Shown here piece after piece: positions 1 to 64,000 of a stretch of DNA of 64,000 bases. A program made the position numbers and the translations under genes. Source of the DNA: Desulfobaculum xiamenense (GTDB taxonomy: Bacteria; Desulfobacterota; Desulfovibrionia; Desulfovibrionales; Desulfovibrionaceae); NCBI RefSeq assembly GCF_011927665.1, contig NZ_JAATJA010000002.1:806001-870000 (forward strand), in the 5' to 3' direction. How positions within the stretch are numbered: the stretch's first letter is position 1; the number at the start of each line of letters is the position of its first letter. The notes below the pieces were generated by a model, which saw only the letters and a list, made by a program, of their open reading frames with translations, ran no database searches and had not been told where the DNA came from.

Positions 1-2
1 GC

Positions 3-278
3 GCGGCGTTCATGCTCCGCAAGCGCTGCATCGACGGCATCACCGCCAACCGCGAGCGCTGTGCCGCTCTGGTGCGGATGTCCGTCGGCGCCGTCACCGC
101 CCTCGCGCCCTACATCGGCTACGAGGCCGCCGCCGCGTTGGCCAAGGAGTCCGAATGCACCGGGCGCGCCCTCATCGACCTCGTCGTCGAACAGGGACAC
201 ATGAGCCGCGACGAGGCCCAGAAAGTCCTCGACCCTCTCACTATGACCCGCCCAAAACCCGGAGCGATGCGCGACTAG
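3..278 (+). CDS. aspA: Aspartate ammonia-lyase, C-terminal fragment
   Basis: Only the last ~91 codons are in the window; the frame is open to the left edge. The fragment contains CIDGITAN and PYIGYEAAA, the conserved C-terminal blocks of the aspartase/fumarase superfamily, and ends with a small domain containing LVVEQGHMSRDEA and LDPLTMTRP. Those last blocks fit aspartate ammonia-lyase (L-aspartate to fumarate plus ammonia) better than class II fumarase, but the signature loop that separates the two lies outside the window. The TAG stop is followed at once by the non-coding repeat array, so this is the end of a transcription unit. The enzyme would be a cytoplasmic homotetramer. Confidence 0.8.
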   Translation, partial: AAFMLRKRCIDGITANRERCAALVRMSVGAVTALAPYIGYEAAAALAKESECTGRALIDLVVEQGHMSRDEAQKVLDPLTMTRPKPGAMRD

Positions 279-326
279 CGCCGATTGCCCGTAGCGCCCG
301 TGGCTGTCGTCCGGCGTAGTGGCTGG

Positions 327-1090
327 GCCGTGTCGTTCACTGCCGCATGCAAGCCGTAGGCTCCGCCAGCCAAGGGGCCGCTGGCCCCCTGGACCCCCGA
401 CATGCGATTGGCCGTGTGCCTATGGCGAGTCGTGCGGCTTTGCGTGACGAAGCCCTAATGAGGATTGTTAAGGGAATCATTCCCTTGACCGGATCCGGGC
501 AGAGCCCGGCCGCCGGAGGCATCCTTTCGTCCCGCCGGTCGCCAAAGGCCATGCCCCGCATAGCGGCTGGCGCCTGTCGCAGTGGTAGGGCCGTGTCGTT
601 CACTGCCGCATGCAAGCCGTAGGCTCCGCCGGCCAAGGGGCCGCTGGCCCCCTGGACCCCCGACATGCGATAGGCCGTGTGTCTATGGCGTGTCGTGCGG
701 CTTTGCGTGACGAAGCCCTAATGAGGATTGTTAAGGGAATCATTCCCTTGACCGAATCCGGGCAGAGCCCGGCCGCCGGAGGCATCCTTTCGTCCCGCCG
801 GTCGCCGAATGCCATGCCCCGCGCAGCGGCTGGCGCCTGTCGCAGTGGTAGGGCCGTGTCGTTCACTGCCGCATGCAAGCCGTAGGCTCCGCTGGCCGCT
901 GGCCGCTGGCCCCCTGGACCCCCGACATGCGATAGGCCGTGTGTCTATGGCGTGTCGTGTGGCTTTGCGTGACGAAGCCCTAATGAGGATTGTTAAGGGA
1001 ATCATTCCCTTGACCGGGTCCGGGCAGAGCCCGGCCGCCGGAGGCATCCTTTCGTCCCGCCGGTCGCCGAATGCCATGCCCCGCGCAGCG
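327..1090. repeat. Three tandem copies of a ~263-bp non-coding repeat
   Basis: Near-identical units start at 327, 590 and 853, a period of 263 bp (262 between some internal landmarks of units 2 and 3). The third unit breaks off at about 1090, roughly 26 bp short. Each unit carries two perfect short inverted repeats: AAGGGAA-TCA-TTCCCTT (first at 470-486) and CCGGGC-AGA-GCCCGG about 10 bp further on. Each also has the block GGCCCCCTGGACCCCCG. Differences between units are scattered single bases and one small rearranged patch in unit 3 (GGCCGCT repeated). Open frames cross the units on both strands, but they change between copies and resemble no protein. No function is assigned. Confidence 0.9.
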
Positions 1091-1125
1091 GGCTAGATTG
1101 CGCGGGTATCGCGCTGTCCGTGGCG

Positions 1126-1158
1126 CAAAAAGAAGCCCCCTCCGGTGGAGGGGGCTTC
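1126..1158 (-). terminator. Rho-independent terminator of the flagellin gene
   Basis: A perfect 12-bp stem with a 3-nt loop (arms 1132-1143 and 1147-1158) lies 34 bp beyond the flagellin stop. Read leftward it is followed by a run of five T (1131-1127). It also insulates flagellin from the repeat array. Confidence 0.9.
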
Positions 1159-1192
1159 GGTCAGTCTGGAGCCAAGTGCGGAACCGGCGCGA

Positions 1193-2077
1193 TCAACCGC
1201 CGAGGAGCTGCATGGCCATACGGGGCAGGGAGTTGGCCTGCGCGAGCATGGACACTGCGGACTGGGTCTTGATCTGCTGGCGGACGAACTCGGTCATCTC
1301 GGTGGCCACGTCCACGTCGGAGATGCGGGACTCGGAAGCCTGAAGGTTTTCGGCCTGCACCTGCAGGTTGGACACGGTCGCGTTCAGGCGGTTCTGGTTG
1401 GCACCGAGCTGGGCGCGGATGTTGTCCTTGGAGATGATGGCCTTGTCGATGGCTTCCAATGCGTTGCGAGCCGCATCCTGGGTGGAGATGGAAGCGCCGT
1501 TGCCGGAGGTCTGGTTGCCGAGACCGAGGGCAGAGGCCGTCGCCGAGTTGATCTGGATGTCGTAGTAGTCTTCCTTGGAATCGTTCTGCGTGCCGAAGTG
1601 GACGCGCATGGAGCCGGTGCTGGTGAGGCCCGTGCCGGAGTGGGTACCGGAGAGGTTGCCGTTCAGCAGGTGGATTCCGTTGAAGTCCGTGGCATCCGCG
1701 ATACGGGTGATTTCCGAAGCCATGGCCTGGTACTCGGAGTCGATGACGAGGCGCTGGTCGGAGTTGTAGGTACCGGTGGAAGCCTGTTCGGCCAGTTCCT
1801 TCATACGGATGAGCTTTTCGTCGATGACGCCGAGGGCGCCGTCGGCGGTCTGGATCATCGAGACGGCGTCATTGGCGTTGCGGGTGCCCTGATGCAGAGC
1901 GGTCACGTCGGAGCGCATGAGTTCGCGGACTGCGAGGCCGGCGGCGTCGTCAGCGGCGGTGCCGACACGCAGACCGGAAGACAGGCGGCGGACAGAGGTT
2001 CCGAGAGCACCGTAAGACTGGCTCAGGTTCCGGGACGCATTAGCAGCCATCATATTGTGATTGATAACCAGAGACAT
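1193..2077 (-). CDS. fliC: Flagellin
   Basis: Encodes the flagellar filament subunit, exported through the flagellar type III apparatus. The 294-residue protein has the canonical N-terminal D0/D1 region (SLVINHNMMAANA, then RLSSGLRV and DDAAGLAV) and C-terminal D1/D0 region (ASESRISDVDVATEMTEFV, ending SLPRMAMQLLGG). Only about 60 residues separate the two, so the variable outer domains are almost absent, as in other short flagellins. The ATG at 2077 is preceded by a strong AAGGAGGG site. The gene is monocistronic, with its own terminator downstream. There are a few N-X-S/T sites but none with an acidic residue at -2. Confidence 0.97.
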   Translation of the reverse strand: MSLVINHNMMAANASRNLSQSYGALGTSVRRLSSGLRVGTAADDAAGLAVRELMRSDVTALHQGTRNANDAVSMIQTADGALGVIDEKLIRMKELAEQASTGTYNSDQRLVIDSEYQAMASEITRIADATDFNGIHLLNGNLSGTHSGTGLTSTGSMRVHFGTQNDSKEDYYDIQINSATASALGLGNQTSGNGASISTQDAARNALEAIDKAIISKDNIRAQLGANQNRLNATVSNLQVQAENLQASESRISDVDVATEMTEFVRQQIKTQSAVSMLAQANSLPRMAMQLLGG

Positions 2078-2536
2078 AGAATTCCCTCCTTAGAAATGTT
2101 CAGCATCCTTGCTGTATTGGGCGCATGCCCGAATCACTTGCGAGTCATTTCGGCTGGTAAGCGCGAAATGATTAGGCCCTCCGGAAGAATTTTTTGATCT
2201 TTTCTAGAAAACCCGCACAGTGCCTATGTTCCCGGGATAAAGTTTTTTTATGCCCTGGGCGTTTGTTGTTTGCGCAATTGTTGTGTTGGTAAGGCTGGTT
2301 GGAGTGACAGAAACGGGCGTAAAAGTCTGGAAAGTGTCTGGAGTGGGCCGATTTTAGCGTATCTGGCCGGAAGCGATGGGGTTGTCGCGATGAAATGCGG
2401 GAGAAAGGAGGGCGCTCGGAGGAAGGCAGGGAGCATGGGGCGAAAATTTCCGCGTCCGAGAGGGAAAAAGGGGGGATTTTCCTGAAAAGGGCCCGAAAGT
2501 GGGCCGAATGTCTTGAGTGGTTGCCGGGGGGCGGGG
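2078..2536. other. Intergenic region upstream of flagellin
   Basis: This 459-bp stretch lies between the flagellin start and the hemW stop and must hold the flagellin promoter and 5' leader. AT-rich patches occur at 2188-2206 and 2238-2252. The best sigma-28-like match, read leftward, is TAAA at about 2249 followed 15 nt later by GAACATAG. It agrees with GCCGATAA at only half of the positions, so no promoter is claimed. Short frames on both strands lack ribosome sites and family resemblance. Confidence 0.5.
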
Positions 2537-3712
2537 TCAGTCTCCGGGGTGGCGCTCGTCGGGGGCGGGGGCGTCCCAGACTGGGCTGTCGAAGAGATTG
2601 CCGAGGATGGTGTCCGAGACGATCATGCCGGTCTTGGACAGACGCAGGTGGCCCTGACTGAGGCGGACAAGGCCGTTCTGACGCAGGGCCTGCACCATGG
2701 GGCCGAAGTCCTTGAGGAAGTCGCGGCCCGTGGCGCTGTGGTAGTCGGCGAGGTGCAGACCGCGCGCGGTGCGCAGACGCAGCATGACCATTTCCCTCGC
2801 GTGGGTGGCGGCGTCGAGGGCTTCGAAGTCGCCGCCGAGGGTGCCGGATTCGATGGCACGGGCGTAGGCCTTGGGTTCGGTGGGGTTCTGCCAGCGTCGC
2901 GCGTTGAGCGTAGACACGGCGGAGGGGCCGATGCCGAGGTAGTCCTCGCCTTCCCAGTAGCCGAGGTTGTGACGGCTGGTGAAGCCCATGCGCGCGAAGT
3001 TGGAGATTTCGTACTGGAGGTAGCCTTCGGATTCCAGATACTCCGCGCCGTGGATGAACATCTTGGCCTGTTCCTGCTCGTCCACGGGCGTGATGTCGCC
3101 GGTGTCGAGCATGTGCTCGAAGGGCGTTCCCGGCTCGAAGGACAGGCCGTAGCAGGACATGTGCTCCGGTCGCCAGCGCACGATTTCACGGAGCTGGTGG
3201 AGCCACGTGGCCAGCCGCTGACCCGGCAGGCCCCAGATGAGGTCCACGCTGATGTTGGCGAATCCCACGTTGCGGGCGAGGTCGAAGGCGCGGTGGGCGT
3301 CGGCTGCGGTGTGCGGGCGGCCGAGGAGGGTGAGCATGGCGTCGTCGGTGCTCTGCACGCCCATGCTCAGGCGGTTCACGCCGAATCCCATGAGTCCCTG
3401 CAGATAGGCCCAGTCGGTCAGCGATTCCGGGTTGGCTTCGGTGGTGAATTCGAGGTTGGGGAGCAGGGTGAAGGATTCGCGGATGGCGGTGACGAGGCGT
3501 CCCCACTGCGGTAGCGGCAAAAGGCTCGGCGTGCCGCCGCCGAAGAAGATGGTGCGGATTTCAGGATGCCCAAGGGTGCGCCCCCAGTGGCGGATCTCGC
3601 GCTCGGCGAGCGTGGCGTACGCGGCCAGATCGCCCTTGGCGGGAACCGTGGAGTGGAAGGCGCAGTAGCGGCACTTGCGCCGACAGAAGGGGACGTGCAC
3701 GTAGAGGAGCAT
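2537..3712 (-). CDS. hemW: HemW-like radical SAM protein (haem chaperone family)
   Basis: A 391-residue cytoplasmic radical SAM protein of the HemN/HemW family. The [4Fe-4S] motif CX3CX2C is at residues 10-17 (PFCRRKCRYCAF), followed by FFGGGTPSLL (SAM-binding GGGTP) and GVNRLSMGVQS. YEISNFAR and HNLGYWEGEDYLGIGPSA are HemW/HemN hallmarks, and a HemW C-terminal domain follows. True coproporphyrinogen dehydrogenases are longer at the N-terminus; this size and start fit HemW, which binds haem rather than oxidising coproporphyrinogen. The frame is open further upstream, but that extension is low complexity and overlaps the next gene, so ATG 3712 is chosen. The upstream Shine-Dalgarno is weak. 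It is last in a leftward series. Confidence 0.85.
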   Translation of the reverse strand: MLLYVHVPFCRRKCRYCAFHSTVPAKGDLAAYATLAEREIRHWGRTLGHPEIRTIFFGGGTPSLLPLPQWGRLVTAIRESFTLLPNLEFTTEANPESLTDWAYLQGLMGFGVNRLSMGVQSTDDAMLTLLGRPHTAADAHRAFDLARNVGFANISVDLIWGLPGQRLATWLHQLREIVRWRPEHMSCYGLSFEPGTPFEHMLDTGDITPVDEQEQAKMFIHGAEYLESEGYLQYEISNFARMGFTSRHNLGYWEGEDYLGIGPSAVSTLNARRWQNPTEPKAYARAIESGTLGGDFEALDAATHAREMVMLRLRTARGLHLADYHSATGRDFLKDFGPMVQALRQNGLVRLSQGHLRLSKTGMIVSDTILGNLFDSPVWDAPAPDERHPGD

Positions 3713-3821
3713 GGCGTCTTTGGGCTGTGGTTGGTGTGTTCGCGGGGCATCCCGTTGGGACTCTGCATAGGCCGGAGCGGCTGGTCCTGCAAGGGGAAAA
3801 CCGAGGGGCGTTTTGCGTCGG

Positions 3822-4256
3822 TCAGCCTCGGCGGGGGCGCGTCTTCCTGCGTGGGGCGCGAGAAGTGGCCGAGCGCGGGGGCGGGCCGGGGGAGAGGAAA
3901 CCCATCGCCATGATGCCGAGGACTGCGGCCACTGCGCCATGGGCCAGCGCAGGCAGCACGAAGACGAGCATCCGGTCGCCGAAGTCCGTGGACAGGATGC
4001 CAGTCGTTCCGGCGTCCACGTGGGGCGAAACCCATGTGTACAAGCTGTAGGCGTACGCGCCGGAGGTCAGCTTGAGCAGGCCGTAGAAGATGGCGCAGTG
4101 GACGAGACCCCACACGGTGCCACGGAGTGCTCCGTAGCGTCTGGCCGTGGCCCAGCCGAGGATGAGCGCGGGAAATCCTGCGGCGGCGATGGCGGCATAG
4201 CGGGGCCACGCCGTGGGGCCGAGGAAGAGCGTTGCGATGTAGAGCGTTTCGTCCAC
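3822..4256 (-). CDS. Small integral membrane protein of unknown function
   Basis: 144 residues with about four hydrophobic segments (ATLFLGPTAW region, AAIAAAGFPALILGW, GLVHCAIFYGLLKL, MLVFVLPALAHGAVAAVLGIM), then a basic, proline-rich cytoplasmic-looking tail. I recognise no family. The GTG at 4256 is the only sensible start, but it has no clear ribosome site. It lies 33 bp after queH and 109 bp before hemW on the same strand, so it probably belongs to their transcript. Confidence 0.55.
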   Translation of the reverse strand: MDETLYIATLFLGPTAWPRYAAIAAAGFPALILGWATARRYGALRGTVWGLVHCAIFYGLLKLTSGAYAYSLYTWVSPHVDAGTTGILSTDFGDRMLVFVLPALAHGAVAAVLGIMAMGFLSPGPPPRSATSRAPRRKTRPRRG

Positions 4257-4289
4257 GTCCGGATGATGTCGTTTCGGGGGCGGGCCGGA

Positions 4290-4838
4290 TCAATCCGGGC
4301 GCAGGCCGTCCCTGTAGCGTTCGTTCTCACTGTAGAGACAGCCGCAGTACTGTTGGCGGTAGATGCCCCATTCCTTGGAGATGGCGATGCCTTCCTTCCA
4401 GCCCTCGCGGAAGTCCTGATAGTGGAACTTGGCCGGACATCCCGTCTGCAAATCCCGGCAGAGGGCGGCGATCATGTCGTGCTTCTGGAACTTGCTATAG
4501 AGCAGGGTGGTGCTGAAGAAGTCGAAGCGTCCGCGCCCGGCGATCTGCGCCGTGCGTTCGAGGCGCAGGGAGTAGCAGTGGAAGCAGCGGTTGGCCTCGC
4601 GGAAGGTCACTGCGCGGAAGTAGGCCTGCGGGTCGTACTCCGAGTCCTTGACGATGATGCGGATGCCGAGGCGTTCGGCGACTTCGATGGCACCGTCCCT
4701 GCGGCGCAGGTATTCGCTGAGCGGGTGGATGTTGGGGTTGTGGTAGAACCCCGTCACCTCGAACCCCGCGTCCTGAAGGCTTTTGACCGGCGTGATGGAA
4801 CACGGGCCGCAGCACATGTGCAGGAGGATTCTGGGCAT
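4290..4838 (-). CDS. queH: Epoxyqueuosine reductase QueH
   Basis: A 182-residue protein of the QueH (formerly DUF208) family. It reduces epoxyqueuosine to queuosine in tRNA anticodons, without cobalamin, and replaces QueG. Family signatures are HMCCGPC at residues 7-13, GFYHNPNIHP, CFHCYSLRLERTA and QQYCGCLYSENER. These cysteines bind the iron-sulfur cluster and an adjacent metal. The ATG at 4838 has AGGA 6 nt upstream; an in-frame ATG 14 codons earlier would start inside the rng terminator and is rejected. The gene lies 54 bp downstream of rng. Confidence 0.93.
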   Translation of the reverse strand: MPRILLHMCCGPCSITPVKSLQDAGFEVTGFYHNPNIHPLSEYLRRRDGAIEVAERLGIRIIVKDSEYDPQAYFRAVTFREANRCFHCYSLRLERTAQIAGRGRFDFFSTTLLYSKFQKHDMIAALCRDLQTGCPAKFHYQDFREGWKEGIAISKEWGIYRQQYCGCLYSENERYRDGLRPD

Positions 4839-4854
4839 GTCGAGTCCTGTTGAA

Positions 4855-4883
4855 AGCGCGGTGCCGGTCGGGACCGGCACCGC
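4855..4883 (-). terminator. Terminator-like hairpin after rng
   Basis: A perfect 12-bp GC-rich stem (4858-4869 with 4872-4883, 2-nt loop) lies 9 bp past the rng stop and is followed leftward by only TTT. It probably ends or attenuates rng transcription before queH. The short T run makes complete termination uncertain. Confidence 0.6.
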
Positions 4884-4892
4884 GCGGTAATG

Positions 4893-6347
4893 CTATTCGG
4901 GGAGCACGGAGAGGGCGACGGCGAATTCCGTCTCCAGCTCAAGCAGCTTGGAGCGCTTGGTGTTGGAGAGGTAGGCGGCCAGTTCGGCGGGGCAGCGGTA
5001 CTCCACGCTGCCGCCGGTACCGTTGGCACGAAGCTTCCGGTAGATTTCCTTGAGGGCCTGCAGGGCCTGCCATTCGAGATTGCGCCGGGTGCCGGTGCCG
5101 TTGCAGCAGGGGCAGGGCTCGGTGCTCACGGCCAGCGCGGACGAGCCGAGGCGCTGGCGCACCATCTCCATGAGGCCGAAGCGGGACAGACGCCCCACGT
5201 CCGTGCGGGCGCGGTCGATCTTCACCGCTGCGCGCATGGTCTTTTCCACGTCGCGGCAGTGGTTCTTGTCCTTCATCTCGATGAAGTCGATGACGATCTG
5301 ACCGCCGATGTCGCGCAGGCGCAACTGGTGCGCGATTTCCTCGGCGGCCTCCATGTTGGTCTTGAGCGCCATTTCGCGGAAATTCTTCTTGCCGCCGATC
5401 TTGCCGGAGTTGATGTCCACGGCGGTGAGGGCCTCGGTGGTGTCGATGACCAGCCGTCCGCCCGAGGGAAGAACCACCTCGCGGTCGTAGAGCGACTGGA
5501 TCTGCTTTTCGACGTTGAAGCGATCGAAGAGGCCCCGGTCGTGGTCGGTGTGCTGCTTCACGAGGTTGAGGCGGCGCGGGAAGACCAGCGACACCATCTC
5601 GGCCACATTTTTGGCCGTTTCCTCGTGGTCCACCCAGATTTCGCCGATCTCGCTGTTGAGGTAATCGCGCACGGCGCGGGAGGCGAGGTCCATCTCCTGA
5701 TAGACGAGGGACGGCGACTCCTGCGTGGGAACCTTGTTGACGATTTCCTTCCACAGGCGCTTGAGGATCTTGAGGTCCTTGGTCAGGCGAGTCTTGCTTA
5801 CACCCGCTGCGGCGGTGCGCACGATGACACCGATGGCCGGGCCGAGGTTCTGCTCCTCCACCACGCTGCGCAGCATGGTGCGTTCGGTTTCATCCTCGAT
5901 CTTGCGGGAGATGCCGATTTGCTCGCGGCCGATGGTCAGCACGAAGTAGCGGCCGGGAAGGGAGAGATAGGTGGTGACGAAGGCGCCCTTCTTGCCGGTG
6001 GGCTCCTTGACGACTTGCACCAGCACTTCGTCGCCGGGGCGCAGGACTTTCTGGATGGGCGGATACTTGAAGCCCTTCTGGGGCTTCAGGTCGGTGTGGT
6101 AATATTCGGGGTGGACCTCGTCGATCTGGAGGAAGCCGTTGCGCTCCGCTCCGTAGTTGACGAAGGCCGCCTGAAGGCTGGGGTCGATGTTGTTGATGAC
6201 GCCCTTGTAGATGTTTCCCTTGGTCTTGGCCTGGTGGAGCATCTCGACGTAGTATTCGTCGAGTTTGCCGTCTTCCGTGATGGCCATTTCGACCTGTTCG
6301 CCCGGCAGGACGCTGATGAACATCCGCTGCCGTTTGCTTTTCGCCAT
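4893..6347 (-). CDS. rng: Ribonuclease E/G family endoribonuclease
   Basis: 484 residues, RNase G size. An S1 RNA-binding domain covers about residues 40-130 (GNIYKGVINNIDPSLQAAFV). The DNase I-like catalytic domain has the metal-binding aspartates D311 (in DINSGK) and D354 (in VIDFIEM). The zinc-link cysteines are C412 and C415 in CPCCNGTG, needed for dimer pairing. There is no long C-terminal degradosome scaffold. The protein cleaves single-stranded AU-rich RNA and acts in rRNA maturation and mRNA turnover. ATG 6347 is the natural start; the downstream hairpin at 4855-4883 probably terminates it. Confidence 0.95.
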   Translation of the reverse strand: MAKSKRQRMFISVLPGEQVEMAITEDGKLDEYYVEMLHQAKTKGNIYKGVINNIDPSLQAAFVNYGAERNGFLQIDEVHPEYYHTDLKPQKGFKYPPIQKVLRPGDEVLVQVVKEPTGKKGAFVTTYLSLPGRYFVLTIGREQIGISRKIEDETERTMLRSVVEEQNLGPAIGVIVRTAAAGVSKTRLTKDLKILKRLWKEIVNKVPTQESPSLVYQEMDLASRAVRDYLNSEIGEIWVDHEETAKNVAEMVSLVFPRRLNLVKQHTDHDRGLFDRFNVEKQIQSLYDREVVLPSGGRLVIDTTEALTAVDINSGKIGGKKNFREMALKTNMEAAEEIAHQLRLRDIGGQIVIDFIEMKDKNHCRDVEKTMRAAVKIDRARTDVGRLSRFGLMEMVRQRLGSSALAVSTEPCPCCNGTGTRRNLEWQALQALKEIYRKLRANGTGGSVEYRCPAELAAYLSNTKRSKLLELETEFAVALSVLPE

Positions 6348-6419
6348 GTAGTTTGCCTCTGCGTAGAATTTTTGCCGGATGCGGCCGTGCGCGGGGGCTT
6401 TGTGGCCGGGCTAGTCCTT

Positions 6420-7409
6420 TTAGGCCTTGTAGAAGGGATCGTCCCCGTCCGTTTCGACGAAGATGCGCCCTTCCTGCTTGAGCGCGTCCAGAGCCTGCGT
6501 GACGCTGTCGAGTGACAGGTCGAGCGCTGTGGCCAGTTGACGCGCCGTCTGCGGCCTGCGGGACACGGAACCCAGCACGAGTTCCTGCACGGTCCGGATG
6601 GGAAGGTCGCGCCCCTTCCGGGGGGCTTCCTCCGCAGCATCCGTTGAAATATCATGAATCCCACGGTGGGATTCTGTAAGCCTTGCTGCCTGCCCGTGTG
6701 ATGCCGCCTCTGCGAGGTCCTTTCGCCACAGGGCGAGAACCTCGGGGGACACGGGCGATGCCGCGCGCAGCGTTCCGGGGCGGGTCATGGTCACCACATC
6801 CACCCGGTCGGGTCGGAGCTGGGCGATGAACTCCCGGAGCAGCGAGCGGTTTTCGTCGCTGTCGTTCACATCCTTTACAAGAAGCACCTCAAGGAAGATG
6901 CGTCCTGCGAATTCGGCGCGGAAGTCGAGCAGTCCGCGCGTGAGGGATGCGATGTCAATGTCGGAGTGCGGCCTGTTCAGGCGGCGCATCTCCTCGGGGA
7001 CGAGGGTATCAATGGACGGGAGTACCACGTCGGCTCGGGCCATCTCGCTGCGGACCTGCGCATCATGGAGCAGGGTGGAGTTGGTGAGCACGGCGACGGG
7101 CGTGTCTGGAAAAATTTTCTTCGCACCTTCGATGATGCTGCCCATGTCGCTGTTCAGGCTCGGTTCACCCCGCCCTCCGAGGGTGACGAAATCGGGCGTG
7201 CGGCCGTCCTCGTCCTTCCAGCGTGCCAGCTCGTCCAGCACGTCGTTGGCGGGAACGTAGGGTTTGCGCCGCATGGTGAGGCGTGTGGTTCTGCCCACCT
7301 CGCAGTAGATGCAATCGAGCGAGCAGATGGCCTCGCCCAGAAGATCCAGCCCGAGGGACAGCCCAAGCCTGCCGGATGTGACCGGCCCGAAAACGTATGT
7401 GTACCCCAA
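6420..7409 (-). CDS. Radical SAM protein with C-terminal winged-helix domain
   Basis: 329 residues if it starts at the TTG at 7409. The N-terminus has YVFGPVTSGRLGLSLG, then the cluster motif CSLDCIYC (C29, C33, C36), and the SAM-binding strand FVTLGGRGEPSLN. This fits the family of small radical SAM proteins annotated with a Fe-S oxidoreductase core. The last ~70 residues (RTVQELVLGSVSRRPQTARQLATALDL) look like a winged helix, so DNA or protein binding is possible. The frame continues to 7487, but that extension would consume the divergent promoter region. The TTG has AAGGGG 10 nt upstream, and alignment to the YVFGP start favours it. Substrate unknown. It heads the leftward rng/queH/hemW series. 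Confidence 0.75.
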   Translation of the reverse strand: MGYTYVFGPVTSGRLGLSLGLDLLGEAICSLDCIYCEVGRTTRLTMRRKPYVPANDVLDELARWKDEDGRTPDFVTLGGRGEPSLNSDMGSIIEGAKKIFPDTPVAVLTNSTLLHDAQVRSEMARADVVLPSIDTLVPEEMRRLNRPHSDIDIASLTRGLLDFRAEFAGRIFLEVLLVKDVNDSDENRSLLREFIAQLRPDRVDVVTMTRPGTLRAASPVSPEVLALWRKDLAEAASHGQAARLTESHRGIHDISTDAAEEAPRKGRDLPIRTVQELVLGSVSRRPQTARQLATALDLSLDSVTQALDALKQEGRIFVETDGDDPFYKA

Positions 7410-7507
7410 CGTCGCGTTTCCCCTTATACTCGATTTGTACGCGGTGGGAAAGAGGCTTGACTTTCCTACCCGGTAACCATACCTCACAAGTCCTTTTGGA
7501 GGACATT

Positions 7508-8413
7508 ATGCTCGAACCCGGTCAACTGGTACTGCTCATCAGCCCGAAGGGCAAGCGTTACATGAAGGTGTTGGACCTCGAACAGGACCTGCACGTGCAG
7601 GAGGGAATCCTCTCCATGGCCGATGTGGCCGCTGCGGAGTTCGGTTCCGTGGTCTACACGCACCTCGGCAAGCCGTTTCGGCTGGTCCGTCCCTCGCTGG
7701 CCGACATGGTCAAGGGCGTGCGGCGGCAGACGCAGGTGCTCTACCCCAAGGAGATCGGCTATCTGCTGGTCAAGCTGGGCATCGGTGCCGGCAAGACGGT
7801 CATCGAGGCAGGCAGCGGCTCCGGCAGCTTCACGGTTGCGCTTTCGCACACCGTGGGCAGCACTGGCCGCGTCTACACCTACGAGCGACGTCCCGAGTTC
7901 GCCGAACTGTGTCGGAAGAATTTGGAGCGCTACGGCCTCGCCGGGCACGTGGAACAGGTCGTGGGCCATGACATTGCCGACGGCTTCGTGAAGAACACCG
8001 CCGAGGCGGGCACCCTCGCCGATGCGCTGTTCCTCGACGTGCGCACTCCGTGGGAGTACGTGCACCACATTGCGAGCGCCATCAAGCCCGGTTCTCCCGT
8101 GGCTTTCCTGCTGCCCACCATCAGCCAGGTGAGCGATCTGCTCAAGGCCCTCGAAGTCGCGCCGTTCGCGGACGTGGAGGTGCTGGAGGTGCTGGTGCGC
8201 CGTTGGAAGACTGTGCCCGACAGGCTCCGCCCCGAGGACCGCATGGTCGCCCATACCGGCTTCCTCGTTTTTGCGCGCCATCAGGAGCGTATGGACGAGT
8301 TCGAGGCCCATCGCACTCTCGGTACCCGCGAGCGCAAGCAGGAGGCCGCCCGTCTGGAGCGCCTTGGCGAGGGCGGCGAAGCCGCTGAAGCTCCGGAGTC
8401 GGAGGACGAATAG
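7508..8413 (+). CDS. trmI: tRNA (adenine-N1-)-methyltransferase, TrmI type
   Basis: A 301-residue protein that methylates A58 of the tRNA T-loop to m1A with SAM. It has the N-terminal beta domain of TrmI and a Rossmann methyltransferase core with motif I VIEAGSGSGSFTVAL. QVLYPKEIGYLLVKLGIGAG precedes the core, and ALFLDVRTPWEYV corresponds to motif IV. A Lys/Glu-rich tail of about 40 residues is probably disordered. ATG 7508 follows GGAGG by 6 nt; open frame before it is not conserved in kind. It is monocistronic, with two strong terminators behind it. Confidence 0.93.
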   Translation: MLEPGQLVLLISPKGKRYMKVLDLEQDLHVQEGILSMADVAAAEFGSVVYTHLGKPFRLVRPSLADMVKGVRRQTQVLYPKEIGYLLVKLGIGAGKTVIEAGSGSGSFTVALSHTVGSTGRVYTYERRPEFAELCRKNLERYGLAGHVEQVVGHDIADGFVKNTAEAGTLADALFLDVRTPWEYVHHIASAIKPGSPVAFLLPTISQVSDLLKALEVAPFADVEVLEVLVRRWKTVPDRLRPEDRMVAHTGFLVFARHQERMDEFEAHRTLGTRERKQEAARLERLGEGGEAAEAPESEDE

Positions 8414-8424
8414 GGCCGGTTTGA

Positions 8425-8455
8425 GGCGTTTGGCGACTGAAAACGCCGATTTTTT
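8425..8455 (+). terminator. First trmI terminator
   Basis: Stem GGCGTTT (8425-8431) pairs with AAACGCC (8441-8447). The sequence GA and six T follow. Confidence 0.8.
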
Positions 8456-8471
8456 CCCGTGACGGACGATT

Positions 8472-8514
8472 CGCTTCGACTTCCCCGGTGATGCCGGAGA
8501 AGTCGAAGCGTTTT
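8472..8514 (+). terminator. Second trmI terminator
   Basis: A perfect 12-bp stem (8472-8483 with 8499-8510) has an inner CCGG/CCGG pair in its loop and is followed by TTTT. It is the second of two consecutive terminators. Confidence 0.85.
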
Positions 8515-8626
8515 GCCGTTTTTCTGCGTCATGGGTTGAACTGAGCTGCGGAAACATGATATTTCCGCACTCGTACAGCATGCATTTTTCACGCATTGTT
8601 CAATCAATATAAGACGAGGTAAGAAC

Positions 8627-9892
8627 ATGACCCGCAAGGACCGTACCGAAGGCATCTACAGCCGACGCGAGGTGCTGGACGAGTCTGAACGACGCCAGTA
8701 CTACCAGATTCAGCTCAAGGAGCTGTTGTCTTACGCGTACCGGTATTCGGAAGACGTCAAGAAGCGCTTCGACCGTGCACAGTTCAACGTGGACAAGTTC
8801 AAGTCGCTCTCGGACCTGAAGCACATCCCGATCATCAAGAAGAAGGAACTCATCTTTCTTCAGTCCATGGGGCCTCGTCTTGGCGGGCTTCTGACCAAGG
8901 ACCTCGGCGAGCTTCGCCGCGTGTTCCTGTCTCCCGGTCCCATCTTCGATCCCGAGGATCGCGGAGAAGACTACTGGGGATGGACCGAAGGCTTCTACGC
9001 GGCCGGTTTCCGCTCCGGTGACCTCGCGCAGGTGACCTTCAACTACCACCTCACCCCCGCCGGTCTCATGTTCGAGGAGCCGCTGCGCAACCTCGGCTGC
9101 GCCGTGGTCCCCTCCGGTCCGGGCAACACGAGCACCCAGCTTGAAATCATGCAGAAGCTGCGCAGCACCGGCTATGTCGGCACGCCCAGCTACCTCATGC
9201 ATCTGGCCCAGAAGGCCGAAGAGGCGGGCATCAACCTGCGCAAGGACCTCTTCCTCGAAGTCGCGTTTGTCACCGGTGAGAAATTCTCCGAGAAGATGCG
9301 CGCCACCATCGAGAAGAAGTTCGACCTCATCATGCGCCAGGGCTACGGCACCGCCGACGTGGGCTGCATCGGCTACGAATGCTACCACTGCAACGGCCTG
9401 CACCTCGCCAACCGCGCCTTCGTCGAGATTTGCCATCCTGACACCGGCATTCCGCTCAAGGACGGCGAAGTGGGCGAGATCGTGGTCACGGCCTTCAACC
9501 GGACCTATCCGCTCATCAGGCTGGCCACGGGCGACCTGTCGTACATCGACCGCGCGCCCTGCGCCTGCGGCCGCACCTCCCCGCGCCTCGGCAGCATCGT
9601 CGGCCGCGTGGACACCACCACCCGCATCAAGGGCATGTTTGTGTACCCGCATCAGGTGGAGCAGGTGATGGCCCAGTTCGACGAGATCAAGCGTTGGCAG
9701 ATCGAGGTCACCAACCCCGGTGGCATCGACGAGATGACCCTGCACGTGGAGGCCAGCAACTTCACCCGCTCGGAGGAGCTGCTGCACAGCTTCCGCCAGC
9801 AGATCAAGCTGCGCCCCTCGCTCAACGTCGTCGCGCCGGGCACCCTGCCCGCGCAGATCCGTCCCATCGAGGACAAGAGGAAATGGGACTAG
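8627..9892 (+). CDS. Phenylacetate-CoA ligase family (PaaK-like) enzyme
   Basis: A 421-residue member of the short ANL adenylate-forming family of phenylacetate-CoA ligase, which activates an aryl acid with ATP and CoA. Diagnostic blocks: VPSGPGNTSTQLEIMQKL (aligned with the phosphate loop), YVGTPSYL, RQGYGTADVG (adenylate-binding YGxTE-like motif), PLIRLATGDLS and the DxxGRVD-type hinge SIVGRVD. CACGRTSPRLG is typical of PaaK. In anaerobes such enzymes often act with 2-oxoacid:ferredoxin oxidoreductases, but none is encoded nearby, so the acid is unknown. ATG 8627 has an adjacent purine-rich GAGGTAAG. Its stop codon lies inside the start region of the next gene. Confidence 0.85.
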   Translation: MTRKDRTEGIYSRREVLDESERRQYYQIQLKELLSYAYRYSEDVKKRFDRAQFNVDKFKSLSDLKHIPIIKKKELIFLQSMGPRLGGLLTKDLGELRRVFLSPGPIFDPEDRGEDYWGWTEGFYAAGFRSGDLAQVTFNYHLTPAGLMFEEPLRNLGCAVVPSGPGNTSTQLEIMQKLRSTGYVGTPSYLMHLAQKAEEAGINLRKDLFLEVAFVTGEKFSEKMRATIEKKFDLIMRQGYGTADVGCIGYECYHCNGLHLANRAFVEICHPDTGIPLKDGEVGEIVVTAFNRTYPLIRLATGDLSYIDRAPCACGRTSPRLGSIVGRVDTTTRIKGMFVYPHQVEQVMAQFDEIKRWQIEVTNPGGIDEMTLHVEASNFTRSEELLHSFRQQIKLRPSLNVVAPGTLPAQIRPIEDKRKWD

Positions 9893-11139
9893 TCCCGTCA
9901 CGCCTCGCTAAAGCACTCATTCGCGCAGGGGCCGCCGCCGTCGTGGCGGTGGCCCTTTGCGCATGTGCACGCACGCCCGCCGATCCCGTCGGCGGCGTGG
10001 TGCGCCCCGCCGTTGTCGCTCCCGCCATGCCCGGCGAGATGTTCGACGCGACGGGCGGCCCGCTGAGTATGCGGGACTTCGTGCGGCGCGCCCTCGACGT
10101 CCGCTACGTCCTTCTTGGTGAGGGGCATTCGTCGGCCTGCGACCACGCGGTGCAGGCCGAGGCCATCGCGGCCATCGATTCCGCCGCCGTCGCCGCCGGA
10201 CGTCCGCGTCCCGTCGTGGGGCTGGAGATGGTCCCGCGCGAGCGGCAGGATGTGCTCGACCGTTTCAACGCCGGGGAACTGTCCGTCGAGGAGCTGCCCA
10301 CGGCGCTCGATTGGCCGAACGTGTGGGGGCATCCCTACGCGCTGTACGAGCCGGTTATCCGCGCCGCGCGAGAGCGCGGGCTGCCGCTGGTGGCGCTGAA
10401 CGTGCCGCTGCGGCTTGTCCGGGCCGTTTCGACGTCGGGCCTTTCCGGGCTGGACGCCGGGGACCGCGCGTTGCTGCCGGACGTCATCATCCCCCCGCGC
10501 GAGGACCAGCGCGAATCCCTGCGCGAGGAGTTCGAGCGCCATCGCATGATCATGAATCGCAAGGGCGCGACGGACGATGCCCTCGAACGCTTCATGACCT
10601 CGCAGTCCCTGTGGGATTCGGCCATGGCCGGTGCCGCCGTGGAGGCGTACCGCGCGTGGTCGCGTCCGGTGGTGGTCGTCGTCGGGTCCGGGCACGTGGA
10701 ATACGGCTGGGGCCTCGGCTACCGGCTGTCGGTCCTCGATCCCGGCGCGAAGGCGCTGTCCGTCGTGCCGTGGCGCGGGGTGGAGCCTGTGGACCTTGCG
10801 CAGGCCGATGTCTTCTTTTATTGCGCATTGACCCATGCCAGCCGCCTCGGCTTCAGCGTGGAGCTGCAAGCCGGCGGAGCCGCCATCACTGCGGTGGAGC
10901 CGGATTCCCGCGCCGCAAAGGCCGGGCTGGCCGTGGGCGACGTCATCACCGCCGCGCAGGGGATGACGGTCGTCGAACTGTGGGTGCTGCACAAGGCTGC
11001 CATCCGCGCCTCGCGCGAGGACGACGGACGTCTGCGCCTCGATGTGCGCCGCGACGGCGCGTCCCGCGAAATCATCATTCAACTCACCAGATCCCGTCCG
11101 GGAGGGGGCTCGGCCCCGGAGGCGGACGGACCGAAATAG
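9883..11139 (+). CDS. ChaN-family lipoprotein with C-terminal PDZ domain
   Basis: 418 residues. The N-terminus is a lipoprotein signal (basic SRLAKALIR, hydrophobic core, LCAC lipobox). The main body (about residues 60-310) is a ChaN/Tiki-fold haem-binding domain: LLGEGHSSACDHAVQ near the start, VVGLEMVPRERQ, and VVVVGSGHVEYGWGLGYRL near the end with the conserved GxGH histidine. A PDZ domain follows (ITAVEPDSRAAKAGLAVGDVITA). ChaN of Campylobacter binds haem at the outer membrane; haem handling here is inferred from the fold. The start ATG at 9883 overlaps the CoA ligase stop by 10 bp, indicating translational coupling. Why a lipoprotein and a CoA ligase are coupled is unclear. Confidence 0.82.
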   Translation: MGLVPSRLAKALIRAGAAAVVAVALCACARTPADPVGGVVRPAVVAPAMPGEMFDATGGPLSMRDFVRRALDVRYVLLGEGHSSACDHAVQAEAIAAIDSAAVAAGRPRPVVGLEMVPRERQDVLDRFNAGELSVEELPTALDWPNVWGHPYALYEPVIRAARERGLPLVALNVPLRLVRAVSTSGLSGLDAGDRALLPDVIIPPREDQRESLREEFERHRMIMNRKGATDDALERFMTSQSLWDSAMAGAAVEAYRAWSRPVVVVVGSGHVEYGWGLGYRLSVLDPGAKALSVVPWRGVEPVDLAQADVFFYCALTHASRLGFSVELQAGGAAITAVEPDSRAAKAGLAVGDVITAAQGMTVVELWVLHKAAIRASREDDGRLRLDVRRDGASREIIIQLTRSRPGGGSAPEADGPK

Positions 11140-11140
11140 C

Positions 11141-11983
11141 ATGCCCGAACTTCCAGAAGTCCAGACCATTGCCCGCGGCCTCATGACCGAGCTTCGCGGG
11201 CGGCGCATCATGTCCTTCGAACTGCTCTCCTCGGGAGCGGTGGAGAAGGGGCGTGGTGCGATGTCCCCGGCCCAGATGTCCCGATACCTGCCCGGCGCGC
11301 TCATCCGTCGCGTGTGGCGCAGGGGGAAGATGCTGTGCATCGACCTGATCACCAAGCGCGAGCCGCTGTTGCACATGTGCTTCCACCTCAAGATGACCGG
11401 AAGGCTGGTCGTTGTGCCCGCCGGGAGCGAACCGGACAGGCACACGCGCATCGTCTTTCGGCTCAATGACGGCCGCGCCCTGCATTTCGCGGACGCCCGC
11501 AAGTTCGGCTACTGCCGCGTCATGGCCCCGGACGATCTCGACCGCTGGCCCTTTTACGCGACGCTTGGCCCCGAGCCGCTGGAGATTGGTGAGGACGCCT
11601 TTCTGCGGCTGTTCGAGGGACGGCGCAGTCAGGTGAAGTCCCTGCTGCTCGACCAGCACTTCATCGCGGGAATCGGCAACATCTATGCGGACGAGTCCCT
11701 GTTCCGGGCTGGCATCCTGCCTCATGCGCAGGCGGACTCCGTGGAGCCGCAGCGGCTGCGTGCCCTGCACAGCGCCATTCACGACGTGCTGACCGAGGCC
11801 ATCGCCGCCAACGGCAGTTCCATCAGCGACTACCGCGACGCCCACGGCGATTCCGGAGCCTTCCAAAACGATTTCAGGGTTTACGGCCGCTACGGCGAGC
11901 CGTGCCGCATTTGCCAAACCACGCTTGAGCGGCGTACAGTGGCGGGCCGCACGTCCACCTACTGTCCCACGTGTCAGCACTGA
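11141..11983 (+). CDS. mutM: Formamidopyrimidine-DNA glycosylase (Fpg/MutM)
   Basis: 280 residues starting MPELPEVQT, so the mature protein begins with the catalytic Pro-Glu pair. The beta-hairpin lysine is in RRGKMLCIDL. The helix-two-turn-helix is LDQHFIAGIGNIYADE. The C-terminal zinc finger is CRIC...CPTC. It excises 8-oxoguanine and ring-opened purines and cleaves the abasic site. The ATG is 1 bp after the previous stop, so the gene is probably co-transcribed with the ChaN gene. A further in-frame upstream start is inside that gene and is rejected because Pro2 must be N-terminal. Confidence 0.97.
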   Translation: MPELPEVQTIARGLMTELRGRRIMSFELLSSGAVEKGRGAMSPAQMSRYLPGALIRRVWRRGKMLCIDLITKREPLLHMCFHLKMTGRLVVVPAGSEPDRHTRIVFRLNDGRALHFADARKFGYCRVMAPDDLDRWPFYATLGPEPLEIGEDAFLRLFEGRRSQVKSLLLDQHFIAGIGNIYADESLFRAGILPHAQADSVEPQRLRALHSAIHDVLTEAIAANGSSISDYRDAHGDSGAFQNDFRVYGRYGEPCRICQTTLERRTVAGRTSTYCPTCQH

Positions 11984-11999
11984 CACGAACGGAATTCGC

Positions 12000-13526
12000 A
12001 TGAACAGCCACACTCGTGGAATCGCCCGCAACGCGGCCGTCGTGGGAGGAGCAACCCTCATCTCCCGCATCCTCGGCTTCGCGCGCGATCTCATCATCGC
12101 CTACGCCCTCGGCGCAGGCCCCATCGCCGACGCCTTCTTCGTGGCCTTCCGCCTGCCGAACCTCATGCGACGGCTGTTCGGCGAAGGCTCGCTGACCATG
12201 GCCTTCGTGCCCGTGTACTCCCGCATCCGCGAGGAGCAGGGGCCTGCGGCGGCCTTCGCCATGGCGCGTTCGGTCCATGTGTGGCTGGCCATCATCCTCG
12301 GCGTCGTCACTGCCTTGGCGCTCGTTTTCGCGCGGCCGTTGACCATCGCCATCGCTCCGGGCTTCGCGTCGGACCCGGCGCAACTCGCGCTGACCACGGA
12401 CCTCGTGCGCATCTGCTTCCCGTATACGGTGTTCATCTGCGGCGTCGCGCTGTGCATGGGCATCCTTAACGCGGAGGGGCATTTCCTCACGCCCGCGCTG
12501 TCGCCCTGCGTGCTGAACATCGTGCTCATCGCGGCGGCGCTGTCCGCCGTGTGGCTGGACCTTTCCGTGCCGCATGTGCTGGCGTGGGGCGTTTTGGCCG
12601 CCGGCGTTCTGCAATGGGTGTTGCAGCAGCCGTCCATGCTGTCGCGCGGCTTCCGCTGGACCGGGACGTGGAGCTTCAACGACCCCGGCGTGAAGCGCAC
12701 CGGGCGGCTCATGCTGCCCACGGTGTTCGGCGCGGCCGTGTACCAGATCAATATTCTCATCGGTACGCTGTTGGCCTCGCTTCTTCCGGCGGGCAGCATT
12801 TCGTATCTGTACTACGCGGACCGGCTGGTGCAGTTCCCGCTTGGCGTGTTCGGCGTGGCCGTGAGCACCGCCGCGTTGCCGAGCCTGTCGCGGTTGGCCG
12901 CGCGTTCGGACATGGAGGGCTTTCGCGAGGCGCTCAACGCCAGCCTGCGTCTGACGCTGTTCATCGCATTGCCTGCGGCTGCGGGACTCGTGGCCCTTTC
13001 CGAACCCGTGGTCCAGCTCCTCTTTCAGCGCGGAGCCTTCGAGGCCGAGGCCGTGCGGGCCACGGCGCTGGCCTTAGTAGCCTACGGACTGGGGCTTCCC
13101 GCCTTTGCGCTGGTTCGGCCGCTGGTTTCGGCCTTCTACGCCCTTGAGGACACGCGTATGCCCGTCATCGCCGCCACGCTCAGCGTGGCCGTGTATGTGG
13201 CCTGCGGCGTGGCCATGATGCAGGGGATGGGGCACGTGGGCCTCGCGTTGGCCACCACCGTCTCCTCGTGGTTCAACACCTTTTTCCTGATGTGGGCACT
13301 GCGGCGCAGGCTGGGGCAGTGGGCGGACTGGCACCGCGCGTGCGTCGCCTTCACGCTGCTTGGCGTAGCCATCGGCCTTGGCGCATGGGCGACCACGGGC
13401 ATGGGAGTGTGGGCCGTGGCGTTCATCCCCGTGTGGGCCGTGGCCTACGCCCTTGGCGCGCTGGCGTTTCGCGTGCCCGAGGCCACCATGATGGCCGATG
13501 CGCTACGGCGCAGAATCGCCCGATAG
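12000..13526 (+). CDS. murJ: Lipid II flippase MurJ
   Basis: 508 residues with 13-14 predicted membrane segments, a MOP-superfamily transporter that moves lipid II across the inner membrane for peptidoglycan synthesis. Family landmarks: GGATLISRILGFARDLIIA at the N-terminus, ADAFFVAFRLPNLMRRLFGEG (arginines of the central cavity), AFVPVYS and FPLGVFGVAVSTAALPSLSR. ATG 12000 is 16 bp after the mutM stop. Chain length and motifs fit MurJ rather than a polysaccharide flippase; two of those occur later in the window. Confidence 0.95.
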   Translation: MNSHTRGIARNAAVVGGATLISRILGFARDLIIAYALGAGPIADAFFVAFRLPNLMRRLFGEGSLTMAFVPVYSRIREEQGPAAAFAMARSVHVWLAIILGVVTALALVFARPLTIAIAPGFASDPAQLALTTDLVRICFPYTVFICGVALCMGILNAEGHFLTPALSPCVLNIVLIAAALSAVWLDLSVPHVLAWGVLAAGVLQWVLQQPSMLSRGFRWTGTWSFNDPGVKRTGRLMLPTVFGAAVYQINILIGTLLASLLPAGSISYLYYADRLVQFPLGVFGVAVSTAALPSLSRLAARSDMEGFREALNASLRLTLFIALPAAAGLVALSEPVVQLLFQRGAFEAEAVRATALALVAYGLGLPAFALVRPLVSAFYALEDTRMPVIAATLSVAVYVACGVAMMQGMGHVGLALATTVSSWFNTFFLMWALRRRLGQWADWHRACVAFTLLGVAIGLGAWATTGMGVWAVAFIPVWAVAYALGALAFRVPEATMMADALRRRIAR

Positions 13527-13595
13527 GCCCGTATTTCCTTTCCACCTCTAGCGCGTGCCGCGTCGGCGCGCATGCGGACACCGGCGGAGAACGCA

Positions 13596-14810
13596 ATGCA
13601 CGAGATCGTCCTGATCAGGATTTCCGGGGATGACAAGCCCGGCATAATGAATTCGCTTACCGGCATCCTTGCCTCGTACGGGGTGCGGATTCTGGACATC
13701 GGACAGGCCGTCATCCACAACACGCTCTCGCTTGGCCTCATCATCGAGATTCCCCGCGAGCAGGGCTCTGCCCCCATCCTCAAGGATCTGCTGTTCAAGG
13801 CGCACGAGATGGGTGTGGGGCTGACCTTCGAGGCCGTGGCCCCCGAGCGCCACGAGCAGTGGGTGGGCGCGCAGGGACGCAGGCGGCATATCGTGACCCT
13901 CATCTCCCGCGAGATCACCTCGCGCCAGATGGAGCGCGTGTCCGGTGTGCTGACCCGTCACGGTCTGAATATCGACTTTATCTCGCGCCTGTCCGGTCGC
14001 ATCTCCCTCGAACGCCCCGACGCGCATCCCCGCGCCTGCGTGGAGTTGTCCGTGCGTGGCGAACCGGCGGACATCGCCGCCATGCGCGCGGAGTTCATGG
14101 ACATTTCTCGTGAACTGGGCGTGGACATCGGCCTTCAGGAGGACAACGTCTACCGCCGCAACCGTCGCCTGATCTGCTTCGACATGGACTCCACCCTCAT
14201 TCAGGGCGAGGTCATCGACGAACTGGCGCGTCGGGCTGGTGTCGTGGACCGCGTGTCCGCCATTACCGAGTCCGCCATGCGCGGGGAGTTGGATTTCCGC
14301 CAGAGCCTGCGCGAGCGCGTAAGCCTGCTCGAAGGTCTGGACGCCTCGGTGCTCTCCGAGGTGGCCGAAAGCATTCCTCTCACCGAGGGGGCGCGGCGGC
14401 TCATCGGCACGCTGAAGAATCTGGGGTACAAGATCGCCATCCTGTCCGGCGGGTTCACCTACTTTGGCGAGCGCCTGCAACGAGAGCTGGGTGTGGACTA
14501 CGTGTACGCCAACGAGCTGGAGATCGTGGACGGCAGGCTGACTGGGCGCGTGGTCGGCGAGATCGTGGACGGGGCGCGCAAGGCGCAACTGCTTCAGGAC
14601 ATCGCCCGCAGGGAGAACATCGACCTGCAACAGGTGGTGGCCGTGGGCGACGGTGCCAACGATCTGCCCATGCTCAATCTGGCCGGGCTCGGCATCGCCT
14701 TCCACGCCAAGCCCATTGTGCGTCGCGGGGCGCGGCAGGCCATCTCCACCCTCGGGCTGGACGGCATTCTGTATCTTCTGGGCCTGCGCGACCGCGAGGC
14801 GCTGGACTAG
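13596..14810 (+). CDS. serB: Phosphoserine phosphatase with two N-terminal ACT domains
   Basis: 404 residues. Two ACT domains (about 3-80 and 96-170; first one contains GDDKPGIMNSLTGIL) precede a HAD hydrolase. The nucleophile motif is FDMDST (D196, D198), motif II lies in ILSGGFTYF, and motif IV is GDGANDLPML. It makes serine from phosphoserine, the last step of the pathway; the ACT domains suggest amino-acid feedback. The ATG at 13596 has GGAGA 5 nt upstream and is preferred over ATG 13572. The trmN6-like gene follows after 2 bp. Confidence 0.95.
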   Translation: MHEIVLIRISGDDKPGIMNSLTGILASYGVRILDIGQAVIHNTLSLGLIIEIPREQGSAPILKDLLFKAHEMGVGLTFEAVAPERHEQWVGAQGRRRHIVTLISREITSRQMERVSGVLTRHGLNIDFISRLSGRISLERPDAHPRACVELSVRGEPADIAAMRAEFMDISRELGVDIGLQEDNVYRRNRRLICFDMDSTLIQGEVIDELARRAGVVDRVSAITESAMRGELDFRQSLRERVSLLEGLDASVLSEVAESIPLTEGARRLIGTLKNLGYKIAILSGGFTYFGERLQRELGVDYVYANELEIVDGRLTGRVVGEIVDGARKAQLLQDIARRENIDLQQVVAVGDGANDLPMLNLAGLGIAFHAKPIVRRGARQAISTLGLDGILYLLGLRDREALD

Positions 14811-14812
14811 CC

Positions 14813-15586
14813 ATGCCGGAATTCCGCACTGCGGAGGACGCCCGCGCGCATTTCCCGCGTGGGCTTGTCCAGCCCGAAGGCGGATTCCGCTTCTCGGCGG
14901 ACGCGCTGCTTCTGGCCTGCTTTGCGGGACCGGGAGCGGCGCGGCGCATCGCCGACCTCGGCGCGGGCTGCGGGGTGGTGGGGTTTGGTCTGCTTCTGCG
15001 TGACGAGGCCGCCACTGCCACGGTGACCGCCGTGGACATCAACCCGGACATGCTCGCCGCGCAGCGGGACAATGTGAAGCTGCTGGGCTTCGGCGAGCGG
15101 TTCGAGGCCGTGGAGGCCGACGTGTCCGCCATCGGCGCGTCGGGGCTTGCGGCGCAGTCCTTTGATCTCGTGGTCTGCAATCCCCCCTATCGCGAGACCG
15201 GGACCGGGCGGCGGCCGGCGGATGCCGGGCGCGACGCCGCACGCTTCGAGGTGCGTGCGCAGGTGGGGGATTTCGTGGCTGCGGCTGCGCGTTTGGTGCG
15301 CAACCGGGGGCGGGTGTGCTTCATTGGGCTACCGGAGCGGCTGCCCGAACTGTTCGCCGATTTCCGCGCGGCGCGCCTTGCGCCAAAGCGCCTGCGCATG
15401 GTGCATTCGCGAATTGGCGAACCGGCGCGGCTGGCGCTTGTGGAGGGGATGCTTGGCGCTAGTGCCGGACTGATCGTCGAGCCGCCCCTTGTGCTCTATG
15501 AGGGCACAGGCAACGAGTCGTGCCTGTGCGCGGACGCGCTGGCCTTTTGCCCCTTCATGGCCTGCAACGCCGGGCGGCGCGGCTAG
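14813..15586 (+). CDS. TrmN6-like tRNA1(Val) adenine-N6 methyltransferase
   Basis: 257 residues with a Rossmann methyltransferase core: motif I IADLGAGCGVVGFGLL, acidic VTAVDINPDML, and catalytic motif IV VVCNPPYRETG, typical of N6-adenine methylation. The N-terminal QPEGGFRFSADALLLACF block is shared with TrmN6 (YfiC), which modifies A37 of tRNA-Val. It could instead be a related HemK-like methyltransferase; no glutamine-recognition features are seen. The ATG is 2 bp after the serB stop, so it is in the same operon. Confidence 0.8.
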   Translation: MPEFRTAEDARAHFPRGLVQPEGGFRFSADALLLACFAGPGAARRIADLGAGCGVVGFGLLLRDEAATATVTAVDINPDMLAAQRDNVKLLGFGERFEAVEADVSAIGASGLAAQSFDLVVCNPPYRETGTGRRPADAGRDAARFEVRAQVGDFVAAAARLVRNRGRVCFIGLPERLPELFADFRAARLAPKRLRMVHSRIGEPARLALVEGMLGASAGLIVEPPLVLYEGTGNESCLCADALAFCPFMACNAGRRG

Positions 15587-15653
15587 GATTTTCTTCTTCG
15601 ACCCGGAACGCAACGCGTTTCTCGTCCCTCTCGCGGGTGGGCCATTTCGGCCG

Positions 15654-18600
15654 TCAGTCCCACACCACCCTGTTTCGTCCCTTCTGCTTGGCAACGTAGA
15701 GGTTGCGGTCCGCGCGGCGCAGGGCGTCCTGCAGCGAGTTGTCCGTGTCCGATAGGGCCGTGAGGCCTATGCTTGCCGTGAAGTGGATGCTTTTGCCACC
15801 GCTTGCGACCGGCGTGTTCTCCAGCCGGGAGCGGATGCGCTCCGCCACGTCGCGGGCCGCGTCGGCCGGGGTTTCCGTCAGCACGGCGGCGAATTCCTCT
15901 CCACCCATCCTTCCGAACACGTCCGTCTCACGAATGGTATCAAGACAGGCCTGCACCATGGCGCGTAGCACGTCGTCCCCGGCGTGGTGGCCATAGGAGT
16001 CGTTGATGCCCTTGAAGTGGTCGAGGTCGATCATGAGCACGGCCAGAGGGCGACTGTAACGCCGCGCGCGGACAAGCTCCTCCTCAGCTTTCTCCATGAA
16101 GCGCCTGCGGTTGTAGGCTCCGGTCAGCGAGTCGCGCGTGGCCATGCGTCGCAGGTCTTCCTCCATGCGCCGACGTTCGGTGATGTCCTCGAACATCCAG
16201 ACCGACCCCTCGTTGGGGTGTGACGGATCGAGTGCGCGCCCCGTGAAGCGGCACCAGAAGGACTGATTGTCTCCCCTGCGCAGCGGGAGAGTGGTGTCGT
16301 ACAACTCGCCGCGCGCGATGGCCTCGTAGGCCGAGATCCCGAATGCCTCGTAGGTGGCGTCGTCCATGTGAATGATGCGTGTTGGCGCATTTAGAATCTC
16401 CGCTTCGGTAAGGCCGGTCATCTCCATCATGCGGCTGTTGACCCACTGGAAGCGTCGGTGCTTGACCAGCGCAATGCCCATGATGCCGTTTTCCAGCAGA
16501 ACCTGCTGCATGCGGTTGGTGCGCAGGAGTTCGTCTTCCAGCTCCTTGCGCTGGGTGACGTCGTCGAAGAGCCACAGCGAGCCCTCGTCCGGCTTGGCGG
16601 GGTCCAGCGCCGTGCCCATGAGGTGGGCCCAATACAGTTGACCGTCGGGGCGGATGAGCTGGTGGATGGCGTCGTACATGTCGCCTCTGCCAAGCGCCGT
16701 GTAGGCGTATTGCCCGAATGCCTCGTGTACGTCGTCGTTCGGGAAGATGATGCGCGTGGAATGGCCGACGAGTTCGTCCTGCGAATATCCCGAGAGGGCG
16801 AAGACGCGTTGATTGGCCCACTGGAGTTGGCGGTGCTTCACGAAGCAAATGCCGACCATGCGGTTCTCGATGATGAGCTTCTGGAAGGCGAAGGCGTCGT
16901 GGAGTTCCTGCTCCATGCGCTTGCGGTCGGTGATGTCGTCGATGATCCAGATGACGCCGCGCCCGAGGCTTGGCGGGGTGGTGCGGTCCACCGCCGCGCC
17001 GGAGAGTGTGCACCAGATGGGCGTACCGTCCTTGCGGCGTAGCTGGTACTCCACCTGGAGCTGTGCGCCGGAGACGAGCTTTTCGTAATGAAGCGTCCCG
17101 AATTGGGCGAAGCTTTCCTCCGAGGTGTGCACATGGAAGACGCTTAGCCCGATCATGTCGTCGATGGAGTCGTAGCCGAAAATTTCGGCGAGCTTCGCGT
17201 TGCCCCCGGCGATGAACCTGTATCCGCGCAGATACATGATGCCGACCTGACTGCTTTCGAGAATGGTTTGCAGCTCGCTCAAGGCGTCACGCAGTTCGCG
17301 TTCGGCGCGCACGCGGTCCGTGACGTCGTTGATGATGGAGTAGAGCACGTTGCGTTCGCCCATATGGAAGGGTACGGCCTGCACCTCCACGTCGCGCACT
17401 TCTCCGGAAGCCAGCCTGTTCTGGACGTGGAAGACGTTGCGGGACGAAGAGACCGCATCCCGCATGTACTCGCCGAGAACCTCCGGGGGCGCGGTGTCCA
17501 GATTCGTCACGGACATGCCGCGTAGCTCCTCCGGAGAGTAGCCGTAGAAGTTCGAAGCGGCAGGATTCGCCTCGATGATGGTGCGCGTGTTGGCGTCCGC
17601 GAGGACCATCACTGCCGGATGGCACTCGAACATGGTGCGGAATTTCCGTTCGCTCTCGAGCAGTGCGGCCTGCGAGCGCTTGAGCTTCGCGTACAGGCGC
17701 AGGACATGAAGCCCACCCGCGGCGAAAATGCCGAGGATGAGCAAAGTGAGGCCGATGATGTGCCAGTACTGTTGGATGACGGCAATCGGGTCGACGTGTT
17801 GGGCTGTTTTGTAGGGGCCAAGGTGCAGTGCGTCGAGCAGGTCGTGGACGGGGGCGTAGTTCTGCGGTGGGGACCAGCCGGACAGTCCTGCTGCGCGCGC
17901 CGCTGGGTGGTGGGCCGAGAGGGAGAGCAGCGCCGCGTCCACGCTGATTGCCAGGTCCTGCGGCGTGTGGGCCAGACGCGCCAAGGGCCATTCGGGGTAC
18001 AGCCGCGTACTGACGGGGAGTGGAAAGGTTGGGTCCGCGGGTGTGAGTGGAGGCAGAATCCTGAAGTCGCGCAGGGATATCTTCTGTTCATGCGACATGC
18101 GCTCCAGCGTGCCGGTGCGTACGGTGGCGGCGTCGACCTCTCCGCGCAGGACGGCCATGACCGCCGCGTCGTGCGTTCCGGCGAAGTCGATGCGTTTCAG
18201 GTGACGCTCGGGCGTGATGCCGATCACCGCGAGTTCCCGCGCAAGCGCCCGCCATCCGCCGAGGGAGTCCGGATCGACGGCTGCGATTGTTTTGTCCTTG
18301 AGGTCGGAGAGTGTCTTGATGTCGTCGCGAAATGCGCGTGTGACGACGACTCCGCCGAAGTGGGAGATTGGGACGTCGCGGTACGTCTCGGTGATGGTGA
18401 GCATGGCGCTTGCGCCGTTGCTCATTTCGAGTTCGACGTACATGGACGGATTGCACAGGATGAAGTCCACCTGCTCCGAGGTGACGGCCCCGTGGATTTC
18501 GTGGAAGGTGAGGGGCACGATGCGGAAGACGTGTCCGGGGATGGACGACGAGAGATAGGCCGCCGTGAGATCCCATCTGCGAAGCGCCTCGGCTGGTCCG

Positions 18601-18719
18601 CGTAGCGCAAGCACGCCGATGCGTACGATGGGCTGCTCATGGGCGGACGCGGGGAGCGCCACGGCCCACAGCGAGAGCAGCGCAAGGCAGAGGATGGCGA
18701 ACTGGCGGCGTGGGTTCAT
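15654..18719 (-). CDS. Membrane diguanylate cyclase: periplasmic binding domain, four PAS, GGDEF
   Basis: 1021 residues. Signal peptide 1-26; a PhnD-like periplasmic phosphonate/phosphate-type binding domain to about residue 300 (VRIGVLALRGPAEALRRWDLTAAYL); a membrane helix near 325-345; four successive PAS domains (about 360-845; PAS 2-4 are similar in length and share IWIIDDITDR/LWLFDDVTQR/VWMFEDITERR ends). The C-terminal GGDEF domain has active-site GGEEF and, five residues upstream, the product-inhibition site RETD. It should make cyclic di-GMP in response to a periplasmic ligand and cytoplasmic PAS cues; the ligand is unknown. There is no EAL domain. It is monocistronic. Confidence 0.9.
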   Translation of the reverse strand: MNPRRQFAILCLALLSLWAVALPASAHEQPIVRIGVLALRGPAEALRRWDLTAAYLSSSIPGHVFRIVPLTFHEIHGAVTSEQVDFILCNPSMYVELEMSNGASAMLTITETYRDVPISHFGGVVVTRAFRDDIKTLSDLKDKTIAAVDPDSLGGWRALARELAVIGITPERHLKRIDFAGTHDAAVMAVLRGEVDAATVRTGTLERMSHEQKISLRDFRILPPLTPADPTFPLPVSTRLYPEWPLARLAHTPQDLAISVDAALLSLSAHHPAARAAGLSGWSPPQNYAPVHDLLDALHLGPYKTAQHVDPIAVIQQYWHIIGLTLLILGIFAAGGLHVLRLYAKLKRSQAALLESERKFRTMFECHPAVMVLADANTRTIIEANPAASNFYGYSPEELRGMSVTNLDTAPPEVLGEYMRDAVSSSRNVFHVQNRLASGEVRDVEVQAVPFHMGERNVLYSIINDVTDRVRAERELRDALSELQTILESSQVGIMYLRGYRFIAGGNAKLAEIFGYDSIDDMIGLSVFHVHTSEESFAQFGTLHYEKLVSGAQLQVEYQLRRKDGTPIWCTLSGAAVDRTTPPSLGRGVIWIIDDITDRKRMEQELHDAFAFQKLIIENRMVGICFVKHRQLQWANQRVFALSGYSQDELVGHSTRIIFPNDDVHEAFGQYAYTALGRGDMYDAIHQLIRPDGQLYWAHLMGTALDPAKPDEGSLWLFDDVTQRKELEDELLRTNRMQQVLLENGIMGIALVKHRRFQWVNSRMMEMTGLTEAEILNAPTRIIHMDDATYEAFGISAYEAIARGELYDTTLPLRRGDNQSFWCRFTGRALDPSHPNEGSVWMFEDITERRRMEEDLRRMATRDSLTGAYNRRRFMEKAEEELVRARRYSRPLAVLMIDLDHFKGINDSYGHHAGDDVLRAMVQACLDTIRETDVFGRMGGEEFAAVLTETPADAARDVAERIRSRLENTPVASGGKSIHFTASIGLTALSDTDNSLQDALRRADRNLYVAKQKGRNRVVWD

Positions 18720-18960
18720 GGACTGCCCGCAGGGGTTGAGGTTCGGCTACGGGACAGGGGCATGTCTGAATCCCGGCGGAAAGAAACCGTGGACCGGGGG
18801 CATGAGCGCGCCCGTGCGCCGTTGCGGCGCGCTGGTGCGCACGCCGCAGAGTTGTTCATGGAGAGTAGCAGAAATCGCCTGCGCAATAAATATCTGGCGG
18901 TGCTGAAAGACCGCAGGCCGAGGAAATTTCGGTGCCGCAGGGCGCGGATTGGTGGAAAAG
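18720..18960. other. Intergenic region upstream of the diguanylate cyclase gene
   Basis: This stretch should contain the promoter of the leftward GGDEF gene. An AT-rich patch (AATAAATAT) lies at 18885-18893, but I see no paired -10/-35 elements and no gene. Confidence 0.4.
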
Positions 18961-18963
18961 GGA

Positions 18964-18998
18964 GGCCGCGCCGGGAACCCGACGCGGCCGTTTTTTTT
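18964..18998. terminator. Bidirectional terminator after the CBS-ACT gene
   Basis: Stem GGCCGCG (18964-18970) pairs with CGCGGCC (18983-18989), with an inner CGGG/CCCG pair. On the plus strand it is followed by eight T. Leftward it is followed by TCCCTTTT. The T run overlaps the CBS-ACT stop codon, so the hairpin ends that gene and can also stop rightward antisense transcription. Confidence 0.8.
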
Positions 18999-19680
18999 AC
19001 TGTTCCGCGGCGATGTGGTGGACGTCCTCGCGAAGGATGTAGAGGACCTTGTAGCGATTGCCGAGGTCTTCCAGCATGACCTTCTGCAGGGCCTTGTCCA
19101 TGTCCTGCACGCGCACGAACACCCGGCGCGTGGGTGCGCCTTCCGGTTCGTAGGACGTGAGGATGCTCATGATGCGGGCTTCGTGCGAGTTGAGAAATTC
19201 CACGAGGGCGGCCATGGTTCCGCGTTCGTCGGGCAGTTCGATGCCGAACTGGAATCCGCCGTGGAGCACGCCGGTGATGGAGATGAGCACGTCGAACACG
19301 TCGGACTGGGTGATGACGCCCACGAGGACGTTGTCGCCCTCGACCACGGGCAGCCCGCCGATCTTGTGGCGCTGGAGCAGCACGGCTGCCTTTTCCACGG
19401 AATCCTGCGGGGTCACGGTCACCAGCTTGGTGCTCATGATGTCTTTGACCTTTATCTCGGAGAGCAGGTAGTACAGCTCGTGAACGTCCAGCGTCGTCGC
19501 CTTGGACGGCGAGGCCTCCTTGAGGTCGCGGTCCGTCACCACGCCCATCAGACGGCCGTTTTCGTCGATCACCGAAAGGCCGCGCACATTGGCGTCCTTC
19601 ATGATCTTGGATGCGCGCATCATCGAGGTGTCGGGGGTGACGGTGACGAGATCCCGGCTCATCCAGTTGCCTACGAGCAT
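18997..19680 (-). CDS. CBS-pair and ACT domain regulatory protein
   Basis: 227 residues: a Bateman module of two CBS domains (about 7-58, with DLVTVTPDTSMMRASKIM; and 78-130, with KLVTVTPQDSVEKAAVLL) followed by an ACT domain (about 145-225, with ELPDERGTMAALVEFL). There is no catalytic domain. CBS pairs bind adenine nucleotides and ACT domains bind amino acids, so it is probably a ligand sensor that acts on an unknown partner. ATG 19680 has a perfect AAGGAGG 6 nt upstream; the longer frame to 19806 lacks any site. Confidence 0.85.
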   Translation of the reverse strand: MLVGNWMSRDLVTVTPDTSMMRASKIMKDANVRGLSVIDENGRLMGVVTDRDLKEASPSKATTLDVHELYYLLSEIKVKDIMSTKLVTVTPQDSVEKAAVLLQRHKIGGLPVVEGDNVLVGVITQSDVFDVLISITGVLHGGFQFGIELPDERGTMAALVEFLNSHEARIMSILTSYEPEGAPTRRVFVRVQDMDKALQKVMLEDLGNRYKVLYILREDVHHIAAEQ

Positions 19681-19766
19681 GTATGGCCTCCTTTTCGTCC
19701 GGCCGTTGCGCATTGCCGCGTGCGGTCTTGGCGATGCACTGGCGGATCGTTGCGTCTGCTGGTGCG

Positions 19767-19794
19767 TTGCTGAACCATGTGAATGTCCTACACT
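19767..19794 (+). promoter_or_regulatory. Possible larC promoter
   Basis: TTGCTG (19767-19772), 16-bp spacer, TACACT (19789-19794). The match to sigma-70 boxes is partial and the site sits 80 bp before larC. Confidence 0.3.
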
Positions 19795-19874
19795 GTAAAG
19801 TTGCACAGGTCGCCCGTGTTTTCAAGACCAATTTCGGGAGCTTGCGATGCTCTGCGGCCTGTTGGGGAAATGTC

Positions 19875-20609
19875 ATGACCATGTTGTACATCGATTGCGG
19901 ATTCGGCATCGCGGGGGACATGTTCCTTGCCGCGGCGGCCGGTCTCGGCGTTGATCCCGCTCCCGTCGCGGAGGCATTGCGTGGCGCGGGCATCGACGTG
20001 CGGGTGTCCGCGCCGGTTTCGCGCGTCAACGGCTTTGCGGGGCGAAGGCTCGCCATCGACTGCGAAGCGTCCCAGCCACTGCGGCATCTGCCGGACATCG
20101 CGGGGGTTATCCGGCGGCTCAGGCTCAATGCCGAGGTACGTGAGTGCGCGCAGCGGGCCTTCGTGCGGCTGGCGGAAGTGGAGGCCGGGGTGCATGGCGT
20201 GCCCGTGGACCATGTGCATTTTCACGAGGTGGGGGCCGTGGATACCCTCGTTGACGTGGTTGGGGCGTTTTACGCGCTGGCGGAGCTTGGGGTGGAGCGG
20301 ACGGTCTGTTCGCCACTGCCATGGTTCAATGGACGGGTGGAGTGCGCCCATGGCGTGCTGCCGCTGCCCGCGCCCGCCACGCTGGAGCTCATGCGCGGCA
20401 AGCCCGTGCAGCCGACGGATTTCGGGCAGGAGATCGTCACGCCAACGGGGGCGCTCATCATCGATCAGGTGGTGGATGGGTTTGTGGCCGGGCCGCGGGG
20501 CGTTGTGCGCTCCACGGCCACGGGCTTCGGTACGCACGACCTCGGGCCGGACAATCGCGGCCTGCGGTTGGTGCTGCTGGATGACTGGACGGGCGAGGAG
20601 CGGTCCTAG
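19875..20609 (+). CDS. larC: LarC N-terminal domain protein (nickel-pincer cofactor synthesis), lacking LarC2
   Basis: 244 residues. It starts MTMLYIDCGFGIAGDMFLAA, the LarC (DUF111) signature, and continues with DHVHFHEVGAVDTLVDVVG and VTPTGALII. LarC cyclometallates the pyridinium precursor with nickel, using CTP, to make the lactate racemase pincer cofactor. In Lactobacillus the protein is LarC1 joined to LarC2 by a programmed frameshift. Here the frame stops where LarC1 normally ends, and the next bases are the convergent gspO gene, so no LarC2 follows. No larA, larB or larE is in the window. ATG 19875 is chosen by homology; the extension to 19683 is spurious. Confidence 0.85.
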   Translation: MTMLYIDCGFGIAGDMFLAAAAGLGVDPAPVAEALRGAGIDVRVSAPVSRVNGFAGRRLAIDCEASQPLRHLPDIAGVIRRLRLNAEVRECAQRAFVRLAEVEAGVHGVPVDHVHFHEVGAVDTLVDVVGAFYALAELGVERTVCSPLPWFNGRVECAHGVLPLPAPATLELMRGKPVQPTDFGQEIVTPTGALIIDQVVDGFVAGPRGVVRSTATGFGTHDLGPDNRGLRLVLLDDWTGEERS

Positions 20610-21292
20610 AGGACCAGCCCCAGATACCAGTTCATGATCGCGTGCCCGGCGGTGATGGTCAGCGCGGTGCCGATACACAGGAACGGGCCGAAGGGTAGGG
20701 CCGTCTGCATGCCCACCTCCGCGCCACGTAGGCGGATGCCGAGGGCGGCGGCCAGCGCGGCGAAGCACGAGAGCAGGATCGTGAGCGGCAGCAATGACAG
20801 GCCCGTCAGCGCCCCGAGGCAGAGCATGAGCTTGATGTCGCCGGTGCCGAGACCTTCGATGCCGCGCACTTTCCTGTAGGCCACCTGCAACAGCCAGAAT
20901 AGGCCCGCTCCGGTCGCCGCGCCGCCGAGGGATTCCAGGGGCGGCATGTCGAGCACAAGGATGGACGCCGCTGGAGCCAGCACGGCCAGCGGTAGGGTCA
21001 GCGAGTCGGGTAGGATGAAGCTGTAGAGGTCGATAAAGCTCGCCGTGGCGAGGATGATGCCGAAGGCGAGGTACACCGCGAAGTGCGGTCCCGCGCCGTA
21101 GCGCACCGCCAGCGCAAGGGCCAGCACGCCCGTGGCCGTGGCCACGCAGGGCACGAGGGCCGGGCCGGGGGTGTCGTATTCGTCGTCGGGCAGGGTGCGC
21201 AGGTAGCGTCGGACCATGGCCGCGCAGGGGACGCCGAGGGCCAGCCCCAGCAGCAATGCCGCCGCCGGGAAGAGAACGTGTGCGGATGTCAT
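20606..21292 (-). CDS. gspO: Type IV prepilin peptidase GspO (short form)
   Basis: 228 residues, polytopic. Aspartyl prepilin peptidase with both catalytic aspartates: the first in SFIDLYSFILPD, the second in the GxGD motif GLGTGDIKLM. It would cut and mature GspG-K encoded upstream. The cytoplasmic N-terminal domain with the zinc tetracysteine of usual PilD/GspO proteins is missing: the region between the first two helices has a single Cys. It may therefore cleave without methylating, or a second enzyme may exist. Last gene of the leftward gsp operon; its stop overlaps the larC stop. Confidence 0.88.
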   Translation of the reverse strand: MTSAHVLFPAAALLLGLALGVPCAAMVRRYLRTLPDDEYDTPGPALVPCVATATGVLALALAVRYGAGPHFAVYLAFGIILATASFIDLYSFILPDSLTLPLAVLAPAASILVLDMPPLESLGGAATGAGLFWLLQVAYRKVRGIEGLGTGDIKLMLCLGALTGLSLLPLTILLSCFAALAAALGIRLRGAEVGMQTALPFGPFLCIGTALTITAGHAIMNWYLGLVL

Positions 21293-21314
21293 CGGTTTCG
21301 AGTCCAGTTGGATG

Positions 21315-22148
21315 TCAGTTGAGTAGTCGTTCGAGTCTGTCCTCGCGCCGGAAGGGAATGCGCTGGTCGCCGGTCTGGAGGTCGCCGTCGAGCAGCACGC
21401 GTGTGTAGAAAAAATTCTTGCGCAGTTCCGCCGTTCCCCGCGCGCGTAGTCGCAGCGGTTCCTCGGCGGCCACCTTGCGGATGAGCACGTTCTTGCCGTT
21501 CAGGTCCGCACCGATGTTCAATCCGCGCGCTTCGGTGCCGTCCGGCAGGGTGAGGCTTTCCGCCGTCAGTTCGATGTTGCCCGCGTTAGGGTAGCCCTCG
21601 AAGCCCGTGTTCCAGCGGCAGTCCGCCGAGACGTTCAGCACTCCGGATAGTCCCCTGCCTTCGAACAGCCGCGAGAGTTCGGCCCCGCCATTTACCACGA
21701 GCGTGCGGCCCCGGAAGAGGTCCGCGCGAAGCTCCGGTCCTGTCACCAGCACCAGCCGCGCAAGGGGCGCAAGGCCCAGTTCGAGGCGTGCCTCGTCCAT
21801 ACTGGTTTTGGTGCGCCCGAAGTCGATGTCCAGTCCTCGGATCGTCAGGGGCGTGAAGCCGATGGCGAAGCGCACTTCGTCCGCAGAGAAGCGGGCGGTG
21901 TGCGTGAAGCCCTGCACCTGCGCCAACCTGAACCGGAACGCTCCCGCTTCGTCAAGTTCTTTCCACGATGCCCGCACGTTGGGCATGCGTTCCAGCGCGG
22001 AGCCGAGCGCCATGTTCCAGACGGTGGGCCATGGGGTGAAGAGGATGAGTCCGGCCGTGAGGGCCGCAGCGAACAGCAGGGTCATGCCGGTGCCGCGCAG
22101 CAGGCCGCCGCGTTTCTTTCGCTGTGAGAGCAATATCGTCTGTGCCAT
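21315..22148 (-). CDS. gspN: Type II secretion system protein GspN
   Basis: 277 residues: one N-terminal membrane helix (TGMTLLFAAALTAGLILF) and a periplasmic beta-rich domain. The WPTVWNMALGSAL block, the repeated FTPLTIRGLDIDF-type strands and the position directly after gspM identify it as GspN of the deltaproteobacterial type. GspN is an accessory inner-membrane component whose exact role is unsettled. ATG 22148 is 12 bp after the gspM stop, with GGGG upstream. Confidence 0.75.
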   Translation of the reverse strand: MAQTILLSQRKKRGGLLRGTGMTLLFAAALTAGLILFTPWPTVWNMALGSALERMPNVRASWKELDEAGAFRFRLAQVQGFTHTARFSADEVRFAIGFTPLTIRGLDIDFGRTKTSMDEARLELGLAPLARLVLVTGPELRADLFRGRTLVVNGGAELSRLFEGRGLSGVLNVSADCRWNTGFEGYPNAGNIELTAESLTLPDGTEARGLNIGADLNGKNVLIRKVAAEEPLRLRARGTAELRKNFFYTRVLLDGDLQTGDQRIPFRREDRLERLLN

Positions 22149-22160
22149 GTGTTTTCCCCG

Positions 22161-22655
22161 TCAACGGACAAGTATGAGTTGCATGTCGGCAAGGGCCGGG
22201 TTGTCCATCCGCTTGTTGAGCGAGCAGGAGACGACCTGCAGGCCCACCCTGTCCCGCAGGTTCTTCAGCAGGTCGAGGGTCTGGGGCAGGTTCAGGCTTT
22301 CGAAGACCATCTGGATGCCGTCGCTGCCGTTGGCCGCAGGGGTGGGGCGGATGGCCGCCAGATGAGCGTCGAGCGTCAGGTCGCGGGTGACCTTGCGTGC
22401 GGCGGCCAGCGGCTCCATGGATTCGAATTCGGCCCGCTGGGCCTTCATGTAGGCGACCTCGCGCACCAGCGGGGCCGCACGGGCGTAGCGTTTGTCGACA
22501 TCCGCGATGCGTTCGCGCGCGGAGCCGGACGCCTGCGTCAGCACCAGCCACACGCACGCCAGCAGCACCGCCCATAGACCGAGGGCGGCCATGGCGGCGC
22601 GGTCCGGATGCTCGCTGACGAATTCGCGCAGAAGGGGCAGATCGGGAAGTTTCAT
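22161..22655 (-). CDS. gspM: Type II secretion system protein GspM
   Basis: 164 residues: one N-terminal helix (MAALGLWAVLLACVWLVL), a coiled stretch, then a small ferredoxin-like periplasmic domain (IQMVFESLNLPQTLDLLKNL). This architecture and the place between gspL and gspN identify it as GspM, which pairs with GspL in the inner-membrane platform. ATG 22655 (GAGG 5 nt upstream) is preferred to the GTG at 22661; it lies 7 bp past the gspL stop. Confidence 0.82.
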   Translation of the reverse strand: MKLPDLPLLREFVSEHPDRAAMAALGLWAVLLACVWLVLTQASGSARERIADVDKRYARAAPLVREVAYMKAQRAEFESMEPLAAARKVTRDLTLDAHLAAIRPTPAANGSDGIQMVFESLNLPQTLDLLKNLRDRVGLQVVSCSLNKRMDNPALADMQLILVR

Positions 22656-22662
22656 CGCCACC

Positions 22663-23760
22663 TCATGGTTGTTGCGGGGCGACCTTCATGGAGAAGGTCA
22701 CGCCGTTTGGTGCGTTGGTCGCCTGTTCGAGCGTGAAGGCGTAGGCGGTTTCCGCCTTGAGTGCGTTGAGGAAGCCTTCCACGGCGTCGTAGTTCGCCGC
22801 CGTGCCCCGGAGTGTGCCCTTGCCCGGCGCGAGGCTGAAGGAGTCGATGAGCATGCCGCTTGGCGCGTGTCGGCTGAGTGCGCCGAGCAGGTCCAGAACG
22901 TCGAAGCCCGCCACTTCGCTTCCCTTGAGGGAGGCGTGTAGCGAAACGAGGCTACGCTGGGGCGTGGGGCCGGGCGAGGGGCCGAGGGCGTCCGTGTAGA
23001 GTTTGGCGAGGGCCGCCTCGCGGGCGTTGGCCTCGGTGGAGAGCGTCATGTAGTCCCGCGCGGCCACGCCGATGACCAGCGCTGCGGCCACGGTCACCGC
23101 AGCGAAGCCGATGACGGCCTGCCGCAGGCGGTTCGTGCTCCCCGCGTTCTGTCGCAGAGGCAGGCGCAATTCCGTCCACAGTTCGCGCTGTGGACCGATG
23201 GCGGCCAGCGCCTCGCGCCAGTCAATGCGTTTCGGGGGCTGCACCGGGCTGCGGCGTTCGATTTCCTCGCGGTCGCTGGCGCGATGCAGCCGACCTTCGT
23301 GGGCGAGGAGCATGGGCGAGGAACCGTTGACAATGGCCCATGACTCAAGGCCGTTTTGGGCTGCGAAGGCGCATCCGAGCATGAACTTGGAGGTGACCAC
23401 GGTGGCGGCGTCGAGCACCGCCGCGTGCTGTTTCCAGAAGTCCGGGAGACCCGGTCCGGTCACGAAGCCCACCGCCCCGAGCTGCCCCGTGCGCAGGATG
23501 CCGCGTTGTTGGGTGCCCTCGGGCTGGGGGAAGAGATGTTCCATGCGCAGCATGCAGGCGGCATCCATGGCCCGCCGCTTGCGCAGAGTGATGTCGTCCG
23601 GCCGGAAGAAGAAGAGATGCTCGTCCGGGATGATTGCCATGACCGGGGGCATCGGCTTGTCCGTGGGTGCCTCGCACGAGGCGACGCCGGAGGCGTCCAC
23701 GCGCTCCCAGATTTCGCGGTCGCCGTCGAAGTGCAGGGCGTAGAAGCGTTTTGGGGCCAT
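22663..23760 (-). CDS. gspL: Type II secretion system protein GspL
   Basis: 365 residues. A cytoplasmic actin-like domain (about 1-200) is followed by a single helix (QAVIGFAAVTVAAALVIGVA) and a periplasmic ferredoxin-like domain with the GTLRGTAANYDAVEGFLNAL block, typical of PilN/GspL folds. It links the GspE ATPase to the platform through its cytoplasmic domain. ATG 23760 has AGG 7 nt upstream and is chosen over the GTG two codons earlier. Confidence 0.85.
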   Translation of the reverse strand: MAPKRFYALHFDGDREIWERVDASGVASCEAPTDKPMPPVMAIIPDEHLFFFRPDDITLRKRRAMDAACMLRMEHLFPQPEGTQQRGILRTGQLGAVGFVTGPGLPDFWKQHAAVLDAATVVTSKFMLGCAFAAQNGLESWAIVNGSSPMLLAHEGRLHRASDREEIERRSPVQPPKRIDWREALAAIGPQRELWTELRLPLRQNAGSTNRLRQAVIGFAAVTVAAALVIGVAARDYMTLSTEANAREAALAKLYTDALGPSPGPTPQRSLVSLHASLKGSEVAGFDVLDLLGALSRHAPSGMLIDSFSLAPGKGTLRGTAANYDAVEGFLNALKAETAYAFTLEQATNAPNGVTFSMKVAPQQP

Positions 23761-23779
23761 GTTCACACCTGTGTCCTGT

Positions 23780-24760
23780 TCAGTCCCGGAGTCTGTTTTC
23801 GAGCAGATCGGCGCTGATGAGCGTGACGCGCGTGTTGGTGCGGCCCACGATGCAGCGCATGTGCTGATACCATCCTTCGAGTTCGGCCTCGATGTCGACC
23901 TGGAACGTGCCGGAACCGACGGTCACGTACTGGTCTATGGCGAGGAATTCCTCACGCGAGAGGCCGATGTCGTCATTCATGAGATCCGATGGGCTGAGAA
24001 TCCCCGTACGCTGCCGATAGGCCACGAGGTTTGGGATCACCGATTCGAGCTCCGGCAGAAAGGCCTTCATGACCGAGGCCGGGGCGAAGTTGATGTTTAT
24101 GGCCGGGTCCTTCTCGCCCCACACGGTGAAGTTGTCGCGCAGCCAGCGCACGTCCGCGTTCTCGAAACCGCGAACCAGAAGCATTTCCTCGGGGCGCGGC
24201 AGCAGGGCGTTGCGGGGCGTGTACGGTTTTCCAGTCGAACTATATGCCGATTTTTCGCCACCGTGCAACCTTTCCGCCGTCGTGTCCGCATCCATCCAGT
24301 CGAGAAGATTGTCCATGGCGAAGTCCGGCAGTTTTGCGTCGTTCGTGAGGGTTTCAATGGCCCTCTTCACCCGTGCCGAGGCCGCCAGAGCCTCCTCGCC
24401 CGCGATGGTGGCGTTTTCGCCCATGAGCGCCCAGTTGAGATTCAGGCGGGCGTTGCAGGGCGTGATGCGTACGGTCAGCCCTGGTCCGGTCCACGTGCTG
24501 GCCCAGTCGTCGAGTGGGGTGTCCGCGCCGGAGACGTCGTCGTGCCCAAGCCATTCGATGGCGGCGGTGAGTCCCGCCGCGGCCAGCATGTCCGTACGGT
24601 ATTCCTTGGTCAGCAGGGCGGGCTCGCGTGCCTGCCGGAAGGCGTTGTCCAGCGCGCCGAGCACGAAGGCCGCCAGCGCCAGCATGCAGATCAGCACGAG
24701 CACGAGCACGGCGCCGCGTTGGCCGCAGGGGGCGGGGTGTTTCGTCGGGCAGCCGGTCAT
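23780..24760 (-). CDS. gspK: Type II secretion minor pseudopilin GspK
   Basis: 326 residues. The prepilin signal QRG is followed by a hydrophobic helix (AVLVLVLICMLALAAFVLG) without the usual Glu5, as in other GspK proteins. The large globular domain has the NLNWAL, LPDFAMDNLLDWMDAD and YTPRNALLPRPEEMLLVRG blocks of GspK. It caps the pseudopilus tip with GspI and GspJ. ATG 24760 overlaps the gspJ stop as ATGA, so translation is coupled. Confidence 0.9.
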   Translation of the reverse strand: MTGCPTKHPAPCGQRGAVLVLVLICMLALAAFVLGALDNAFRQAREPALLTKEYRTDMLAAAGLTAAIEWLGHDDVSGADTPLDDWASTWTGPGLTVRITPCNARLNLNWALMGENATIAGEEALAASARVKRAIETLTNDAKLPDFAMDNLLDWMDADTTAERLHGGEKSAYSSTGKPYTPRNALLPRPEEMLLVRGFENADVRWLRDNFTVWGEKDPAININFAPASVMKAFLPELESVIPNLVAYRQRTGILSPSDLMNDDIGLSREEFLAIDQYVTVGSGTFQVDIEAELEGWYQHMRCIVGRTNTRVTLISADLLENRLRD

Positions 24761-25332
24761 TGCTGTTCTTCCGTGCCCGCCAGAACCGGGAGGCGTTCCA
24801 CGATGGTGACGGGTTCGCCGTCCCCGACGCCCAGCTCGAACCGCACAGCCGTGAAGCGGGGAGCGGCGGACGAGAAGACCGTTGCGGCTGGAAGCCAGCG
24901 GCGGTTGATGGCGTCGTAGAGTTCGGCACGTATGCTGGTCACGTGTTCGGCGATGAGCAGTTCGTTTTCGTAGTTCATGTCCTCCACGCTTTCGATGCGT
25001 CGGATGGTGCCGCCCGAGAAATCCCATTCCACGTCCACCAGCAGTGGATGCGGCGAGAGCAGCGCATGGGTGGTGGGCAGCCGTAGCGCGTTGGATTCGA
25101 AGGTCAGCGTGCGTGCGGCCGCCGCCGTGAAATCCCTGTGCATGAGGCGGCGCAGGCGCGACATTTCGGCCATGGTCTCGCCGCGTTTGCGCAGCATGCC
25201 TTCGTGGCGGATGGTGCGGTCCACCGAGGTCAGGACCAGCGCCATGATCATGGTCCCCACCACCAGCGCGACGAGCAGCTCGATGAGCGTGAACCCTGCC
25301 GAGGGGTGCGCTTCGCCGCGGCGCGTTGTCAT
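24757..25332 (-). CDS. gspJ: Type II secretion minor pseudopilin GspJ
   Basis: 191 residues. Prepilin cleavage site SAG/FTLIELLVAL with Glu at +5, then a hydrophobic helix and the GspJ-type domain (EMSRLRRLMHRDFTAAAARTL, VEWDFSGGTIRR). Part of the GspI-J-K tip complex. The start ATG 25332 overlaps the gspI stop (ATGA). Longer frames to 25455 have no ribosome site. Confidence 0.88.
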   Translation of the reverse strand: MTTRRGEAHPSAGFTLIELLVALVVGTMIMALVLTSVDRTIRHEGMLRKRGETMAEMSRLRRLMHRDFTAAAARTLTFESNALRLPTTHALLSPHPLLVDVEWDFSGGTIRRIESVEDMNYENELLIAEHVTSIRAELYDAINRRWLPAATVFSSAAPRFTAVRFELGVGDGEPVTIVERLPVLAGTEEQQ

Positions 25333-25694
25333 CGCGTGGCTCCCACGCGAGTTTCGTCGCGCAGCCATTCCCATTCGATGGAGGACGCGGGCACCTTCGT
25401 GGTGAGCATGTAGTGCCCAAGGCCGTCGAGCTCGCCCACACGGTCGAGCTTCCATTGCGTATCCCGGTTTCCGTCGCGGTCCGCGAAGCCCGACGTGGCC
25501 ATGCGCAGGCGGGCCGGATAGTCCTCGGCCAGCATGGTCGTTGCGAAATTGAGGTTTGCCCAGATGCCCGCGCTACGGTCCGCGAGGTGGATGATGCTGC
25601 TTTGCGCGCTCATGAGGCCGAGCGAGAGCGTGGCCGCCACCATGAGCGCGACGAGCACTTCGAGCAGGGAGAATCCGTTGCGATGGCGTGGCAT
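25329..25694 (-). CDS. gspI: Type II secretion minor pseudopilin GspI
   Basis: 121 residues. Prepilin cleavage site RNG/FSLLEVLVAL followed by the GspI pattern NLNFATTMLAED. It nucleates the pseudopilus tip with GspJ and GspK. ATG 25694 has GAGG 4-5 nt upstream and lies 11 bp after gspH. Confidence 0.87.
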   Translation of the reverse strand: MPRHRNGFSLLEVLVALMVAATLSLGLMSAQSSIIHLADRSAGIWANLNFATTMLAEDYPARLRMATSGFADRDGNRDTQWKLDRVGELDGLGHYMLTTKVPASSIEWEWLRDETRVGATR

Positions 25695-25705
25695 GTGTCC
25701 TCGTG

Positions 25706-26137
25706 TCAGTCCACGGCGAAGTGTCCGGAAAGCGGGGTGATCTTGAGCGCGGCACCGTTCCCGAGCACGACGCGTACCTCGTCCGTGATTCCGCAGGGGT
25801 GGATGTGGAAGACCATGCGCAGTCCGCCGGGGTTCTCGCCGTTGACGAGCATCCTGCTGACGGTCTCGGGCAGTGTCATTTCCGTATCCCGCCAGCGCAG
25901 GGTGTCCTCGCCGAGCGCCACCTCGACCGTCTGGGGCAGGCCGTCGCGCAGGGCGGCCTCGCGCACGGCGTCGAGTTGCACGTTGACCGCGTCCAGCGTG
26001 CGGGTGAACGCATCTCCGGAGCGGGCGACGTCCAGCCGGGGCAGCAGCATGAACCACCCCATGGCCACCACGGCCATGACCACCAAAATCTCAATGAGCG
26101 TCAGGCCGCGTCGTGTGGAGCTGCCTTGGCGCATCAT
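25706..26137 (-). CDS. gspH: Type II secretion minor pseudopilin GspH
   Basis: 143 residues. The cleavage site is [15 protein letters not shown] with Glu +5 and Leu at +1. The rest resembles the GspH/FimT domain, with an extended beta region ending in [12 protein letters not shown]. Its start (ATG 26137, or the adjacent 26134) overlaps the gspG stop. It joins the pseudopilus fibre to the tip complex. Confidence 0.85.
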
Positions 26138-26550
26138 CCCTTCTCGTCGAGGACGCTCAGGTCGCTGTCCTTGCCCGTTCCGCCTTCCTTGCCGTCCGCG
26201 CCGAGGCTGACGATGTCGTAATCCGAGCCGTTCGGGCCGGGGGACTGGTAGATGTACTCGTTGCCCCACGGGTCTTTCGGCAAGCCGGTGTTTTCGAGGT
26301 AGTCGCCCGCCAGCGCGCCAAGCCCCTGTTCCGTGGTGGGGTAGCGCCCCTTGTCGAGGCGGTAGAGTTTGAGGGCGGTCTCGATGGACTGGATGTCAAG
26401 GCGGGCCTTGGTGATGCGCGCCTCGTCCGGCCTGTCCATGATCTTCGGGACTAGGAGTGTTGCCAGAATGCCGAGGATGACGATGACGACCATCAGTTCG
26501 ATGAGGCTGAAACCCGCGTTCTTGCGGCGTGATCCGCGCAGATGCGTCAT
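26134..26550 (-). CDS. gspG: Type II secretion major pseudopilin GspG
   Basis: 138 residues. The prepilin site is [19 protein letters not shown]. The GspG domain is complete: [46 protein letters not shown] and the calcium-loop region [16 protein letters not shown]. It is the main subunit of the pseudopilus piston. ATG 26550 has AAGGAG 8 nt upstream and overlaps the stop of the preceding lipoprotein gene. Confidence 0.96.
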
Positions 26551-27980
26551 GGAGCAGGCTCCTTGGGATGTGTGTTGCCGTCTGGCGTGTCGGGGGTGTC
26601 GTCCTCGGCGAGGGGAACGCCTCCCGGCGTGACGTCCGGGCCGATCCTCGTGCGCATGGGCAGCGAGGCGGGGGCAGTGGTGGGCACGTCCGGAGTGGGT
26701 TCGCAGTCCTCCCACCATAAATAGAATCCTATACCCGGTATGTACCTGCAAAGCAATAGGTTGTTCCCGGAACGCATGACTGGGTCGGCAAGCGCGTAGG
26801 TGCGGTCATCGATGCTGGCGCGTCCGTCAGAAGTGAGTGGGAGGTCCGTCCATTCGGCGTTGCGCGGCATGGTTTCCTGCTCGCCAGTGCGTACGGAGTA
26901 GTGGCGGGTGAGTCCGTCGATGTCCCTTGTGCGGATGGTGGCGCGCTCTGCGCTCAGGGCCGCCGAGAGCCGGGGCGTGCCGAAGATCACGCGCTTCACC
27001 CAGCTTCTGCGGGGGGCGAGGTGGCACAGCGTGCCGTTTTCGAGCCGGAACGGCGTTTCGATTTCGGTTGGCGGAGCGGGCTGGCGCGTGGCGATGTCGA
27101 ACCCGGTTGGTGGACCTTCCGGCGGGGTGAGCGTCAGCACCCGGCCATTGAAGTGCGCAGAGGCGAAGGGTCCGCCGGGGACGAGGAAATGCCCCGCCTC
27201 GGATGCCGACTCCGTGGACCAGAGCGTCACCCAACCCGCGCTGTCCGCCGCCATGAGCATGCGTTCGCCGGGGGTGAAGGCCAGTGCCAGCGCCCGGTAG
27301 CGTAGCGTGCCCGCGTGCGTGAGCGTGCCTGCCGAGGGGCCGAGCCAGAGTCTGTGGGTTTCGTCCACGGCCGCCGCCCATGACCCGTGGCGCGAAACGG
27401 CGGCCATGGTGATGGGGCCGGCCAGGCGATGCTCGCCAACCCACATGCATCGCGGCAGGGACAGGACGTGTAGCGTGCGCCCTGCGCGCACCGTGGCGGC
27501 CAGTGCAGGGCTTCCTGGCGTCCACGTCAGTAGTCCCACCGGGCCGTTCTCGGGCAGTGCGGCATTTACGGAGCCCGAGGCGTCGATGACGAGCACCGTG
27601 CCGTCGGTAAGTCCGGCGGCGATGCCGTCGGCTTCGGTGACGGCGGTCTCGACGTTGCGCAATAGTTCCGTGCGCGGACGCTCGCGGGAGAGAATCATGG
27701 CGTGCCGGGCCGTCATCCCCTCGGTCGGCGGGGTGAAGACCGTTTCGACCTGCGAATGCTGGCTGGCGTGGCGCTCGGCAAGGAAGACGCCAAGCGGCGA
27801 ATTCGTGGGCGGAGCGGTATGCACGATGGGCACCGCGTCGCTTGGCGCTTCGGTTTCGGCGGTGGGGTGGGGCGGCGTGCGCCGTGCGCACGCGCCGAGG
27901 GCGAGGCTCAGGGCCAGCAGCACGATTGCGGCGGCGCAGGCCGTGTGGAGGTGTCGGGCGGAGGCGGTGCGGCGTGTCAT
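26547..27980 (-). CDS. Beta-propeller-like lipoprotein in the gsp operon
   Basis: 477 residues. A lipoprotein signal with a clear LGAC lipobox near residue 31 is followed by a Pro-rich linker, then repeated WD40-like blades: [69 protein letters not shown] Pro/Thr-rich acidic tail ends the protein. I recognise no named T2SS subunit. It overlaps gspG by 4 bp and follows the CPBP protease gene by 23 bp, so it is made with the T2SS; it may be an outer-membrane accessory or a scaffold. ATG 27980 has GAGG 8 nt upstream. Confidence 0.75.
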
Positions 27981-28003
27981 GGCGAGTCCTCGGGCTGTGC
28001 GGT

Positions 28004-28465
28004 TCAGGTCGGGACGCTAAACGGCCGGTGGAAGTACAGAATGTTGTAGATGAAGTGGAGCAGGATGCACAGCGGCAGGCTGCGGTGGCGATCCCACGTC
28101 AGGCCGAAGGCGATGGATGGCGCGAAGGTCAGCGCGGCCCAGAGCGGCGGGTGCGCGATGAGGTGCAGGGCGGCGAAGAGCACGGCGGCCGCCACGTTGG
28201 CCGAGCTGAGCGGAAGGTGCTTTCCGGCGGGAAGCACGTGGGCCAGTGTATCCTGCACGCCGAGCCGGAAGACCGTTTCCTCGACGGCGGCCTTGAAGAG
28301 CAACGCACCCACCGTGATGCCCGCATGGGGGCGGGGCAGGGCGAAGGCCACTGCGCCCAACGCGACAAGGGCCAGGAACAGCGGATCGCGTAGGCCGCGC
28401 CCGAAGCGGAGTGCCTGATCGAGTACGGGGTGCGTGTTGTCTTCGTGTGTCATTTTTCGATGCAT
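28004..28465 (-). CDS. CPBP-family intramembrane glutamic protease (sorting-protease candidate)
   Basis: 153 residues with about four membrane segments. All three CPBP (Abi/CAAX) motifs are present: EETVFR (E62, E63, R67), FAALH (H101) and HFIYN (H137, N141). It is first in the leftward gsp operon. Small CPBP proteases are the partner enzymes of several C-terminal sorting signals (MYXO-CTERM, Synerg-CTERM, JDVT-CTERM), and T2SS linkage is a feature of such systems and of rhombosortase. A protein with a matching kind of C-terminus is encoded at 46521-48671. The start is uncertain: ATG 28465 or 28453, neither with a good ribosome site. Confidence 0.85.
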   Translation of the reverse strand: MHRKMTHEDNTHPVLDQALRFGRGLRDPLFLALVALGAVAFALPRPHAGITVGALLFKAAVEETVFRLGVQDTLAHVLPAGKHLPLSSANVAAAVLFAALHLIAHPPLWAALTFAPSIAFGLTWDRHRSLPLCILLHFIYNILYFHRPFSVPT

Positions 28466-28551
28466 TGGCAAAATCGTATTCCGGCTCCGCGATGTTGGCG
28501 TTTTCGCCGCTGGAACGCGTTGCGAGTTTGTGCAGGAAATCTGGAACGCTA

Positions 28552-28580
28552 TTGTGGTAATCTCTCAAATCGCTTATATG
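28552..28580 (+). promoter_or_regulatory. Possible gspC-D-E promoter
   Basis: TTGTGG (28552-28557), a 17-bp spacer and TATATG (28575-28580) lie about 50 bp before gspC, in the region separating the two divergent gsp operons. Box agreement is moderate. Confidence 0.4.
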
Positions 28581-28628
28581 GTGGTTTGATGGAGAAGCCT
28601 CTCATTACGGAGGTATAGCACAAAAACG

Positions 28629-29417
28629 ATGAAGTTCAATACGTTGAAATGGGTGTGGCCCATACTTGTGGGATTGTCGGCCGCTTATGCGGCCGGAGCC
28701 TTCGCCGTGCCGGTGGATGTTCCGCCCCGCCCCGAACGCGGTGGGGATGCCCCTGCCGTGGCGGCGGAGCGGAATCGGCTGGTGGCCGACATTCGCGAGC
28801 GCAATCTGCTGGGGCTGGCCATCCCCGCCCCGGCCGTCGCTGCGGTGGCGGTTGCCGCGCCGGTGGGCGTCGATCCCGCCTCGTGGCGGCTTATGGGGAC
28901 GGTGCTCGGCGAGCCGTCGGTGGGGTTGTTTCTCGTCGGTGGTGAGTTCAAGGCTCTTGCGCTGGGGCACGACGAGCAGGGCTGGACCCTTGCCGCCGTG
29001 AACGCCACGGGTGTGCTGTGGCGACAGGGCGCGGTCGAGAAATCCGTCGATCTGCGCGATCAGGCTGCGACCCCGCTGGCCATGGAGGTCCGCCGCTCCG
29101 TGGAGGTGAGCCTCGACGGCGAGAAGGTCGCGCCCTACCTGCGCGACCCCACCCAAATGCTCAACCACGCGAATTTCAAGCCTTATCGCGAGAATGGGGA
29201 GGTCATCGGCTTCCTCGTCAACAACATCAAGAAGAAGTCCATCCTGCGCACCATCGGATTGCAGGACGATGACATCCTCATCCGTATCAACGGCCGCCGC
29301 ATGGACGGCCCGCATAAGTTGCTCATGGCCTATGGAGAGATGAAGCCCGGAACCACCGTGACCGTGGACGTGCGGCGCGGGGGCGAGGTGAAGACGTTCC
29401 TGCTCAATATCGACTGA
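28629..29417 (+). CDS. gspC: Type II secretion system protein GspC
   Basis: 262 residues: one N-terminal helix (WVWPILVGLSAAYAAGAFAV), the HR domain around RLMGTVLGEPSVGLFLV, and a C-terminal PDZ domain (FKPYRENGEVIGFLV, LQDDDILIRINGRRM). GspC connects the inner-membrane platform to the secretin. A GGAGG lies about 15 nt before the ATG, farther than normal, so initiation may be weak. First gene of C-D-E. Confidence 0.92.
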   Translation: MKFNTLKWVWPILVGLSAAYAAGAFAVPVDVPPRPERGGDAPAVAAERNRLVADIRERNLLGLAIPAPAVAAVAVAAPVGVDPASWRLMGTVLGEPSVGLFLVGGEFKALALGHDEQGWTLAAVNATGVLWRQGAVEKSVDLRDQAATPLAMEVRRSVEVSLDGEKVAPYLRDPTQMLNHANFKPYRENGEVIGFLVNNIKKKSILRTIGLQDDDILIRINGRRMDGPHKLLMAYGEMKPGTTVTVDVRRGGEVKTFLLNID

Positions 29418-29470
29418 TCGTGAGGCCGGTACGTTGCCGGTACAAGCTGAAGCGCAGGGGGAAGCACGAG

Positions 29471-31591
29471 ATGAGACACGCGTTCGGGACCGCCTTTCTG
29501 AGTTGCCTGCTCCTCACACTCCTTTCCGGCGCGGCGCTGTGCCAGGAGGGAAAGAACGTACAGGCCAACCTCGATAACATCCTCATTGGCGATCTGGTCA
29601 AGTTCGTGGCCAACTACACCGGGAAGAACTTCGTCTACGACGAGCGCATCCCCGAGCAGCGGGTCAGCATCTACTCCAAGGAGCCGGTCAGCGAGGCCGA
29701 GCTGATGACCATTCTCCGCCACATGTTGCTACTCTCCGGGTACGACGTGGTGGTGAAGGACGACGTGCACTACGTGGTGCGCCGGGGGCAGGTGAAGGAG
29801 ATCGGCGACACGCTCTATCCGCAGCTCGGCCCCGGCGGAGACGACGAGCGCATCACCGTGTTCTACAGGCTGGAGGGCGGGCTCGACCCCAAGACGGCGG
29901 CCGATCTGGTCAAGACCATGGTCAGCCCCGACTATGGCGCGGCGCTGCCGGTGCCGCAGGCGCGGGCACTGCTCATCAGCGACAAGCGGCTCATGGTGCA
30001 GCGCATGGTCGAGGTGCTCGACTCCGTGCCCATCACCCGGCCCAACTGGGTGCTGGAACTCATTTCCCTCGAAAAGGTGAAGGCCATGGACGCCCAGCGC
30101 CTGCTGGCGAAGTTCTATGGTGACCTCGAAGCCAAGGGCTTCAGCGGCGAGCCGCCCCTGAGCTATGTGCTCGGCTGGTCCAACACGGTTCTGGTGGCCG
30201 GTCTGCCCGCGCAGGTGACCGAGGTGAAGAAGCTGTTGCACCGCATCGACACCGGCGAGGAAGTGACCTCGAACTACAAGATTTATCGGCTCAAGAATTC
30301 CAAGGCCAGCGCCGTGGCTGAAGTTCTTTCCGCGCTTGGCGCGAAGCTTGAGGAGTCGTCCCTGAATTCGTCTGGCGAATCGTTGGGGGCGGAAGGTGAC
30401 GGCGCAAAGGGTACGTCCTCGCGCTCGTCGCACAAGAAGGAGCGCGAGGAGGAGAGTTTCCTCGTCTCCGCCGATGTGGACACCAACACCCTCGTCGCCC
30501 TTGGCGACCCGGATTTCCTTGCGCGGGTGGACGCCATCGTGGCTGAACTGGACCGTCCGCTGGATCAGGTCTTCGTGGAGGCGCTCATCCTTGAAACGAG
30601 CCTCGAAAACGCCCGCAGCTTCGGCGTGGAATGGTTGGCCGGTGGCGGAGGCAGCAACATCGGCGGCAGCATCGGCTTCGTCGACAAGGACGGCTCCCTG
30701 CTCAACTTCCAGGCTCCGACGCTCAAGGAGGATCCTGAAAGCCCGGCCTTCTCCGAATTGCCCGGCGGATTCACCCTTGGCGTGTTGGGCGACGTGGTGA
30801 CCTACGACGGCGTGCGCTATCCGTCTCTCGGGGCGCTCATTACATACCTCAAGTCCGCTACGGGCGTGAACATCCTGTCCACACCGCAGATTCTCACCGT
30901 GGATAACTCTGAGGCCGAAATCTTCGTTGGTGAGGAGCGTTTCGTGACCGAGGGCAAGACCGTCACCGACGGCGGTAACTTCCAGACCCAGTATCGCGAG
31001 AAGGAAATCGGCGTGAAGCTCCGCGTGACTCCGCATATCAACGCCGAGGATGGACTCATCCATATGGACGTCTATCAGGAGGTGTCCAACGTCGTTCAGT
31101 CCCTGACGAAGGAGGTGAGCCTGCCGGTGACAACCAAGCGCAACACCAAGACCTCCGTGCAACTGCTCAACGGGGCGACTATGGTCATCGGCGGTCTGAT
31201 TCAGGACGACTTGAACCGCAGGCAGAAGGGTGTGCCCGGCGTGTCGGACGTGCCGCTTCTGGGGTGGTTATTCAAGACGCGCGGTACGTCGGCCACCAAG
31301 CGTACGCTCATGCTCTTTGTGTCCGCGCGCATCGTGCATACCAAGGACGATGCCGAACGTCTGAGCCGTCGCAAGATCGACGAGGCGCGCCGCCAGACGC
31401 GCGAGGTACAGGACGCCATCAATCAGGAGTTCGACCTCGATGAGGACGAGATTCCTCCGAATCCCGTGGACGAGAGCATCCGCACGTTCGGTACCGAGGG
31501 CGAGCTTCCGAAGCCGCCTGCGGATGCCGGTGCCTTGGCACCCGCCGCACGGGGCGAGGTGGATGAAACACCCATTCAGGAAGGGAACTGA
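29471..31591 (+). CDS. gspD: Type II secretion secretin GspD
   Basis: 706 residues: signal peptide (FGTAFLSCLLLTLLSGAALC), N0 domain (ILIGDLVKFVANYTGKNFVYD), N1-N3 domains, a Ser/Glu-rich insertion around residues 310-345, and the secretin barrel domain (DQVFVEALILETSLENARSF, VNILSTPQILTVDNSEAEI, GATMVIGGLIQDDL, VPLLGWLF). An acidic, Pro-rich tail follows. Forms the outer-membrane channel. ATG 29471 has GGGGGA upstream and a proper signal peptide; the earlier frame from 29420 does not. Confidence 0.96.
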   Translation: MRHAFGTAFLSCLLLTLLSGAALCQEGKNVQANLDNILIGDLVKFVANYTGKNFVYDERIPEQRVSIYSKEPVSEAELMTILRHMLLLSGYDVVVKDDVHYVVRRGQVKEIGDTLYPQLGPGGDDERITVFYRLEGGLDPKTAADLVKTMVSPDYGAALPVPQARALLISDKRLMVQRMVEVLDSVPITRPNWVLELISLEKVKAMDAQRLLAKFYGDLEAKGFSGEPPLSYVLGWSNTVLVAGLPAQVTEVKKLLHRIDTGEEVTSNYKIYRLKNSKASAVAEVLSALGAKLEESSLNSSGESLGAEGDGAKGTSSRSSHKKEREEESFLVSADVDTNTLVALGDPDFLARVDAIVAELDRPLDQVFVEALILETSLENARSFGVEWLAGGGGSNIGGSIGFVDKDGSLLNFQAPTLKEDPESPAFSELPGGFTLGVLGDVVTYDGVRYPSLGALITYLKSATGVNILSTPQILTVDNSEAEIFVGEERFVTEGKTVTDGGNFQTQYREKEIGVKLRVTPHINAEDGLIHMDVYQEVSNVVQSLTKEVSLPVTTKRNTKTSVQLLNGATMVIGGLIQDDLNRRQKGVPGVSDVPLLGWLFKTRGTSATKRTLMLFVSARIVHTKDDAERLSRRKIDEARRQTREVQDAINQEFDLDEDEIPPNPVDESIRTFGTEGELPKPPADAGALAPAARGEVDETPIQEGN

Positions 31592-31593
31592 GC

Positions 31594-33084
31594 ATGCCCG
31601 TTGGCGAAATCAGGCTGGAGAGCCTGCCGGACGCGGCGGTGAAGGCCTACCTGTCCTTCCCGCAGCGCAACGAGTTCCTGCCCGTGGGCATGGATGACGA
31701 GCAACTGACGGTGTGGGTGCTCAAGGAACGAGCGCTGGCGCAGGCCGACTATCTGGGCTGGATGCTCGGGTGCGGCCTGCGTACGGAGCTGGTGCCCGAG
31801 GAGAGCTTCTACCCCGCCCTCGAAGAGGCACTGGCCCTGTGGGAGGAGGAGGGCGAGCAGGACGGCGCGGACCACGACGACATCGACATCGGCGACGACA
31901 GTCAGGAACTGCTGGGCTGGGGGCACGACGACGCGCCCATCGTCCGCCTCGTCAACAAGACCATCCAGCAGGCCGTGAGTCAGGGCGCGTCGGACGTGCA
32001 TTTCGAGGCCAGCGAAGGGCGTTTCATGACGCGCTTCCGGCTGGACGGCGTGCTGCACACCGTGCGGCAGCTAGATCGGCGGCTGCAACCCACGGTCCTC
32101 GCGCGGATTAAGGTCATGGCCGAGATGGACGTGGCCGAAACGCGCGCCCCGCAGGACGGACGCATCCGCGTGCGCGTGGGGCACAAGGACGTGGACATTC
32201 GCGTGTCCACGGTGCCGACTCTCAAGGGCGAGAAGGCCGTGCTGCGAATTCTCGACCGCTCCAAGACCGTGCTTTCGCTGCCGGACCTCGGGCTGGAAGG
32301 CGACAATCTCGCGCTGTTTCGGCAGGCCGCGTCCGCGCCGCACGGCATCCTCCTCGTCACCGGTCCCACCGGCAGCGGCAAGACGACGTCCCTCTATGCG
32401 GCGCTGTCGGAACTGGTGAACGAGACGAGCAACATCATGACCGTCGAGGACCCGGTGGAATATCATCTCGACGGCGTGAATCAGGTGCAGGTCAACCGCG
32501 CTGCGGGCGTGACCTTTGCCGGGGCCATCCGCGCCTTCCTGCGGCAGGACCCGGACATCATCCTCGTCGGCGAAATCCGCGACGAGGAGACGGCCAGCAC
32601 GGCCATTCAGGCCTCGCTCACGGGCCACCTCGTGCTGGCGACGCTGCATACCAACGATGCGCCCACCGCCGTAACGCGCCTTCTGGAAATGGGCATAGAG
32701 CCGTTTCTCGTGGCGTCGTCCCTGTCTCTGGCCATGGGCCAGCGCCTTGTGCGGCTCAACTGTCCGCAGTGCGCCACGCGGCGTCCCGTGGACGAACAGA
32801 CGCGGCGGCTTCTGGGCGAGGCCGGGGCCGCAGTCATGGAGCAGGTCGTTTCCGAGGGGTGCGAGCACTGCATGCGCACGGGCTTCCGGGGGCGGCAGGG
32901 TATCTTCGAACTTCTGCCCGTGGACGAGGGGCTGCGCAGCCTTATCCTCGCCAAGTCCAGCGTGGACAGGCTTCAGGACTACGCGCGTGGTAAGGGCTTT
33001 GTGACCATGCTCGAACACGGGTTGAAGCTCGTGGCCGCCGGACGAACCACAGTGGAGGAAGTACTGCGCGTCACGCGTCTGTGA
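31594..33084 (+). CDS. gspE: Type II secretion ATPase GspE
   Basis: 496 residues. Walker A GPTGSGKT at 257-264, Asp box VEDPVEY, Walker B DIILVGEIRDEET near 321-333, His box LATLHTNDA, and the zinc tetracysteine CPQC...CEHC near 390-430. It is the cytoplasmic hexameric ATPase that drives pseudopilus assembly. ATG is 2 bp after the gspD stop. Its 3' end overlaps the convergent VanZ-like gene by 14 bp. Confidence 0.97.
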   Translation: MPVGEIRLESLPDAAVKAYLSFPQRNEFLPVGMDDEQLTVWVLKERALAQADYLGWMLGCGLRTELVPEESFYPALEEALALWEEEGEQDGADHDDIDIGDDSQELLGWGHDDAPIVRLVNKTIQQAVSQGASDVHFEASEGRFMTRFRLDGVLHTVRQLDRRLQPTVLARIKVMAEMDVAETRAPQDGRIRVRVGHKDVDIRVSTVPTLKGEKAVLRILDRSKTVLSLPDLGLEGDNLALFRQAASAPHGILLVTGPTGSGKTTSLYAALSELVNETSNIMTVEDPVEYHLDGVNQVQVNRAAGVTFAGAIRAFLRQDPDIILVGEIRDEETASTAIQASLTGHLVLATLHTNDAPTAVTRLLEMGIEPFLVASSLSLAMGQRLVRLNCPQCATRRPVDEQTRRLLGEAGAAVMEQVVSEGCEHCMRTGFRGRQGIFELLPVDEGLRSLILAKSSVDRLQDYARGKGFVTMLEHGLKLVAAGRTTVEEVLRVTRL

Positions 33085-33955
33085 GGGCGTGGCGCACGCG
33101 GGATGCTCCGGGCGCTTCGCACAGGCGGATGAGCAGTGCCGTCAGCCCCGCCAGCAGCGCCGCTCCGGCCTGTGGTGACAGGATGTGGTAGCGCCTGCCG
33201 TGCTCGGACACGGTCCAGAATCCGTCACTCTGCACGAAGGACAGCACCATGCGTCGTGCGCCGTCGACGACCGGGAAGGGATCGAAACCGCCGTCCGGCG
33301 CGTGGTGGAACAGGAACCTGCCATCGGCAAGGGCCGCCGCGCAGGCGAATGCTGTCAGCCCCGCCAGCGCGAGCGCCACGGCTCGGCCCGCCTGCCGTGT
33401 GCGCCGCGACACGTTCAGCCCGAATCCGAGAATCCGCGCCGCCACCATCCCCATCGCCGCGCCTGCGAGATTCAGCAGGCAGTCGTTGAAATCGAGATAT
33501 TTCGTATAGTGCGCATTGAGCGCGAACTGGGCGAATTCGTCGCCGAGGCCGAGCAGGGCGCATGCGACGAGGACTGCGGCCGCGTCGCCAAGCCCCGCGA
33601 ACAGGAGCGCGCCGAGTATCGCGTACTGGGGAAAGTGGATGCGCTCCACGTTGGTGACGATGAGCGTGGCGTCCAGCGCGAAGGCCAGAACGAGCAGCGC
33701 CGCCCAGAGCGTGGCGTTGCGGCGCAGGTCCGCGCGGGGGCCGAGGAGCGGGACGGCAGCAAGCGCCGCGACGCTCGCGATGCTCATGGCGTTTAGCGCG
33801 TGTTCCATGGTCTGCCGGCCGAAGGTTTCGAAGAGGACGCCGTAGGCTTGGCTCACGATGTCATGACCGGCTGCGGACGCCGCCCAGTAGGCGAGTGCCG
33901 CGGCGATCCACGGGAGGGGATGGTGACGAAGCTCGGTGCACGGCGGACTGGTCAT
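33071..33955 (-). CDS. VanZ-like membrane protein
   Basis: 294 residues with about eight membrane segments. The central FPQYAILGALLFAGLGD, LLGLGDEFAQFALNAHYTKYLDFNDCLLNLAGAAMG block is the VanZ-like pattern (acidic residues in GDE and D-x-x-N). Function of the family is mostly unknown; some members affect glycopeptide resistance. It sits between gspE and gspF on the opposite strand. ATG 33955 has GGAG 9 nt upstream and lies inside the first codons of the divergent lipoprotein gene, so the two 5' ends overlap. Confidence 0.75.
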   Translation of the reverse strand: MTSPPCTELRHHPLPWIAAALAYWAASAAGHDIVSQAYGVLFETFGRQTMEHALNAMSIASVAALAAVPLLGPRADLRRNATLWAALLVLAFALDATLIVTNVERIHFPQYAILGALLFAGLGDAAAVLVACALLGLGDEFAQFALNAHYTKYLDFNDCLLNLAGAAMGMVAARILGFGLNVSRRTRQAGRAVALALAGLTAFACAAALADGRFLFHHAPDGGFDPFPVVDGARRMVLSFVQSDGFWTVSEHGRRYHILSPQAGAALLAGLTALLIRLCEAPGASRVRHALTDA

Positions 33956-36232
33956 GGGTGGAGGCTCCTTGCCGTGGTTCTGTGCGTGCTGTGCGTCGGT
34001 TGCGCGGCGCATGGACCGAAGGCGGGACACGATCTCATCGTACCGGATGAGGCGGCCGGAGCCAAGGAAGCCGCCCTGCGCGTGGAGCGTGTTCTTGCCG
34101 ATGCCGGGGACAACGCGCCGGAACTTCTCCAGTTTCTCAATCTCTACGAACCGGGCACGCCGCGTCACCGCGCCGCGTGGTTTCTCGTCGCGAACCTGCC
34201 CGTGGCCGACGCTGTGTCCATGAGCGCCGACGAGTTGGCCGAGTACGTGGATTACGCCTTCATCGCCCGTGGCGCCACGCCATGGGGCCCGTCCATCCCG
34301 TGGAGCATCTTCCTGCGCTACGTGGTGCCTCACCGCAGCGCGCAGGAACCGGCCCAGCCCCATCGCCGCCGTTTCTTCGAACAGCTTTCGCCCATGGCCG
34401 TGGCCAGTGGCGATATTCGCAGGGCCACGCTGGCCGTGAACCGTTGGCTGTTCTCGCGGGCGGGCTACGCTCCAAGCTCTCGGCGCGATCAGGGCGTGAT
34501 GGATACCCTGCTTCGCGGGTCCGGGCGCTGCGAGGAACTGGCCATCGCGTTCATCGCGGCGTGCAGGGCGGTGTGCATTCCGGCCCGGCCATGCCTCGTG
34601 CCCGCGTGGCGACATAGTGACGGCAATCATCTGTGGGTGGAGATATGGGCCGAGGGCGGCTGGTGGCCCATCGGCGCAGGCGAGATGGATTCCGATTTCG
34701 GCGTGGGCTGGTTCATTCCGCCTGCCCTTAGCGCGGCGGTGGCCATCGCGCCCGCCTACGGGAACGGCCCTTCGGATGAGCCCGTCTTTGCGACGCGCAG
34801 GGGATGCACCGTCTACAACCGCACGGAGCACTACACGCCAAACGGAACCATCGCCGTGGAGATTTTCGACGAGGGGCGGCCCGTGCCCGCAGCCGAAGCC
34901 ATTGTCTTCGTGCCCGAAGGCGGGGGATTTCGGCGGCTGGGGCGCATCGTCTGCGACGGACGGGGCCGGGGGGCCATGGACGTGGGCGGCGGCGACTACC
35001 TGCTGGGTACGGGGCGTGACGGGCGTACGGATTATGCGTGGGTGCGCGTGGAGGCGGGCGGCTTTGGCGGCGCGTCCCTCGACCTCGCGCGTGAACGCCT
35101 GCCGGAGGGCGACCGCTGGGTGCGTTTCGCACGGTATCCGGACATCGCGCAGGCGCTCGGCTCGGCGTACGAGGCCATCCGCGCCGCCCGCAGCGAATAC
35201 ATGAACGTGGTCGAGGCGCGGCGCTTGCACGAGTTCGCGGCCATCGCGGGCATCACTTCGGCGGTCATGGAGCGCGGTGGTCTTGCGCGACGCGACGAGG
35301 CCATGGTGCAGGTCCGCGCCGCCGGGCGGCGCGGATACGAGGTGCTGCGCCTCCTGACGCGCTCCGATGCTGCGGACGGTGAAACGCTTCTGGACTGCCT
35401 GCTTGGCATGAGCGCCAAGGATCTCGTGGCTATGGACGTGGACGCGGCGGCCGACGAGGCGCGGCTCATCGCCGGGCTTCGCGGCGTGTCCGGTGAGGGG
35501 GACGCCGCCTTCGCCGCCTTCGTCATGCCCGGACGGGTGGACGACGAGCCGCATTCGCATTGGCGACGGGCCTTTGCCGAGCGTTTCGCGTCGCTTGCGG
35601 GGCGCAAAGCGCCAGTCGTGGCCACGGCTGCAGTGCTGGCTGCGGGAGAGCTACGGGTGGTGGAGTCCGGTCCTCTCGGACCACCGCTGACGCTACTCCA
35701 GAATCTGGAAACCGGTCTGGCGGCGGGCAGGCGTGAGCGCGCGGCCTTTGCCGTGGCGATCCTGCGCAGCCTCGGGCATCCGGCGCGGATGCTACGTGAT
35801 GCGGATTGGGCGGAATATTTGGACGGCGGGCGTTGGTGGCCGCTGTATCCGGGCCGTGCGGACGCGATGGACGATGCCCGTGTGGCCGCATGGTACGGCG
35901 AGCGTGGCGAGCTGGAGCTGCGTCTTGAGGACGAGGAGGGCCGTGTGGCCGGGGCTGCGGCCGTCTACGGGCGGGATATGCTGCTGGCGCGTCCGCTGCT
36001 CGATGGCGGCCTTGAGCCGCTGGACGATCCGGACATGCGTTATGACGTCGCGCGTGGGGCCACGGTGTTCAGCCTGCCCGCCGGGCGCTACCTGCTGACG
36101 CTGGTGCGGCGGGATGCGCAGGGGCAGCCCTACGTTCGCATCCGCACGGTGGACATCGCGCCGGGGGGCGGCGTGTCCGTAGTTCTGCCGTTGGATCTTC
36201 CGGCGGGCGGCCCGCCTGGCGATCTCGGCTAG
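33923..36232 (+). CDS. Transglutaminase-like exported protein, probable lipoprotein
   Basis: 769 residues. A basic n-region and a hydrophobic core end in LCVGC, a somewhat irregular lipobox. A transglutaminase-like core follows: catalytic Cys203 in SGRCEELAIAFIAACRAV, His236 in GNHLWVEIW; the third catalytic residue region reads WWPIGAG without the usual Asp. A carboxypeptidase-regulatory-like beta domain (TIAVEIFDEGRPVPAAEAIVF) comes next. A second degenerate copy (RERAAFAVAILRSLGHPARM ... GGRWWPLYP) lacks Cys and His. Possible roles are peptidase or peptide cross-linking in the periplasm. GTG 33923 is 5 nt from GGAGG; ATG 33920 is equally possible. Confidence 0.75.
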   Translation: MTKLGARRTGHGWRLLAVVLCVLCVGCAAHGPKAGHDLIVPDEAAGAKEAALRVERVLADAGDNAPELLQFLNLYEPGTPRHRAAWFLVANLPVADAVSMSADELAEYVDYAFIARGATPWGPSIPWSIFLRYVVPHRSAQEPAQPHRRRFFEQLSPMAVASGDIRRATLAVNRWLFSRAGYAPSSRRDQGVMDTLLRGSGRCEELAIAFIAACRAVCIPARPCLVPAWRHSDGNHLWVEIWAEGGWWPIGAGEMDSDFGVGWFIPPALSAAVAIAPAYGNGPSDEPVFATRRGCTVYNRTEHYTPNGTIAVEIFDEGRPVPAAEAIVFVPEGGGFRRLGRIVCDGRGRGAMDVGGGDYLLGTGRDGRTDYAWVRVEAGGFGGASLDLARERLPEGDRWVRFARYPDIAQALGSAYEAIRAARSEYMNVVEARRLHEFAAIAGITSAVMERGGLARRDEAMVQVRAAGRRGYEVLRLLTRSDAADGETLLDCLLGMSAKDLVAMDVDAAADEARLIAGLRGVSGEGDAAFAAFVMPGRVDDEPHSHWRRAFAERFASLAGRKAPVVATAAVLAAGELRVVESGPLGPPLTLLQNLETGLAAGRRERAAFAVAILRSLGHPARMLRDADWAEYLDGGRWWPLYPGRADAMDDARVAAWYGERGELELRLEDEEGRVAGAAAVYGRDMLLARPLLDGGLEPLDDPDMRYDVARGATVFSLPAGRYLLTLVRRDAQGQPYVRIRTVDIAPGGGVSVVLPLDLPAGGPPGDLG

Positions 36233-36242
36233 GGCACCGTGG

Positions 36243-37448
36243 TTATTTGACCAGCGTGGTCAGGTTGAAGATGGGTTCGAGGATGGCCACCACGATGAAG
36301 GCGATGACGAGGCCCACCCCGAGGATGAGCAGCGGCTCGGCAAGGGCGACGATGCGTTTGAGCACGTTGTCCACGTCGCGCTCCATGATGCCCGTCACGC
36401 GGGTGAGGAACGGGCCGAGTTGGCCGGTGCGCTGGCCCGAGGCGAGGGTGAGGATGTAGACTTCGGGAAAGATGCCCTGCGCTTCGAGAACCTTGTCCAG
36501 CGGACGCCCGGCGGCGACCTCCTGTCGCGCTTCGAGAATCTTTGCCCGCAGGAAGGGCGACGGCACCGCCCGCGCCGAGCTTTCCATGGCCTGCACCAGC
36601 GGGATGCCCGCCTCGATCTGGAAGCCGAGCAGGCCCGAGAAGCGGGCGAGCAGGAACTTTTGGACCACGGGAATCCGCCACGTCATGCGCGAGAGCAGAA
36701 GCCCGGCCGCAGGGATGCGCCGCACCGCCGCCACAGCGCCGAGCGCGAGGGCGAGCGGAACGAGGAGCACGCCCGCGCCGAGGGATTCCATGACCCCGCT
36801 CACGGCGAGAAGCATGCTGGTGGTGGCGGGGAGCTCGCTGCCCGATGCCTGAAAGATCGTGGCGATCTTGGGGAGCACGTTGGCCAGCAGGAACCACACC
36901 GCGCCAAGCCCCACACACAGGATCACCCCCGGATAGGCCATGGCGGTGGCCAGACGCCCCTGCACCTCGCTGCGGCGCTCTTCGTTGCGGGCCACCTGTT
37001 CGAGCACTGCGCCGAGGCGTCCGGTGCTTTCCGCGACGCGGATCATGCCCACGTACACGGCCGGAAACTGGCGCGGATAGTCCTCCAGCGCGCGGGAGAA
37101 GGGCGTGCCCTGTTCCACCTTGTCGCGGATGTCGAGCCAGATGCGCGAGCCGCGCCCCGTGGTCATTCTGCCGATGAGGTCGAGGCCCTTGGCGAGGGAA
37201 TGCCCGCTCTGGATGAGGATGCCGAGGTAGTAGAACGATTCCGAGATGCGGATGCCGCCCTTGCCGATGAGGCGGGACAGCATGGCCCCCGGCCTGGCGG
37301 AGCCGCCCTCGGCCACCGGCGAGAACTTGAGCGGCGTCAGCCCCTTGTCGCGAAGCATCGTCATGGCGCGTGCGGGGCTGTCCGCCTCCACGTATCCCTT
37401 CGTCTTCCGGTTGTCGGCGTCGAATGCAACGTAGTGGAATGTGGGCAT
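36243..37448 (-). CDS. gspF: Type II secretion inner-membrane protein GspF
   Basis: 401 residues: an N-terminal YVAFDADNRKTKGYVEADSP domain and two GspF (PilC-like) domains, each a helical bundle with FPAVYVGMIRVAESTGRLGAVL and FPEVYILTLASGQRTGQLGPFL signatures, and three membrane helices ending IVVAILEPIFNLTTL. Platform protein of the secretion machine. It stands apart from gspC-D-E, converges on the transglutaminase-like gene with an 11-bp gap, and faces the oligosaccharyltransferase operon across 225 bp. Confidence 0.96.
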   Translation of the reverse strand: MPTFHYVAFDADNRKTKGYVEADSPARAMTMLRDKGLTPLKFSPVAEGGSARPGAMLSRLIGKGGIRISESFYYLGILIQSGHSLAKGLDLIGRMTTGRGSRIWLDIRDKVEQGTPFSRALEDYPRQFPAVYVGMIRVAESTGRLGAVLEQVARNEERRSEVQGRLATAMAYPGVILCVGLGAVWFLLANVLPKIATIFQASGSELPATTSMLLAVSGVMESLGAGVLLVPLALALGAVAAVRRIPAAGLLLSRMTWRIPVVQKFLLARFSGLLGFQIEAGIPLVQAMESSARAVPSPFLRAKILEARQEVAAGRPLDKVLEAQGIFPEVYILTLASGQRTGQLGPFLTRVTGIMERDVDNVLKRIVALAEPLLILGVGLVIAFIVVAILEPIFNLTTLVK

Positions 37449-37485
37449 GCTCGTGTGTGAACCTTTCGTATTTCAGGAAGTTTTG

Positions 37486-37516
37486 TTGACAGATTGACCG
37501 AATATCTTCTTAATAT
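37486..37516 (+). promoter_or_regulatory. Possible promoter of the oligosaccharyltransferase operon
   Basis: A perfect TTGACA (37486-37491) is followed after 19 bp by TAATAT (37511-37516) in an AT-rich patch between divergent gspF and the first STT3-like gene. The spacer is longer than ideal. A leader of ~150 nt would follow. Confidence 0.45.
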
Positions 37517-37673
37517 GTGAGAATCGGATTTGTCCCTGACACTCTGACGGCATGCGTCGATTGTTCCGCTTTTCGTCCTGCCCGAACATGTGCGGGAGGG
37601 CGGTCACACGACACGGTACATGCTTTTTGCGGAAAAAGGCAAGCCAGGCTTCACGTTACGCGGGAGGTTCCAG

Positions 37674-39788
37674 GTGCGTTTTCGCGGTGAGATGGTGCTC
37701 GTGGCCCTCTGGGTGTGCATTTCCTTCTGTGCCGGATTTGGCGTTAGGGCGCTGGATGCGCCCAAGTGGGACAGGCCGGACCTGTTCGTCGACGGGCGGC
37801 GGGTCATGGCCACGCATGATGCCTATGCGTGGCTGGCCGGAGCGCGAGGCGTCGGCCTTGGCACCGGAGCGCCGCTGGCGCGCGTTGTCGAGGTCGTCTC
37901 CGGTGTGACGGGGGCGGAGCCGGAATCGGTCGGCTTTTGGGCACCGGCCGTGGCCGGGGGGCTGGTCTCCGTCGTCGCGGCCCTGTGGGCGCTGGCTCTT
38001 GGCGCTCCGGAGGCCGCGCTGTGCGCCGGAATGCTTTCGTCCCTCGCTTCGGGATATTTCCTGCGTAGCCGCCTCGGCTACTATGACACGGACATGGCGA
38101 CGCTCCTGTTTCCGCTGGCGCACTGCCTGCTTCTGGCGGTGTGGCTTTCGCCGTGGCTGCGTTCGCCGCTGACAATCCTCACCCGCAGGCCGGACTCCGA
38201 TCCGGACAGCGAGCCGCCCGGACCGGGCTGGCCCTTCGGCATCGGCGCGACGGCCGTGCTGCTGGGCGGGCAGTGGCATCACGACATTCCCAATGCCTAT
38301 GCGGTGTCGTTCATCATTTCGGCGGGCCTCGTGGTCCTGCTCGGGTATCCGCGCTACCGTACGCGCCTGATGCTGGGGCTGTGCATCTACGGGCTGGCCG
38401 CCTTGCACGGCATGATCGGGCTTGCCCTCGCGGCGGGGCTGTCTGTCGCGCTGCTCATGCGTCCGCAGTGGGAGCTTTTGGCCACGCGCCGTAGCGCGCT
38501 GGTGGCGGGATTCCTGCTCGCGGTGCTGGTGCTGGCTCCGCCGGTCCTTGGCCTAGGCGGTTCCGTGGCGAGCAAGGTGCAGCTCTATGCCAAGGCCTCG
38601 GCCGTGGACCTTTGGGACGCCTCCCAGCGCGAGGCCGACGGGGCGCAGAACGCGTCCGCGCCGGTGTATCCCGACGTGGTCCAGAGCATCATTGAGGCCG
38701 GAAACGTCACCCCTTCGGAAACCATTGAGCGCATGGGCGTTTCGACATGGGCGGCCGTGGCCGGACTGGCGGGCTTCGCCGTGCTGGTGATCGTGCGGCC
38801 ATCGGCGCTGTTCCTGCTGCCTCTGGCTATCCTGTCGTTTTTTGCCATGAAGTTCGGGTCCCGGTTCTCGATGTTCGGCGGCCCGGTGGTGGCCATCGGG
38901 CTGGCCGTGCCGCTGGCGCTGTGGCTGGCCCATGGCGGCGGCGTGCGCCGACGCGTGCTTGCGGGTGTGGTGACCACGGGCATCGGCCTCGCGGCGCTCA
39001 TCCCGGCCGTCTCGGGCTATGCGGACATTCCCGTGGCCTCCGTGCTGCGCCCCCAGCACGCGCAGGCACTTGAACGGCTCGAAGAGACTCCTCGCCACTC
39101 CGTGATCTGGACGTGGTGGGATTACGGCTATGCGACGATGTTCTATGGCGGACGGTGGACCTTCGCCGACGGCGCGCGTCATACGGGGCGTTTTCTGTAT
39201 CCGCTGGCGCGCGTTCTCGCCACGCCAAGCCCGATGCAGGCGGCGCAGATTATGCGTTACAGCGCCATCTTCCGTGGCGAGCCGTGGGACAAGTGGGACC
39301 GCATGAGCGCCGAGGACGTGCGGGATTTCGTGGATTCCCTCGCCACGCAGGAGATTGTTCCGCCGATTCCCGTTCCGCGCTATCTCGTGGTGGCGTGGGA
39401 GAATTTGGCGTTGGCCTCGTGGATCACCTACTTCGGATCATGGGACCCCGTGGCAGGAACCGGGCGGCATGCCCTGTGCCGCATGCTGCGCGGCGACTTC
39501 AGTGTGGATTTCGAGACCGGCATCCTGACTATGGACGGCTCGTCCGTGCGGCTCGCCACTGTGGACGAACTGACGGGGGAGGGGCGGGACTACCACTCCT
39601 ATGGCGGCGGGCGGCTGCATCTGGTCATCAACGAACCGGCCTCGCAGGCGTTCGTGATGGATGATGCGGCGTATCACAGCATGCTGGTGCAACTGCTCAT
39701 CACTCCGCCGGGAGAGAAGGGGCTGGAAGGCTCCTTCCGGCTGGTACACGAGGGTTTTCCGTTCGTGCGCATCTACGAGGGACTGTAG
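37674..39788 (+). CDS. STT3/PglB-type oligosaccharyltransferase, paralogue 1
   Basis: 704 residues: 12-13 membrane helices, then a C-terminal periplasmic domain. GT-C catalytic signs: D49 in THDAYAWL (first periplasmic loop), D138-x-D140 in GYYDTDM, a Glu in the SETIERM loop, and the acceptor-binding WWDYGY at 481-486. It should transfer a lipid-linked glycan en bloc to Asn of N-X-S/T sequons in exported proteins. GTG 37674 has GGGAGG 6 nt upstream; an open frame runs further back without a site. First of six genes in an operon. Of the three paralogues, this one departs most in the SVSE-type loop. Confidence 0.9.
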   Translation: MRFRGEMVLVALWVCISFCAGFGVRALDAPKWDRPDLFVDGRRVMATHDAYAWLAGARGVGLGTGAPLARVVEVVSGVTGAEPESVGFWAPAVAGGLVSVVAALWALALGAPEAALCAGMLSSLASGYFLRSRLGYYDTDMATLLFPLAHCLLLAVWLSPWLRSPLTILTRRPDSDPDSEPPGPGWPFGIGATAVLLGGQWHHDIPNAYAVSFIISAGLVVLLGYPRYRTRLMLGLCIYGLAALHGMIGLALAAGLSVALLMRPQWELLATRRSALVAGFLLAVLVLAPPVLGLGGSVASKVQLYAKASAVDLWDASQREADGAQNASAPVYPDVVQSIIEAGNVTPSETIERMGVSTWAAVAGLAGFAVLVIVRPSALFLLPLAILSFFAMKFGSRFSMFGGPVVAIGLAVPLALWLAHGGGVRRRVLAGVVTTGIGLAALIPAVSGYADIPVASVLRPQHAQALERLEETPRHSVIWTWWDYGYATMFYGGRWTFADGARHTGRFLYPLARVLATPSPMQAAQIMRYSAIFRGEPWDKWDRMSAEDVRDFVDSLATQEIVPPIPVPRYLVVAWENLALASWITYFGSWDPVAGTGRHALCRMLRGDFSVDFETGILTMDGSSVRLATVDELTGEGRDYHSYGGGRLHLVINEPASQAFVMDDAAYHSMLVQLLITPPGEKGLEGSFRLVHEGFPFVRIYEGL

Positions 39789-39792
39789 CGCC

Positions 39793-40968
39793 ATGCGGAT
39801 TCTGCATCTCGGCAAGTACTACGCCCCGCATGCGGGGGGCATCGAGAACTTCGTGGCGGACCTCGCTCGTGAGCAGGTTCGCGGCGGCGACGAGGTCATG
39901 GTCCTCGCTCACGGGGATCGGCCGTTCGCGCCGCCCCTCACGGAGGTCATCCACGGGGTACTCGTGCGCCGGGTGCGGACTTTCGGAACCCTTGTGCACA
40001 CGCCGCTTTCGCCGGGCTTCGGCTGGGAGCTGGCGCGTGCGCTGCGTTCGTTTCGACCCGATGTGGTCCATGCCCATGTGCCGAACGTCTCGGCGTTCTG
40101 GATGCTGTTGGCTCGCAAGTCCATTCCGCTGGTGCTGCACTGGCACTCCGACGTGGTGCCCTCGGCGCACGATGCGGGGCTGCGCCGCCTCTACGCTCCC
40201 TATGCCGTATTCGAGCGCATGCTGCTTGAGCGGGCGGACGCGGTGATCGCCACGTCCGCACCGTACATGCAAACCAGCGCCGCCCTGCGGCGGGTGCGTG
40301 GCAAGTGTCGAGTGGTGCCGCTTGGCGTCGCTCCTGAGCGCGTGGAGTTTTCCCTTCGGGAGCGAGATGGCGCGGGGCGCGGCCGGGTGCCCATGGTGCT
40401 CGCGGTGGGGCGGTTCGCCTACTACAAGGGCTTCGAACATCTGGTCCATGCCATGCGTGGGCTGGAGGACGCCCGGCTGGTCATCGCCGGGGACGGACCC
40501 ATGCGTGGGCGTGTCGAGGCGTTGGTGGACGCGCTGGAGCTTGGCTGCCGCGTGTCGCTGCCCGGTCGGGTGAGTGATGAGGAATTGCGGCGGCACTGGT
40601 CGGAGGCGACGGTGTTCTGCCTGCCGTCCATCGAGCGGACCGAGGCTTTTGGGGTGGCCATGGTCGAGGCCATGGCCTACGGGCTGCCGGTTGTATCGAC
40701 GGACATCCCCGGTTCCGGCGTCGGGTTCGTCAACCACCATGGCGTGACGGGACTGGTGGTCCCGCCGGGAGACGCTTCCGCGCTTGCGGACGCCATCGGC
40801 ACACTGCTTGATGATGCTGCCGGTCGCGAGGCAATGGGGCGTGCGGCCCGCAAGCGCTTCGACGAATTCTTCCACATAGGTCCGGTGCGCGAGAGCGTTT
40901 CGGACGTGTACGGCGAGCTGCTCGGGCATGTCGCGATGCCCCTGCGGCAAACGGCGGAGGCGCGATGA
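39793..40968 (+). CDS. GT4-family glycosyltransferase
   Basis: 391 residues with two Rossmann domains. The N-terminal half has MRILHLGKYYAPHAGGIENFV and HAHVPNVSAFW. The C-terminal half has the nucleotide-sugar site VLAVGRFAYYKGFEHLV and the EX7E element ERTEAFGVAMVEAMAYGLPVV. It would add a sugar to the growing lipid-linked glycan at the cytoplasmic face. The ATG is 4 bp after the paralogue-1 stop, and its own stop overlaps the next start. Confidence 0.92.
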   Translation: MRILHLGKYYAPHAGGIENFVADLAREQVRGGDEVMVLAHGDRPFAPPLTEVIHGVLVRRVRTFGTLVHTPLSPGFGWELARALRSFRPDVVHAHVPNVSAFWMLLARKSIPLVLHWHSDVVPSAHDAGLRRLYAPYAVFERMLLERADAVIATSAPYMQTSAALRRVRGKCRVVPLGVAPERVEFSLRERDGAGRGRVPMVLAVGRFAYYKGFEHLVHAMRGLEDARLVIAGDGPMRGRVEALVDALELGCRVSLPGRVSDEELRRHWSEATVFCLPSIERTEAFGVAMVEAMAYGLPVVSTDIPGSGVGFVNHHGVTGLVVPPGDASALADAIGTLLDDAAGREAMGRAARKRFDEFFHIGPVRESVSDVYGELLGHVAMPLRQTAEAR

Positions 40969-42956
40969 CGGCGATGCGGCATGCGACATGGGGATGGACG
41001 GCCCTCTTCGTTCTCGCCTTTGCCTACGGGCTGGCGAGTTTCGTGGACGATTGGCTCTTCCTCGGCAGTCAGCCGCTGTTCCTCTACAACGGTGCGCCCA
41101 TGCTCCGCGCCACGGACGGCTATCATTTTCTCGATCTGGCCCGTGGTGTGTTCGAGGGCCGCGCCGCGCCCACGGCGGTGCCGCTTCTTTCCGCCTTGAC
41201 GGCGTGGGTGGCGATGCTTTCCGGCGTGGGGCTTGAAACCGTGGCCTGCCTCGTGCCGCCGGTGGTGGCCTCGCTGACGGCGTGCGTCTATGTGCTCTGG
41301 GGGCGGACGCTGACCGGGAATCCCGGTGCGACGCTCATCGCGGCGGTCATCGGGCTGTCCGTTCCCTACTGGCACGTGCGGGCCAACGTCGGCTACCTCG
41401 ACACGGATTGCCTGAACATTCTGCTGGTCGGGCTGGGATGCTGGCTGTTCATGCGCTTCGAGACCGACACCGGGCAGCGGCGCTTCGTGTGGCTGGGCCT
41501 CATGTGTGCGGTGCTTGGCGTCTTCGTGTGGTGGTGGCGGGCCGGGGCGGCGGTCTTCGCCGGGCTGGTGGCCTGCTGCCACGTGCTGTCGCTGCCGTTT
41601 GCGACCACTCGCGCACAGCGTGCCTCGCGCATCGCCCTTGCCGCACTCATGGCCTGTGGGTTGGCGGCGTATCTCGTGGGCGGGTTGGCGGTTTTTCCCG
41701 TGTGGGCCGTGGTGCCCATGGAGGCCGCGCTGAACCATTTGCATCTCGTGATGCATGGGGAGGAACTGGTCTATCCGTCGGTCGCCGTCTCCATTGGCGA
41801 ACTCAAGCCGCCGGACTTTTCGGAGATATCTGGATACGTGGGCGGCTGGCTTCCCGCGTTTCTCGTGGGAATGATCGGTGCCGGGCTGGCGGTGTGGCGC
41901 AGACCGAGACAGTGTCTGTATTTGCTGCCGCTTGCTGTGCTTGGCACCATGGCCTTCCTTTCCGCGCGCTTCATGCTGTTTCTGGTGCCCGTGGTAGGGA
42001 TTGGCGTTGGCGTGGCGGTTCATGAGGCGTGGGTCCTTGCGGCGCAGGTGCGCAGGTGGCGACGCGTCGCGCAGGGGGCGGTGGCGCTGGTCGCTCTGGG
42101 CGTTGTGTCGGTGCCGGTCATGGGGGCCTTCCACAGCGCGACACCGCCCGTATTCGCTAAGCCCGAGGCGCTTCTCGCGTCGGTCCTGCGCGAGGCTCCG
42201 GCCGGGGACACGGTGGTCTGGGCGTGGTGGGACTACGGCTACATGCTCAAGTATTTTTCGGGGCGTAGGCCCTATTTCGACGGTGGCAGTCAGGACCCCG
42301 TCAACACCTTCACCGCCGCATGGGCGCTGGCCGCTCCGGACGAGGCGCAGGCGCGCAACCTGATGCGCTTCTTCGCCGCGCGTGGGCCGGGGGCGCTGGG
42401 CTACATCCAGATGATGCTCGGCACGCCGGAGCGCACAGTGGAATTCCTGAAGACGGTCTTCGCCGAGGGGGCGGACGTGCCGGGCATCCTTGCCGGGTAT
42501 GGATTGCAGCAGCCGGAGCTTGCCGAATTTCTGTTCCCCGAGGCGGACGTGTATGTGTACCTGCCCATGAGTTCCATGGATAAGGCCCCGTGGATCTATT
42601 ATTTCGGGCGCTGGGACGTGGGCGGCGGACAGGGCGTGAAGCCGGTCTTCGAGACGTTGCCGCGCTCCGAGTACCGCCTGCGCCTGCGTAGCGGCCGGCT
42701 GGTGGGCGGCGGCACGGACCGCGCGCTGTCCTGCGTCATCCATGTGGGACCGGACGGGGTCGGCGTGCGGCGTTTCGACGCCGGGGGCGAGGCGGCTGTG
42801 GTGGACATCGCCGCGTTGCCGCACCTGTTCCTCGTCGATGGCGCGTATCTCGACACCACGTTGTTTAGGCTGCTGTTCATCCAGCCCAACGGAACGCGGC
42901 ATTTCCGTCCCGTGGTCTACGATTCGAGGTTTGGAGGCGTATGGCGGGTGATCTAG
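40965..42956 (+). CDS. STT3/PglB-type oligosaccharyltransferase, paralogue 2
   Basis: 663 residues, multi-pass membrane GT-C enzyme. D51 in ATDGYHFL, D146-x-D148 in GYLDTDC, E279 in the SVSE-like loop SIGEL, and WWDYGY at 421-426 are all present, so it looks active. The C-terminal periplasmic part is shorter than in paralogue 1. The ATG overlaps the GT4 stop (ATGA). Sequence outside the motifs differs strongly from its two neighbours, so these are old duplicates rather than recent copies. Confidence 0.9.
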   Translation: MTAMRHATWGWTALFVLAFAYGLASFVDDWLFLGSQPLFLYNGAPMLRATDGYHFLDLARGVFEGRAAPTAVPLLSALTAWVAMLSGVGLETVACLVPPVVASLTACVYVLWGRTLTGNPGATLIAAVIGLSVPYWHVRANVGYLDTDCLNILLVGLGCWLFMRFETDTGQRRFVWLGLMCAVLGVFVWWWRAGAAVFAGLVACCHVLSLPFATTRAQRASRIALAALMACGLAAYLVGGLAVFPVWAVVPMEAALNHLHLVMHGEELVYPSVAVSIGELKPPDFSEISGYVGGWLPAFLVGMIGAGLAVWRRPRQCLYLLPLAVLGTMAFLSARFMLFLVPVVGIGVGVAVHEAWVLAAQVRRWRRVAQGAVALVALGVVSVPVMGAFHSATPPVFAKPEALLASVLREAPAGDTVVWAWWDYGYMLKYFSGRRPYFDGGSQDPVNTFTAAWALAAPDEAQARNLMRFFAARGPGALGYIQMMLGTPERTVEFLKTVFAEGADVPGILAGYGLQQPELAEFLFPEADVYVYLPMSSMDKAPWIYYFGRWDVGGGQGVKPVFETLPRSEYRLRLRSGRLVGGGTDRALSCVIHVGPDGVGVRRFDAGGEAAVVDIAALPHLFLVDGAYLDTTLFRLLFIQPNGTRHFRPVVYDSRFGGVWRVI

Positions 42957-45019
42957 GCATACTGCGGCGCTGCGAGACGGTGGGACTCGACGAGAGCAGG
43001 CCCCTGCTGGTCCTCGGCTGGGTGCTCTTTCTCGCGTACCTGTGCGCCGTTCTCTATGTCCAGCATTGGAACACCGCCGACAACGCCGCGAACTTCGCGG
43101 AGGAGGGACGTCCGCTCCTGCGCAATCTCGATGGGTACTACTACCTGCGCCTCGCGCGGGAGATGAACGAGGGTGTGTACGCGCCCGTGGACGAACTTCG
43201 CGGCGCGCCAAGGCCGTATCCGCCGCCCCTTCTCGCTGCGCTGACGGCGTGGGTCCATAACGGCGTTGGCGGGAGCTACGAGGCCGCGGCCTACGAACTC
43301 CCCCCCATGCTCGCCATGAGCCTTGCGCTGCTGCTCATGCTGGCGGGGCGAATGCTCGGGAATGCGTGGACGGGACTGGTGGCGGCGTTCGCGGCCTTTT
43401 GCGCGGAGCACTGGATGATTCGCGCCGGACCGGGATTCTTCGACACGGATTGCCTGAATCCGTCGCTGGTGCTCGCCGCCGGGCTGTTTCTGTACGGATT
43501 CGTGAGCGAGCGGGGACGCGCCCGCTGGTGGCATTTCGGATTCATGGCCCTCACGTGGACCGTGCTGGCGGCGTGGTGGCATGCGTGGGTGGCTCCGGCA
43601 GCGGTTGCGGCCGTAGCCTATGCGCTGACCGGGCACCTTCCGGTCCATCGCTTCGAGCGCGGGGTGAAGCTCATCATCGCCGCCGCGGCCGTGGCCTGTG
43701 TGGGCTTTCTGGCACTGTACCTCGGCGGGGTGGTCGATACCGGGCCGCGCATGCTGCTTTCCGCCGCAGACCATCTGCGGCTGGTGGCGGGGATGGATGC
43801 TTCGTCCATGCCGGACGTCGGGCGTTCGGTGCAGGAACTCGGGACGGCGGACATGCAGGACGCCGGGGCGGCCATCCTTGGCGGCTGGGGGGCGGTGTGC
43901 CTTGCTTTGGTCGGGCTGATCCACCTTTCGGTCCGCCGACCGCTGTTCGTGCTCTGTCTGCTGCCGTGCATGGCGCTTGGCGCGGTGAGTGTGTTCTCGT
44001 CGCGGTTCTACATCTTCGCCACGCCGGTGCTTGCGCTTGGATACGGGCATCTGGCCGTCTCCGCGGCGCGGCTGTTCCGCATGCCGCAGTTGGCCGCCGT
44101 GCCCGGCCTGCGCGATGCCATGCTCGCTCTCGCCTTTGTCGCGCTACTGGCCCCCGGCATGGTTCGCTGCGCCACGCGCTGGGTCGGCCCCGCCGTGAAC
44201 GCGGGGGACGTGCAAGGCATCCGGGCGCTCGCCTCGGAGATGCCCGCTGGCGGATGGGTCTGGAGCTGGTGGGACTACGGCTACATGATCCAGAACTACG
44301 CGGGGTTGCCCACCGTGTGCGACGGCGGGCGCACCGGACCGGGGCTGCTCTTCGCCACGGCCTATCCGCTGGCGCAGGACGATCCGGGAACCGCGGCGCG
44401 CTGGATGCGCTTCATCGCGCGCCATGGCGAGGGTGGTATGGACATCCTCGCGGAGGTACTCGGGGGGCGCTCTGGCGTTCTCGCGCTGGTGGACGAGGTG
44501 TTCGCCGATCCGCAGGGTGCGCCGCAGGCCTTTGCGCGGCGGGGAATACCGTGGGGCGACGACCTGCGCGAGTTTCTGTTTCCGGATATCGCCGTGGGGG
44601 TGTTTCTCAATGGGCGGACCCTCGATATGGCCTACTGGTGGGACTATTTCGGACGCAGGGCGCCAAGGGGCATTGATCCCACGGGGCGCGGGTTCGTCAT
44701 CGACAGGCAGCCCCTCGCCGAGCTTGTCCCGGACCGGGCGGCCGGGCGCGTGCGCTACGCGGGGCGGGGGGATGTGGAGGTCGGCGGCATGGTGGATGTG
44801 CGGGACGGGCAGGTTGCCGTGACGGAGACGGGGCAGCCGGGACCGGTGTTCATAGCCGTCCATGACGAGAAATTCGGGTATTTCGTGAGCAGGAGACTGT
44901 TCGATAGCGTTGCGCTGCGTCTGCTGTTTCGGCCGGAGAGCACGCGTGGGCATTTCAGGGCCGTGAGCGTGCGGCCGGGGCACGGCGGCGCGTGGCGCGT
45001 GATCGGGGAGGCATCGTGA
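42941..45019 (+). CDS. STT3/PglB-type oligosaccharyltransferase, paralogue 3
   Basis: 692 residues, multi-pass. D64 in LDGYYYL, D168-x-D170 in GFFDTDC, E299 in the SVSE-like SVQEL loop, and WWDYGY at 443-448. All catalytic positions expected of PglB are kept. Its start overlaps the end of paralogue 2 by 16 bp, so translation is coupled. With the other two copies it would allow transfer of different glycans, or to different sequons, but which is unknown. Confidence 0.9.
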   Translation: MAGDLGILRRCETVGLDESRPLLVLGWVLFLAYLCAVLYVQHWNTADNAANFAEEGRPLLRNLDGYYYLRLAREMNEGVYAPVDELRGAPRPYPPPLLAALTAWVHNGVGGSYEAAAYELPPMLAMSLALLLMLAGRMLGNAWTGLVAAFAAFCAEHWMIRAGPGFFDTDCLNPSLVLAAGLFLYGFVSERGRARWWHFGFMALTWTVLAAWWHAWVAPAAVAAVAYALTGHLPVHRFERGVKLIIAAAAVACVGFLALYLGGVVDTGPRMLLSAADHLRLVAGMDASSMPDVGRSVQELGTADMQDAGAAILGGWGAVCLALVGLIHLSVRRPLFVLCLLPCMALGAVSVFSSRFYIFATPVLALGYGHLAVSAARLFRMPQLAAVPGLRDAMLALAFVALLAPGMVRCATRWVGPAVNAGDVQGIRALASEMPAGGWVWSWWDYGYMIQNYAGLPTVCDGGRTGPGLLFATAYPLAQDDPGTAARWMRFIARHGEGGMDILAEVLGGRSGVLALVDEVFADPQGAPQAFARRGIPWGDDLREFLFPDIAVGVFLNGRTLDMAYWWDYFGRRAPRGIDPTGRGFVIDRQPLAELVPDRAAGRVRYAGRGDVEVGGMVDVRDGQVAVTETGQPGPVFIAVHDEKFGYFVSRRLFDSVALRLLFRPESTRGHFRAVSVRPGHGGAWRVIGEAS

Positions 45020-45753
45020 GCGACAACGCGAGATGTCCGGTGATCGTAGTGGTTCCCGCCAGAAACGAGGAAGCCTGCATCGCGGAGGTGGTGCGGGGCA
45101 TTCTTGCCGTTCCCGGCGTGGAGGTCATGGTCGTTGATGACGCCAGCGATGACGAGACGGCGGCCCGAGCCCGTGGCGCGGGGGCGGGAGTTTTGAGCCT
45201 GACGCTACGCCTTGGGGCGTGGGGGGCCTTGCAGACCGGGATGCGCTACGCGCAGGAGAATGGCTACGGCGTGGTCGTGAGCATGGACGGCGACGGCCAG
45301 CATGATCCGGCGGACATCCCCATGCTCCTTGCCCCGGTGCAGGCTGGCGAGGCCGATGTGGTCATCGGGGCCTGCGTGGAGCGCGGTAGCCTGCTGCGGC
45401 GTTTCGCGTGGTGGCTGTTTCGCAGGGTCAGCGGGTTGCGCATTCGCGATCTGACGTCGGGCTTCAGGGCCTACGGGCCACGCTGCGTGGAACTGCTGGC
45501 CTCCAGCGCGGCGACCCTGTTGGATTATCAGGACATGGGCGTTCTGCTCCTGCTTCAGAATGCGGGACTGACCATCGTGGAGCGCCGGGTGCAGATGTGC
45601 CCGCGTGCCAGTGGTCATTCCCGCGTGTTTCATACATGGCGCGCCGTGGCCTCGTACATGGCGCTGAGCCTTGTGCTGTCGGCAACGCGAACGACGTACG
45701 GCAGCCGAGTCCGGGGACTTGTGCGGTCCCGTGGCGGAAGGGGGCAATCATGA
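45016..45753 (+). CDS. GT2-family glycosyltransferase (polyprenyl-phosphate sugar synthase-like)
   Basis: 245 residues: GT-A fold with VVPARNEEACIAEVV, VVDDASDDET and the metal-binding DGDGQHDP. Like DPM1, it lacks C-terminal transmembrane segments, and it may make a polyprenyl-phosphate sugar or extend the lipid-linked glycan. The GTG at 45016 has GGGGAGG 4 nt upstream and overlaps the preceding stop. It is followed by a DUF2304 gene, a common pairing. Confidence 0.88.
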   Translation: MSDNARCPVIVVVPARNEEACIAEVVRGILAVPGVEVMVVDDASDDETAARARGAGAGVLSLTLRLGAWGALQTGMRYAQENGYGVVVSMDGDGQHDPADIPMLLAPVQAGEADVVIGACVERGSLLRRFAWWLFRRVSGLRIRDLTSGFRAYGPRCVELLASSAATLLDYQDMGVLLLLQNAGLTIVERRVQMCPRASGHSRVFHTWRAVASYMALSLVLSATRTTYGSRVRGLVRSRGGRGQS

Positions 45754-46100
45754 TTTCCTATCAGCTCACCACGGCGTCCATAGGCATCGCCTTTGCGGTG
45801 TGCGTCCTGTTTCTCGTCGGCAAGGACCTGCTGCATACGCGCTATTCGCTCCAGTGGCTCGTCGTCGCGGGGATCGTCATCCCGCTGGCCTTCGTTCCCC
45901 GTCTGTCCGACTGGGTGGCCCAGCATCTCGGCGTGGCGTATCCGCCAACGCTCATCCTGCTTCTGGCCCTCGTGCTGCTCGGCGTGAAGTGCCTGGTCAT
46001 GGATATTGACCGCTCAAGGCAGGAGCGGGACCTGCGTCGCCTCATCCAGAAGGTGGCGCTCCTTGAAGGCGGGCGCAGGGAGCGTTCCGATTCGGACTGA
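45750..46100 (+). CDS. DUF2304-family small membrane protein
   Basis: 116 residues with three hydrophobic segments (TTASIGIAFAVCVLFLVGKDL, LQWLVVAGIVIPLAFVP, TLILLLALVLLGVKCLVM) and a charged cytoplasmic tail with helical heptads (RQERDLRRLIQKVALLE). DUF2304 proteins are typically encoded next to GT2 enzymes and may anchor them to the membrane. The ATG overlaps the GT2 stop by 4 bp. Last gene of the operon, with a terminator 23 bp on. Confidence 0.85.
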   Translation: MISYQLTTASIGIAFAVCVLFLVGKDLLHTRYSLQWLVVAGIVIPLAFVPRLSDWVAQHLGVAYPPTLILLLALVLLGVKCLVMDIDRSRQERDLRRLIQKVALLEGGRRERSDSD

Positions 46101-46122
46101 CGCGTCCGCGCGATTCGCATGT

Positions 46123-46156
46123 AAAGGGGGTGGCCAGTTTGGACCACCCCCTTTTT
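46123..46156 (+). terminator. Terminator of the oligosaccharyltransferase operon
   Basis: Stem AAAGGGGGTGG (46123-46133) with CCACCCCCTTT (46144-46154); T run overlaps the 3' arm. Confidence 0.9.
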
Positions 46157-46520
46157 GCGTGTATTGACATGGGCTTGGAATGTTTTGCGATTTGGATGAC
46201 GATGTATTTTTTCAGTAAAAATGGGTTGTTGAATGCAATATACTTCAAAACATATGTAGTGATAGTAAGTTACGAGGTAAGATGTGTAGGCATGTTTATC
46301 CAAAAAGTGTTGAGTGACGCATATTTTTTGAGGTGCGTATTGAATCGACATGAAAAGTAAGGTAAAGTGGTCGCTATGTGTAGGCTAATGCGCTGCATTC
46401 ATTGGCTTATGCATGGTGTTTGTTGGAGTTGTGGCGTTTGTGGGAAGTTTTTCCAATCAAATCGAGGGGTAGGCTCTGTTCGCAAGGCAATAATTTTCAA
46501 CATACAAAGGAGAGGTGGCG
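46157..46520 (+). other. AT-rich leader region before the surface-protein gene
   Basis: This 364-bp stretch is much richer in A+T than the rest of the window. It contains a perfect TTGACA (about 46164-46169) without a good -10 box at 16-18 bp, several A/T runs and no recognisable gene. The strong AAAGGAG at its end serves the ATG at 46521. It probably holds the promoter and a long untranslated leader; no clear riboswitch or paired structure was recognised by eye. Confidence 0.5.
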
Positions 46521-48671
46521 ATGAGGAAGAAACGGTTGGTTTGGCTGCTCACTGTGAGCTTCGTTGTGATGGCGAGTGCCGCGCTCGCGGGAACGCCCCC
46601 GTCGATCCTGAATGGCACCAAATGGACATTCACCGGTATCCAGTTCACGGGTGAATCGAACACGACCTCCACTCCGTCCGTCTTCTGGGGAGGGGATATC
46701 CAATCCTATGCGCCGAACGATGACCCGACCACGACGACCCAGAACAACGGCTTCGGTACCGCGTCGACCGCGGACGTGACGGTGTTCAACTTCGCCGGCA
46801 CCTCCACCACGGACATTGCCGCTGGCGCTGTGGACTTCGCCAACAACGCCACGAAGTGGTACGGTGGCTCGTGGGCCTTCGAGGGCGATCCCGGCAACCT
46901 GACTGACGACGACTGGGATGGAACCACCAATTCCTACGGTCTCGACGGTCTCGTCCGCCTGGACAACTACGCCCAGAGCGTCGACAACACCACGGACTAC
47001 TTCGACTACAACTTCATCAGCAATCAGGACTTCAGTCTGTTCGCGGGCATCGGTCGCACGCCCATCGACAGCACGGCAATGCCGTTTGCCGATGGTCCGA
47101 GCTTCGGCGTGATGTTCCAGAACCAGTCCATCTCCAACAACACGACCTTCGGGTCGTCCACGTGGTACTACTATGCCTACGCCGCCGAAGGCGATGGTGA
47201 CGACGATGGCGCTGCCTACCTCGGCACCCTGACCTTCAACGACGGCGCGTGCAAGCTGTACAAGTTCGACACCGGTTCGAGCACCGGCGCCGCTGTCAGC
47301 ACCGAAACCACCTTTAACAGCACCGTGACCACCGGCTACGTGGAAGTGACCACCACCGGCACGGCGCCCATCAAGCTGTTCTCCAAGGCCAATCTGAGCA
47401 AGAACGGCAACATCCTCGCGGGTTACGGCGTGGACGCCAACGCGCGTCTGCTGCACGCCATCGCCCTGAAGGACGCCGAACTCCTTGCGCAGACCGACTT
47501 CGATAACGACTCCAAGACGTTCGTTGGCATTGGCAAGGGCTTCGCCAGCGCGGTTTCCAGCGAGAGCAACGCGACCGCACAGGGCCGCATCGGCAAGTTC
47601 CTGCTGTCCGACAATGAGGTGACCGACGGTAACGCGACCTACGTGTGCTGGAACGCCACCTCCGATGACGCCAACGGGACCACCCTCTCGCTGGCCGACA
47701 TGGACGAGATGACCTTCAGCGTGGCCACGTCTTCGAGCCTCGCTGGCGTAACCCACGGCAACGCAACCCTGCTCGACGCGAGCGACGGTTACTTTGCGCA
47801 CTTCCTTGGCCGCAAGGTTGACGACGTGGTCGTCGGCATCTGGGTTGCGGCTGGTACGTCGAACTCCACCACGGCCTACGGCGCGGCAGGCGACAAGACC
47901 CTTGGCATGGTCGTCATGACCGATGTGGCCTTCGTTGTTCCCGCTGCCACGGCTACCACTTCGGCGGACATCACCACGATCCTGAGCGCCTTCGGCACTC
48001 TGGCCTCCGGCGTGACCGTGCGTGCCGCAACGGCCATCGACACGAGCAACATTCCTTCCGACGCCAGCGCGGTGCTGAACAAGTCCTCCGATGACCTCGT
48101 GACGCAGTTCGGCCTGTCCAGCAGCGCCGTGGTCACGAACCTGACCTCCTTCGTGGCGACCCTGCCTGCGGCGACCAACCCCGGCGATCTGTGCATCTTC
48201 CAGCGCGCGATCGACGGCTCGCAGGTCCATGGCAAGGTTCCGTCCGAGATCGGTACCTACACGAAGTTCTACACCGCTGCCCGTGCGGCCGTGAGCGGCG
48301 TCTCGTCCGCCCAGACCGCCAACAGCACGTCGTCCTTCACCTACAACCCGGGCACCAGCACCCTGGCCGAAGGCCAGTACTGGCTGTCGTTTAGCACGGC
48401 GCCTGGCTACTTCATCCCGAGCAACTTCCAGCTCAACCAGGCCTTCGACTACAACCTGTACTTCACCATCGCCGACAATGGTGCGTACGATGCCGACACC
48501 ACGGCCGATCAGATCACCGATCCGAGCGGCTTCGTGAGCGGCGTGTCGTCCACCTCCGGTGGCGGTGACGGTGACGGCGGCTGCGTGTTCAACCCGGCTG
48601 CCGCATGGAGCATCGAACTGGTGCTCATGCTTCTCGTGCCCATCGCCTATCTCGTCCGCAGAAAGAGATAA
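46521..48671 (+). CDS. Exported sequon-rich protein with C-terminal Cys/transmembrane/Arg anchor
   Basis: 716 residues. A signal peptide (KKRLVWLLTVSFVVMASAALAG) leads a Thr/Ser/Asp/Gly-rich body with no family I recognise. About twenty N-X-S/T sequons occur, four with an acidic residue at -2 (ESNTT, ESNAT, DGNAT, DANGT), the site preferred by bacterial PglB. The end is a Gly/Asp-rich spacer, GGC with Cys688, VFNP, a 15-residue hydrophobic segment and RRKR at the very C-terminus: the layout of a C-terminal sorting signal. ATG 46521 (8 nt after AGGAG) is preferred to GTG 46515. It is directly downstream of three oligosaccharyltransferases and may be their substrate. Confidence 0.85.
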   Translation: MRKKRLVWLLTVSFVVMASAALAGTPPSILNGTKWTFTGIQFTGESNTTSTPSVFWGGDIQSYAPNDDPTTTTQNNGFGTASTADVTVFNFAGTSTTDIAAGAVDFANNATKWYGGSWAFEGDPGNLTDDDWDGTTNSYGLDGLVRLDNYAQSVDNTTDYFDYNFISNQDFSLFAGIGRTPIDSTAMPFADGPSFGVMFQNQSISNNTTFGSSTWYYYAYAAEGDGDDDGAAYLGTLTFNDGACKLYKFDTGSSTGAAVSTETTFNSTVTTGYVEVTTTGTAPIKLFSKANLSKNGNILAGYGVDANARLLHAIALKDAELLAQTDFDNDSKTFVGIGKGFASAVSSESNATAQGRIGKFLLSDNEVTDGNATYVCWNATSDDANGTTLSLADMDEMTFSVATSSSLAGVTHGNATLLDASDGYFAHFLGRKVDDVVVGIWVAAGTSNSTTAYGAAGDKTLGMVVMTDVAFVVPAATATTSADITTILSAFGTLASGVTVRAATAIDTSNIPSDASAVLNKSSDDLVTQFGLSSSAVVTNLTSFVATLPAATNPGDLCIFQRAIDGSQVHGKVPSEIGTYTKFYTAARAAVSGVSSAQTANSTSSFTYNPGTSTLAEGQYWLSFSTAPGYFIPSNFQLNQAFDYNLYFTIADNGAYDADTTADQITDPSGFVSGVSSTSGGGDGDGGCVFNPAAAWSIELVLMLLVPIAYLVRRKR

Positions 48672-48704
48672 GCACAAGCCACAACGCAAAACATGAACCT
48701 CAAC

Positions 48705-48746
48705 CAGGGCCGTCCGGCGAAAGCCGGGCGGCCCCTGTTGTTGTTT
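48705..48746 (+). terminator. Terminator of the surface-protein gene
   Basis: A GC-rich hairpin (48705-48719 with 48723-48737, GAAA-type loop, one bulge and one wobble pair) is followed by TTGTTGTTT. Confidence 0.75.
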
Positions 48747-48814
48747 GGCGTGGGAGATTGCGAGAGGTGCGGGGAAATGACCTGCAAGAAAAGGGGGATG
48801 ACGTAAGGCGCTGG

Positions 48815-49909
48815 TCAGCGCGCGTGAGCGGCGGTGAGTACGTGCAGCCGTTCGTCGAAGGCTGCGGTCGAGAAGCGGCTGGCCCTGCGTTCACACGAGT
48901 CGCGCATCGCCAGTGCCTGCGCCGGAGCGAGAGCGTCGACGGCCCGGACGACATCATCCGGAGCGGGAGAGGGCGGGAGCAGGAGGCCCGTCTTGCCGTG
49001 GACCACGGTCTCGCGCAGGCCGCCCTCGTTCACGCCGATGACGGGTTTCCCGGCGGCCATGCATTCCACGGGGGACATGCCGAAGTCTTCATCGCGCGGG
49101 ATGTAGATGGCGGCGATGCAGGAGCCGACCAGCTCTTGCAGGCGGCGCTCACCCACGAATCCCGTGAATTCGATGTTCGGTGCCCCCTGTGCGAGGGCCT
49201 TCAGCGCGGGCAACTGCGGTCCGCCGGATGTCACCACGAGCCGTCTCTCCGGCATGGAGGCGAAAGCGCGGACGATGACGTCCACCCGCTTGAGCGGGTC
49301 CAGCCGCGCGCAGGAGAGGTAGAAGCCGTCCTGCGCGATGAAGCGGAAGCTCTGCGTGGGGCAGGGGGGATGGATGATTTCCGACTCGATGCCGAGGTAG
49401 CGCCGGAGCCTCTCCTGTACCGTGGCCGAATTGGCAATGACCACGTCCATCTCTGCCATGGCCCGTTCGTAGGCAGAACGGAAGATTCGCGTTACCAGCC
49501 GCAGCCACGGGCGTTGCCATGGCGGCAGTGCGGCCAGCGTGGCCTCGTGCAGGTCGTAGAGCATGCGCGGTGGCGTGTGGCAGTAGAGAATCCTGCGTCC
49601 ATCCACGCGCGCATGCGCCAAGGGGCAGATCGTTCCGCTGAAGAGCGTCCATGGGGCGCTGGTTTGCGGCATGTGCGCGAAGGCGTTGCCGAGGGTCAGC
49701 GTGCGTGAGAGCCGGGCCTTGATGGGCGAGCGGCGCAGGGCATCGAGATCCGTGATGTCGAGGCCATCGAAGTATCCGGCGGGGAACGCGGAGTGCTCCA
49801 TGTGGCTGGTCACGATGCGCGCGCCGAAGCGTTTGGCTACGTGGGTGGCCACACGCTCGCCGCCGCCGGGGAAGCGGAAGGCGTCGTGGATGACCAGCGG
49901 CGCACTCAT
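48815..49909 (-). CDS. GT4-family glycosyltransferase
   Basis: 364 residues. The N-terminus (IHDAFRFPGGGERVATHVA) is typical of GT4 enzymes such as mannosyltransferases. The donor site is FYLSCARLDPLKRVDVIV. The EX7E element lies in EDFGMSPVECMAAGKPVIG. Cytoplasmic sugar transfer onto a lipid-linked or surface glycan. Last gene of a leftward cluster, 25 bp after a flippase gene. Start ATG 49909. Confidence 0.92.
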   Translation of the reverse strand: MSAPLVIHDAFRFPGGGERVATHVAKRFGARIVTSHMEHSAFPAGYFDGLDITDLDALRRSPIKARLSRTLTLGNAFAHMPQTSAPWTLFSGTICPLAHARVDGRRILYCHTPPRMLYDLHEATLAALPPWQRPWLRLVTRIFRSAYERAMAEMDVVIANSATVQERLRRYLGIESEIIHPPCPTQSFRFIAQDGFYLSCARLDPLKRVDVIVRAFASMPERRLVVTSGGPQLPALKALAQGAPNIEFTGFVGERRLQELVGSCIAAIYIPRDEDFGMSPVECMAAGKPVIGVNEGGLRETVVHGKTGLLLPPSPAPDDVVRAVDALAPAQALAMRDSCERRASRFSTAAFDERLHVLTAAHAR

Positions 49910-49934
49910 TGTGCGCTCCCTATGGCGTTGGACG

Positions 49935-51209
49935 CTATCTCACGTTTGGCGTGCATGACGGACCTTCTTCTGCGTGGGCGTGTGTGGCTGATGACGTATG
50001 GGCGAGCGTGCGGCGAAGTCGTGCGGCGAGCGTGACGCACAGGAAGCATTCTGTGGCGATGGTCGCCATGGCCGCGCCGCTTCCGGCGAAACGCGGGATG
50101 AGCGCGACGTTGAGGGCGATGTTCAGGGCTGCGGCGAGGCACGCCGTGACGGCGTAGAACCGCTCCATGTTCATGGCGATGGCGGCCTGCGTGAGGATGC
50201 CTGCGGGCAGGAGGAAGACGAGGGACGCGAGCAGTAGCGGGAGCAGGCGGGCGGATGCCTCGTAGCCGGGGCCGAAGGTCAGGCCGACCAGCCAGTCGGC
50301 GGCCAGCGTGCCCGCTGCGAGGATGGCCGCACCGGCCAAAGTCAGCGCGGCGCAGGTGCTGCGCAGTTCCTTCATGAATTCTCCGTGATCGTTCATGAGC
50401 TGTCGGAGTCTTCTGAACCAGACCACGCCGACCGGCGCGGCGAGGAGCACGATGCCGTCGAGGAATCTGTATGCCGCCGCATAGTGGCCGGTGTCCGCGG
50501 CGCCCGGTCCCATGTGCCGGAGAAGGATGATGTCGCACTTGTAGTACACCGTGGTGGCCGCGTCCACGAGAAGAAACGAAAGACACGCCGAGCGGAGTTC
50601 CGCAGCCGCAAGCCAGCCGGGAGTGCGCCATGGTTTCAGGGCCTGCGGACGCAGGACGGCGGCGATGGCGATGGGCAGTGTGAGCCCTGCGCCCCAGCCG
50701 ATGAACACGGCGGCTGGCGATGGTGCGGCGACGAGCGCTGCGACGATGCCCAGTGCGCCGGTCGTACGGCAGACGCCTTGCCATGCGGCGTCGAGTCCGA
50801 AGCGTCCGTCCGCGCGCAGGCCGGAGGAGACGAAGCCGGTCAGCGTTTGCAGGCCGAAGCAGAAGACGGCGGCTGCGGCGTTCGGGCCGTAGGGTGGCGG
50901 CGTGAATGCCGCCGCGAGCATCCCGATGGCGCTGAGGTACAGGGCGTGGCTTACGGCGCGTTGGGACAGGGTCTGCGCGTGGCGCGCCATGGACGGGCTG
51001 ACGCGTATGCCTTCGCGGTAGATGAGGGTGCGGAAGCCGCCATCCTGCGCGATGCCGAACAGCGCCGCCGCGGTGAGGACCGTGGCGTAGTCGCCGAAGG
51101 CGACGGGACCGAGGACGCGGCCGAGCGCAAAGCTGATGAGCATGGACACCGCGCCGACGAACGCGGCGGCCAGCCACTGGGGCAGGAGCTCCCGGAGGCG
51201 GCTACGCAT
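49935..51209 (-). CDS. Wzx-like polysaccharide flippase 1
   Basis: 424 residues, 12 or more membrane helices. LPQWLAAAFVGAVSMLISFALGRVLGPVAFGDYATVL is the N-terminal hallmark of O-antigen/teichoic acid flippases of the MOP superfamily. It would flip a lipid-linked glycan. The ATG at 51209 overlaps the stop of the 920-residue gene by 8 bp. The open frame to 51428 antisense to nothing is just that gene's alternate frame. Confidence 0.87.
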   Translation of the reverse strand: MRSRLRELLPQWLAAAFVGAVSMLISFALGRVLGPVAFGDYATVLTAAALFGIAQDGGFRTLIYREGIRVSPSMARHAQTLSQRAVSHALYLSAIGMLAAAFTPPPYGPNAAAAVFCFGLQTLTGFVSSGLRADGRFGLDAAWQGVCRTTGALGIVAALVAAPSPAAVFIGWGAGLTLPIAIAAVLRPQALKPWRTPGWLAAAELRSACLSFLLVDAATTVYYKCDIILLRHMGPGAADTGHYAAAYRFLDGIVLLAAPVGVVWFRRLRQLMNDHGEFMKELRSTCAALTLAGAAILAAGTLAADWLVGLTFGPGYEASARLLPLLLASLVFLLPAGILTQAAIAMNMERFYAVTACLAAALNIALNVALIPRFAGSGAAMATIATECFLCVTLAARLRRTLAHTSSATHAHAEEGPSCTPNVR

Positions 51210-53964
51210 CGTCGGCTCCGGTTGTGGCGGCGCGCGACTTGGCGGAGAACCGTGCGCATCCGGCGATGAGTAGCACGAACAGGTTGAATGCGGCGAATTC
51301 GGCATACGCGGGCATGCCGAGCCCCGCGAAAAGGCCGATGAGCACGGTGGCGAGACCCGCACCGAAAAGCGGCGTCGATTCGGTGCGGGTGTCCAGTGCC
51401 GTGCGAAGCGATGGAATCCAGCGGCCAAGGGGCGGTGCCGTGCGGTCCAGCACCATCACGGCGGCCAGCGCCGTGCCGAGGCTGCCGCAGAGGAAGAGTG
51501 CCGGGCGCGCGTCGGGCCGGAACAGCCCGGCGCAGAAGAGGAGCGCTCCCGCAGTCGCAGGAAGCGCCGTGCGCATGGCCGCCGAACGGATGCGGTATCT
51601 GTCGATGATGGCTCGGAGCGAGGACAGAGAGAGCGTGCGCCTGCGCCACAGCGGATAGAGGACGACTGCCACCGTGCCGAGCAGAAGCGGCAGCATGGGG
51701 AGCGTTGCCGCCGTGCCGTTGGCGGCATTGGTCGGGAGTCTTTTCGCCTCGGCGACAAGGACGACTGGGCCGCCGTCGAAGGCGATGGCGTCGATGCGAA
51801 ACAGCGGATGTGCGACGGGGCGTATCGTGTGCGTGCCCGCCGGAAGGCGGAGGTCGGCGACGGGAGTCCAGCCGCCATTCCAGTCGTCGACGAGGGGAAG
51901 CGGTTGCGCGATGCGGACCCCGTCCACGGCGAGAAGCTTTGCGCACAGGTCGCGCGGGACGACGTTGTGGATGCCGATTCCGGAAATCATGGGAGTTTGC
52001 CAGCGGATGAACGGTTCGCCGCCGTAGTGGCGCAGCACGAGCTGGAGCGAGCGCGCGGGGGAATCGTCGAGCGTTATGTCGCATGGCGCATCGGTGATTA
52101 GGTGATCGACGCCGTCGAGGCGCAGGGTGAGCGTGCTCGGGAACGGCGGGGCCTCGGGAATGGCGAGGTTTGTCCAGCGTAGTGTTTCCGCCATGTGCGG
52201 CAGTTCGAATATCCATTCCCGGTATCCGTCTCTTTCGCGCGGCGCGAGGAGCGTCATCCGGCCGTCGTCTGCCGCGTTTGTCACGGTGCCCTTGGCGGTG
52301 CGCAGCAGAACGTGGTTCTGTCTGGTCCACCATTCGCGTTGCGCCAGTGGTAGCGCCGGAGTTTCGCCCTCCGTGGTGAGAACGTCCATGAGCACCAGCC
52401 GCCATGGACCGTCGGGCGTCGTAGTGTCCTTTCCGGGAGTGGCGTCGGATGTCGTGCGCGGTTGGGCGAGGGCGGTGATGTCGATGCCCCGGATGGTCGC
52501 TCCGAGGGGAATGGGCGGGTCGAGGGGGCGCAGGGCGGAGTCGAACCAGTATTTGGCGTGGGGATATCCGCCGCCCGAGGCGTACCCGATGGTTCCGGAG
52601 ATGATGGGAAAGGTCTGCGGTCCGACGATGCCGCGCCACAGATGGCCGGACACGGGGCGTTCGTCCGCGAAGAGTGGCCGCCAGTCGTCGCTCGTCGGAT
52701 TGTCCGATTCGAGGGCGCGGAGCATGCGGAAGGAGACCGGGCGGCTGAATGGGGATTCCGTAGGGACGGGGTTGTCCCAGTCGGACAGGGCGGTGCCGAC
52801 GAGATCGTCGATGGCGGGCACCTCGCGCGTGGCGATCTTGACGAGGCGGATGCCATCGAGTGTGACGGCCTGGCCTTGCCGTGGGTGGATGGTCACGTTC
52901 AGCCGTTCCAGTCTGCCGCGTTCGCCGTCGAGTCCGTCCAGCGCGTCGCGCAGGTCCACGACGAGGGTTCGCCCGTCCCCGTGGACGTGTTCCGTGCCGC
53001 CGATGGGGCGCAGGCCGTGGGTGATGCGCGGGCGGTGGAAGTCGATGTCGAGCACGGCAGGACCAGGCGAGTCCGCGTCCTGCGGCGACAGGAACATGAT
53101 CGGCTCCATGAGCGTGGCGGAATCGATGTCGATGCCCCTGTTGCGCAGGGCGGGGCGCAGGTCGAGGGTGGTGATGGTCGTGTCGCCATTTCTTTCGTCG
53201 CGCCGGGGAATTTCTCCGGAGTACAGGAAGGTGTCGCGGCCGGGAAATGCGTTGGTATTCAGGGAGAACTGGATCGTATCCGGTTCGCGTCCCCGCACGG
53301 AGGTGATGCGAACGATCTGCGCATCGGCGAGCGGCATGTCCACCCGTCCCTGAAGCACGATGCGTCCGCCGTCGAGAACCTGCCGCCATGCGCCGGAGTC
53401 CGGCAGGCCCGTTTCGCGTTTGGCGAGATAGAAGGAATCCTTGGCGACGATGGGGGTCGACGCGAGGTCAACGTGTTGCGCCGCGAGCGTGTCGTTCTTG
53501 GAAAACGGCGCGTAGGCCGCCTCAAGCGGACTGTCGCCCTCATCACGGACGATGGTGGCGGATACGGAAATTTCCGGGGTCTGGAAGCCCTGCCCCTGCG
53601 TCCATGTCACAGCGATCAGCGGCAGGCTTTCGATGTCCGCGGGGGCGTCGGTTAGGTCGAAGGTCCACGAACGTTGCGGGCAGTTCCCGTCGAGGCAGGC
53701 GATATTCTCATGCGCATCGAAGAGCCGCCGCTGTGCCCTGACGACGGTGGCCGCGCCCATGACCGGCATGACGCGGGCGTTCAGGCGTAGCGTGGCCTCT
53801 GTCGCGAGGGTGATGGTCCACCCCTCGGGCGCGTCGGCGGGCGTGGCGCTCACGGACTGTCCGCACGTGGCGAGCAGCGTGGCGCAAAGAACGCAGCGCA
53901 GCGCGCGGCATGCCGGTTGCGCTGCGGCGCGCAGGGTGCGGAGTAGGGCAGGGAAGCCGACCAT
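51202..53964 (-). CDS. Large exported protein of unknown function with C-terminal membrane helices
   Basis: 920 residues. An N-terminal signal (LRCVLCATLLATC, with a possible lipobox ending in Cys34) precedes about 700 residues of beta-rich periplasmic sequence without a family I recognise, containing repeated jelly-roll-like stretches (PDTIQFSLNTNAFPGRDTFLYSG, RTLVVDLRDALDGLDG). About five membrane helices follow (ATLPMLPLLLGTVAVVLYPLW to AAFNLFVLLIAGC). It overlaps flippase 1 and follows flippase 2 by 12 bp, so a role in handling the flipped glycan is likely. ATG 53964 has GGAGG 6 nt upstream. Confidence 0.75.
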   Translation of the reverse strand: MVGFPALLRTLRAAAQPACRALRCVLCATLLATCGQSVSATPADAPEGWTITLATEATLRLNARVMPVMGAATVVRAQRRLFDAHENIACLDGNCPQRSWTFDLTDAPADIESLPLIAVTWTQGQGFQTPEISVSATIVRDEGDSPLEAAYAPFSKNDTLAAQHVDLASTPIVAKDSFYLAKRETGLPDSGAWRQVLDGGRIVLQGRVDMPLADAQIVRITSVRGREPDTIQFSLNTNAFPGRDTFLYSGEIPRRDERNGDTTITTLDLRPALRNRGIDIDSATLMEPIMFLSPQDADSPGPAVLDIDFHRPRITHGLRPIGGTEHVHGDGRTLVVDLRDALDGLDGERGRLERLNVTIHPRQGQAVTLDGIRLVKIATREVPAIDDLVGTALSDWDNPVPTESPFSRPVSFRMLRALESDNPTSDDWRPLFADERPVSGHLWRGIVGPQTFPIISGTIGYASGGGYPHAKYWFDSALRPLDPPIPLGATIRGIDITALAQPRTTSDATPGKDTTTPDGPWRLVLMDVLTTEGETPALPLAQREWWTRQNHVLLRTAKGTVTNAADDGRMTLLAPRERDGYREWIFELPHMAETLRWTNLAIPEAPPFPSTLTLRLDGVDHLITDAPCDITLDDSPARSLQLVLRHYGGEPFIRWQTPMISGIGIHNVVPRDLCAKLLAVDGVRIAQPLPLVDDWNGGWTPVADLRLPAGTHTIRPVAHPLFRIDAIAFDGGPVVLVAEAKRLPTNAANGTAATLPMLPLLLGTVAVVLYPLWRRRTLSLSSLRAIIDRYRIRSAAMRTALPATAGALLFCAGLFRPDARPALFLCGSLGTALAAVMVLDRTAPPLGRWIPSLRTALDTRTESTPLFGAGLATVLIGLFAGLGMPAYAEFAAFNLFVLLIAGCARFSAKSRAATTGADDA

Positions 53965-53976
53965 GGCGCGCCTCCG

Positions 53977-55260
53977 TCAGGGTGCCTGTTCGATGGTTCT
54001 GCTCTTGAGCACGATGCGTCTGCGGCTTTCGGCCTTCATGCCCACGACGAGGAACCAGCATGCCGTGGCCGCGAGAATGGCCGCCGATGACGCCAGCAGG
54101 CATCCGGCGATTTCCTCCGGGCTGGCGTGGAAGAAGGAAATGAGCGAGATCATGCCGGCAAGCCCGGTGCCGAGAATCCACAGGTATCCGTAGAGCGAGC
54201 AGGCAAGACAGTAGGTGAAGAACACGTTGGCGGCGGCCATGAGCGCCATCGCCGCCACCACCATTCGCAGCGCGGGGGCGGAGTCGAGATAGTTGGCGCC
54301 GAAGAGCAGGCTGATGACCGGCTCGGGCCACAGGCCGCACACCAGTGCGAATCCGCCGCCGAGCGCCAGCGTCATTCCCATGCTGAGCCACAGCGTGCGC
54401 ACGCTGTCCTCGCCGGATTCGTGGGATTTGGTGACCTCCGGGAACAGCACCATGAGCAGCGCGCTCGGCAGGTAGTAGGCGATGCGGCCGAGCACGGCGG
54501 CCATGGCGTAGTGCCCTGATGCGTCGGCCGGGCAGTAGTGCCGGGCCAGCACGAGGTCGAGATTGCCAAGCGCCATGAGCAGCGCCGCGTTGACGAGCAC
54601 GGGCAGCGTGTACCACCCCACCTCGCGCAGCATGCCCTTGGGCAGCGGTTCGGATGGGCCGCTCGCCACGTCGCGCAGGAAGAACAGCGCCAGCGCCAGC
54701 GAGGCCCCGACGCCGACGATGCCCGAAACCAGCGCGCCGCCCACGCCGTGCCCCAGTAGCGCCACCAGCGCAAGCGCGGCCAAGAAGCGCCCGACCGACG
54801 ACATGCACGAGCCGAGGCCGAACCCGGTGAAGCGTTGCAGGCCCATGAGCATGCCGAGCGGGACGGGCATGATGAAGCTCAGGCTTGTCAGCGCCAGCAT
54901 GAGCAATACGGGCGTGGAGTCTTCCACATGCAGATACGAGCGGATGCCGGGCAGCAGGAAGGTGCCGAGCACGAAGACGCATAGCGCCGCGAGCCCCAGC
55001 CAGCGCAGGGACGTGGTGAGCAGGCTGCGCAGTGCGGCGGGATTCTGTACGCCGAGGGAAATGGTGAAGCGCGACAGCACGAGGGGAATGACCACCATCG
55101 GGGCCGAGGCGAGAACCGACAGCGAGTTCAGCGCGTTGAAGGTGCCGAAGTCGTCCGGGGTGAGGCTTCTGCCCACGAGGAACTGGAACAGGTAGTTGAA
55201 GAGGTTCCCGGAGTTCAGGAGCACCAGAATCAAGAAATTGTGCTGGAGAAAGCGTTTCAT
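53977..55260 (-). CDS. Wzx-like polysaccharide flippase 2
   Basis: 427 residues, about 12 membrane helices. LNSGNLFNYLFQFLVGRSLTPDDFGTFNALNSL is the MOP-superfamily entry motif (lipopolysaccharide/oligosaccharide flippase). It differs clearly from flippase 1. It overlaps the DUF2079 stop by 4 bp. A second flippase in one cluster suggests two glycans or two lipid carriers. Confidence 0.85.
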   Translation of the reverse strand: MKRFLQHNFLILVLLNSGNLFNYLFQFLVGRSLTPDDFGTFNALNSLSVLASAPMVVIPLVLSRFTISLGVQNPAALRSLLTTSLRWLGLAALCVFVLGTFLLPGIRSYLHVEDSTPVLLMLALTSLSFIMPVPLGMLMGLQRFTGFGLGSCMSSVGRFLAALALVALLGHGVGGALVSGIVGVGASLALALFFLRDVASGPSEPLPKGMLREVGWYTLPVLVNAALLMALGNLDLVLARHYCPADASGHYAMAAVLGRIAYYLPSALLMVLFPEVTKSHESGEDSVRTLWLSMGMTLALGGGFALVCGLWPEPVISLLFGANYLDSAPALRMVVAAMALMAAANVFFTYCLACSLYGYLWILGTGLAGMISLISFFHASPEEIAGCLLASSAAILAATACWFLVVGMKAESRRRIVLKSRTIEQAP

Positions 55261-56846
55261 GATGTCGCGCCGCCTGTCCGGCCTGCGGGGCGTGCCGGGT
55301 GTGCCTGTGCGGGGTCTCGCCGAAGGATGAGAAACCCGTCGTTTTCGAAGACCGTGGCAAAGTCCCTGCGCGCCACGTCGACCATGTCCATGAATTCCAT
55401 TGCGGCGCGGTCATCCGTGCAGCGTCCGCGCAGCCATGCGCATCCCCTGTCGCCCACATGCCACGGACGCTTCAGGTCCAGTACCACACAATCCGCAGAG
55501 AGGAACAGGTCCGGCGGATGCGTGTCGCGTCCGGCCAGCGCCGCGATGGGGTCGCGGCGGCTCAGCGCATCGAAATCCGGCCAGCGCAACGGCTGCGCAA
55601 CGCCAGCGGGAAACACCAGCAGCGTGCGTTCGCCAAGCGCGCCGTCCCACATCAGCGTGTTCTGCATGGACAGCACCTGCGCGCCGTCGAGGTGGCGGCG
55701 CAGCGCGGTCCTGATCATCACGTCCCTTTCTGTGGGAACGTAGGCCCGCCAGCCGTAGGACCATATCTTATCCGTCCAGAACAGGCGCGAGATGGGCGAA
55801 GGCGACAGCGCCACATGCCCGAGCAGTAGCGCGGCGAGGACGATGGCTGCCGTATGCCGTCCGGCGCGCGTCGTGCCGAGGAGTTTCCTCGCGCGGGGAA
55901 GTCCGTGCATGAAGCCCATGACCAGCGGGGCGATGACCCCTGCCGTGTAGTGGTGGCCGATGCCGTAATGGTTCGGTTCCTGTGAGAGCAGGGCCAGCGC
56001 GAGGGGCGGTAGCGCCGGGAGCAGCTCGGCCGGGGCGAGGAGCGGTATGAAGAGGAGCGCCCCGAACAGCGTGCCGAGGTAGAGCAGCTTCCCCGGAGTA
56101 TCGACCATCGCGCCGAGGGTGGCGAACGGATGGGTGACCATGAACAGCAGCGCCTCGCTGGGAGTGCTCCCCATCCAGCCGAAGGCCCCTGAACCGAGTG
56201 GACCGCCGGACGCCGGGCCGAGTGCCGGGATGAGCCACCCCGTGGCCGCAAGGAAGTATCCGCAGCCGAAGACGATGAGTAGTAGCGCGGCGGGGAGCGC
56301 CCCGCGCCCTTCCTTCACGAGCAGATATGCGCCGCAGGCGGCGGTTTGTAGGGCGAACGGTTCCTTGACCAGCGCGAGGAGCATGGCCATGGCGCAGGCC
56401 GTGGCGAAGCGGCGATCCTCCGCCGCGAAGAGGAAGCCGAACAGCAGCGGCACCGCGAGGTGGTCTGGGTGGAAGTCGAAGAGTCCGTTGAACCAGAGGG
56501 GGAAGTACAGAATGAAGGCGGCGAGGGCCGTCCAGCCGTGGCGGCGGGCCAGCTCCGCCGCAGGCATGCACAACAGCGCCGCCTGCGTCACGAGAAGCGC
56601 CGCCGCTCCCGCTCCGTCCGGCATGAGTCCGTAGAACCATGCCCAGATGGGCTTGAGCGGCTGGCAGTGCCCCCAGAAGACCACCGGCCACCATGCGCGC
56701 AGTTCGAGATCGCGCAGGTGGGCCACGGCGAGGCCGAGGTCCGCGATGCTCGCGTGCAGCGATTCGTGCTTGAGGACGGCCATGGACCCCATGATCAGGA
56801 ATGCCGCGAGGGTGGCGGGTACCGCTTTTCGTGGAATATCGTTCAT
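55257..56846 (-). CDS. DUF2079-family membrane protein (GT-C-like)
   Basis: 529 residues, about ten membrane helices followed by a soluble C-terminal part. The N-terminal DLGLAVAHLRDLELRAW, FGHCQPLKPIWAWFYGL and FDFHPDHLAVPLLFGFLF blocks match DUF2079, which is related to GT-C membrane glycosyltransferases. Donor and acceptor unknown. The ATG at 56846 has no strong ribosome site. First gene of the leftward cluster, diverging from the GT2 at 57040. Confidence 0.8.
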   Translation of the reverse strand: MNDIPRKAVPATLAAFLIMGSMAVLKHESLHASIADLGLAVAHLRDLELRAWWPVVFWGHCQPLKPIWAWFYGLMPDGAGAAALLVTQAALLCMPAAELARRHGWTALAAFILYFPLWFNGLFDFHPDHLAVPLLFGFLFAAEDRRFATACAMAMLLALVKEPFALQTAACGAYLLVKEGRGALPAALLLIVFGCGYFLAATGWLIPALGPASGGPLGSGAFGWMGSTPSEALLFMVTHPFATLGAMVDTPGKLLYLGTLFGALLFIPLLAPAELLPALPPLALALLSQEPNHYGIGHHYTAGVIAPLVMGFMHGLPRARKLLGTTRAGRHTAAIVLAALLLGHVALSPSPISRLFWTDKIWSYGWRAYVPTERDVMIRTALRRHLDGAQVLSMQNTLMWDGALGERTLLVFPAGVAQPLRWPDFDALSRRDPIAALAGRDTHPPDLFLSADCVVLDLKRPWHVGDRGCAWLRGRCTDDRAAMEFMDMVDVARRDFATVFENDGFLILRRDPAQAHPARPAGRTGGATS

Positions 56847-56954
56847 TGGCGGCGCAGTGTGGTTCAGACTCCGTGCTTATGTGATGCAGTTGGTGAGCAT
56901 TATTCCGATTATCCGGTAGACTAGACGACTTGAGGCCCTTTTACAACTTTAGAT

Positions 56955-56983
56955 TTGACTTGTTTCAGGCGTTTACGTATATG
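56955..56983 (+). promoter_or_regulatory. Likely promoter of the rightward glycosylation operon
   Basis: TTGACT (56955-56960), 17-bp spacer and TATATG (56978-56983) in an AT-rich divergent region, ~55 bp before the GT2 start. Confidence 0.6.
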
Positions 56984-57039
56984 ATTTAAGAATCCCAAAA
57001 TTCCCGGTTATATATAAAAACATGTGGGAAACCGCTGCC

Positions 57040-58059
57040 ATGAAGACGAAGCTCGCCATAGTTGTACCAGTTTTCAACGAGGCCGAAAGTCTCGAACTTC
57101 TGCATGCGAAGGTGCGGGAGGTCTTCGAGACCATGCCCGGCTATGACTGGGAATTGCTGTTCGTGAACGATGGCAGCGCTGACCGTTCGTGGGAGGTCAT
57201 CGAGACGCTTTCCCGGCGCGACACGCGTGTCAGCGGCCTGAACCTCTCGCGCAACTTCGGGAAGGAAATGGCGCTCACCGCAGGGGTTTCGGCCATGAAC
57301 GGCAGCGAGGCCGTGCTGTTTATGGATGCCGACCTTCAGCATCCGCCGGATCTCATCCCGCGCTTTGTGCACGAGTGGGAAAATGGCGCGGACATCGTGG
57401 TGGGCATCCGCAAGGCCTGCCGTGATTATTCGCTCATCAAGCGCCTCGGTTCGCGGGGGTTCTACTTCCTCATGTCGCGTCTGTCGGACGTGGAGATTCC
57501 GCCCAACGGCACGGATTTCCGGCTGATCGACCGTGGCGTGGTGGAGACGCTGTGCACCTTTACCGAACGTACGCGCATGTTCCGGGGCATCATCGACTGG
57601 ATGGGCTTCCGTAAGAGCCTCGTCGAGTTCGAGGCGCCGGACCGTTGCAGTGGCAGGCCCACCTATTCGCTGCGCAAGCTGGTGCGGCTGGCCGTGAACA
57701 GCCTGACGTCGTTCTCGCTGGCTCCGCTGCGTTTCACCGGGTATCTTGGGGTGTTCATTATCTTCATCGCGGCGGCGCTGTTGTCTTACATGGTGCTGAC
57801 GGATGTCTTTTTCGATGTGCTCTACACTCCCATCGCCTACGTGCTGGTGCTCAACACCTTCCTCGTGGGCGTGATTCTGGCGGCGCTCGGCATGATCGCA
57901 CTGTATATCGGGCACATCCACACGGAGGTGGTGGGACGTCCGCTGTTCATCGTGCGCGAGGCCTGCGGGCGGCTCGCGGGCGATGAAGGGGAGCACTCCG
58001 GGCGCAGGGTGGGAATCTGCGACAGCATCGACGACGCGAGGCGCAGTGCCCATGCCTGA
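57040..58059 (+). CDS. GT2 glycosyltransferase with two C-terminal membrane helices (GtrB/ArnC-like)
   Basis: 339 residues. The GT-A domain has LAIVVPVFNEAESLELL, FVNDGSADRSW, and MDADLQHPPDLIP. SRNFGKEMALTAGVSAM is typical of GtrB/ArnC polyprenyl-phosphate glycosyltransferases, and two long helices (FTGYLGVFIIFIAAALLSYM; LVLNTFLVGVILAALGMIALY) close the protein. It would load a sugar on undecaprenyl phosphate. ATG 57040 is preferred to 57022 by alignment to the VVPVFNE core. Confidence 0.9.
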   Translation: MKTKLAIVVPVFNEAESLELLHAKVREVFETMPGYDWELLFVNDGSADRSWEVIETLSRRDTRVSGLNLSRNFGKEMALTAGVSAMNGSEAVLFMDADLQHPPDLIPRFVHEWENGADIVVGIRKACRDYSLIKRLGSRGFYFLMSRLSDVEIPPNGTDFRLIDRGVVETLCTFTERTRMFRGIIDWMGFRKSLVEFEAPDRCSGRPTYSLRKLVRLAVNSLTSFSLAPLRFTGYLGVFIIFIAAALLSYMVLTDVFFDVLYTPIAYVLVLNTFLVGVILAALGMIALYIGHIHTEVVGRPLFIVREACGRLAGDEGEHSGRRVGICDSIDDARRSAHA

Positions 58060-59047
58060 TGTCTCCGTGATCATTCCCTTTCAGACGCCGGGCGACTATC
58101 TGCGCCAGACCCTCGACAATCTCGCGCTGATGCGCGGGCCGGACTTCGAGGTCATCCTGCTGCCGGATGGCGAGATGGGCGATTTCGATGCCCGTTGCGG
58201 GGATGCCGACGTGGTGGTCATCGCGACCGGAGCAGTCAGCCCCGCCATCAAGCGCGACAGGGGGGCGGAGCGGGCGCGCGGCGCATATCTGGCCTTTATT
58301 GACGACGATGCCTACCCAGCGCCGGATTGGCTGGAGCGGGCCATCGCACATTTTGCCGATCCTGACATCGGCGCGGTGGCCGGGCCTCAGGTTACGCCGC
58401 CGGAGGACGGATTCTGGCAGAAGGTGTCCGGGGCGATCTTCGTGTCGCCGCTCAACGGTTCCGCCGCACTTCGCTACTGGCCGGGAAAGGCCGGGGCGGA
58501 CGTGGACGACTGGCCGTCCGTGAACCTCATCGTGCGCGCGGAGGACTTCCGCGCCGTGGGCGGGTTCGACAGCGCTTACTGGCCCGGAGAGGACACCAAG
58601 CTGTGCCTCGACCTCGTGCGCAGGCTGGGCAGGCGCATCCGCTACGAGCCGGGGGCCGTGGTTTATCACCACCGGCGCTCGGGCTTCGTGCGGCATATGC
58701 GGCAGGTGGGGAACTACGGGCTGCATCGCGGCTTTTTCGCCAAGCGCTACCCGCAGACCTCGCGGCGGCTCGCGTATTTCATGCCGATGGCGTTCTTTCT
58801 GTTTGCGGTCTTCGGGTGGTTCTCGCTTTTCGCGGGGAGCACCGCAGCCGCGCTGTATGCGCTGGGCTGGACCGTCTACGCCGCGGCGATTCTCCTTTCC
58901 ACGCTGGGCGTCTTTGCGCGGCTGCGCGATGCCCGCATTGCAGTGGCGACCATTCCGTATCAGGTGGGAACCCATTTCTGGTACGGATGGCGATTCCTCA
59001 AGGGGTTCCTCTTCGTAAAGGAGTTGAGAAGCACGCTTGGGCGCTAG
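58052..59047 (+). CDS. GT2-family glycosyltransferase with C-terminal membrane segments
   Basis: 331 residues. VSVIIPFQTPGDYLRQTL and LAFIDDDAYPAPDW mark the GT-A fold; FRAVGGFDSAYWPGEDTKLCLDL is the acceptor-site ED motif. Two hydrophobic segments lie near the end. Probably extends the lipid-linked glycan. Its ATG overlaps the previous stop by 8 bp. A 99-bp gap with nothing recognisable follows. Confidence 0.9.
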   Translation: MPDVSVIIPFQTPGDYLRQTLDNLALMRGPDFEVILLPDGEMGDFDARCGDADVVVIATGAVSPAIKRDRGAERARGAYLAFIDDDAYPAPDWLERAIAHFADPDIGAVAGPQVTPPEDGFWQKVSGAIFVSPLNGSAALRYWPGKAGADVDDWPSVNLIVRAEDFRAVGGFDSAYWPGEDTKLCLDLVRRLGRRIRYEPGAVVYHHRRSGFVRHMRQVGNYGLHRGFFAKRYPQTSRRLAYFMPMAFFLFAVFGWFSLFAGSTAAALYALGWTVYAAAILLSTLGVFARLRDARIAVATIPYQVGTHFWYGWRFLKGFLFVKELRSTLGR

Positions 59048-59146
59048 AGAACTCGCCACCGAGGCTTGTGCCTGAACATTCACCCGACGGCAGGGACATC
59101 CGCGAATTCGCGCTGAACCGAACAACCGCACACGGGGCCGCGAGTC

Positions 59147-60607
59147 ATGAAGGTTTCAATATCCTATCCGCCTCTGGAGTCCTCCAGAGGGGTACCGCTG
59201 CTTTCGCAGAACCGGCAGTTCCAGTGGTTCTGCAATCCGACCTACATCTATCCCATGGTTCCCGCCTCGGCGGCCACCCTGCTGGCCAGCCGCGGCCACG
59301 AGGTTCTGTGGGATGACGCCATCGCGCAGGAACGCGGCTTCGACCAGTGGCTGGCCGGAATCATGCGCGACAAGCCGGACGTCATCGCCATGGAGAGCAA
59401 GACACCCGTCATCCGGCGACATTGGGAGATCGTCGCCCGGCTCAAGCGCGAGTGCGATTTCGAGCCGAAAGTGGTGCTCTTCGGTGACCATGTCACGGCG
59501 CTTCCGGCGGAGACCATGGAAGCCTGCCCGGTGGATGCGGTGATCACCGGCGGCGATTACGACTTCGTGCTGGCCGAACTGTGCGATGCCTACGCGGGCG
59601 GCGGCCCCATGCCGCGCGGGGTGTGGCACCGGCTGGACGACGGAACCGTGGCGGCCACCGGCGCGCCGGACATGCATCACGATCTGGACGAGCTGCCGCC
59701 CATTGACCGCGACCTGACGCAGTGGCGGCGCTACGCCTACCGCAACGGAAATTTCAAGTACACGCCCGGCACCTACACCATGGCCGGACGCGACTGCTGG
59801 TGGGGGCGCTGCTCCTTTTGCAGCTGGACCACCCTCTATCCCGGACGCACCTACCGCACCGTGAGCGTGGAGCGCCACCTCGACGAGGTGGGGCGGCTGG
59901 TGACGGACCTCGGCGTACGCGAAATCTTCGACGACAGCGGCTGCTTCCCCAAGGGCGACTGGCTGGAGGAATTCTGCCGTGGCGTCATCGACCGCGGCTA
60001 CCAGCGCAAGGTGGTCCTCGGCTGCAACATGCGCTGCGGGGCACTTTCGGCGGAGCAGTGGAAGCTCATGAAGCGCGCGGGGTTCCGCTTCGTGCTCATC
60101 GGCCTTGAAAGCATGAATCAGTCCACGTTGGACAGGCTCAACAAGGGCCTTCGCGTGGAGCAGATTGAGGAAAGCATCCGCATGGCCAAGAAGGCCGGTC
60201 TGGAGCCGCACATCACGACCATGGTCGGCTATCCGTGGGAGACGCGTGCGCAGGCGGAGCAGACCATCGCCGCGGCCAAGCGCATGTTCTCCAAGGGCTA
60301 CATCGACACCCTTCAGGCGACCATCGTGGTGCCCTATCCCGGCACGCCGCTCTTCGCGGAGGCCCGCGAGAACGGCTGGCTGACCACCGAGAACTGGGAC
60401 GACTACGACATGAAGCGCTCGGTCTGGAAAAGCCCGGTGGATGAGCGCGACGTGATGCGCTTCACGCAGGAGCTGTACCGCGCTGCGCTGTCCCCGGCGT
60501 TTTTGGCTCGCAAGGTCGTCTCCGTGCGCAGCGTGGACGACATCCGCTTCTTCATCCGCGCCGGACGCAAGCTCTTCGCGCATCTGGCGGACTTCAGCAG
60601 GACGTGA
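59147..60607 (+). CDS. B12-binding radical SAM enzyme in the glycan cluster
   Basis: 486 residues. An N-terminal cobalamin-binding-like domain (MVPASAATLLASRGHEVLWDD; LFGDHVTALPAETMEACPVDAVITGG) precedes a radical SAM barrel. The cluster motif is CWWGRCSFC, that is CX4CX2C (C217, C222, C225) rather than the usual CX3CX2C. Class B enzymes of this type methylate or rearrange unactivated carbons; a sugar or lipid modification is possible here. The ATG at 59147 is clear, and its stop overlaps the next start. Confidence 0.88.
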   Translation: MKVSISYPPLESSRGVPLLSQNRQFQWFCNPTYIYPMVPASAATLLASRGHEVLWDDAIAQERGFDQWLAGIMRDKPDVIAMESKTPVIRRHWEIVARLKRECDFEPKVVLFGDHVTALPAETMEACPVDAVITGGDYDFVLAELCDAYAGGGPMPRGVWHRLDDGTVAATGAPDMHHDLDELPPIDRDLTQWRRYAYRNGNFKYTPGTYTMAGRDCWWGRCSFCSWTTLYPGRTYRTVSVERHLDEVGRLVTDLGVREIFDDSGCFPKGDWLEEFCRGVIDRGYQRKVVLGCNMRCGALSAEQWKLMKRAGFRFVLIGLESMNQSTLDRLNKGLRVEQIEESIRMAKKAGLEPHITTMVGYPWETRAQAEQTIAAAKRMFSKGYIDTLQATIVVPYPGTPLFAEARENGWLTTENWDDYDMKRSVWKSPVDERDVMRFTQELYRAALSPAFLARKVVSVRSVDDIRFFIRAGRKLFAHLADFSRT

Positions 60608-61263
60608 CCGACATGCCCGGCATCGGCGATTACCACGAGACCCGCTTCACCCACGACCCCGCGCGGCGGGGGGTGTGGGCGGAGATAGCGGACTACCTGC
60701 GGCCCTACTTTCCGCCCGAGGCCAGCGTGCTGGAACTTGGCGGCGGCTACTGCGAATTCATTAACGCCGTCCCCGGCGCGACGCGGCAGGTGGTGGACCT
60801 CTTCGAGGCGCTGCCCCGGCATGCGGCACCGGGGGTGACGGCCCACGTGGGTGACGCCACCTCGCTGTCATTCATCGAAGATGAGAGCGTGGACGTGGCG
60901 CTGGCCAGCAACTTCTTCGAGCATCTCGATCGCGAGGGCTTCGAGCGCTGCATCGGCGAGGTGCGCCGGGTGCTGCGGCCCGGCGGGCGGCTACTCGTCA
61001 TCGGCCCGAATTTCCGGCTCTGCGCGGCGAACTATTTCGACGACTACACCCATCGTCTCATCTTTACGGACAATGGCATGTGCGACTGGCTGGAGAGCCT
61101 CGGCCTGCGGGTGGAGCGCGTGGAACCTCGTTTCATGCCCTTTTCCATGAAGAGCAGGCTGCCCAAGGCGCGCTGGATGGTGCGTCTGTACCTGCGCCTG
61201 CCGCTGCGGCCGCTGGCCGGGCAATTCTTCGTGTGCGCGGCCAAACCTGTGGAGGGGGCATGA
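60604..61263 (+). CDS. SAM-dependent class I methyltransferase
   Basis: 219 residues. Motif I is VLELGGGYCEFI; the region ALASNFFEHLDREGFERCIGEVRRVLRPGGRLLVIGPNF is the methyltransferase-11 pattern with post-motif II/III. Likely methylates a sugar or glycan end. The GTG at 60604 overlaps the radical SAM stop; ATG 60613 is an alternative with better AGGA spacing. Confidence 0.85.
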   Translation: MTDMPGIGDYHETRFTHDPARRGVWAEIADYLRPYFPPEASVLELGGGYCEFINAVPGATRQVVDLFEALPRHAAPGVTAHVGDATSLSFIEDESVDVALASNFFEHLDREGFERCIGEVRRVLRPGGRLLVIGPNFRLCAANYFDDYTHRLIFTDNGMCDWLESLGLRVERVEPRFMPFSMKSRLPKARWMVRLYLRLPLRPLAGQFFVCAAKPVEGA

Positions 61264-62003
61264 ATGGAGGCGTGGTCGTGACGAATGCGCATTCGGACAT
61301 CTCGCATCCCGGCGACGGCGGCTCCCTCGCGGCGCGGCTGCGGCATTTCCTCGGGCGGGGCTATACCCTGCGCGAGACGGTGCTCAAGGGTTTGCGGCTG
61401 TACGTGTGGGCGAGAATCCACCGTATGCTGCGCTACAGCTTCCGCTCGTGCGGGCGGGGGGTCATCGTCGATCCCTCGTGCATCGTGGATGGCGGGCGGT
61501 TCATCGAACTCGCCGACAACGTGTGGGTGCAGCGCGGCACTTGGCTGTGCGTGCCGCTGGTGGAGATGGAACGCCCGGAGGACCGCGCCTATCTGTCCGT
61601 GGGCAGCTTCACCCGCATCGGCCCGAACTGCACGCTGGCCGCCGCGAGCCGCGTGGTTATCGAGGACAACGTCCTTTTGGGCCCCAACGTGACGGTGCTC
61701 GACCATGCCCATGCCTACGAGGATGTCACGCGGCCCGTGGCGCGGCAGGGCATCAAGACCGGCGGGCGGGTCGTGGTGCGCAGGAATGCGTGGCTGGCGG
61801 CCAACGTGGTGGTGCATGCCTCGTCGGGCACCTTGGAGATTGGCGAGAACAGCGTGGTGGCGGCAAATTCCGTGGTCATCGACAGCGTTCCCCCGCGCAC
61901 GGTCGTGGCGGGAAATCCCGCCCGGCCCATCCTGCGGCACGACGCGGGAAGCGGACGCTGGGTGCGTGTGCGCAGCGCGGATGCCGGGGAGGTGACGGCA
62001 TGA
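61260..62003 (+). CDS. Left-handed beta-helix acyltransferase
   Basis: 247 residues. Hexapeptide repeats (VIVDPSCIVDGGRFIELADNV; FTRIGPNCTLAAASRVVIEDNVLLGPNV; NAWLAANVVVH; ENSVVAANSVV) build a beta-helix of the CatB/WbbJ type, with the catalytic-type His in VLDHAH. Probably O-acetylates a glycan residue. The ATG overlaps the upstream stop by 4 bp. Confidence 0.9.
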   Translation: MNGGVVVTNAHSDISHPGDGGSLAARLRHFLGRGYTLRETVLKGLRLYVWARIHRMLRYSFRSCGRGVIVDPSCIVDGGRFIELADNVWVQRGTWLCVPLVEMERPEDRAYLSVGSFTRIGPNCTLAAASRVVIEDNVLLGPNVTVLDHAHAYEDVTRPVARQGIKTGGRVVVRRNAWLAANVVVHASSGTLEIGENSVVAANSVVIDSVPPRTVVAGNPARPILRHDAGSGRWVRVRSADAGEVTA

Positions 62004-63832
62004 GCGGAACTGGACGTGGAGGATTTCCCGGCGGGCGCGGGCTGGCGCTGTTCCTGATTTGCGCGGGCTACGTCCTTGCGGTGATGGCGGCCCACGTGGA
62101 ACTGCTCTACGACGAGTTGACCTACGTGGTCGGCGGAGCCACGGCGCTTCGCAATTTCGCCACGCTGACCTTCGATCCCCAGTTCTGGAGCTTCGAGTTC
62201 CATCCGCCGTTCATGATGTATTTCTATGGCGGGGCATTCGCGACTTATGTGCTGGCGAATGTGCTGGCCGGTGGCGGCGCGGTCGGCTCCATGGCTGATT
62301 TGGCGGTCAGTGCCGCGCAGCTTCTCAAGAGTGACGCCGCCGTCTTCGCCTTTCGCCTGCCGAGTATCGCCGCCGCGCTGGTCACGCTGTTCGTGACGTG
62401 GCGCTTCGGCGAGCGCGTGCTCGGGAGCCGCCGCGCCGGGCTGTGCGCCGCGCTGCTGCTCGTCCTCCTGCCGCCGTTCGCCGGGATGGGCGCGGTGGCC
62501 TATCTCGAAATCGGCATGGTCGCCACGCAGGCCGTGGCCGCCTACCTGTTCATGACCGCGCTTATCGACGGATCGTGGCGGCGGTATTTCCTTTCGGCGG
62601 TCTTCGTCGGCTTTTCCGCGGGCACCAAGCTCTTTTCCGGGAGCATCGGCTTCGTCATCGCCTTCTACATGGCGTTTCTGGCGTGGTGGTATGTGCGCGA
62701 CAACGGGCGCAACGCGGCGCTTTTGTGGCTGCGCGGGCATCCGCTTGCGCTGGCGTGGTTCCCCATCTCGCCGCTGGTGCTCTACGCGGTGTGGCCGTGG
62801 CTGTGGACCGATCCCACCCTGTTTCTCAAGAACCTCGCCGTGCAGTTCACCATCGTGGGGCATGGCTTCTACCTCGGCACGGCGGAACTCGGGCCGGACT
62901 ACTACTTCGTGTATCTGGCGGTGTGTGCGCCCATAGCCTTCCTCGCCGCGGCGGGGTGGGGCGCGCTGGCCACGCATCGCGAGCGCCCGCGCGAGTTCTG
63001 GTTCTTCGCACTGTGGATACTGTTCACCTTCGGCATCATCACTTTGAGCAAGGGCAAGCACGGCGGCTATCGCCACATCATGCCTGCCTTCGTGCCGCTG
63101 GCGGTGATGGGCGGCTATGGCGTGGACAGGCTGTTGACGTGGGCGCGCGATACGGCTCGGCCCGTGGCGCAGGCGCTGTCCGTCTTCGCGGTGACCGTGG
63201 GCGCGGCGTGGATCGTCTACGCCAACGTCTCGGTATTCCCGCATCAGAAGGACTATTTCAACGAGTTCGTGGGCGGCCCCGCCGGAGCCATGGAGGATTT
63301 CATCGTGGCCGACAGCGGAGTGGGGCAGCGCGAGGCCATCGAGTACGTGGATTCCGTCGCGCCCGAAGGGGCCACGGTGTGGGTGTGGGGCACCAAGCCG
63401 AACGCCTTCATGTATTCGCGCCGGGTCAACGTGCGTCGCTCCCTCGCCGACGGCGTGGTGTTCACCGCGCGCAACAAGGAGGGTATGGCCCAGAACGAGA
63501 GCATCTATCCGCTGGAGGGCTTCGGCAACGGCGACCTGACCTTCCGGTTCCCGTATTTCGACGAAACCTCGCAGGAGATGGATTTTTCGCTTCTGGCCGA
63601 AAGTGGGGCGACGCACGTGGTGGTCCACAGGCTGTTCACCTATCCGGGAATGTTTCCGGGGCGGGGGCAGAGTGAACTGCTTCGCGAAATCGAGGCGCGG
63701 TACAAGCCGGTGCGGACGTTCTCCGTGCTGGGTGTGCCGACGGCATGGGTCTACGATCTTCGGACCGCGGACGGCGTGGCCGCCAAGCGGATGTCCGCCG
63801 GTGCGGACGGGGAGGGTGACGACAATGGCTGA
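62000..63832 (+). CDS. GT-C family (PMT/GT39-like) membrane glycosyltransferase
   Basis: 610 residues, ten or more membrane helices. The Asp-Glu pair D38-E39 in LLYDELTYV occupies the catalytic position of the PMT/ArnT/GT39 superfamily in the first periplasmic loop. A periplasmic C-terminal domain follows. It would transfer a sugar from a polyprenyl-phosphate donor to a glycan or protein outside the membrane. Start ATG 62000 overlaps the acyltransferase stop. Confidence 0.85.
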   Translation: MSGTGRGGFPGGRGLALFLICAGYVLAVMAAHVELLYDELTYVVGGATALRNFATLTFDPQFWSFEFHPPFMMYFYGGAFATYVLANVLAGGGAVGSMADLAVSAAQLLKSDAAVFAFRLPSIAAALVTLFVTWRFGERVLGSRRAGLCAALLLVLLPPFAGMGAVAYLEIGMVATQAVAAYLFMTALIDGSWRRYFLSAVFVGFSAGTKLFSGSIGFVIAFYMAFLAWWYVRDNGRNAALLWLRGHPLALAWFPISPLVLYAVWPWLWTDPTLFLKNLAVQFTIVGHGFYLGTAELGPDYYFVYLAVCAPIAFLAAAGWGALATHRERPREFWFFALWILFTFGIITLSKGKHGGYRHIMPAFVPLAVMGGYGVDRLLTWARDTARPVAQALSVFAVTVGAAWIVYANVSVFPHQKDYFNEFVGGPAGAMEDFIVADSGVGQREAIEYVDSVAPEGATVWVWGTKPNAFMYSRRVNVRRSLADGVVFTARNKEGMAQNESIYPLEGFGNGDLTFRFPYFDETSQEMDFSLLAESGATHVVVHRLFTYPGMFPGRGQSELLREIEARYKPVRTFSVLGVPTAWVYDLRTADGVAAKRMSAGADGEGDDNG

Positions 63833-64000
63833 ACCCCTCGTCAGCGTGGTCATCCCCACGCACAACAGGGCCGGTGATCTGGTGGAATGCATCGAATCCG
63901 TGCTGCGGTCCGACTATCCGGCCATCGAGGTCGTGGTGGCGGACGACTGCTCCACGGACGACACGCAGACGGTGGTCCGCGAGCGCTTTCCCGATGCCGT
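63825..64000 (+). CDS. GT2-family glycosyltransferase, N-terminal fragment
   Basis: The first 58 codons are present before the window ends: LVSVVIPTHNRAGDLVECIESVL and VVVADDCSTDDT, the start of a GT-A fold with its UDP-binding Asp. ATG 63825 overlaps the previous stop by 8 bp and follows GGAGG. Confidence 0.85.
   Translation, partial: MAEPLVSVVIPTHNRAGDLVECIESVLRSDYPAIEVVVADDCSTDDTQTVVRERFPDA

Follow-up and report, generated by a model that had tools for sequence, protein, structure and literature searches.

The 64,000-nucleotide stretch of Desulfobaculum xiamenense DNA analysed here (the window) probably carries a cluster for secretion, glycosylation and anchoring, in which a 718-aa protein would be exported by Sec, N-glycosylated, cleaved by the protease MrtJ and displayed through the type II secretion system (T2SS). 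The observed part of this pathway consists of gene content, sequence motifs, gene order conserved in relatives, co-occurrence of signal and protease and an excess of N-glycosylation sequons.

Gene content of the window

In the window mrtJ is the first gene of a leftward T2SS run and gspC-D-E diverge from it (Table 1). The preliminary description of this DNA had placed a CPBP protease at the head of a leftward gsp operon, in agreement with the gene content: leftward from mrtJ come a predicted lipoprotein gene, gspG, pseudopilin genes, gspK, gspL/M-like genes and a prepilin peptidase gene. Relatives of the predicted 477-aa lipoprotein adjoin MrtJ/T2SS genes in three loci (L028, L035 and L038). 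The same description had noticed, some 18 kb from the protease gene, a protein with a signal peptide, Gly-rich spacer, GGC, VFNP, hydrophobic segment and RRKR; the distance is correct and all these elements are present, the signal peptide being recognised by eye. This tail gene lies on the strand opposite to mrtJ, behind a terminator-like repeat (by eye), and the two genes are not in one operon. No substrate gene adjoins mrtJ at the window locus, the distant one encoding the sole tail protein found in the window. Two ORFs (51202-53964 and 53977-55260) were caught by a loose tail pattern and rejected as tail proteins. The window also contains three oligosaccharyltransferase (OST) genes, which the preliminary description had not brought in.

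Table 1. Features of the window discussed in the text
Feature	Position	Strand	Basis and remarks
Prepilin peptidase, GspO-like	20606..21292	-	Peptidase_A24
gspM-like	22161..22661	-	T2SSM, under gathering score
gspL-like	22663..23766	-	PilN domain and position
gspK	23780..25441	-	T2SSK_1st PF21687; limits of the listed ORF, the true start being further inside
gspI/J-like pseudopilin	25329..26057	-	N_methyl; ORF as listed
gspH-like pseudopilin	25706..26269	-	N_methyl; ORF as listed
gspG	26134..26751	-	T2SSG PF08334; limits of the listed ORF, the true start being further inside
Predicted lipoprotein, 477 aa, function not assigned	26547..27980	-	Lipobox by eye; no match in Pfam search; between mrtJ and gspG
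mrtJ, CPBP glutamic intramembrane protease	28004..28471	-	NF033192, PF02517
gspC	28629..29417	+	PDZ_2 and position
gspD secretin	29420..31591	+	Secretin; TIGR02517 above cut-off at G000:C2:835567-837363
gspE ATPase	31594..33084	+	T2SSE
gspF	36243..37448	-	T2SSF
STT3/PglB-type OST 1	37590..39788	+	PF21436, PF02516, WWDYG; relatives adjoin tail protein
STT3/PglB-type OST 2	40965..42956	+	PF21436, PF02516, WWDYG
STT3/PglB-type OST 3	42941..45019	+	PF02516, PF21436, WWDYG
Predicted surface protein precursor, 718 aa	46515..48671	+	Signal peptide, 20 N-X-S/T sequons, C-terminal sorting signal
Choice-of-anchor-U-like region, residues 601-674	48315..48536	+	NF041766, 24.7 bits (cut-off of 32 bits missed)
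C-terminal sorting signal	48558..48668	+	Gly-rich spacer, GGC-VFNP, hydrophobic segment, RRKR; Cys = residue 690; common to relatives' tails

The protease and the sorting signal

The mrtJ ORF comprises 155 aa if read from a TTG codon, and 153 aa if the start is the in-frame ATG that follows. Its product, left unnamed in the preliminary description, is by profile and motif matches a MrtJ-type CPBP glutamic protease. It scored 76.9 bits with NCBIfam NF033192, a narrow margin over the cut-off of 75 (77.4 bits in a six-frame search), and 49 bits with the Rce1-like PF02517 (cut-off 22.4), and it missed the MrtX family cut-off with 22.5 of 180 bits. All three catalytic motifs described earlier were recovered as EETVFR (EExxxR), F-x3-H and H-x3-N, and their residues do not vary across two alignments, one of 15 and one of 20 protease sequences, the window's among them. 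In accord with the PF02517 match, the predicted structure (pLDDT 89.6) gave SpdC (Z 10.5) and Rce1 (Z 9.0) as best PDB matches, with the next entry at 4.8, Z values of such size being weak on their own for helical bundles.

The 718-aa protein starts at GTG, with a better-spaced ATG two codons further in. Its tail combines a Cys, a hydrophobic helix and a basic end, and the genome encodes MrtJ; these features of JDVT-CTERM are thus present. Plain JDVT-CTERM (NF033191) was nevertheless rejected as the name of the tail, which in trimmed form reached 9.8 bits against a cut-off of 27, and the model found no match in the whole 718-aa protein. Since the tail resembles JDVT-CTERM yet falls below the cut-off, as do most tails found, we call it JDVT-like, with the putative consensus GCV[FL]NPxAxF[GS][LI]EWLLLL. 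A set of 21 tails (A1) was gathered by a pattern that requires Cys, so its invariant Cys is partly due to selection. At E<=10 these tails were matched by the models for JDVT-CTERM (11 tails, best E 1.8e-6), Synerg-CTERM (6), MYXO-CTERM (3) and GlyGly-CTERM (1). Of the 39 genomes that have tails or MrtJ, only 5 gave a JDVT-CTERM score above the cut-off.

Co-occurrence of tail and MrtJ in the order

A tail profile (A3) was built from 19 rows with trimmed ends: the window tail, whose own A3 score therefore says nothing, 17 tails of proteins homologous to the window's and a further one (G096) located next to MrtJ. Not included were three of the A1 tails (L060, L061 and that of an S8 protease of the window's own genome), and the genomes supplying rows are among the 297 of the order that were searched. 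At E<=0.01 the profile matched 34 of the 297 genomes and 32 of these carry MrtJ, which argues that the tail is not a chance feature. With MrtJ counted from 70 bits, both were present in 32 genomes, the tail only in 2, MrtJ only in 5 and neither in 258 (Fisher p 2.6e-35); this line was chosen after the table had been inspected and admits G025 at 70.1 bits, which becomes tail-only at the curated 75 bits (31/3/5/258). The 297 genomes are a selection from a larger group; one genus accounts for 17 of them, and without it p is 7.6e-19; counts by genus were 11/2/4/38 in the same order (p 7.5e-7). The association is also seen within genera: G000 has tail and MrtJ and its congener G001 neither, and G189 has both, the other genomes seen of genus g22 being without a tail match or a 70-bit MrtJ.

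The pairing of protease and tail proposed earlier was thus upheld by the 32 shared genomes, together with the physical linkage in relatives given below. Two kinds of case that the preliminary description had named as refuting were looked for: a tail without MrtJ was encountered in 2 of the 34 tail genomes (convincing in G033, a weak partial match in G119) and MrtJ without such tails in 5 of 37 MrtJ genomes. Up to 10 A3 matches were found per genome, not all of them separate proteins since some share a long frame. The pairing is less fully borne out by the window's own genome, in which A3 finds the window protein alone.

A second MrtJ of this genome adjoins a subtilase (S8 protease) with a different Cys tail, which A3 did not find. 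The assignment of the window tail to the window MrtJ consequently depends on linkage in relatives, and on sequence either of the two MrtJ copies may be the enzyme that cuts it. In G241 a single MrtJ above the cut-off occurs with both tail types. A third, weak CPBP locus (L006) is also present.

Gene order in relatives

Genes for MrtJ, GspD, GspE, an OST and the tail protein form an uninterrupted run in one direction in 15 of the 17 genomes of a related genus (g8). In G024 the OST gene, gspF-E-D-C and the tail gene lie on one strand in one stretch, and in G181 the OST-tail pair is kept together though apart from MrtJ-GspD-GspE. GspD above the cut-off was found within 25 kb of MrtJ in 24 of 37 MrtJ genomes and in none of the other 13; MrtJ is distant from T2SS genes in genus g48 and some other genomes. 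Outside the order, MrtJ lies upstream of gsp genes in all 7 Deferribacterota loci of the scan of named genomes, where T2SS neighbours were sought by blastp with the window proteins within 10 kb, many contigs being shorter. Together with the g8 gene order, these loci support the link between the protease and the T2SS suggested in the preliminary description.

The Deferribacterota tails belong to another subtype and read GGGGGGCSAGG... or similar. A3 matched them in only 1 of the 7 Deferribacterota genomes (partial, E 0.03). At E<=0.1 the JDVT model matched 12 of 12 named genomes, but also 2 of 14 control genomes, and it was above the cut-off in 7 of the 12, two of those being Deferribacterota. 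Gammaproteobacterial tails beside MrtJ carry [FL]DPxLP, in contrast to [GS][LI]EWLLLL in the second half of the tails described here.

Oligosaccharyltransferases and sequons

The three window OSTs scored 64.2, 55.0 and 38.7 bits with PF21436, above the cut-off, and judging from gene order and domain content STT3/PglB-type enzymes belong to the predicted T2SS/MrtJ/tail cluster. The 20 N-X-S/T sequons of the window protein, most of them N-X-T, compare with 9.3 expected from shuffled sequences and 11 occurrences of the reverse motif. In 18 tail proteins of the stretches retrieved, including that of G181 and that of G152 (not beside its OST), 378 sequons were counted against 188.5+-11.7 in shuffles and 166 reverse motifs, sums that treat homologous proteins as independent. 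The excess over both controls is seen in the window protein and in those of G024, G025, G028 and g8, whose identity to it is 21-30%. An excess also shows in the L060, L068 and L070 tail proteins, not known to adjoin an OST, and is absent from several others: those of G181 and G017 and the S8 protease of the window's own genome. The cytoplasmic control GspE showed an excess as well (53 vs 30). In 19 tail proteins N-X-T makes up 319 of 415 sequons, against 55% T expected, and the -2 residue is acidic in 19 of the 415. This bias and the few acidic -2 residues fit the reported activity of Desulfovibrio PglBs on minimal N-X-T (PMC4894442).

Proposed pathway and alternatives

Cleavage, lipid, glycan, T2SS passage and the order of steps are what we infer for the 718-aa protein from its sequence and gene context. 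Sec would export the protein and the C-terminal helix would hold it in the inner membrane, where an STT3/PglB-type OST of the same region could N-glycosylate many N-X-T sites on the periplasmic side. An enzyme such as Lgt may attach lipid to the Cys, probably ahead of the cut by MrtJ, a myxosortase-family CPBP protease that would remove the helix by cutting at the conserved Cys or immediately behind it. The T2SS would then carry the protein across the outer membrane, and it would remain as a surface glycoprotein.

It is possible, but rather unlikely, that MrtJ cleaves the tail and the OSTs and sequons are unrelated to it, reflecting a surface-polysaccharide region met by chance and an Asn/Thr-rich composition. 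STT3 is so widespread (199 of 297 genomes of the order) that its mere presence says little, and the tail proteins elsewhere that lack the sequon excess, like the GspE control that has it, are compatible with such a coincidence. It accounts poorly for the position of the OST in the 15 g8 genomes, with GspE on one side and the tail gene on the other, for the OST still paired with the tail gene in G181 (whose tail protein itself is without excess), for the excess over shuffles and reverse motif in proteins as divergent as those of the window, G024, G025, G028 and g8, and for the N-X-T bias.

The second MrtJ with its second Cys-tail protein, and the five MrtJ genomes with no detected tail, would also suit a T2SS accessory role of MrtJ for another substrate, e.g. 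the S8 protease, with the 718-aa protein as an uncleaved, C-terminally anchored membrane protein. This we regard as improbable, given that tail and MrtJ occur together in 32 genomes and that the tail gene sits inside the MrtJ-T2SS run in g8. Cleavage by another class of enzyme, such as a rhombosortase acting on a GlyGly-CTERM-like signal, would be in keeping with the Gly-rich spacer, the T2SS and weak rhomboid-type matches in the genome; it appears very improbable, since a rhombosortase was searched for in this genome and rejected (best 28.1 of 84 bits, none above the curated cut-off) and the GlyGly-CTERM model matched a single one of the 21 tails.

Comparison with known systems

The MrtJ/JDVT-CTERM system reportedly originates from a paper by Haft in J Bacteriol (2024), which lies outside the scope of our literature search. 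Within that scope, and in the parts of the sources available, no link between MrtJ, T2SS and OST was found, nor one of a Desulfovibrio PglB with T2SS or a C-terminal sorting enzyme. PMC11980579 describes the system as MrtJ together with a single JDVT protein, found sporadically among beta- and gammaproteobacteria. The window shares with it a protease above the MrtJ cut-off and a Cys after a Gly/Ser-rich spacer, followed by a hydrophobic helix and basic end; unlike in that account, the genes described here lie in T2SS/OST clusters, and across the order a genome can have as many as 10 tail matches. Adjacency of protease and Cys-tail protein is seen at the second MrtJ of the genome, not at the window locus.

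MrtX, a relative of MrtJ, cleaves MYXO-CTERM in a Cys-dependent manner, its substrates use the T2SS, and the pair is presented as the first case in which a prokaryotic CPBP protease was shown to sort proteins (PMC11980579). CPBP core, Cys tail and T2SS are common to both systems, T2SS dependence being known for MrtX and gene linkage observed here; MrtX belongs to another phylum and the window protease falls below its cut-off. In the working model for MrtX the cut is made within the inner membrane and T2SS transport follows (PMC11980579), whereas the preliminary description had placed cleavage after T2SS export. In Vibrio cholerae T2SS cargo is reported to be retained at the surface via a C-terminal tail by rhombosortase/GlyGly-CTERM (PMC13393428, PMC11980579), as would be the window protein; rhombosortase is a rhomboid serine protease, in contrast to the CPBP protease of the window. 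The Desulfovibrio PglBs resemble the window OSTs in the STT3/PglB core and WWDYG, and their reported N-X-T preference matches the sequons.

Biological meaning

The make-up of the cluster points to joint encoding of the steps that would secrete, glycosylate and anchor a single protein at the surface. On balance we lean towards the view that in Desulfovibrionales an OST, a myxosortase-type protease and the T2SS would act in turn, as one encoded unit, on a dedicated, densely N-glycosylated protein with a new subtype of Cys signal, and that MrtJ in T2SS clusters of two phyla would mark the coupling of a C-terminal sorting protease with the T2SS as a general design, not one peculiar to myxobacteria. 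The gene order in two phyla is genetic evidence for a CPBP sorting protease working with the T2SS, with N-glycosylation added to the pathway. A function is thereby proposed for a protein family most of whose tails score below the JDVT-CTERM cut-off, and the compact clusters offer a setting for joint tests of whether a single protein is cleaved, lipidated, glycosylated and exported.

Features of the window

The preliminary description had noted a CPBP protease within T2SS (gsp) genes and a Cys-type tail, and both proved to be real. The protease scored 76.9 bits against the curated cut-off of 75 for MrtJ (NCBIfam family search), the CPBP glutamic intramembrane protease of the JDVT-CTERM system, and the tail, a C-terminal sorting-signal-like end, was read in the 718-aa protein as GGGDGDGGC-VFNPAAAWSIELVLMLLVPIAYLVRRKR. 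The motifs EExxxR, FxxxH and HxxxN did not vary across MrtJ alignments of 15 and of 20 sequences. The predicted structure of the window MrtJ (pLDDT 89.6) matches two CPBP structures, SpdC at Z 10.5 and Rce1 at Z 9.0, ahead of a following entry at 4.8; since Z of such size is alone weak for a helical bundle, the assignment rests on the sequence match. The terminator-like repeat and AT-rich stretch upstream of the tail gene suggest that it is probably a separate transcription unit.

Features of the window and of the second MrtJ locus of the same genome
Feature	Position	Strand	Remarks
Predicted lipoprotein	26547-27980	-	Pfam match none; retained in several relatives (loci L028, L035, L038), beside MrtJ and genes of the T2SS
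MrtJ	28004-28471	-	155-aa ORF, 153 aa if counted from next ATG
Lipoprotein, gspG, two pseudopilin ORFs, gspK, gspL-like, gspM-like, prepilin peptidase			in this order leftward after MrtJ
gspC-D-E			opposite MrtJ, facing it
Transglutaminase-core protein	33800-36232	+	between gspE and gspF; start lipobox-like by eye
gspF	36243-37448		
Three STT3/PglB-type oligosaccharyltransferase (OST) genes	37590-45019	+	between gspF and tail gene, in one run, each with WWDYG; glycosyltransferase-like ORF among them
Terminator-like inverted repeat (by eye), then AT-rich stretch	46124-46500		just ahead of tail protein gene
Tail protein	46515-48671	+	718 aa, signal peptide
Second MrtJ and S8 protease	L005 5271-9362 (G000:C2)		195-aa ORF and 1097 aa; S8 Cys tail differs, GCTVG..SDVG

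The tail family

Of 99 genomes, 8 have a homologue of the 718-aa protein, the window's own counted, and all eight carried MrtJ, which was present in 20 of the same 99. They yielded 21 tails, the window's included, with the consensus GC-V-[FL]-N-P-x-A-x-F-[GS]-[LI]-E-W-L-L-L-L and an Arg/Lys end. At E<=10 the tails were matched by the models for JDVT-CTERM (11, best 1.8e-6), Synerg-CTERM (6) and MYXO-CTERM (3). The window tail scored below the cut-off of every NCBIfam signal, with 9.8 of 27 bits for JDVT-CTERM. Several gammaproteobacterial tails next to MrtJ (L187, L191, L194) read GC[ST]...[FL]DPxLP; they share the Cys and spacer with the window type, whereas the second half is unlike. The window tail is therefore called JDVT-like here rather than a member of that family.

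Co-occurrence of tails and MrtJ

A 36-position profile (A3) made from 19 tails was run against 297 genomes of the order, of which 34 matched at E<=0.01. MrtJ was present in 37 at >=70 bits (36 at the family's own cut-off), and 32 had both (Fisher p 2.6e-35 by genome, 7.6e-19 after removing the genus that supplies 17 genomes). By genus, p was 7.5e-7 (both 11, tail only 2, MrtJ only 4, neither 38). A tail without MrtJ was seen in G119 (partial match) and G033, where the tail is convincing (G033:C56:89671-89769, SCAANPAAGFGLEW...) and the genome, 99% complete, lacks a MrtJ match. Five genomes had MrtJ without a tail (G062, G085, G095, G253, G179), and no JDVT match was found in them at E<=0.1. 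Among the 39 genomes that have a tail or MrtJ, 5 gave a JDVT-CTERM match over that model's cut-off. The contrast also held within genera: the window's genome has both and its sole sampled congener neither, and in g22 G189 has both while the other genomes seen had neither a tail match nor MrtJ >=70 bits, some having weak CPBP matches at most.

The window protein was the sole A3 match in its genome; the maximum was 10 matches (G017, G199), and contig C40 of G017 holds five inside ~12 kb (242813-254098). At G199:C1:257345-260080, and similarly in G163 and G241, two matches ~2-2.6 kb apart seem to share a single long frame, and some tails may therefore be internal. An internal tail is reported for one MYXO-CTERM protein (PMC11980579).

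The second MrtJ lies directly upstream of a subtilase ending in GGGGGCTVGGGSDVGTALLLLAALVIVIRRTRALRQ, which suggests that two protease-substrate pairs may coexist in one cell. Tails like that of this subtilase occur in G189 (L155) and G241 (L134). Since G241 has one over-cut-off MrtJ alongside both tail types, strict specificity is not implied.

Linkage to T2SS genes

Genus g8 is represented by 17 genomes, and in 15 of them the genes for MrtJ, GspD, GspE, an STT3-type OST and the tail protein were contiguous and co-directional. The run is split into MrtJ-GspD-GspE and OST-tail in G181; in G152 the OST adjoins MrtJ and the tail gene lies ~27 kb away on the same contig. In G024 one stretch of one strand carries OST, GspF, GspE, GspD, GspC and the tail protein; MrtJ lies on a different contig, where another OST and further gsp genes adjoin it. 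GspD over its cut-off lay <=25 kb from MrtJ in 24 of 37 MrtJ genomes; most of genus g48 is among the other 13. The reading that the window protease processes the 718-aa protein's tail after T2SS export is supported in part: the co-occurrence in 32 genomes and the linkage in g8 favour the pairing of protease and tail and the tie to the T2SS. The oligosaccharyltransferases extend that reading.

A named scan across bacteria turned up 78 MrtJ loci, 11 of them with gsp relatives within at most 10 kb, including all seven from Deferribacterota. There MrtJ lies upstream of gsp genes on the same strand (7/7; gspD, E and F recognised in 7/7, gspC in 6/7). A JDVT-like tail matched at E<=0.1 in all seven genomes, two over cut-off; 2 of 14 control genomes matched at this threshold too. 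When 99 MrtJ sequences were placed on a quick tree, the T2SS label took 7 changes vs 20.1 with shuffled labels, and the seven Deferribacterota sequences formed a starred clade separate from the Desulfovibrionales sequences. At gammaproteobacterial, Nitrospira and Aquificota loci gsp relatives were undetected within at most 10 kb, with the exception of L215 (named only Proteobacteria); T2SS linkage is therefore a trait of some groups, not of the whole MrtJ family.

Sequons and the proposed pathway

The window's genome has five STT3 matches. The window protein contains 20 sequons (N-X-S/T) vs 9.3 expected by shuffling (reverse motif 11), and 18 tail proteins from fetched stretches contain 378 vs 188.5+-11.7 (reverse motif 166), with little or no excess in those of G181 (13 vs 12.2) and G152 (16 vs 11.8). 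Excess was absent from the S8 protease (3 vs 4.2) and the G017 tails, and occurred elsewhere at L060 (14 vs 5.3), L068 (11 vs 5.8) and L070 (14 vs 6.6). Among controls, GspD (62 vs 89), OST (57 vs 57) and GspC (0 vs 2.5) showed none, and cytoplasmic GspE had an unexplained excess (53 vs 30). Sequon excess is greatest in the OST-linked protein family, is also seen outside it and is missing from some linked proteins. Across an alignment of 19 tail proteins, in which the window's shares 21-30% identity with the rest, N-X-T made up 319 of 415 sequons, Thr being 55% of Ser+Thr, and 19 of the 415 had an acidic residue at -2. According to PMC4894442, Desulfovibrio PglBs glycosylate minimal N-X-T motifs and are relaxed in their specificity at -2.

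For the related MrtX, PMC11980579 gives a working model in which Sec exports the protein, the tail anchors it in the membrane, a predicted Lgt-like enzyme lipidates the Cys, the protease cuts and the T2SS transports the product; MrtX cleavage is Cys-dependent and functional in E. coli. By analogy, the same steps may operate in the window with N-glycosylation added, and this model would account for its gene content and order. The window holds a putative MrtJ/JDVT-like sorting system set within T2SS and oligosaccharyltransferase clusters.
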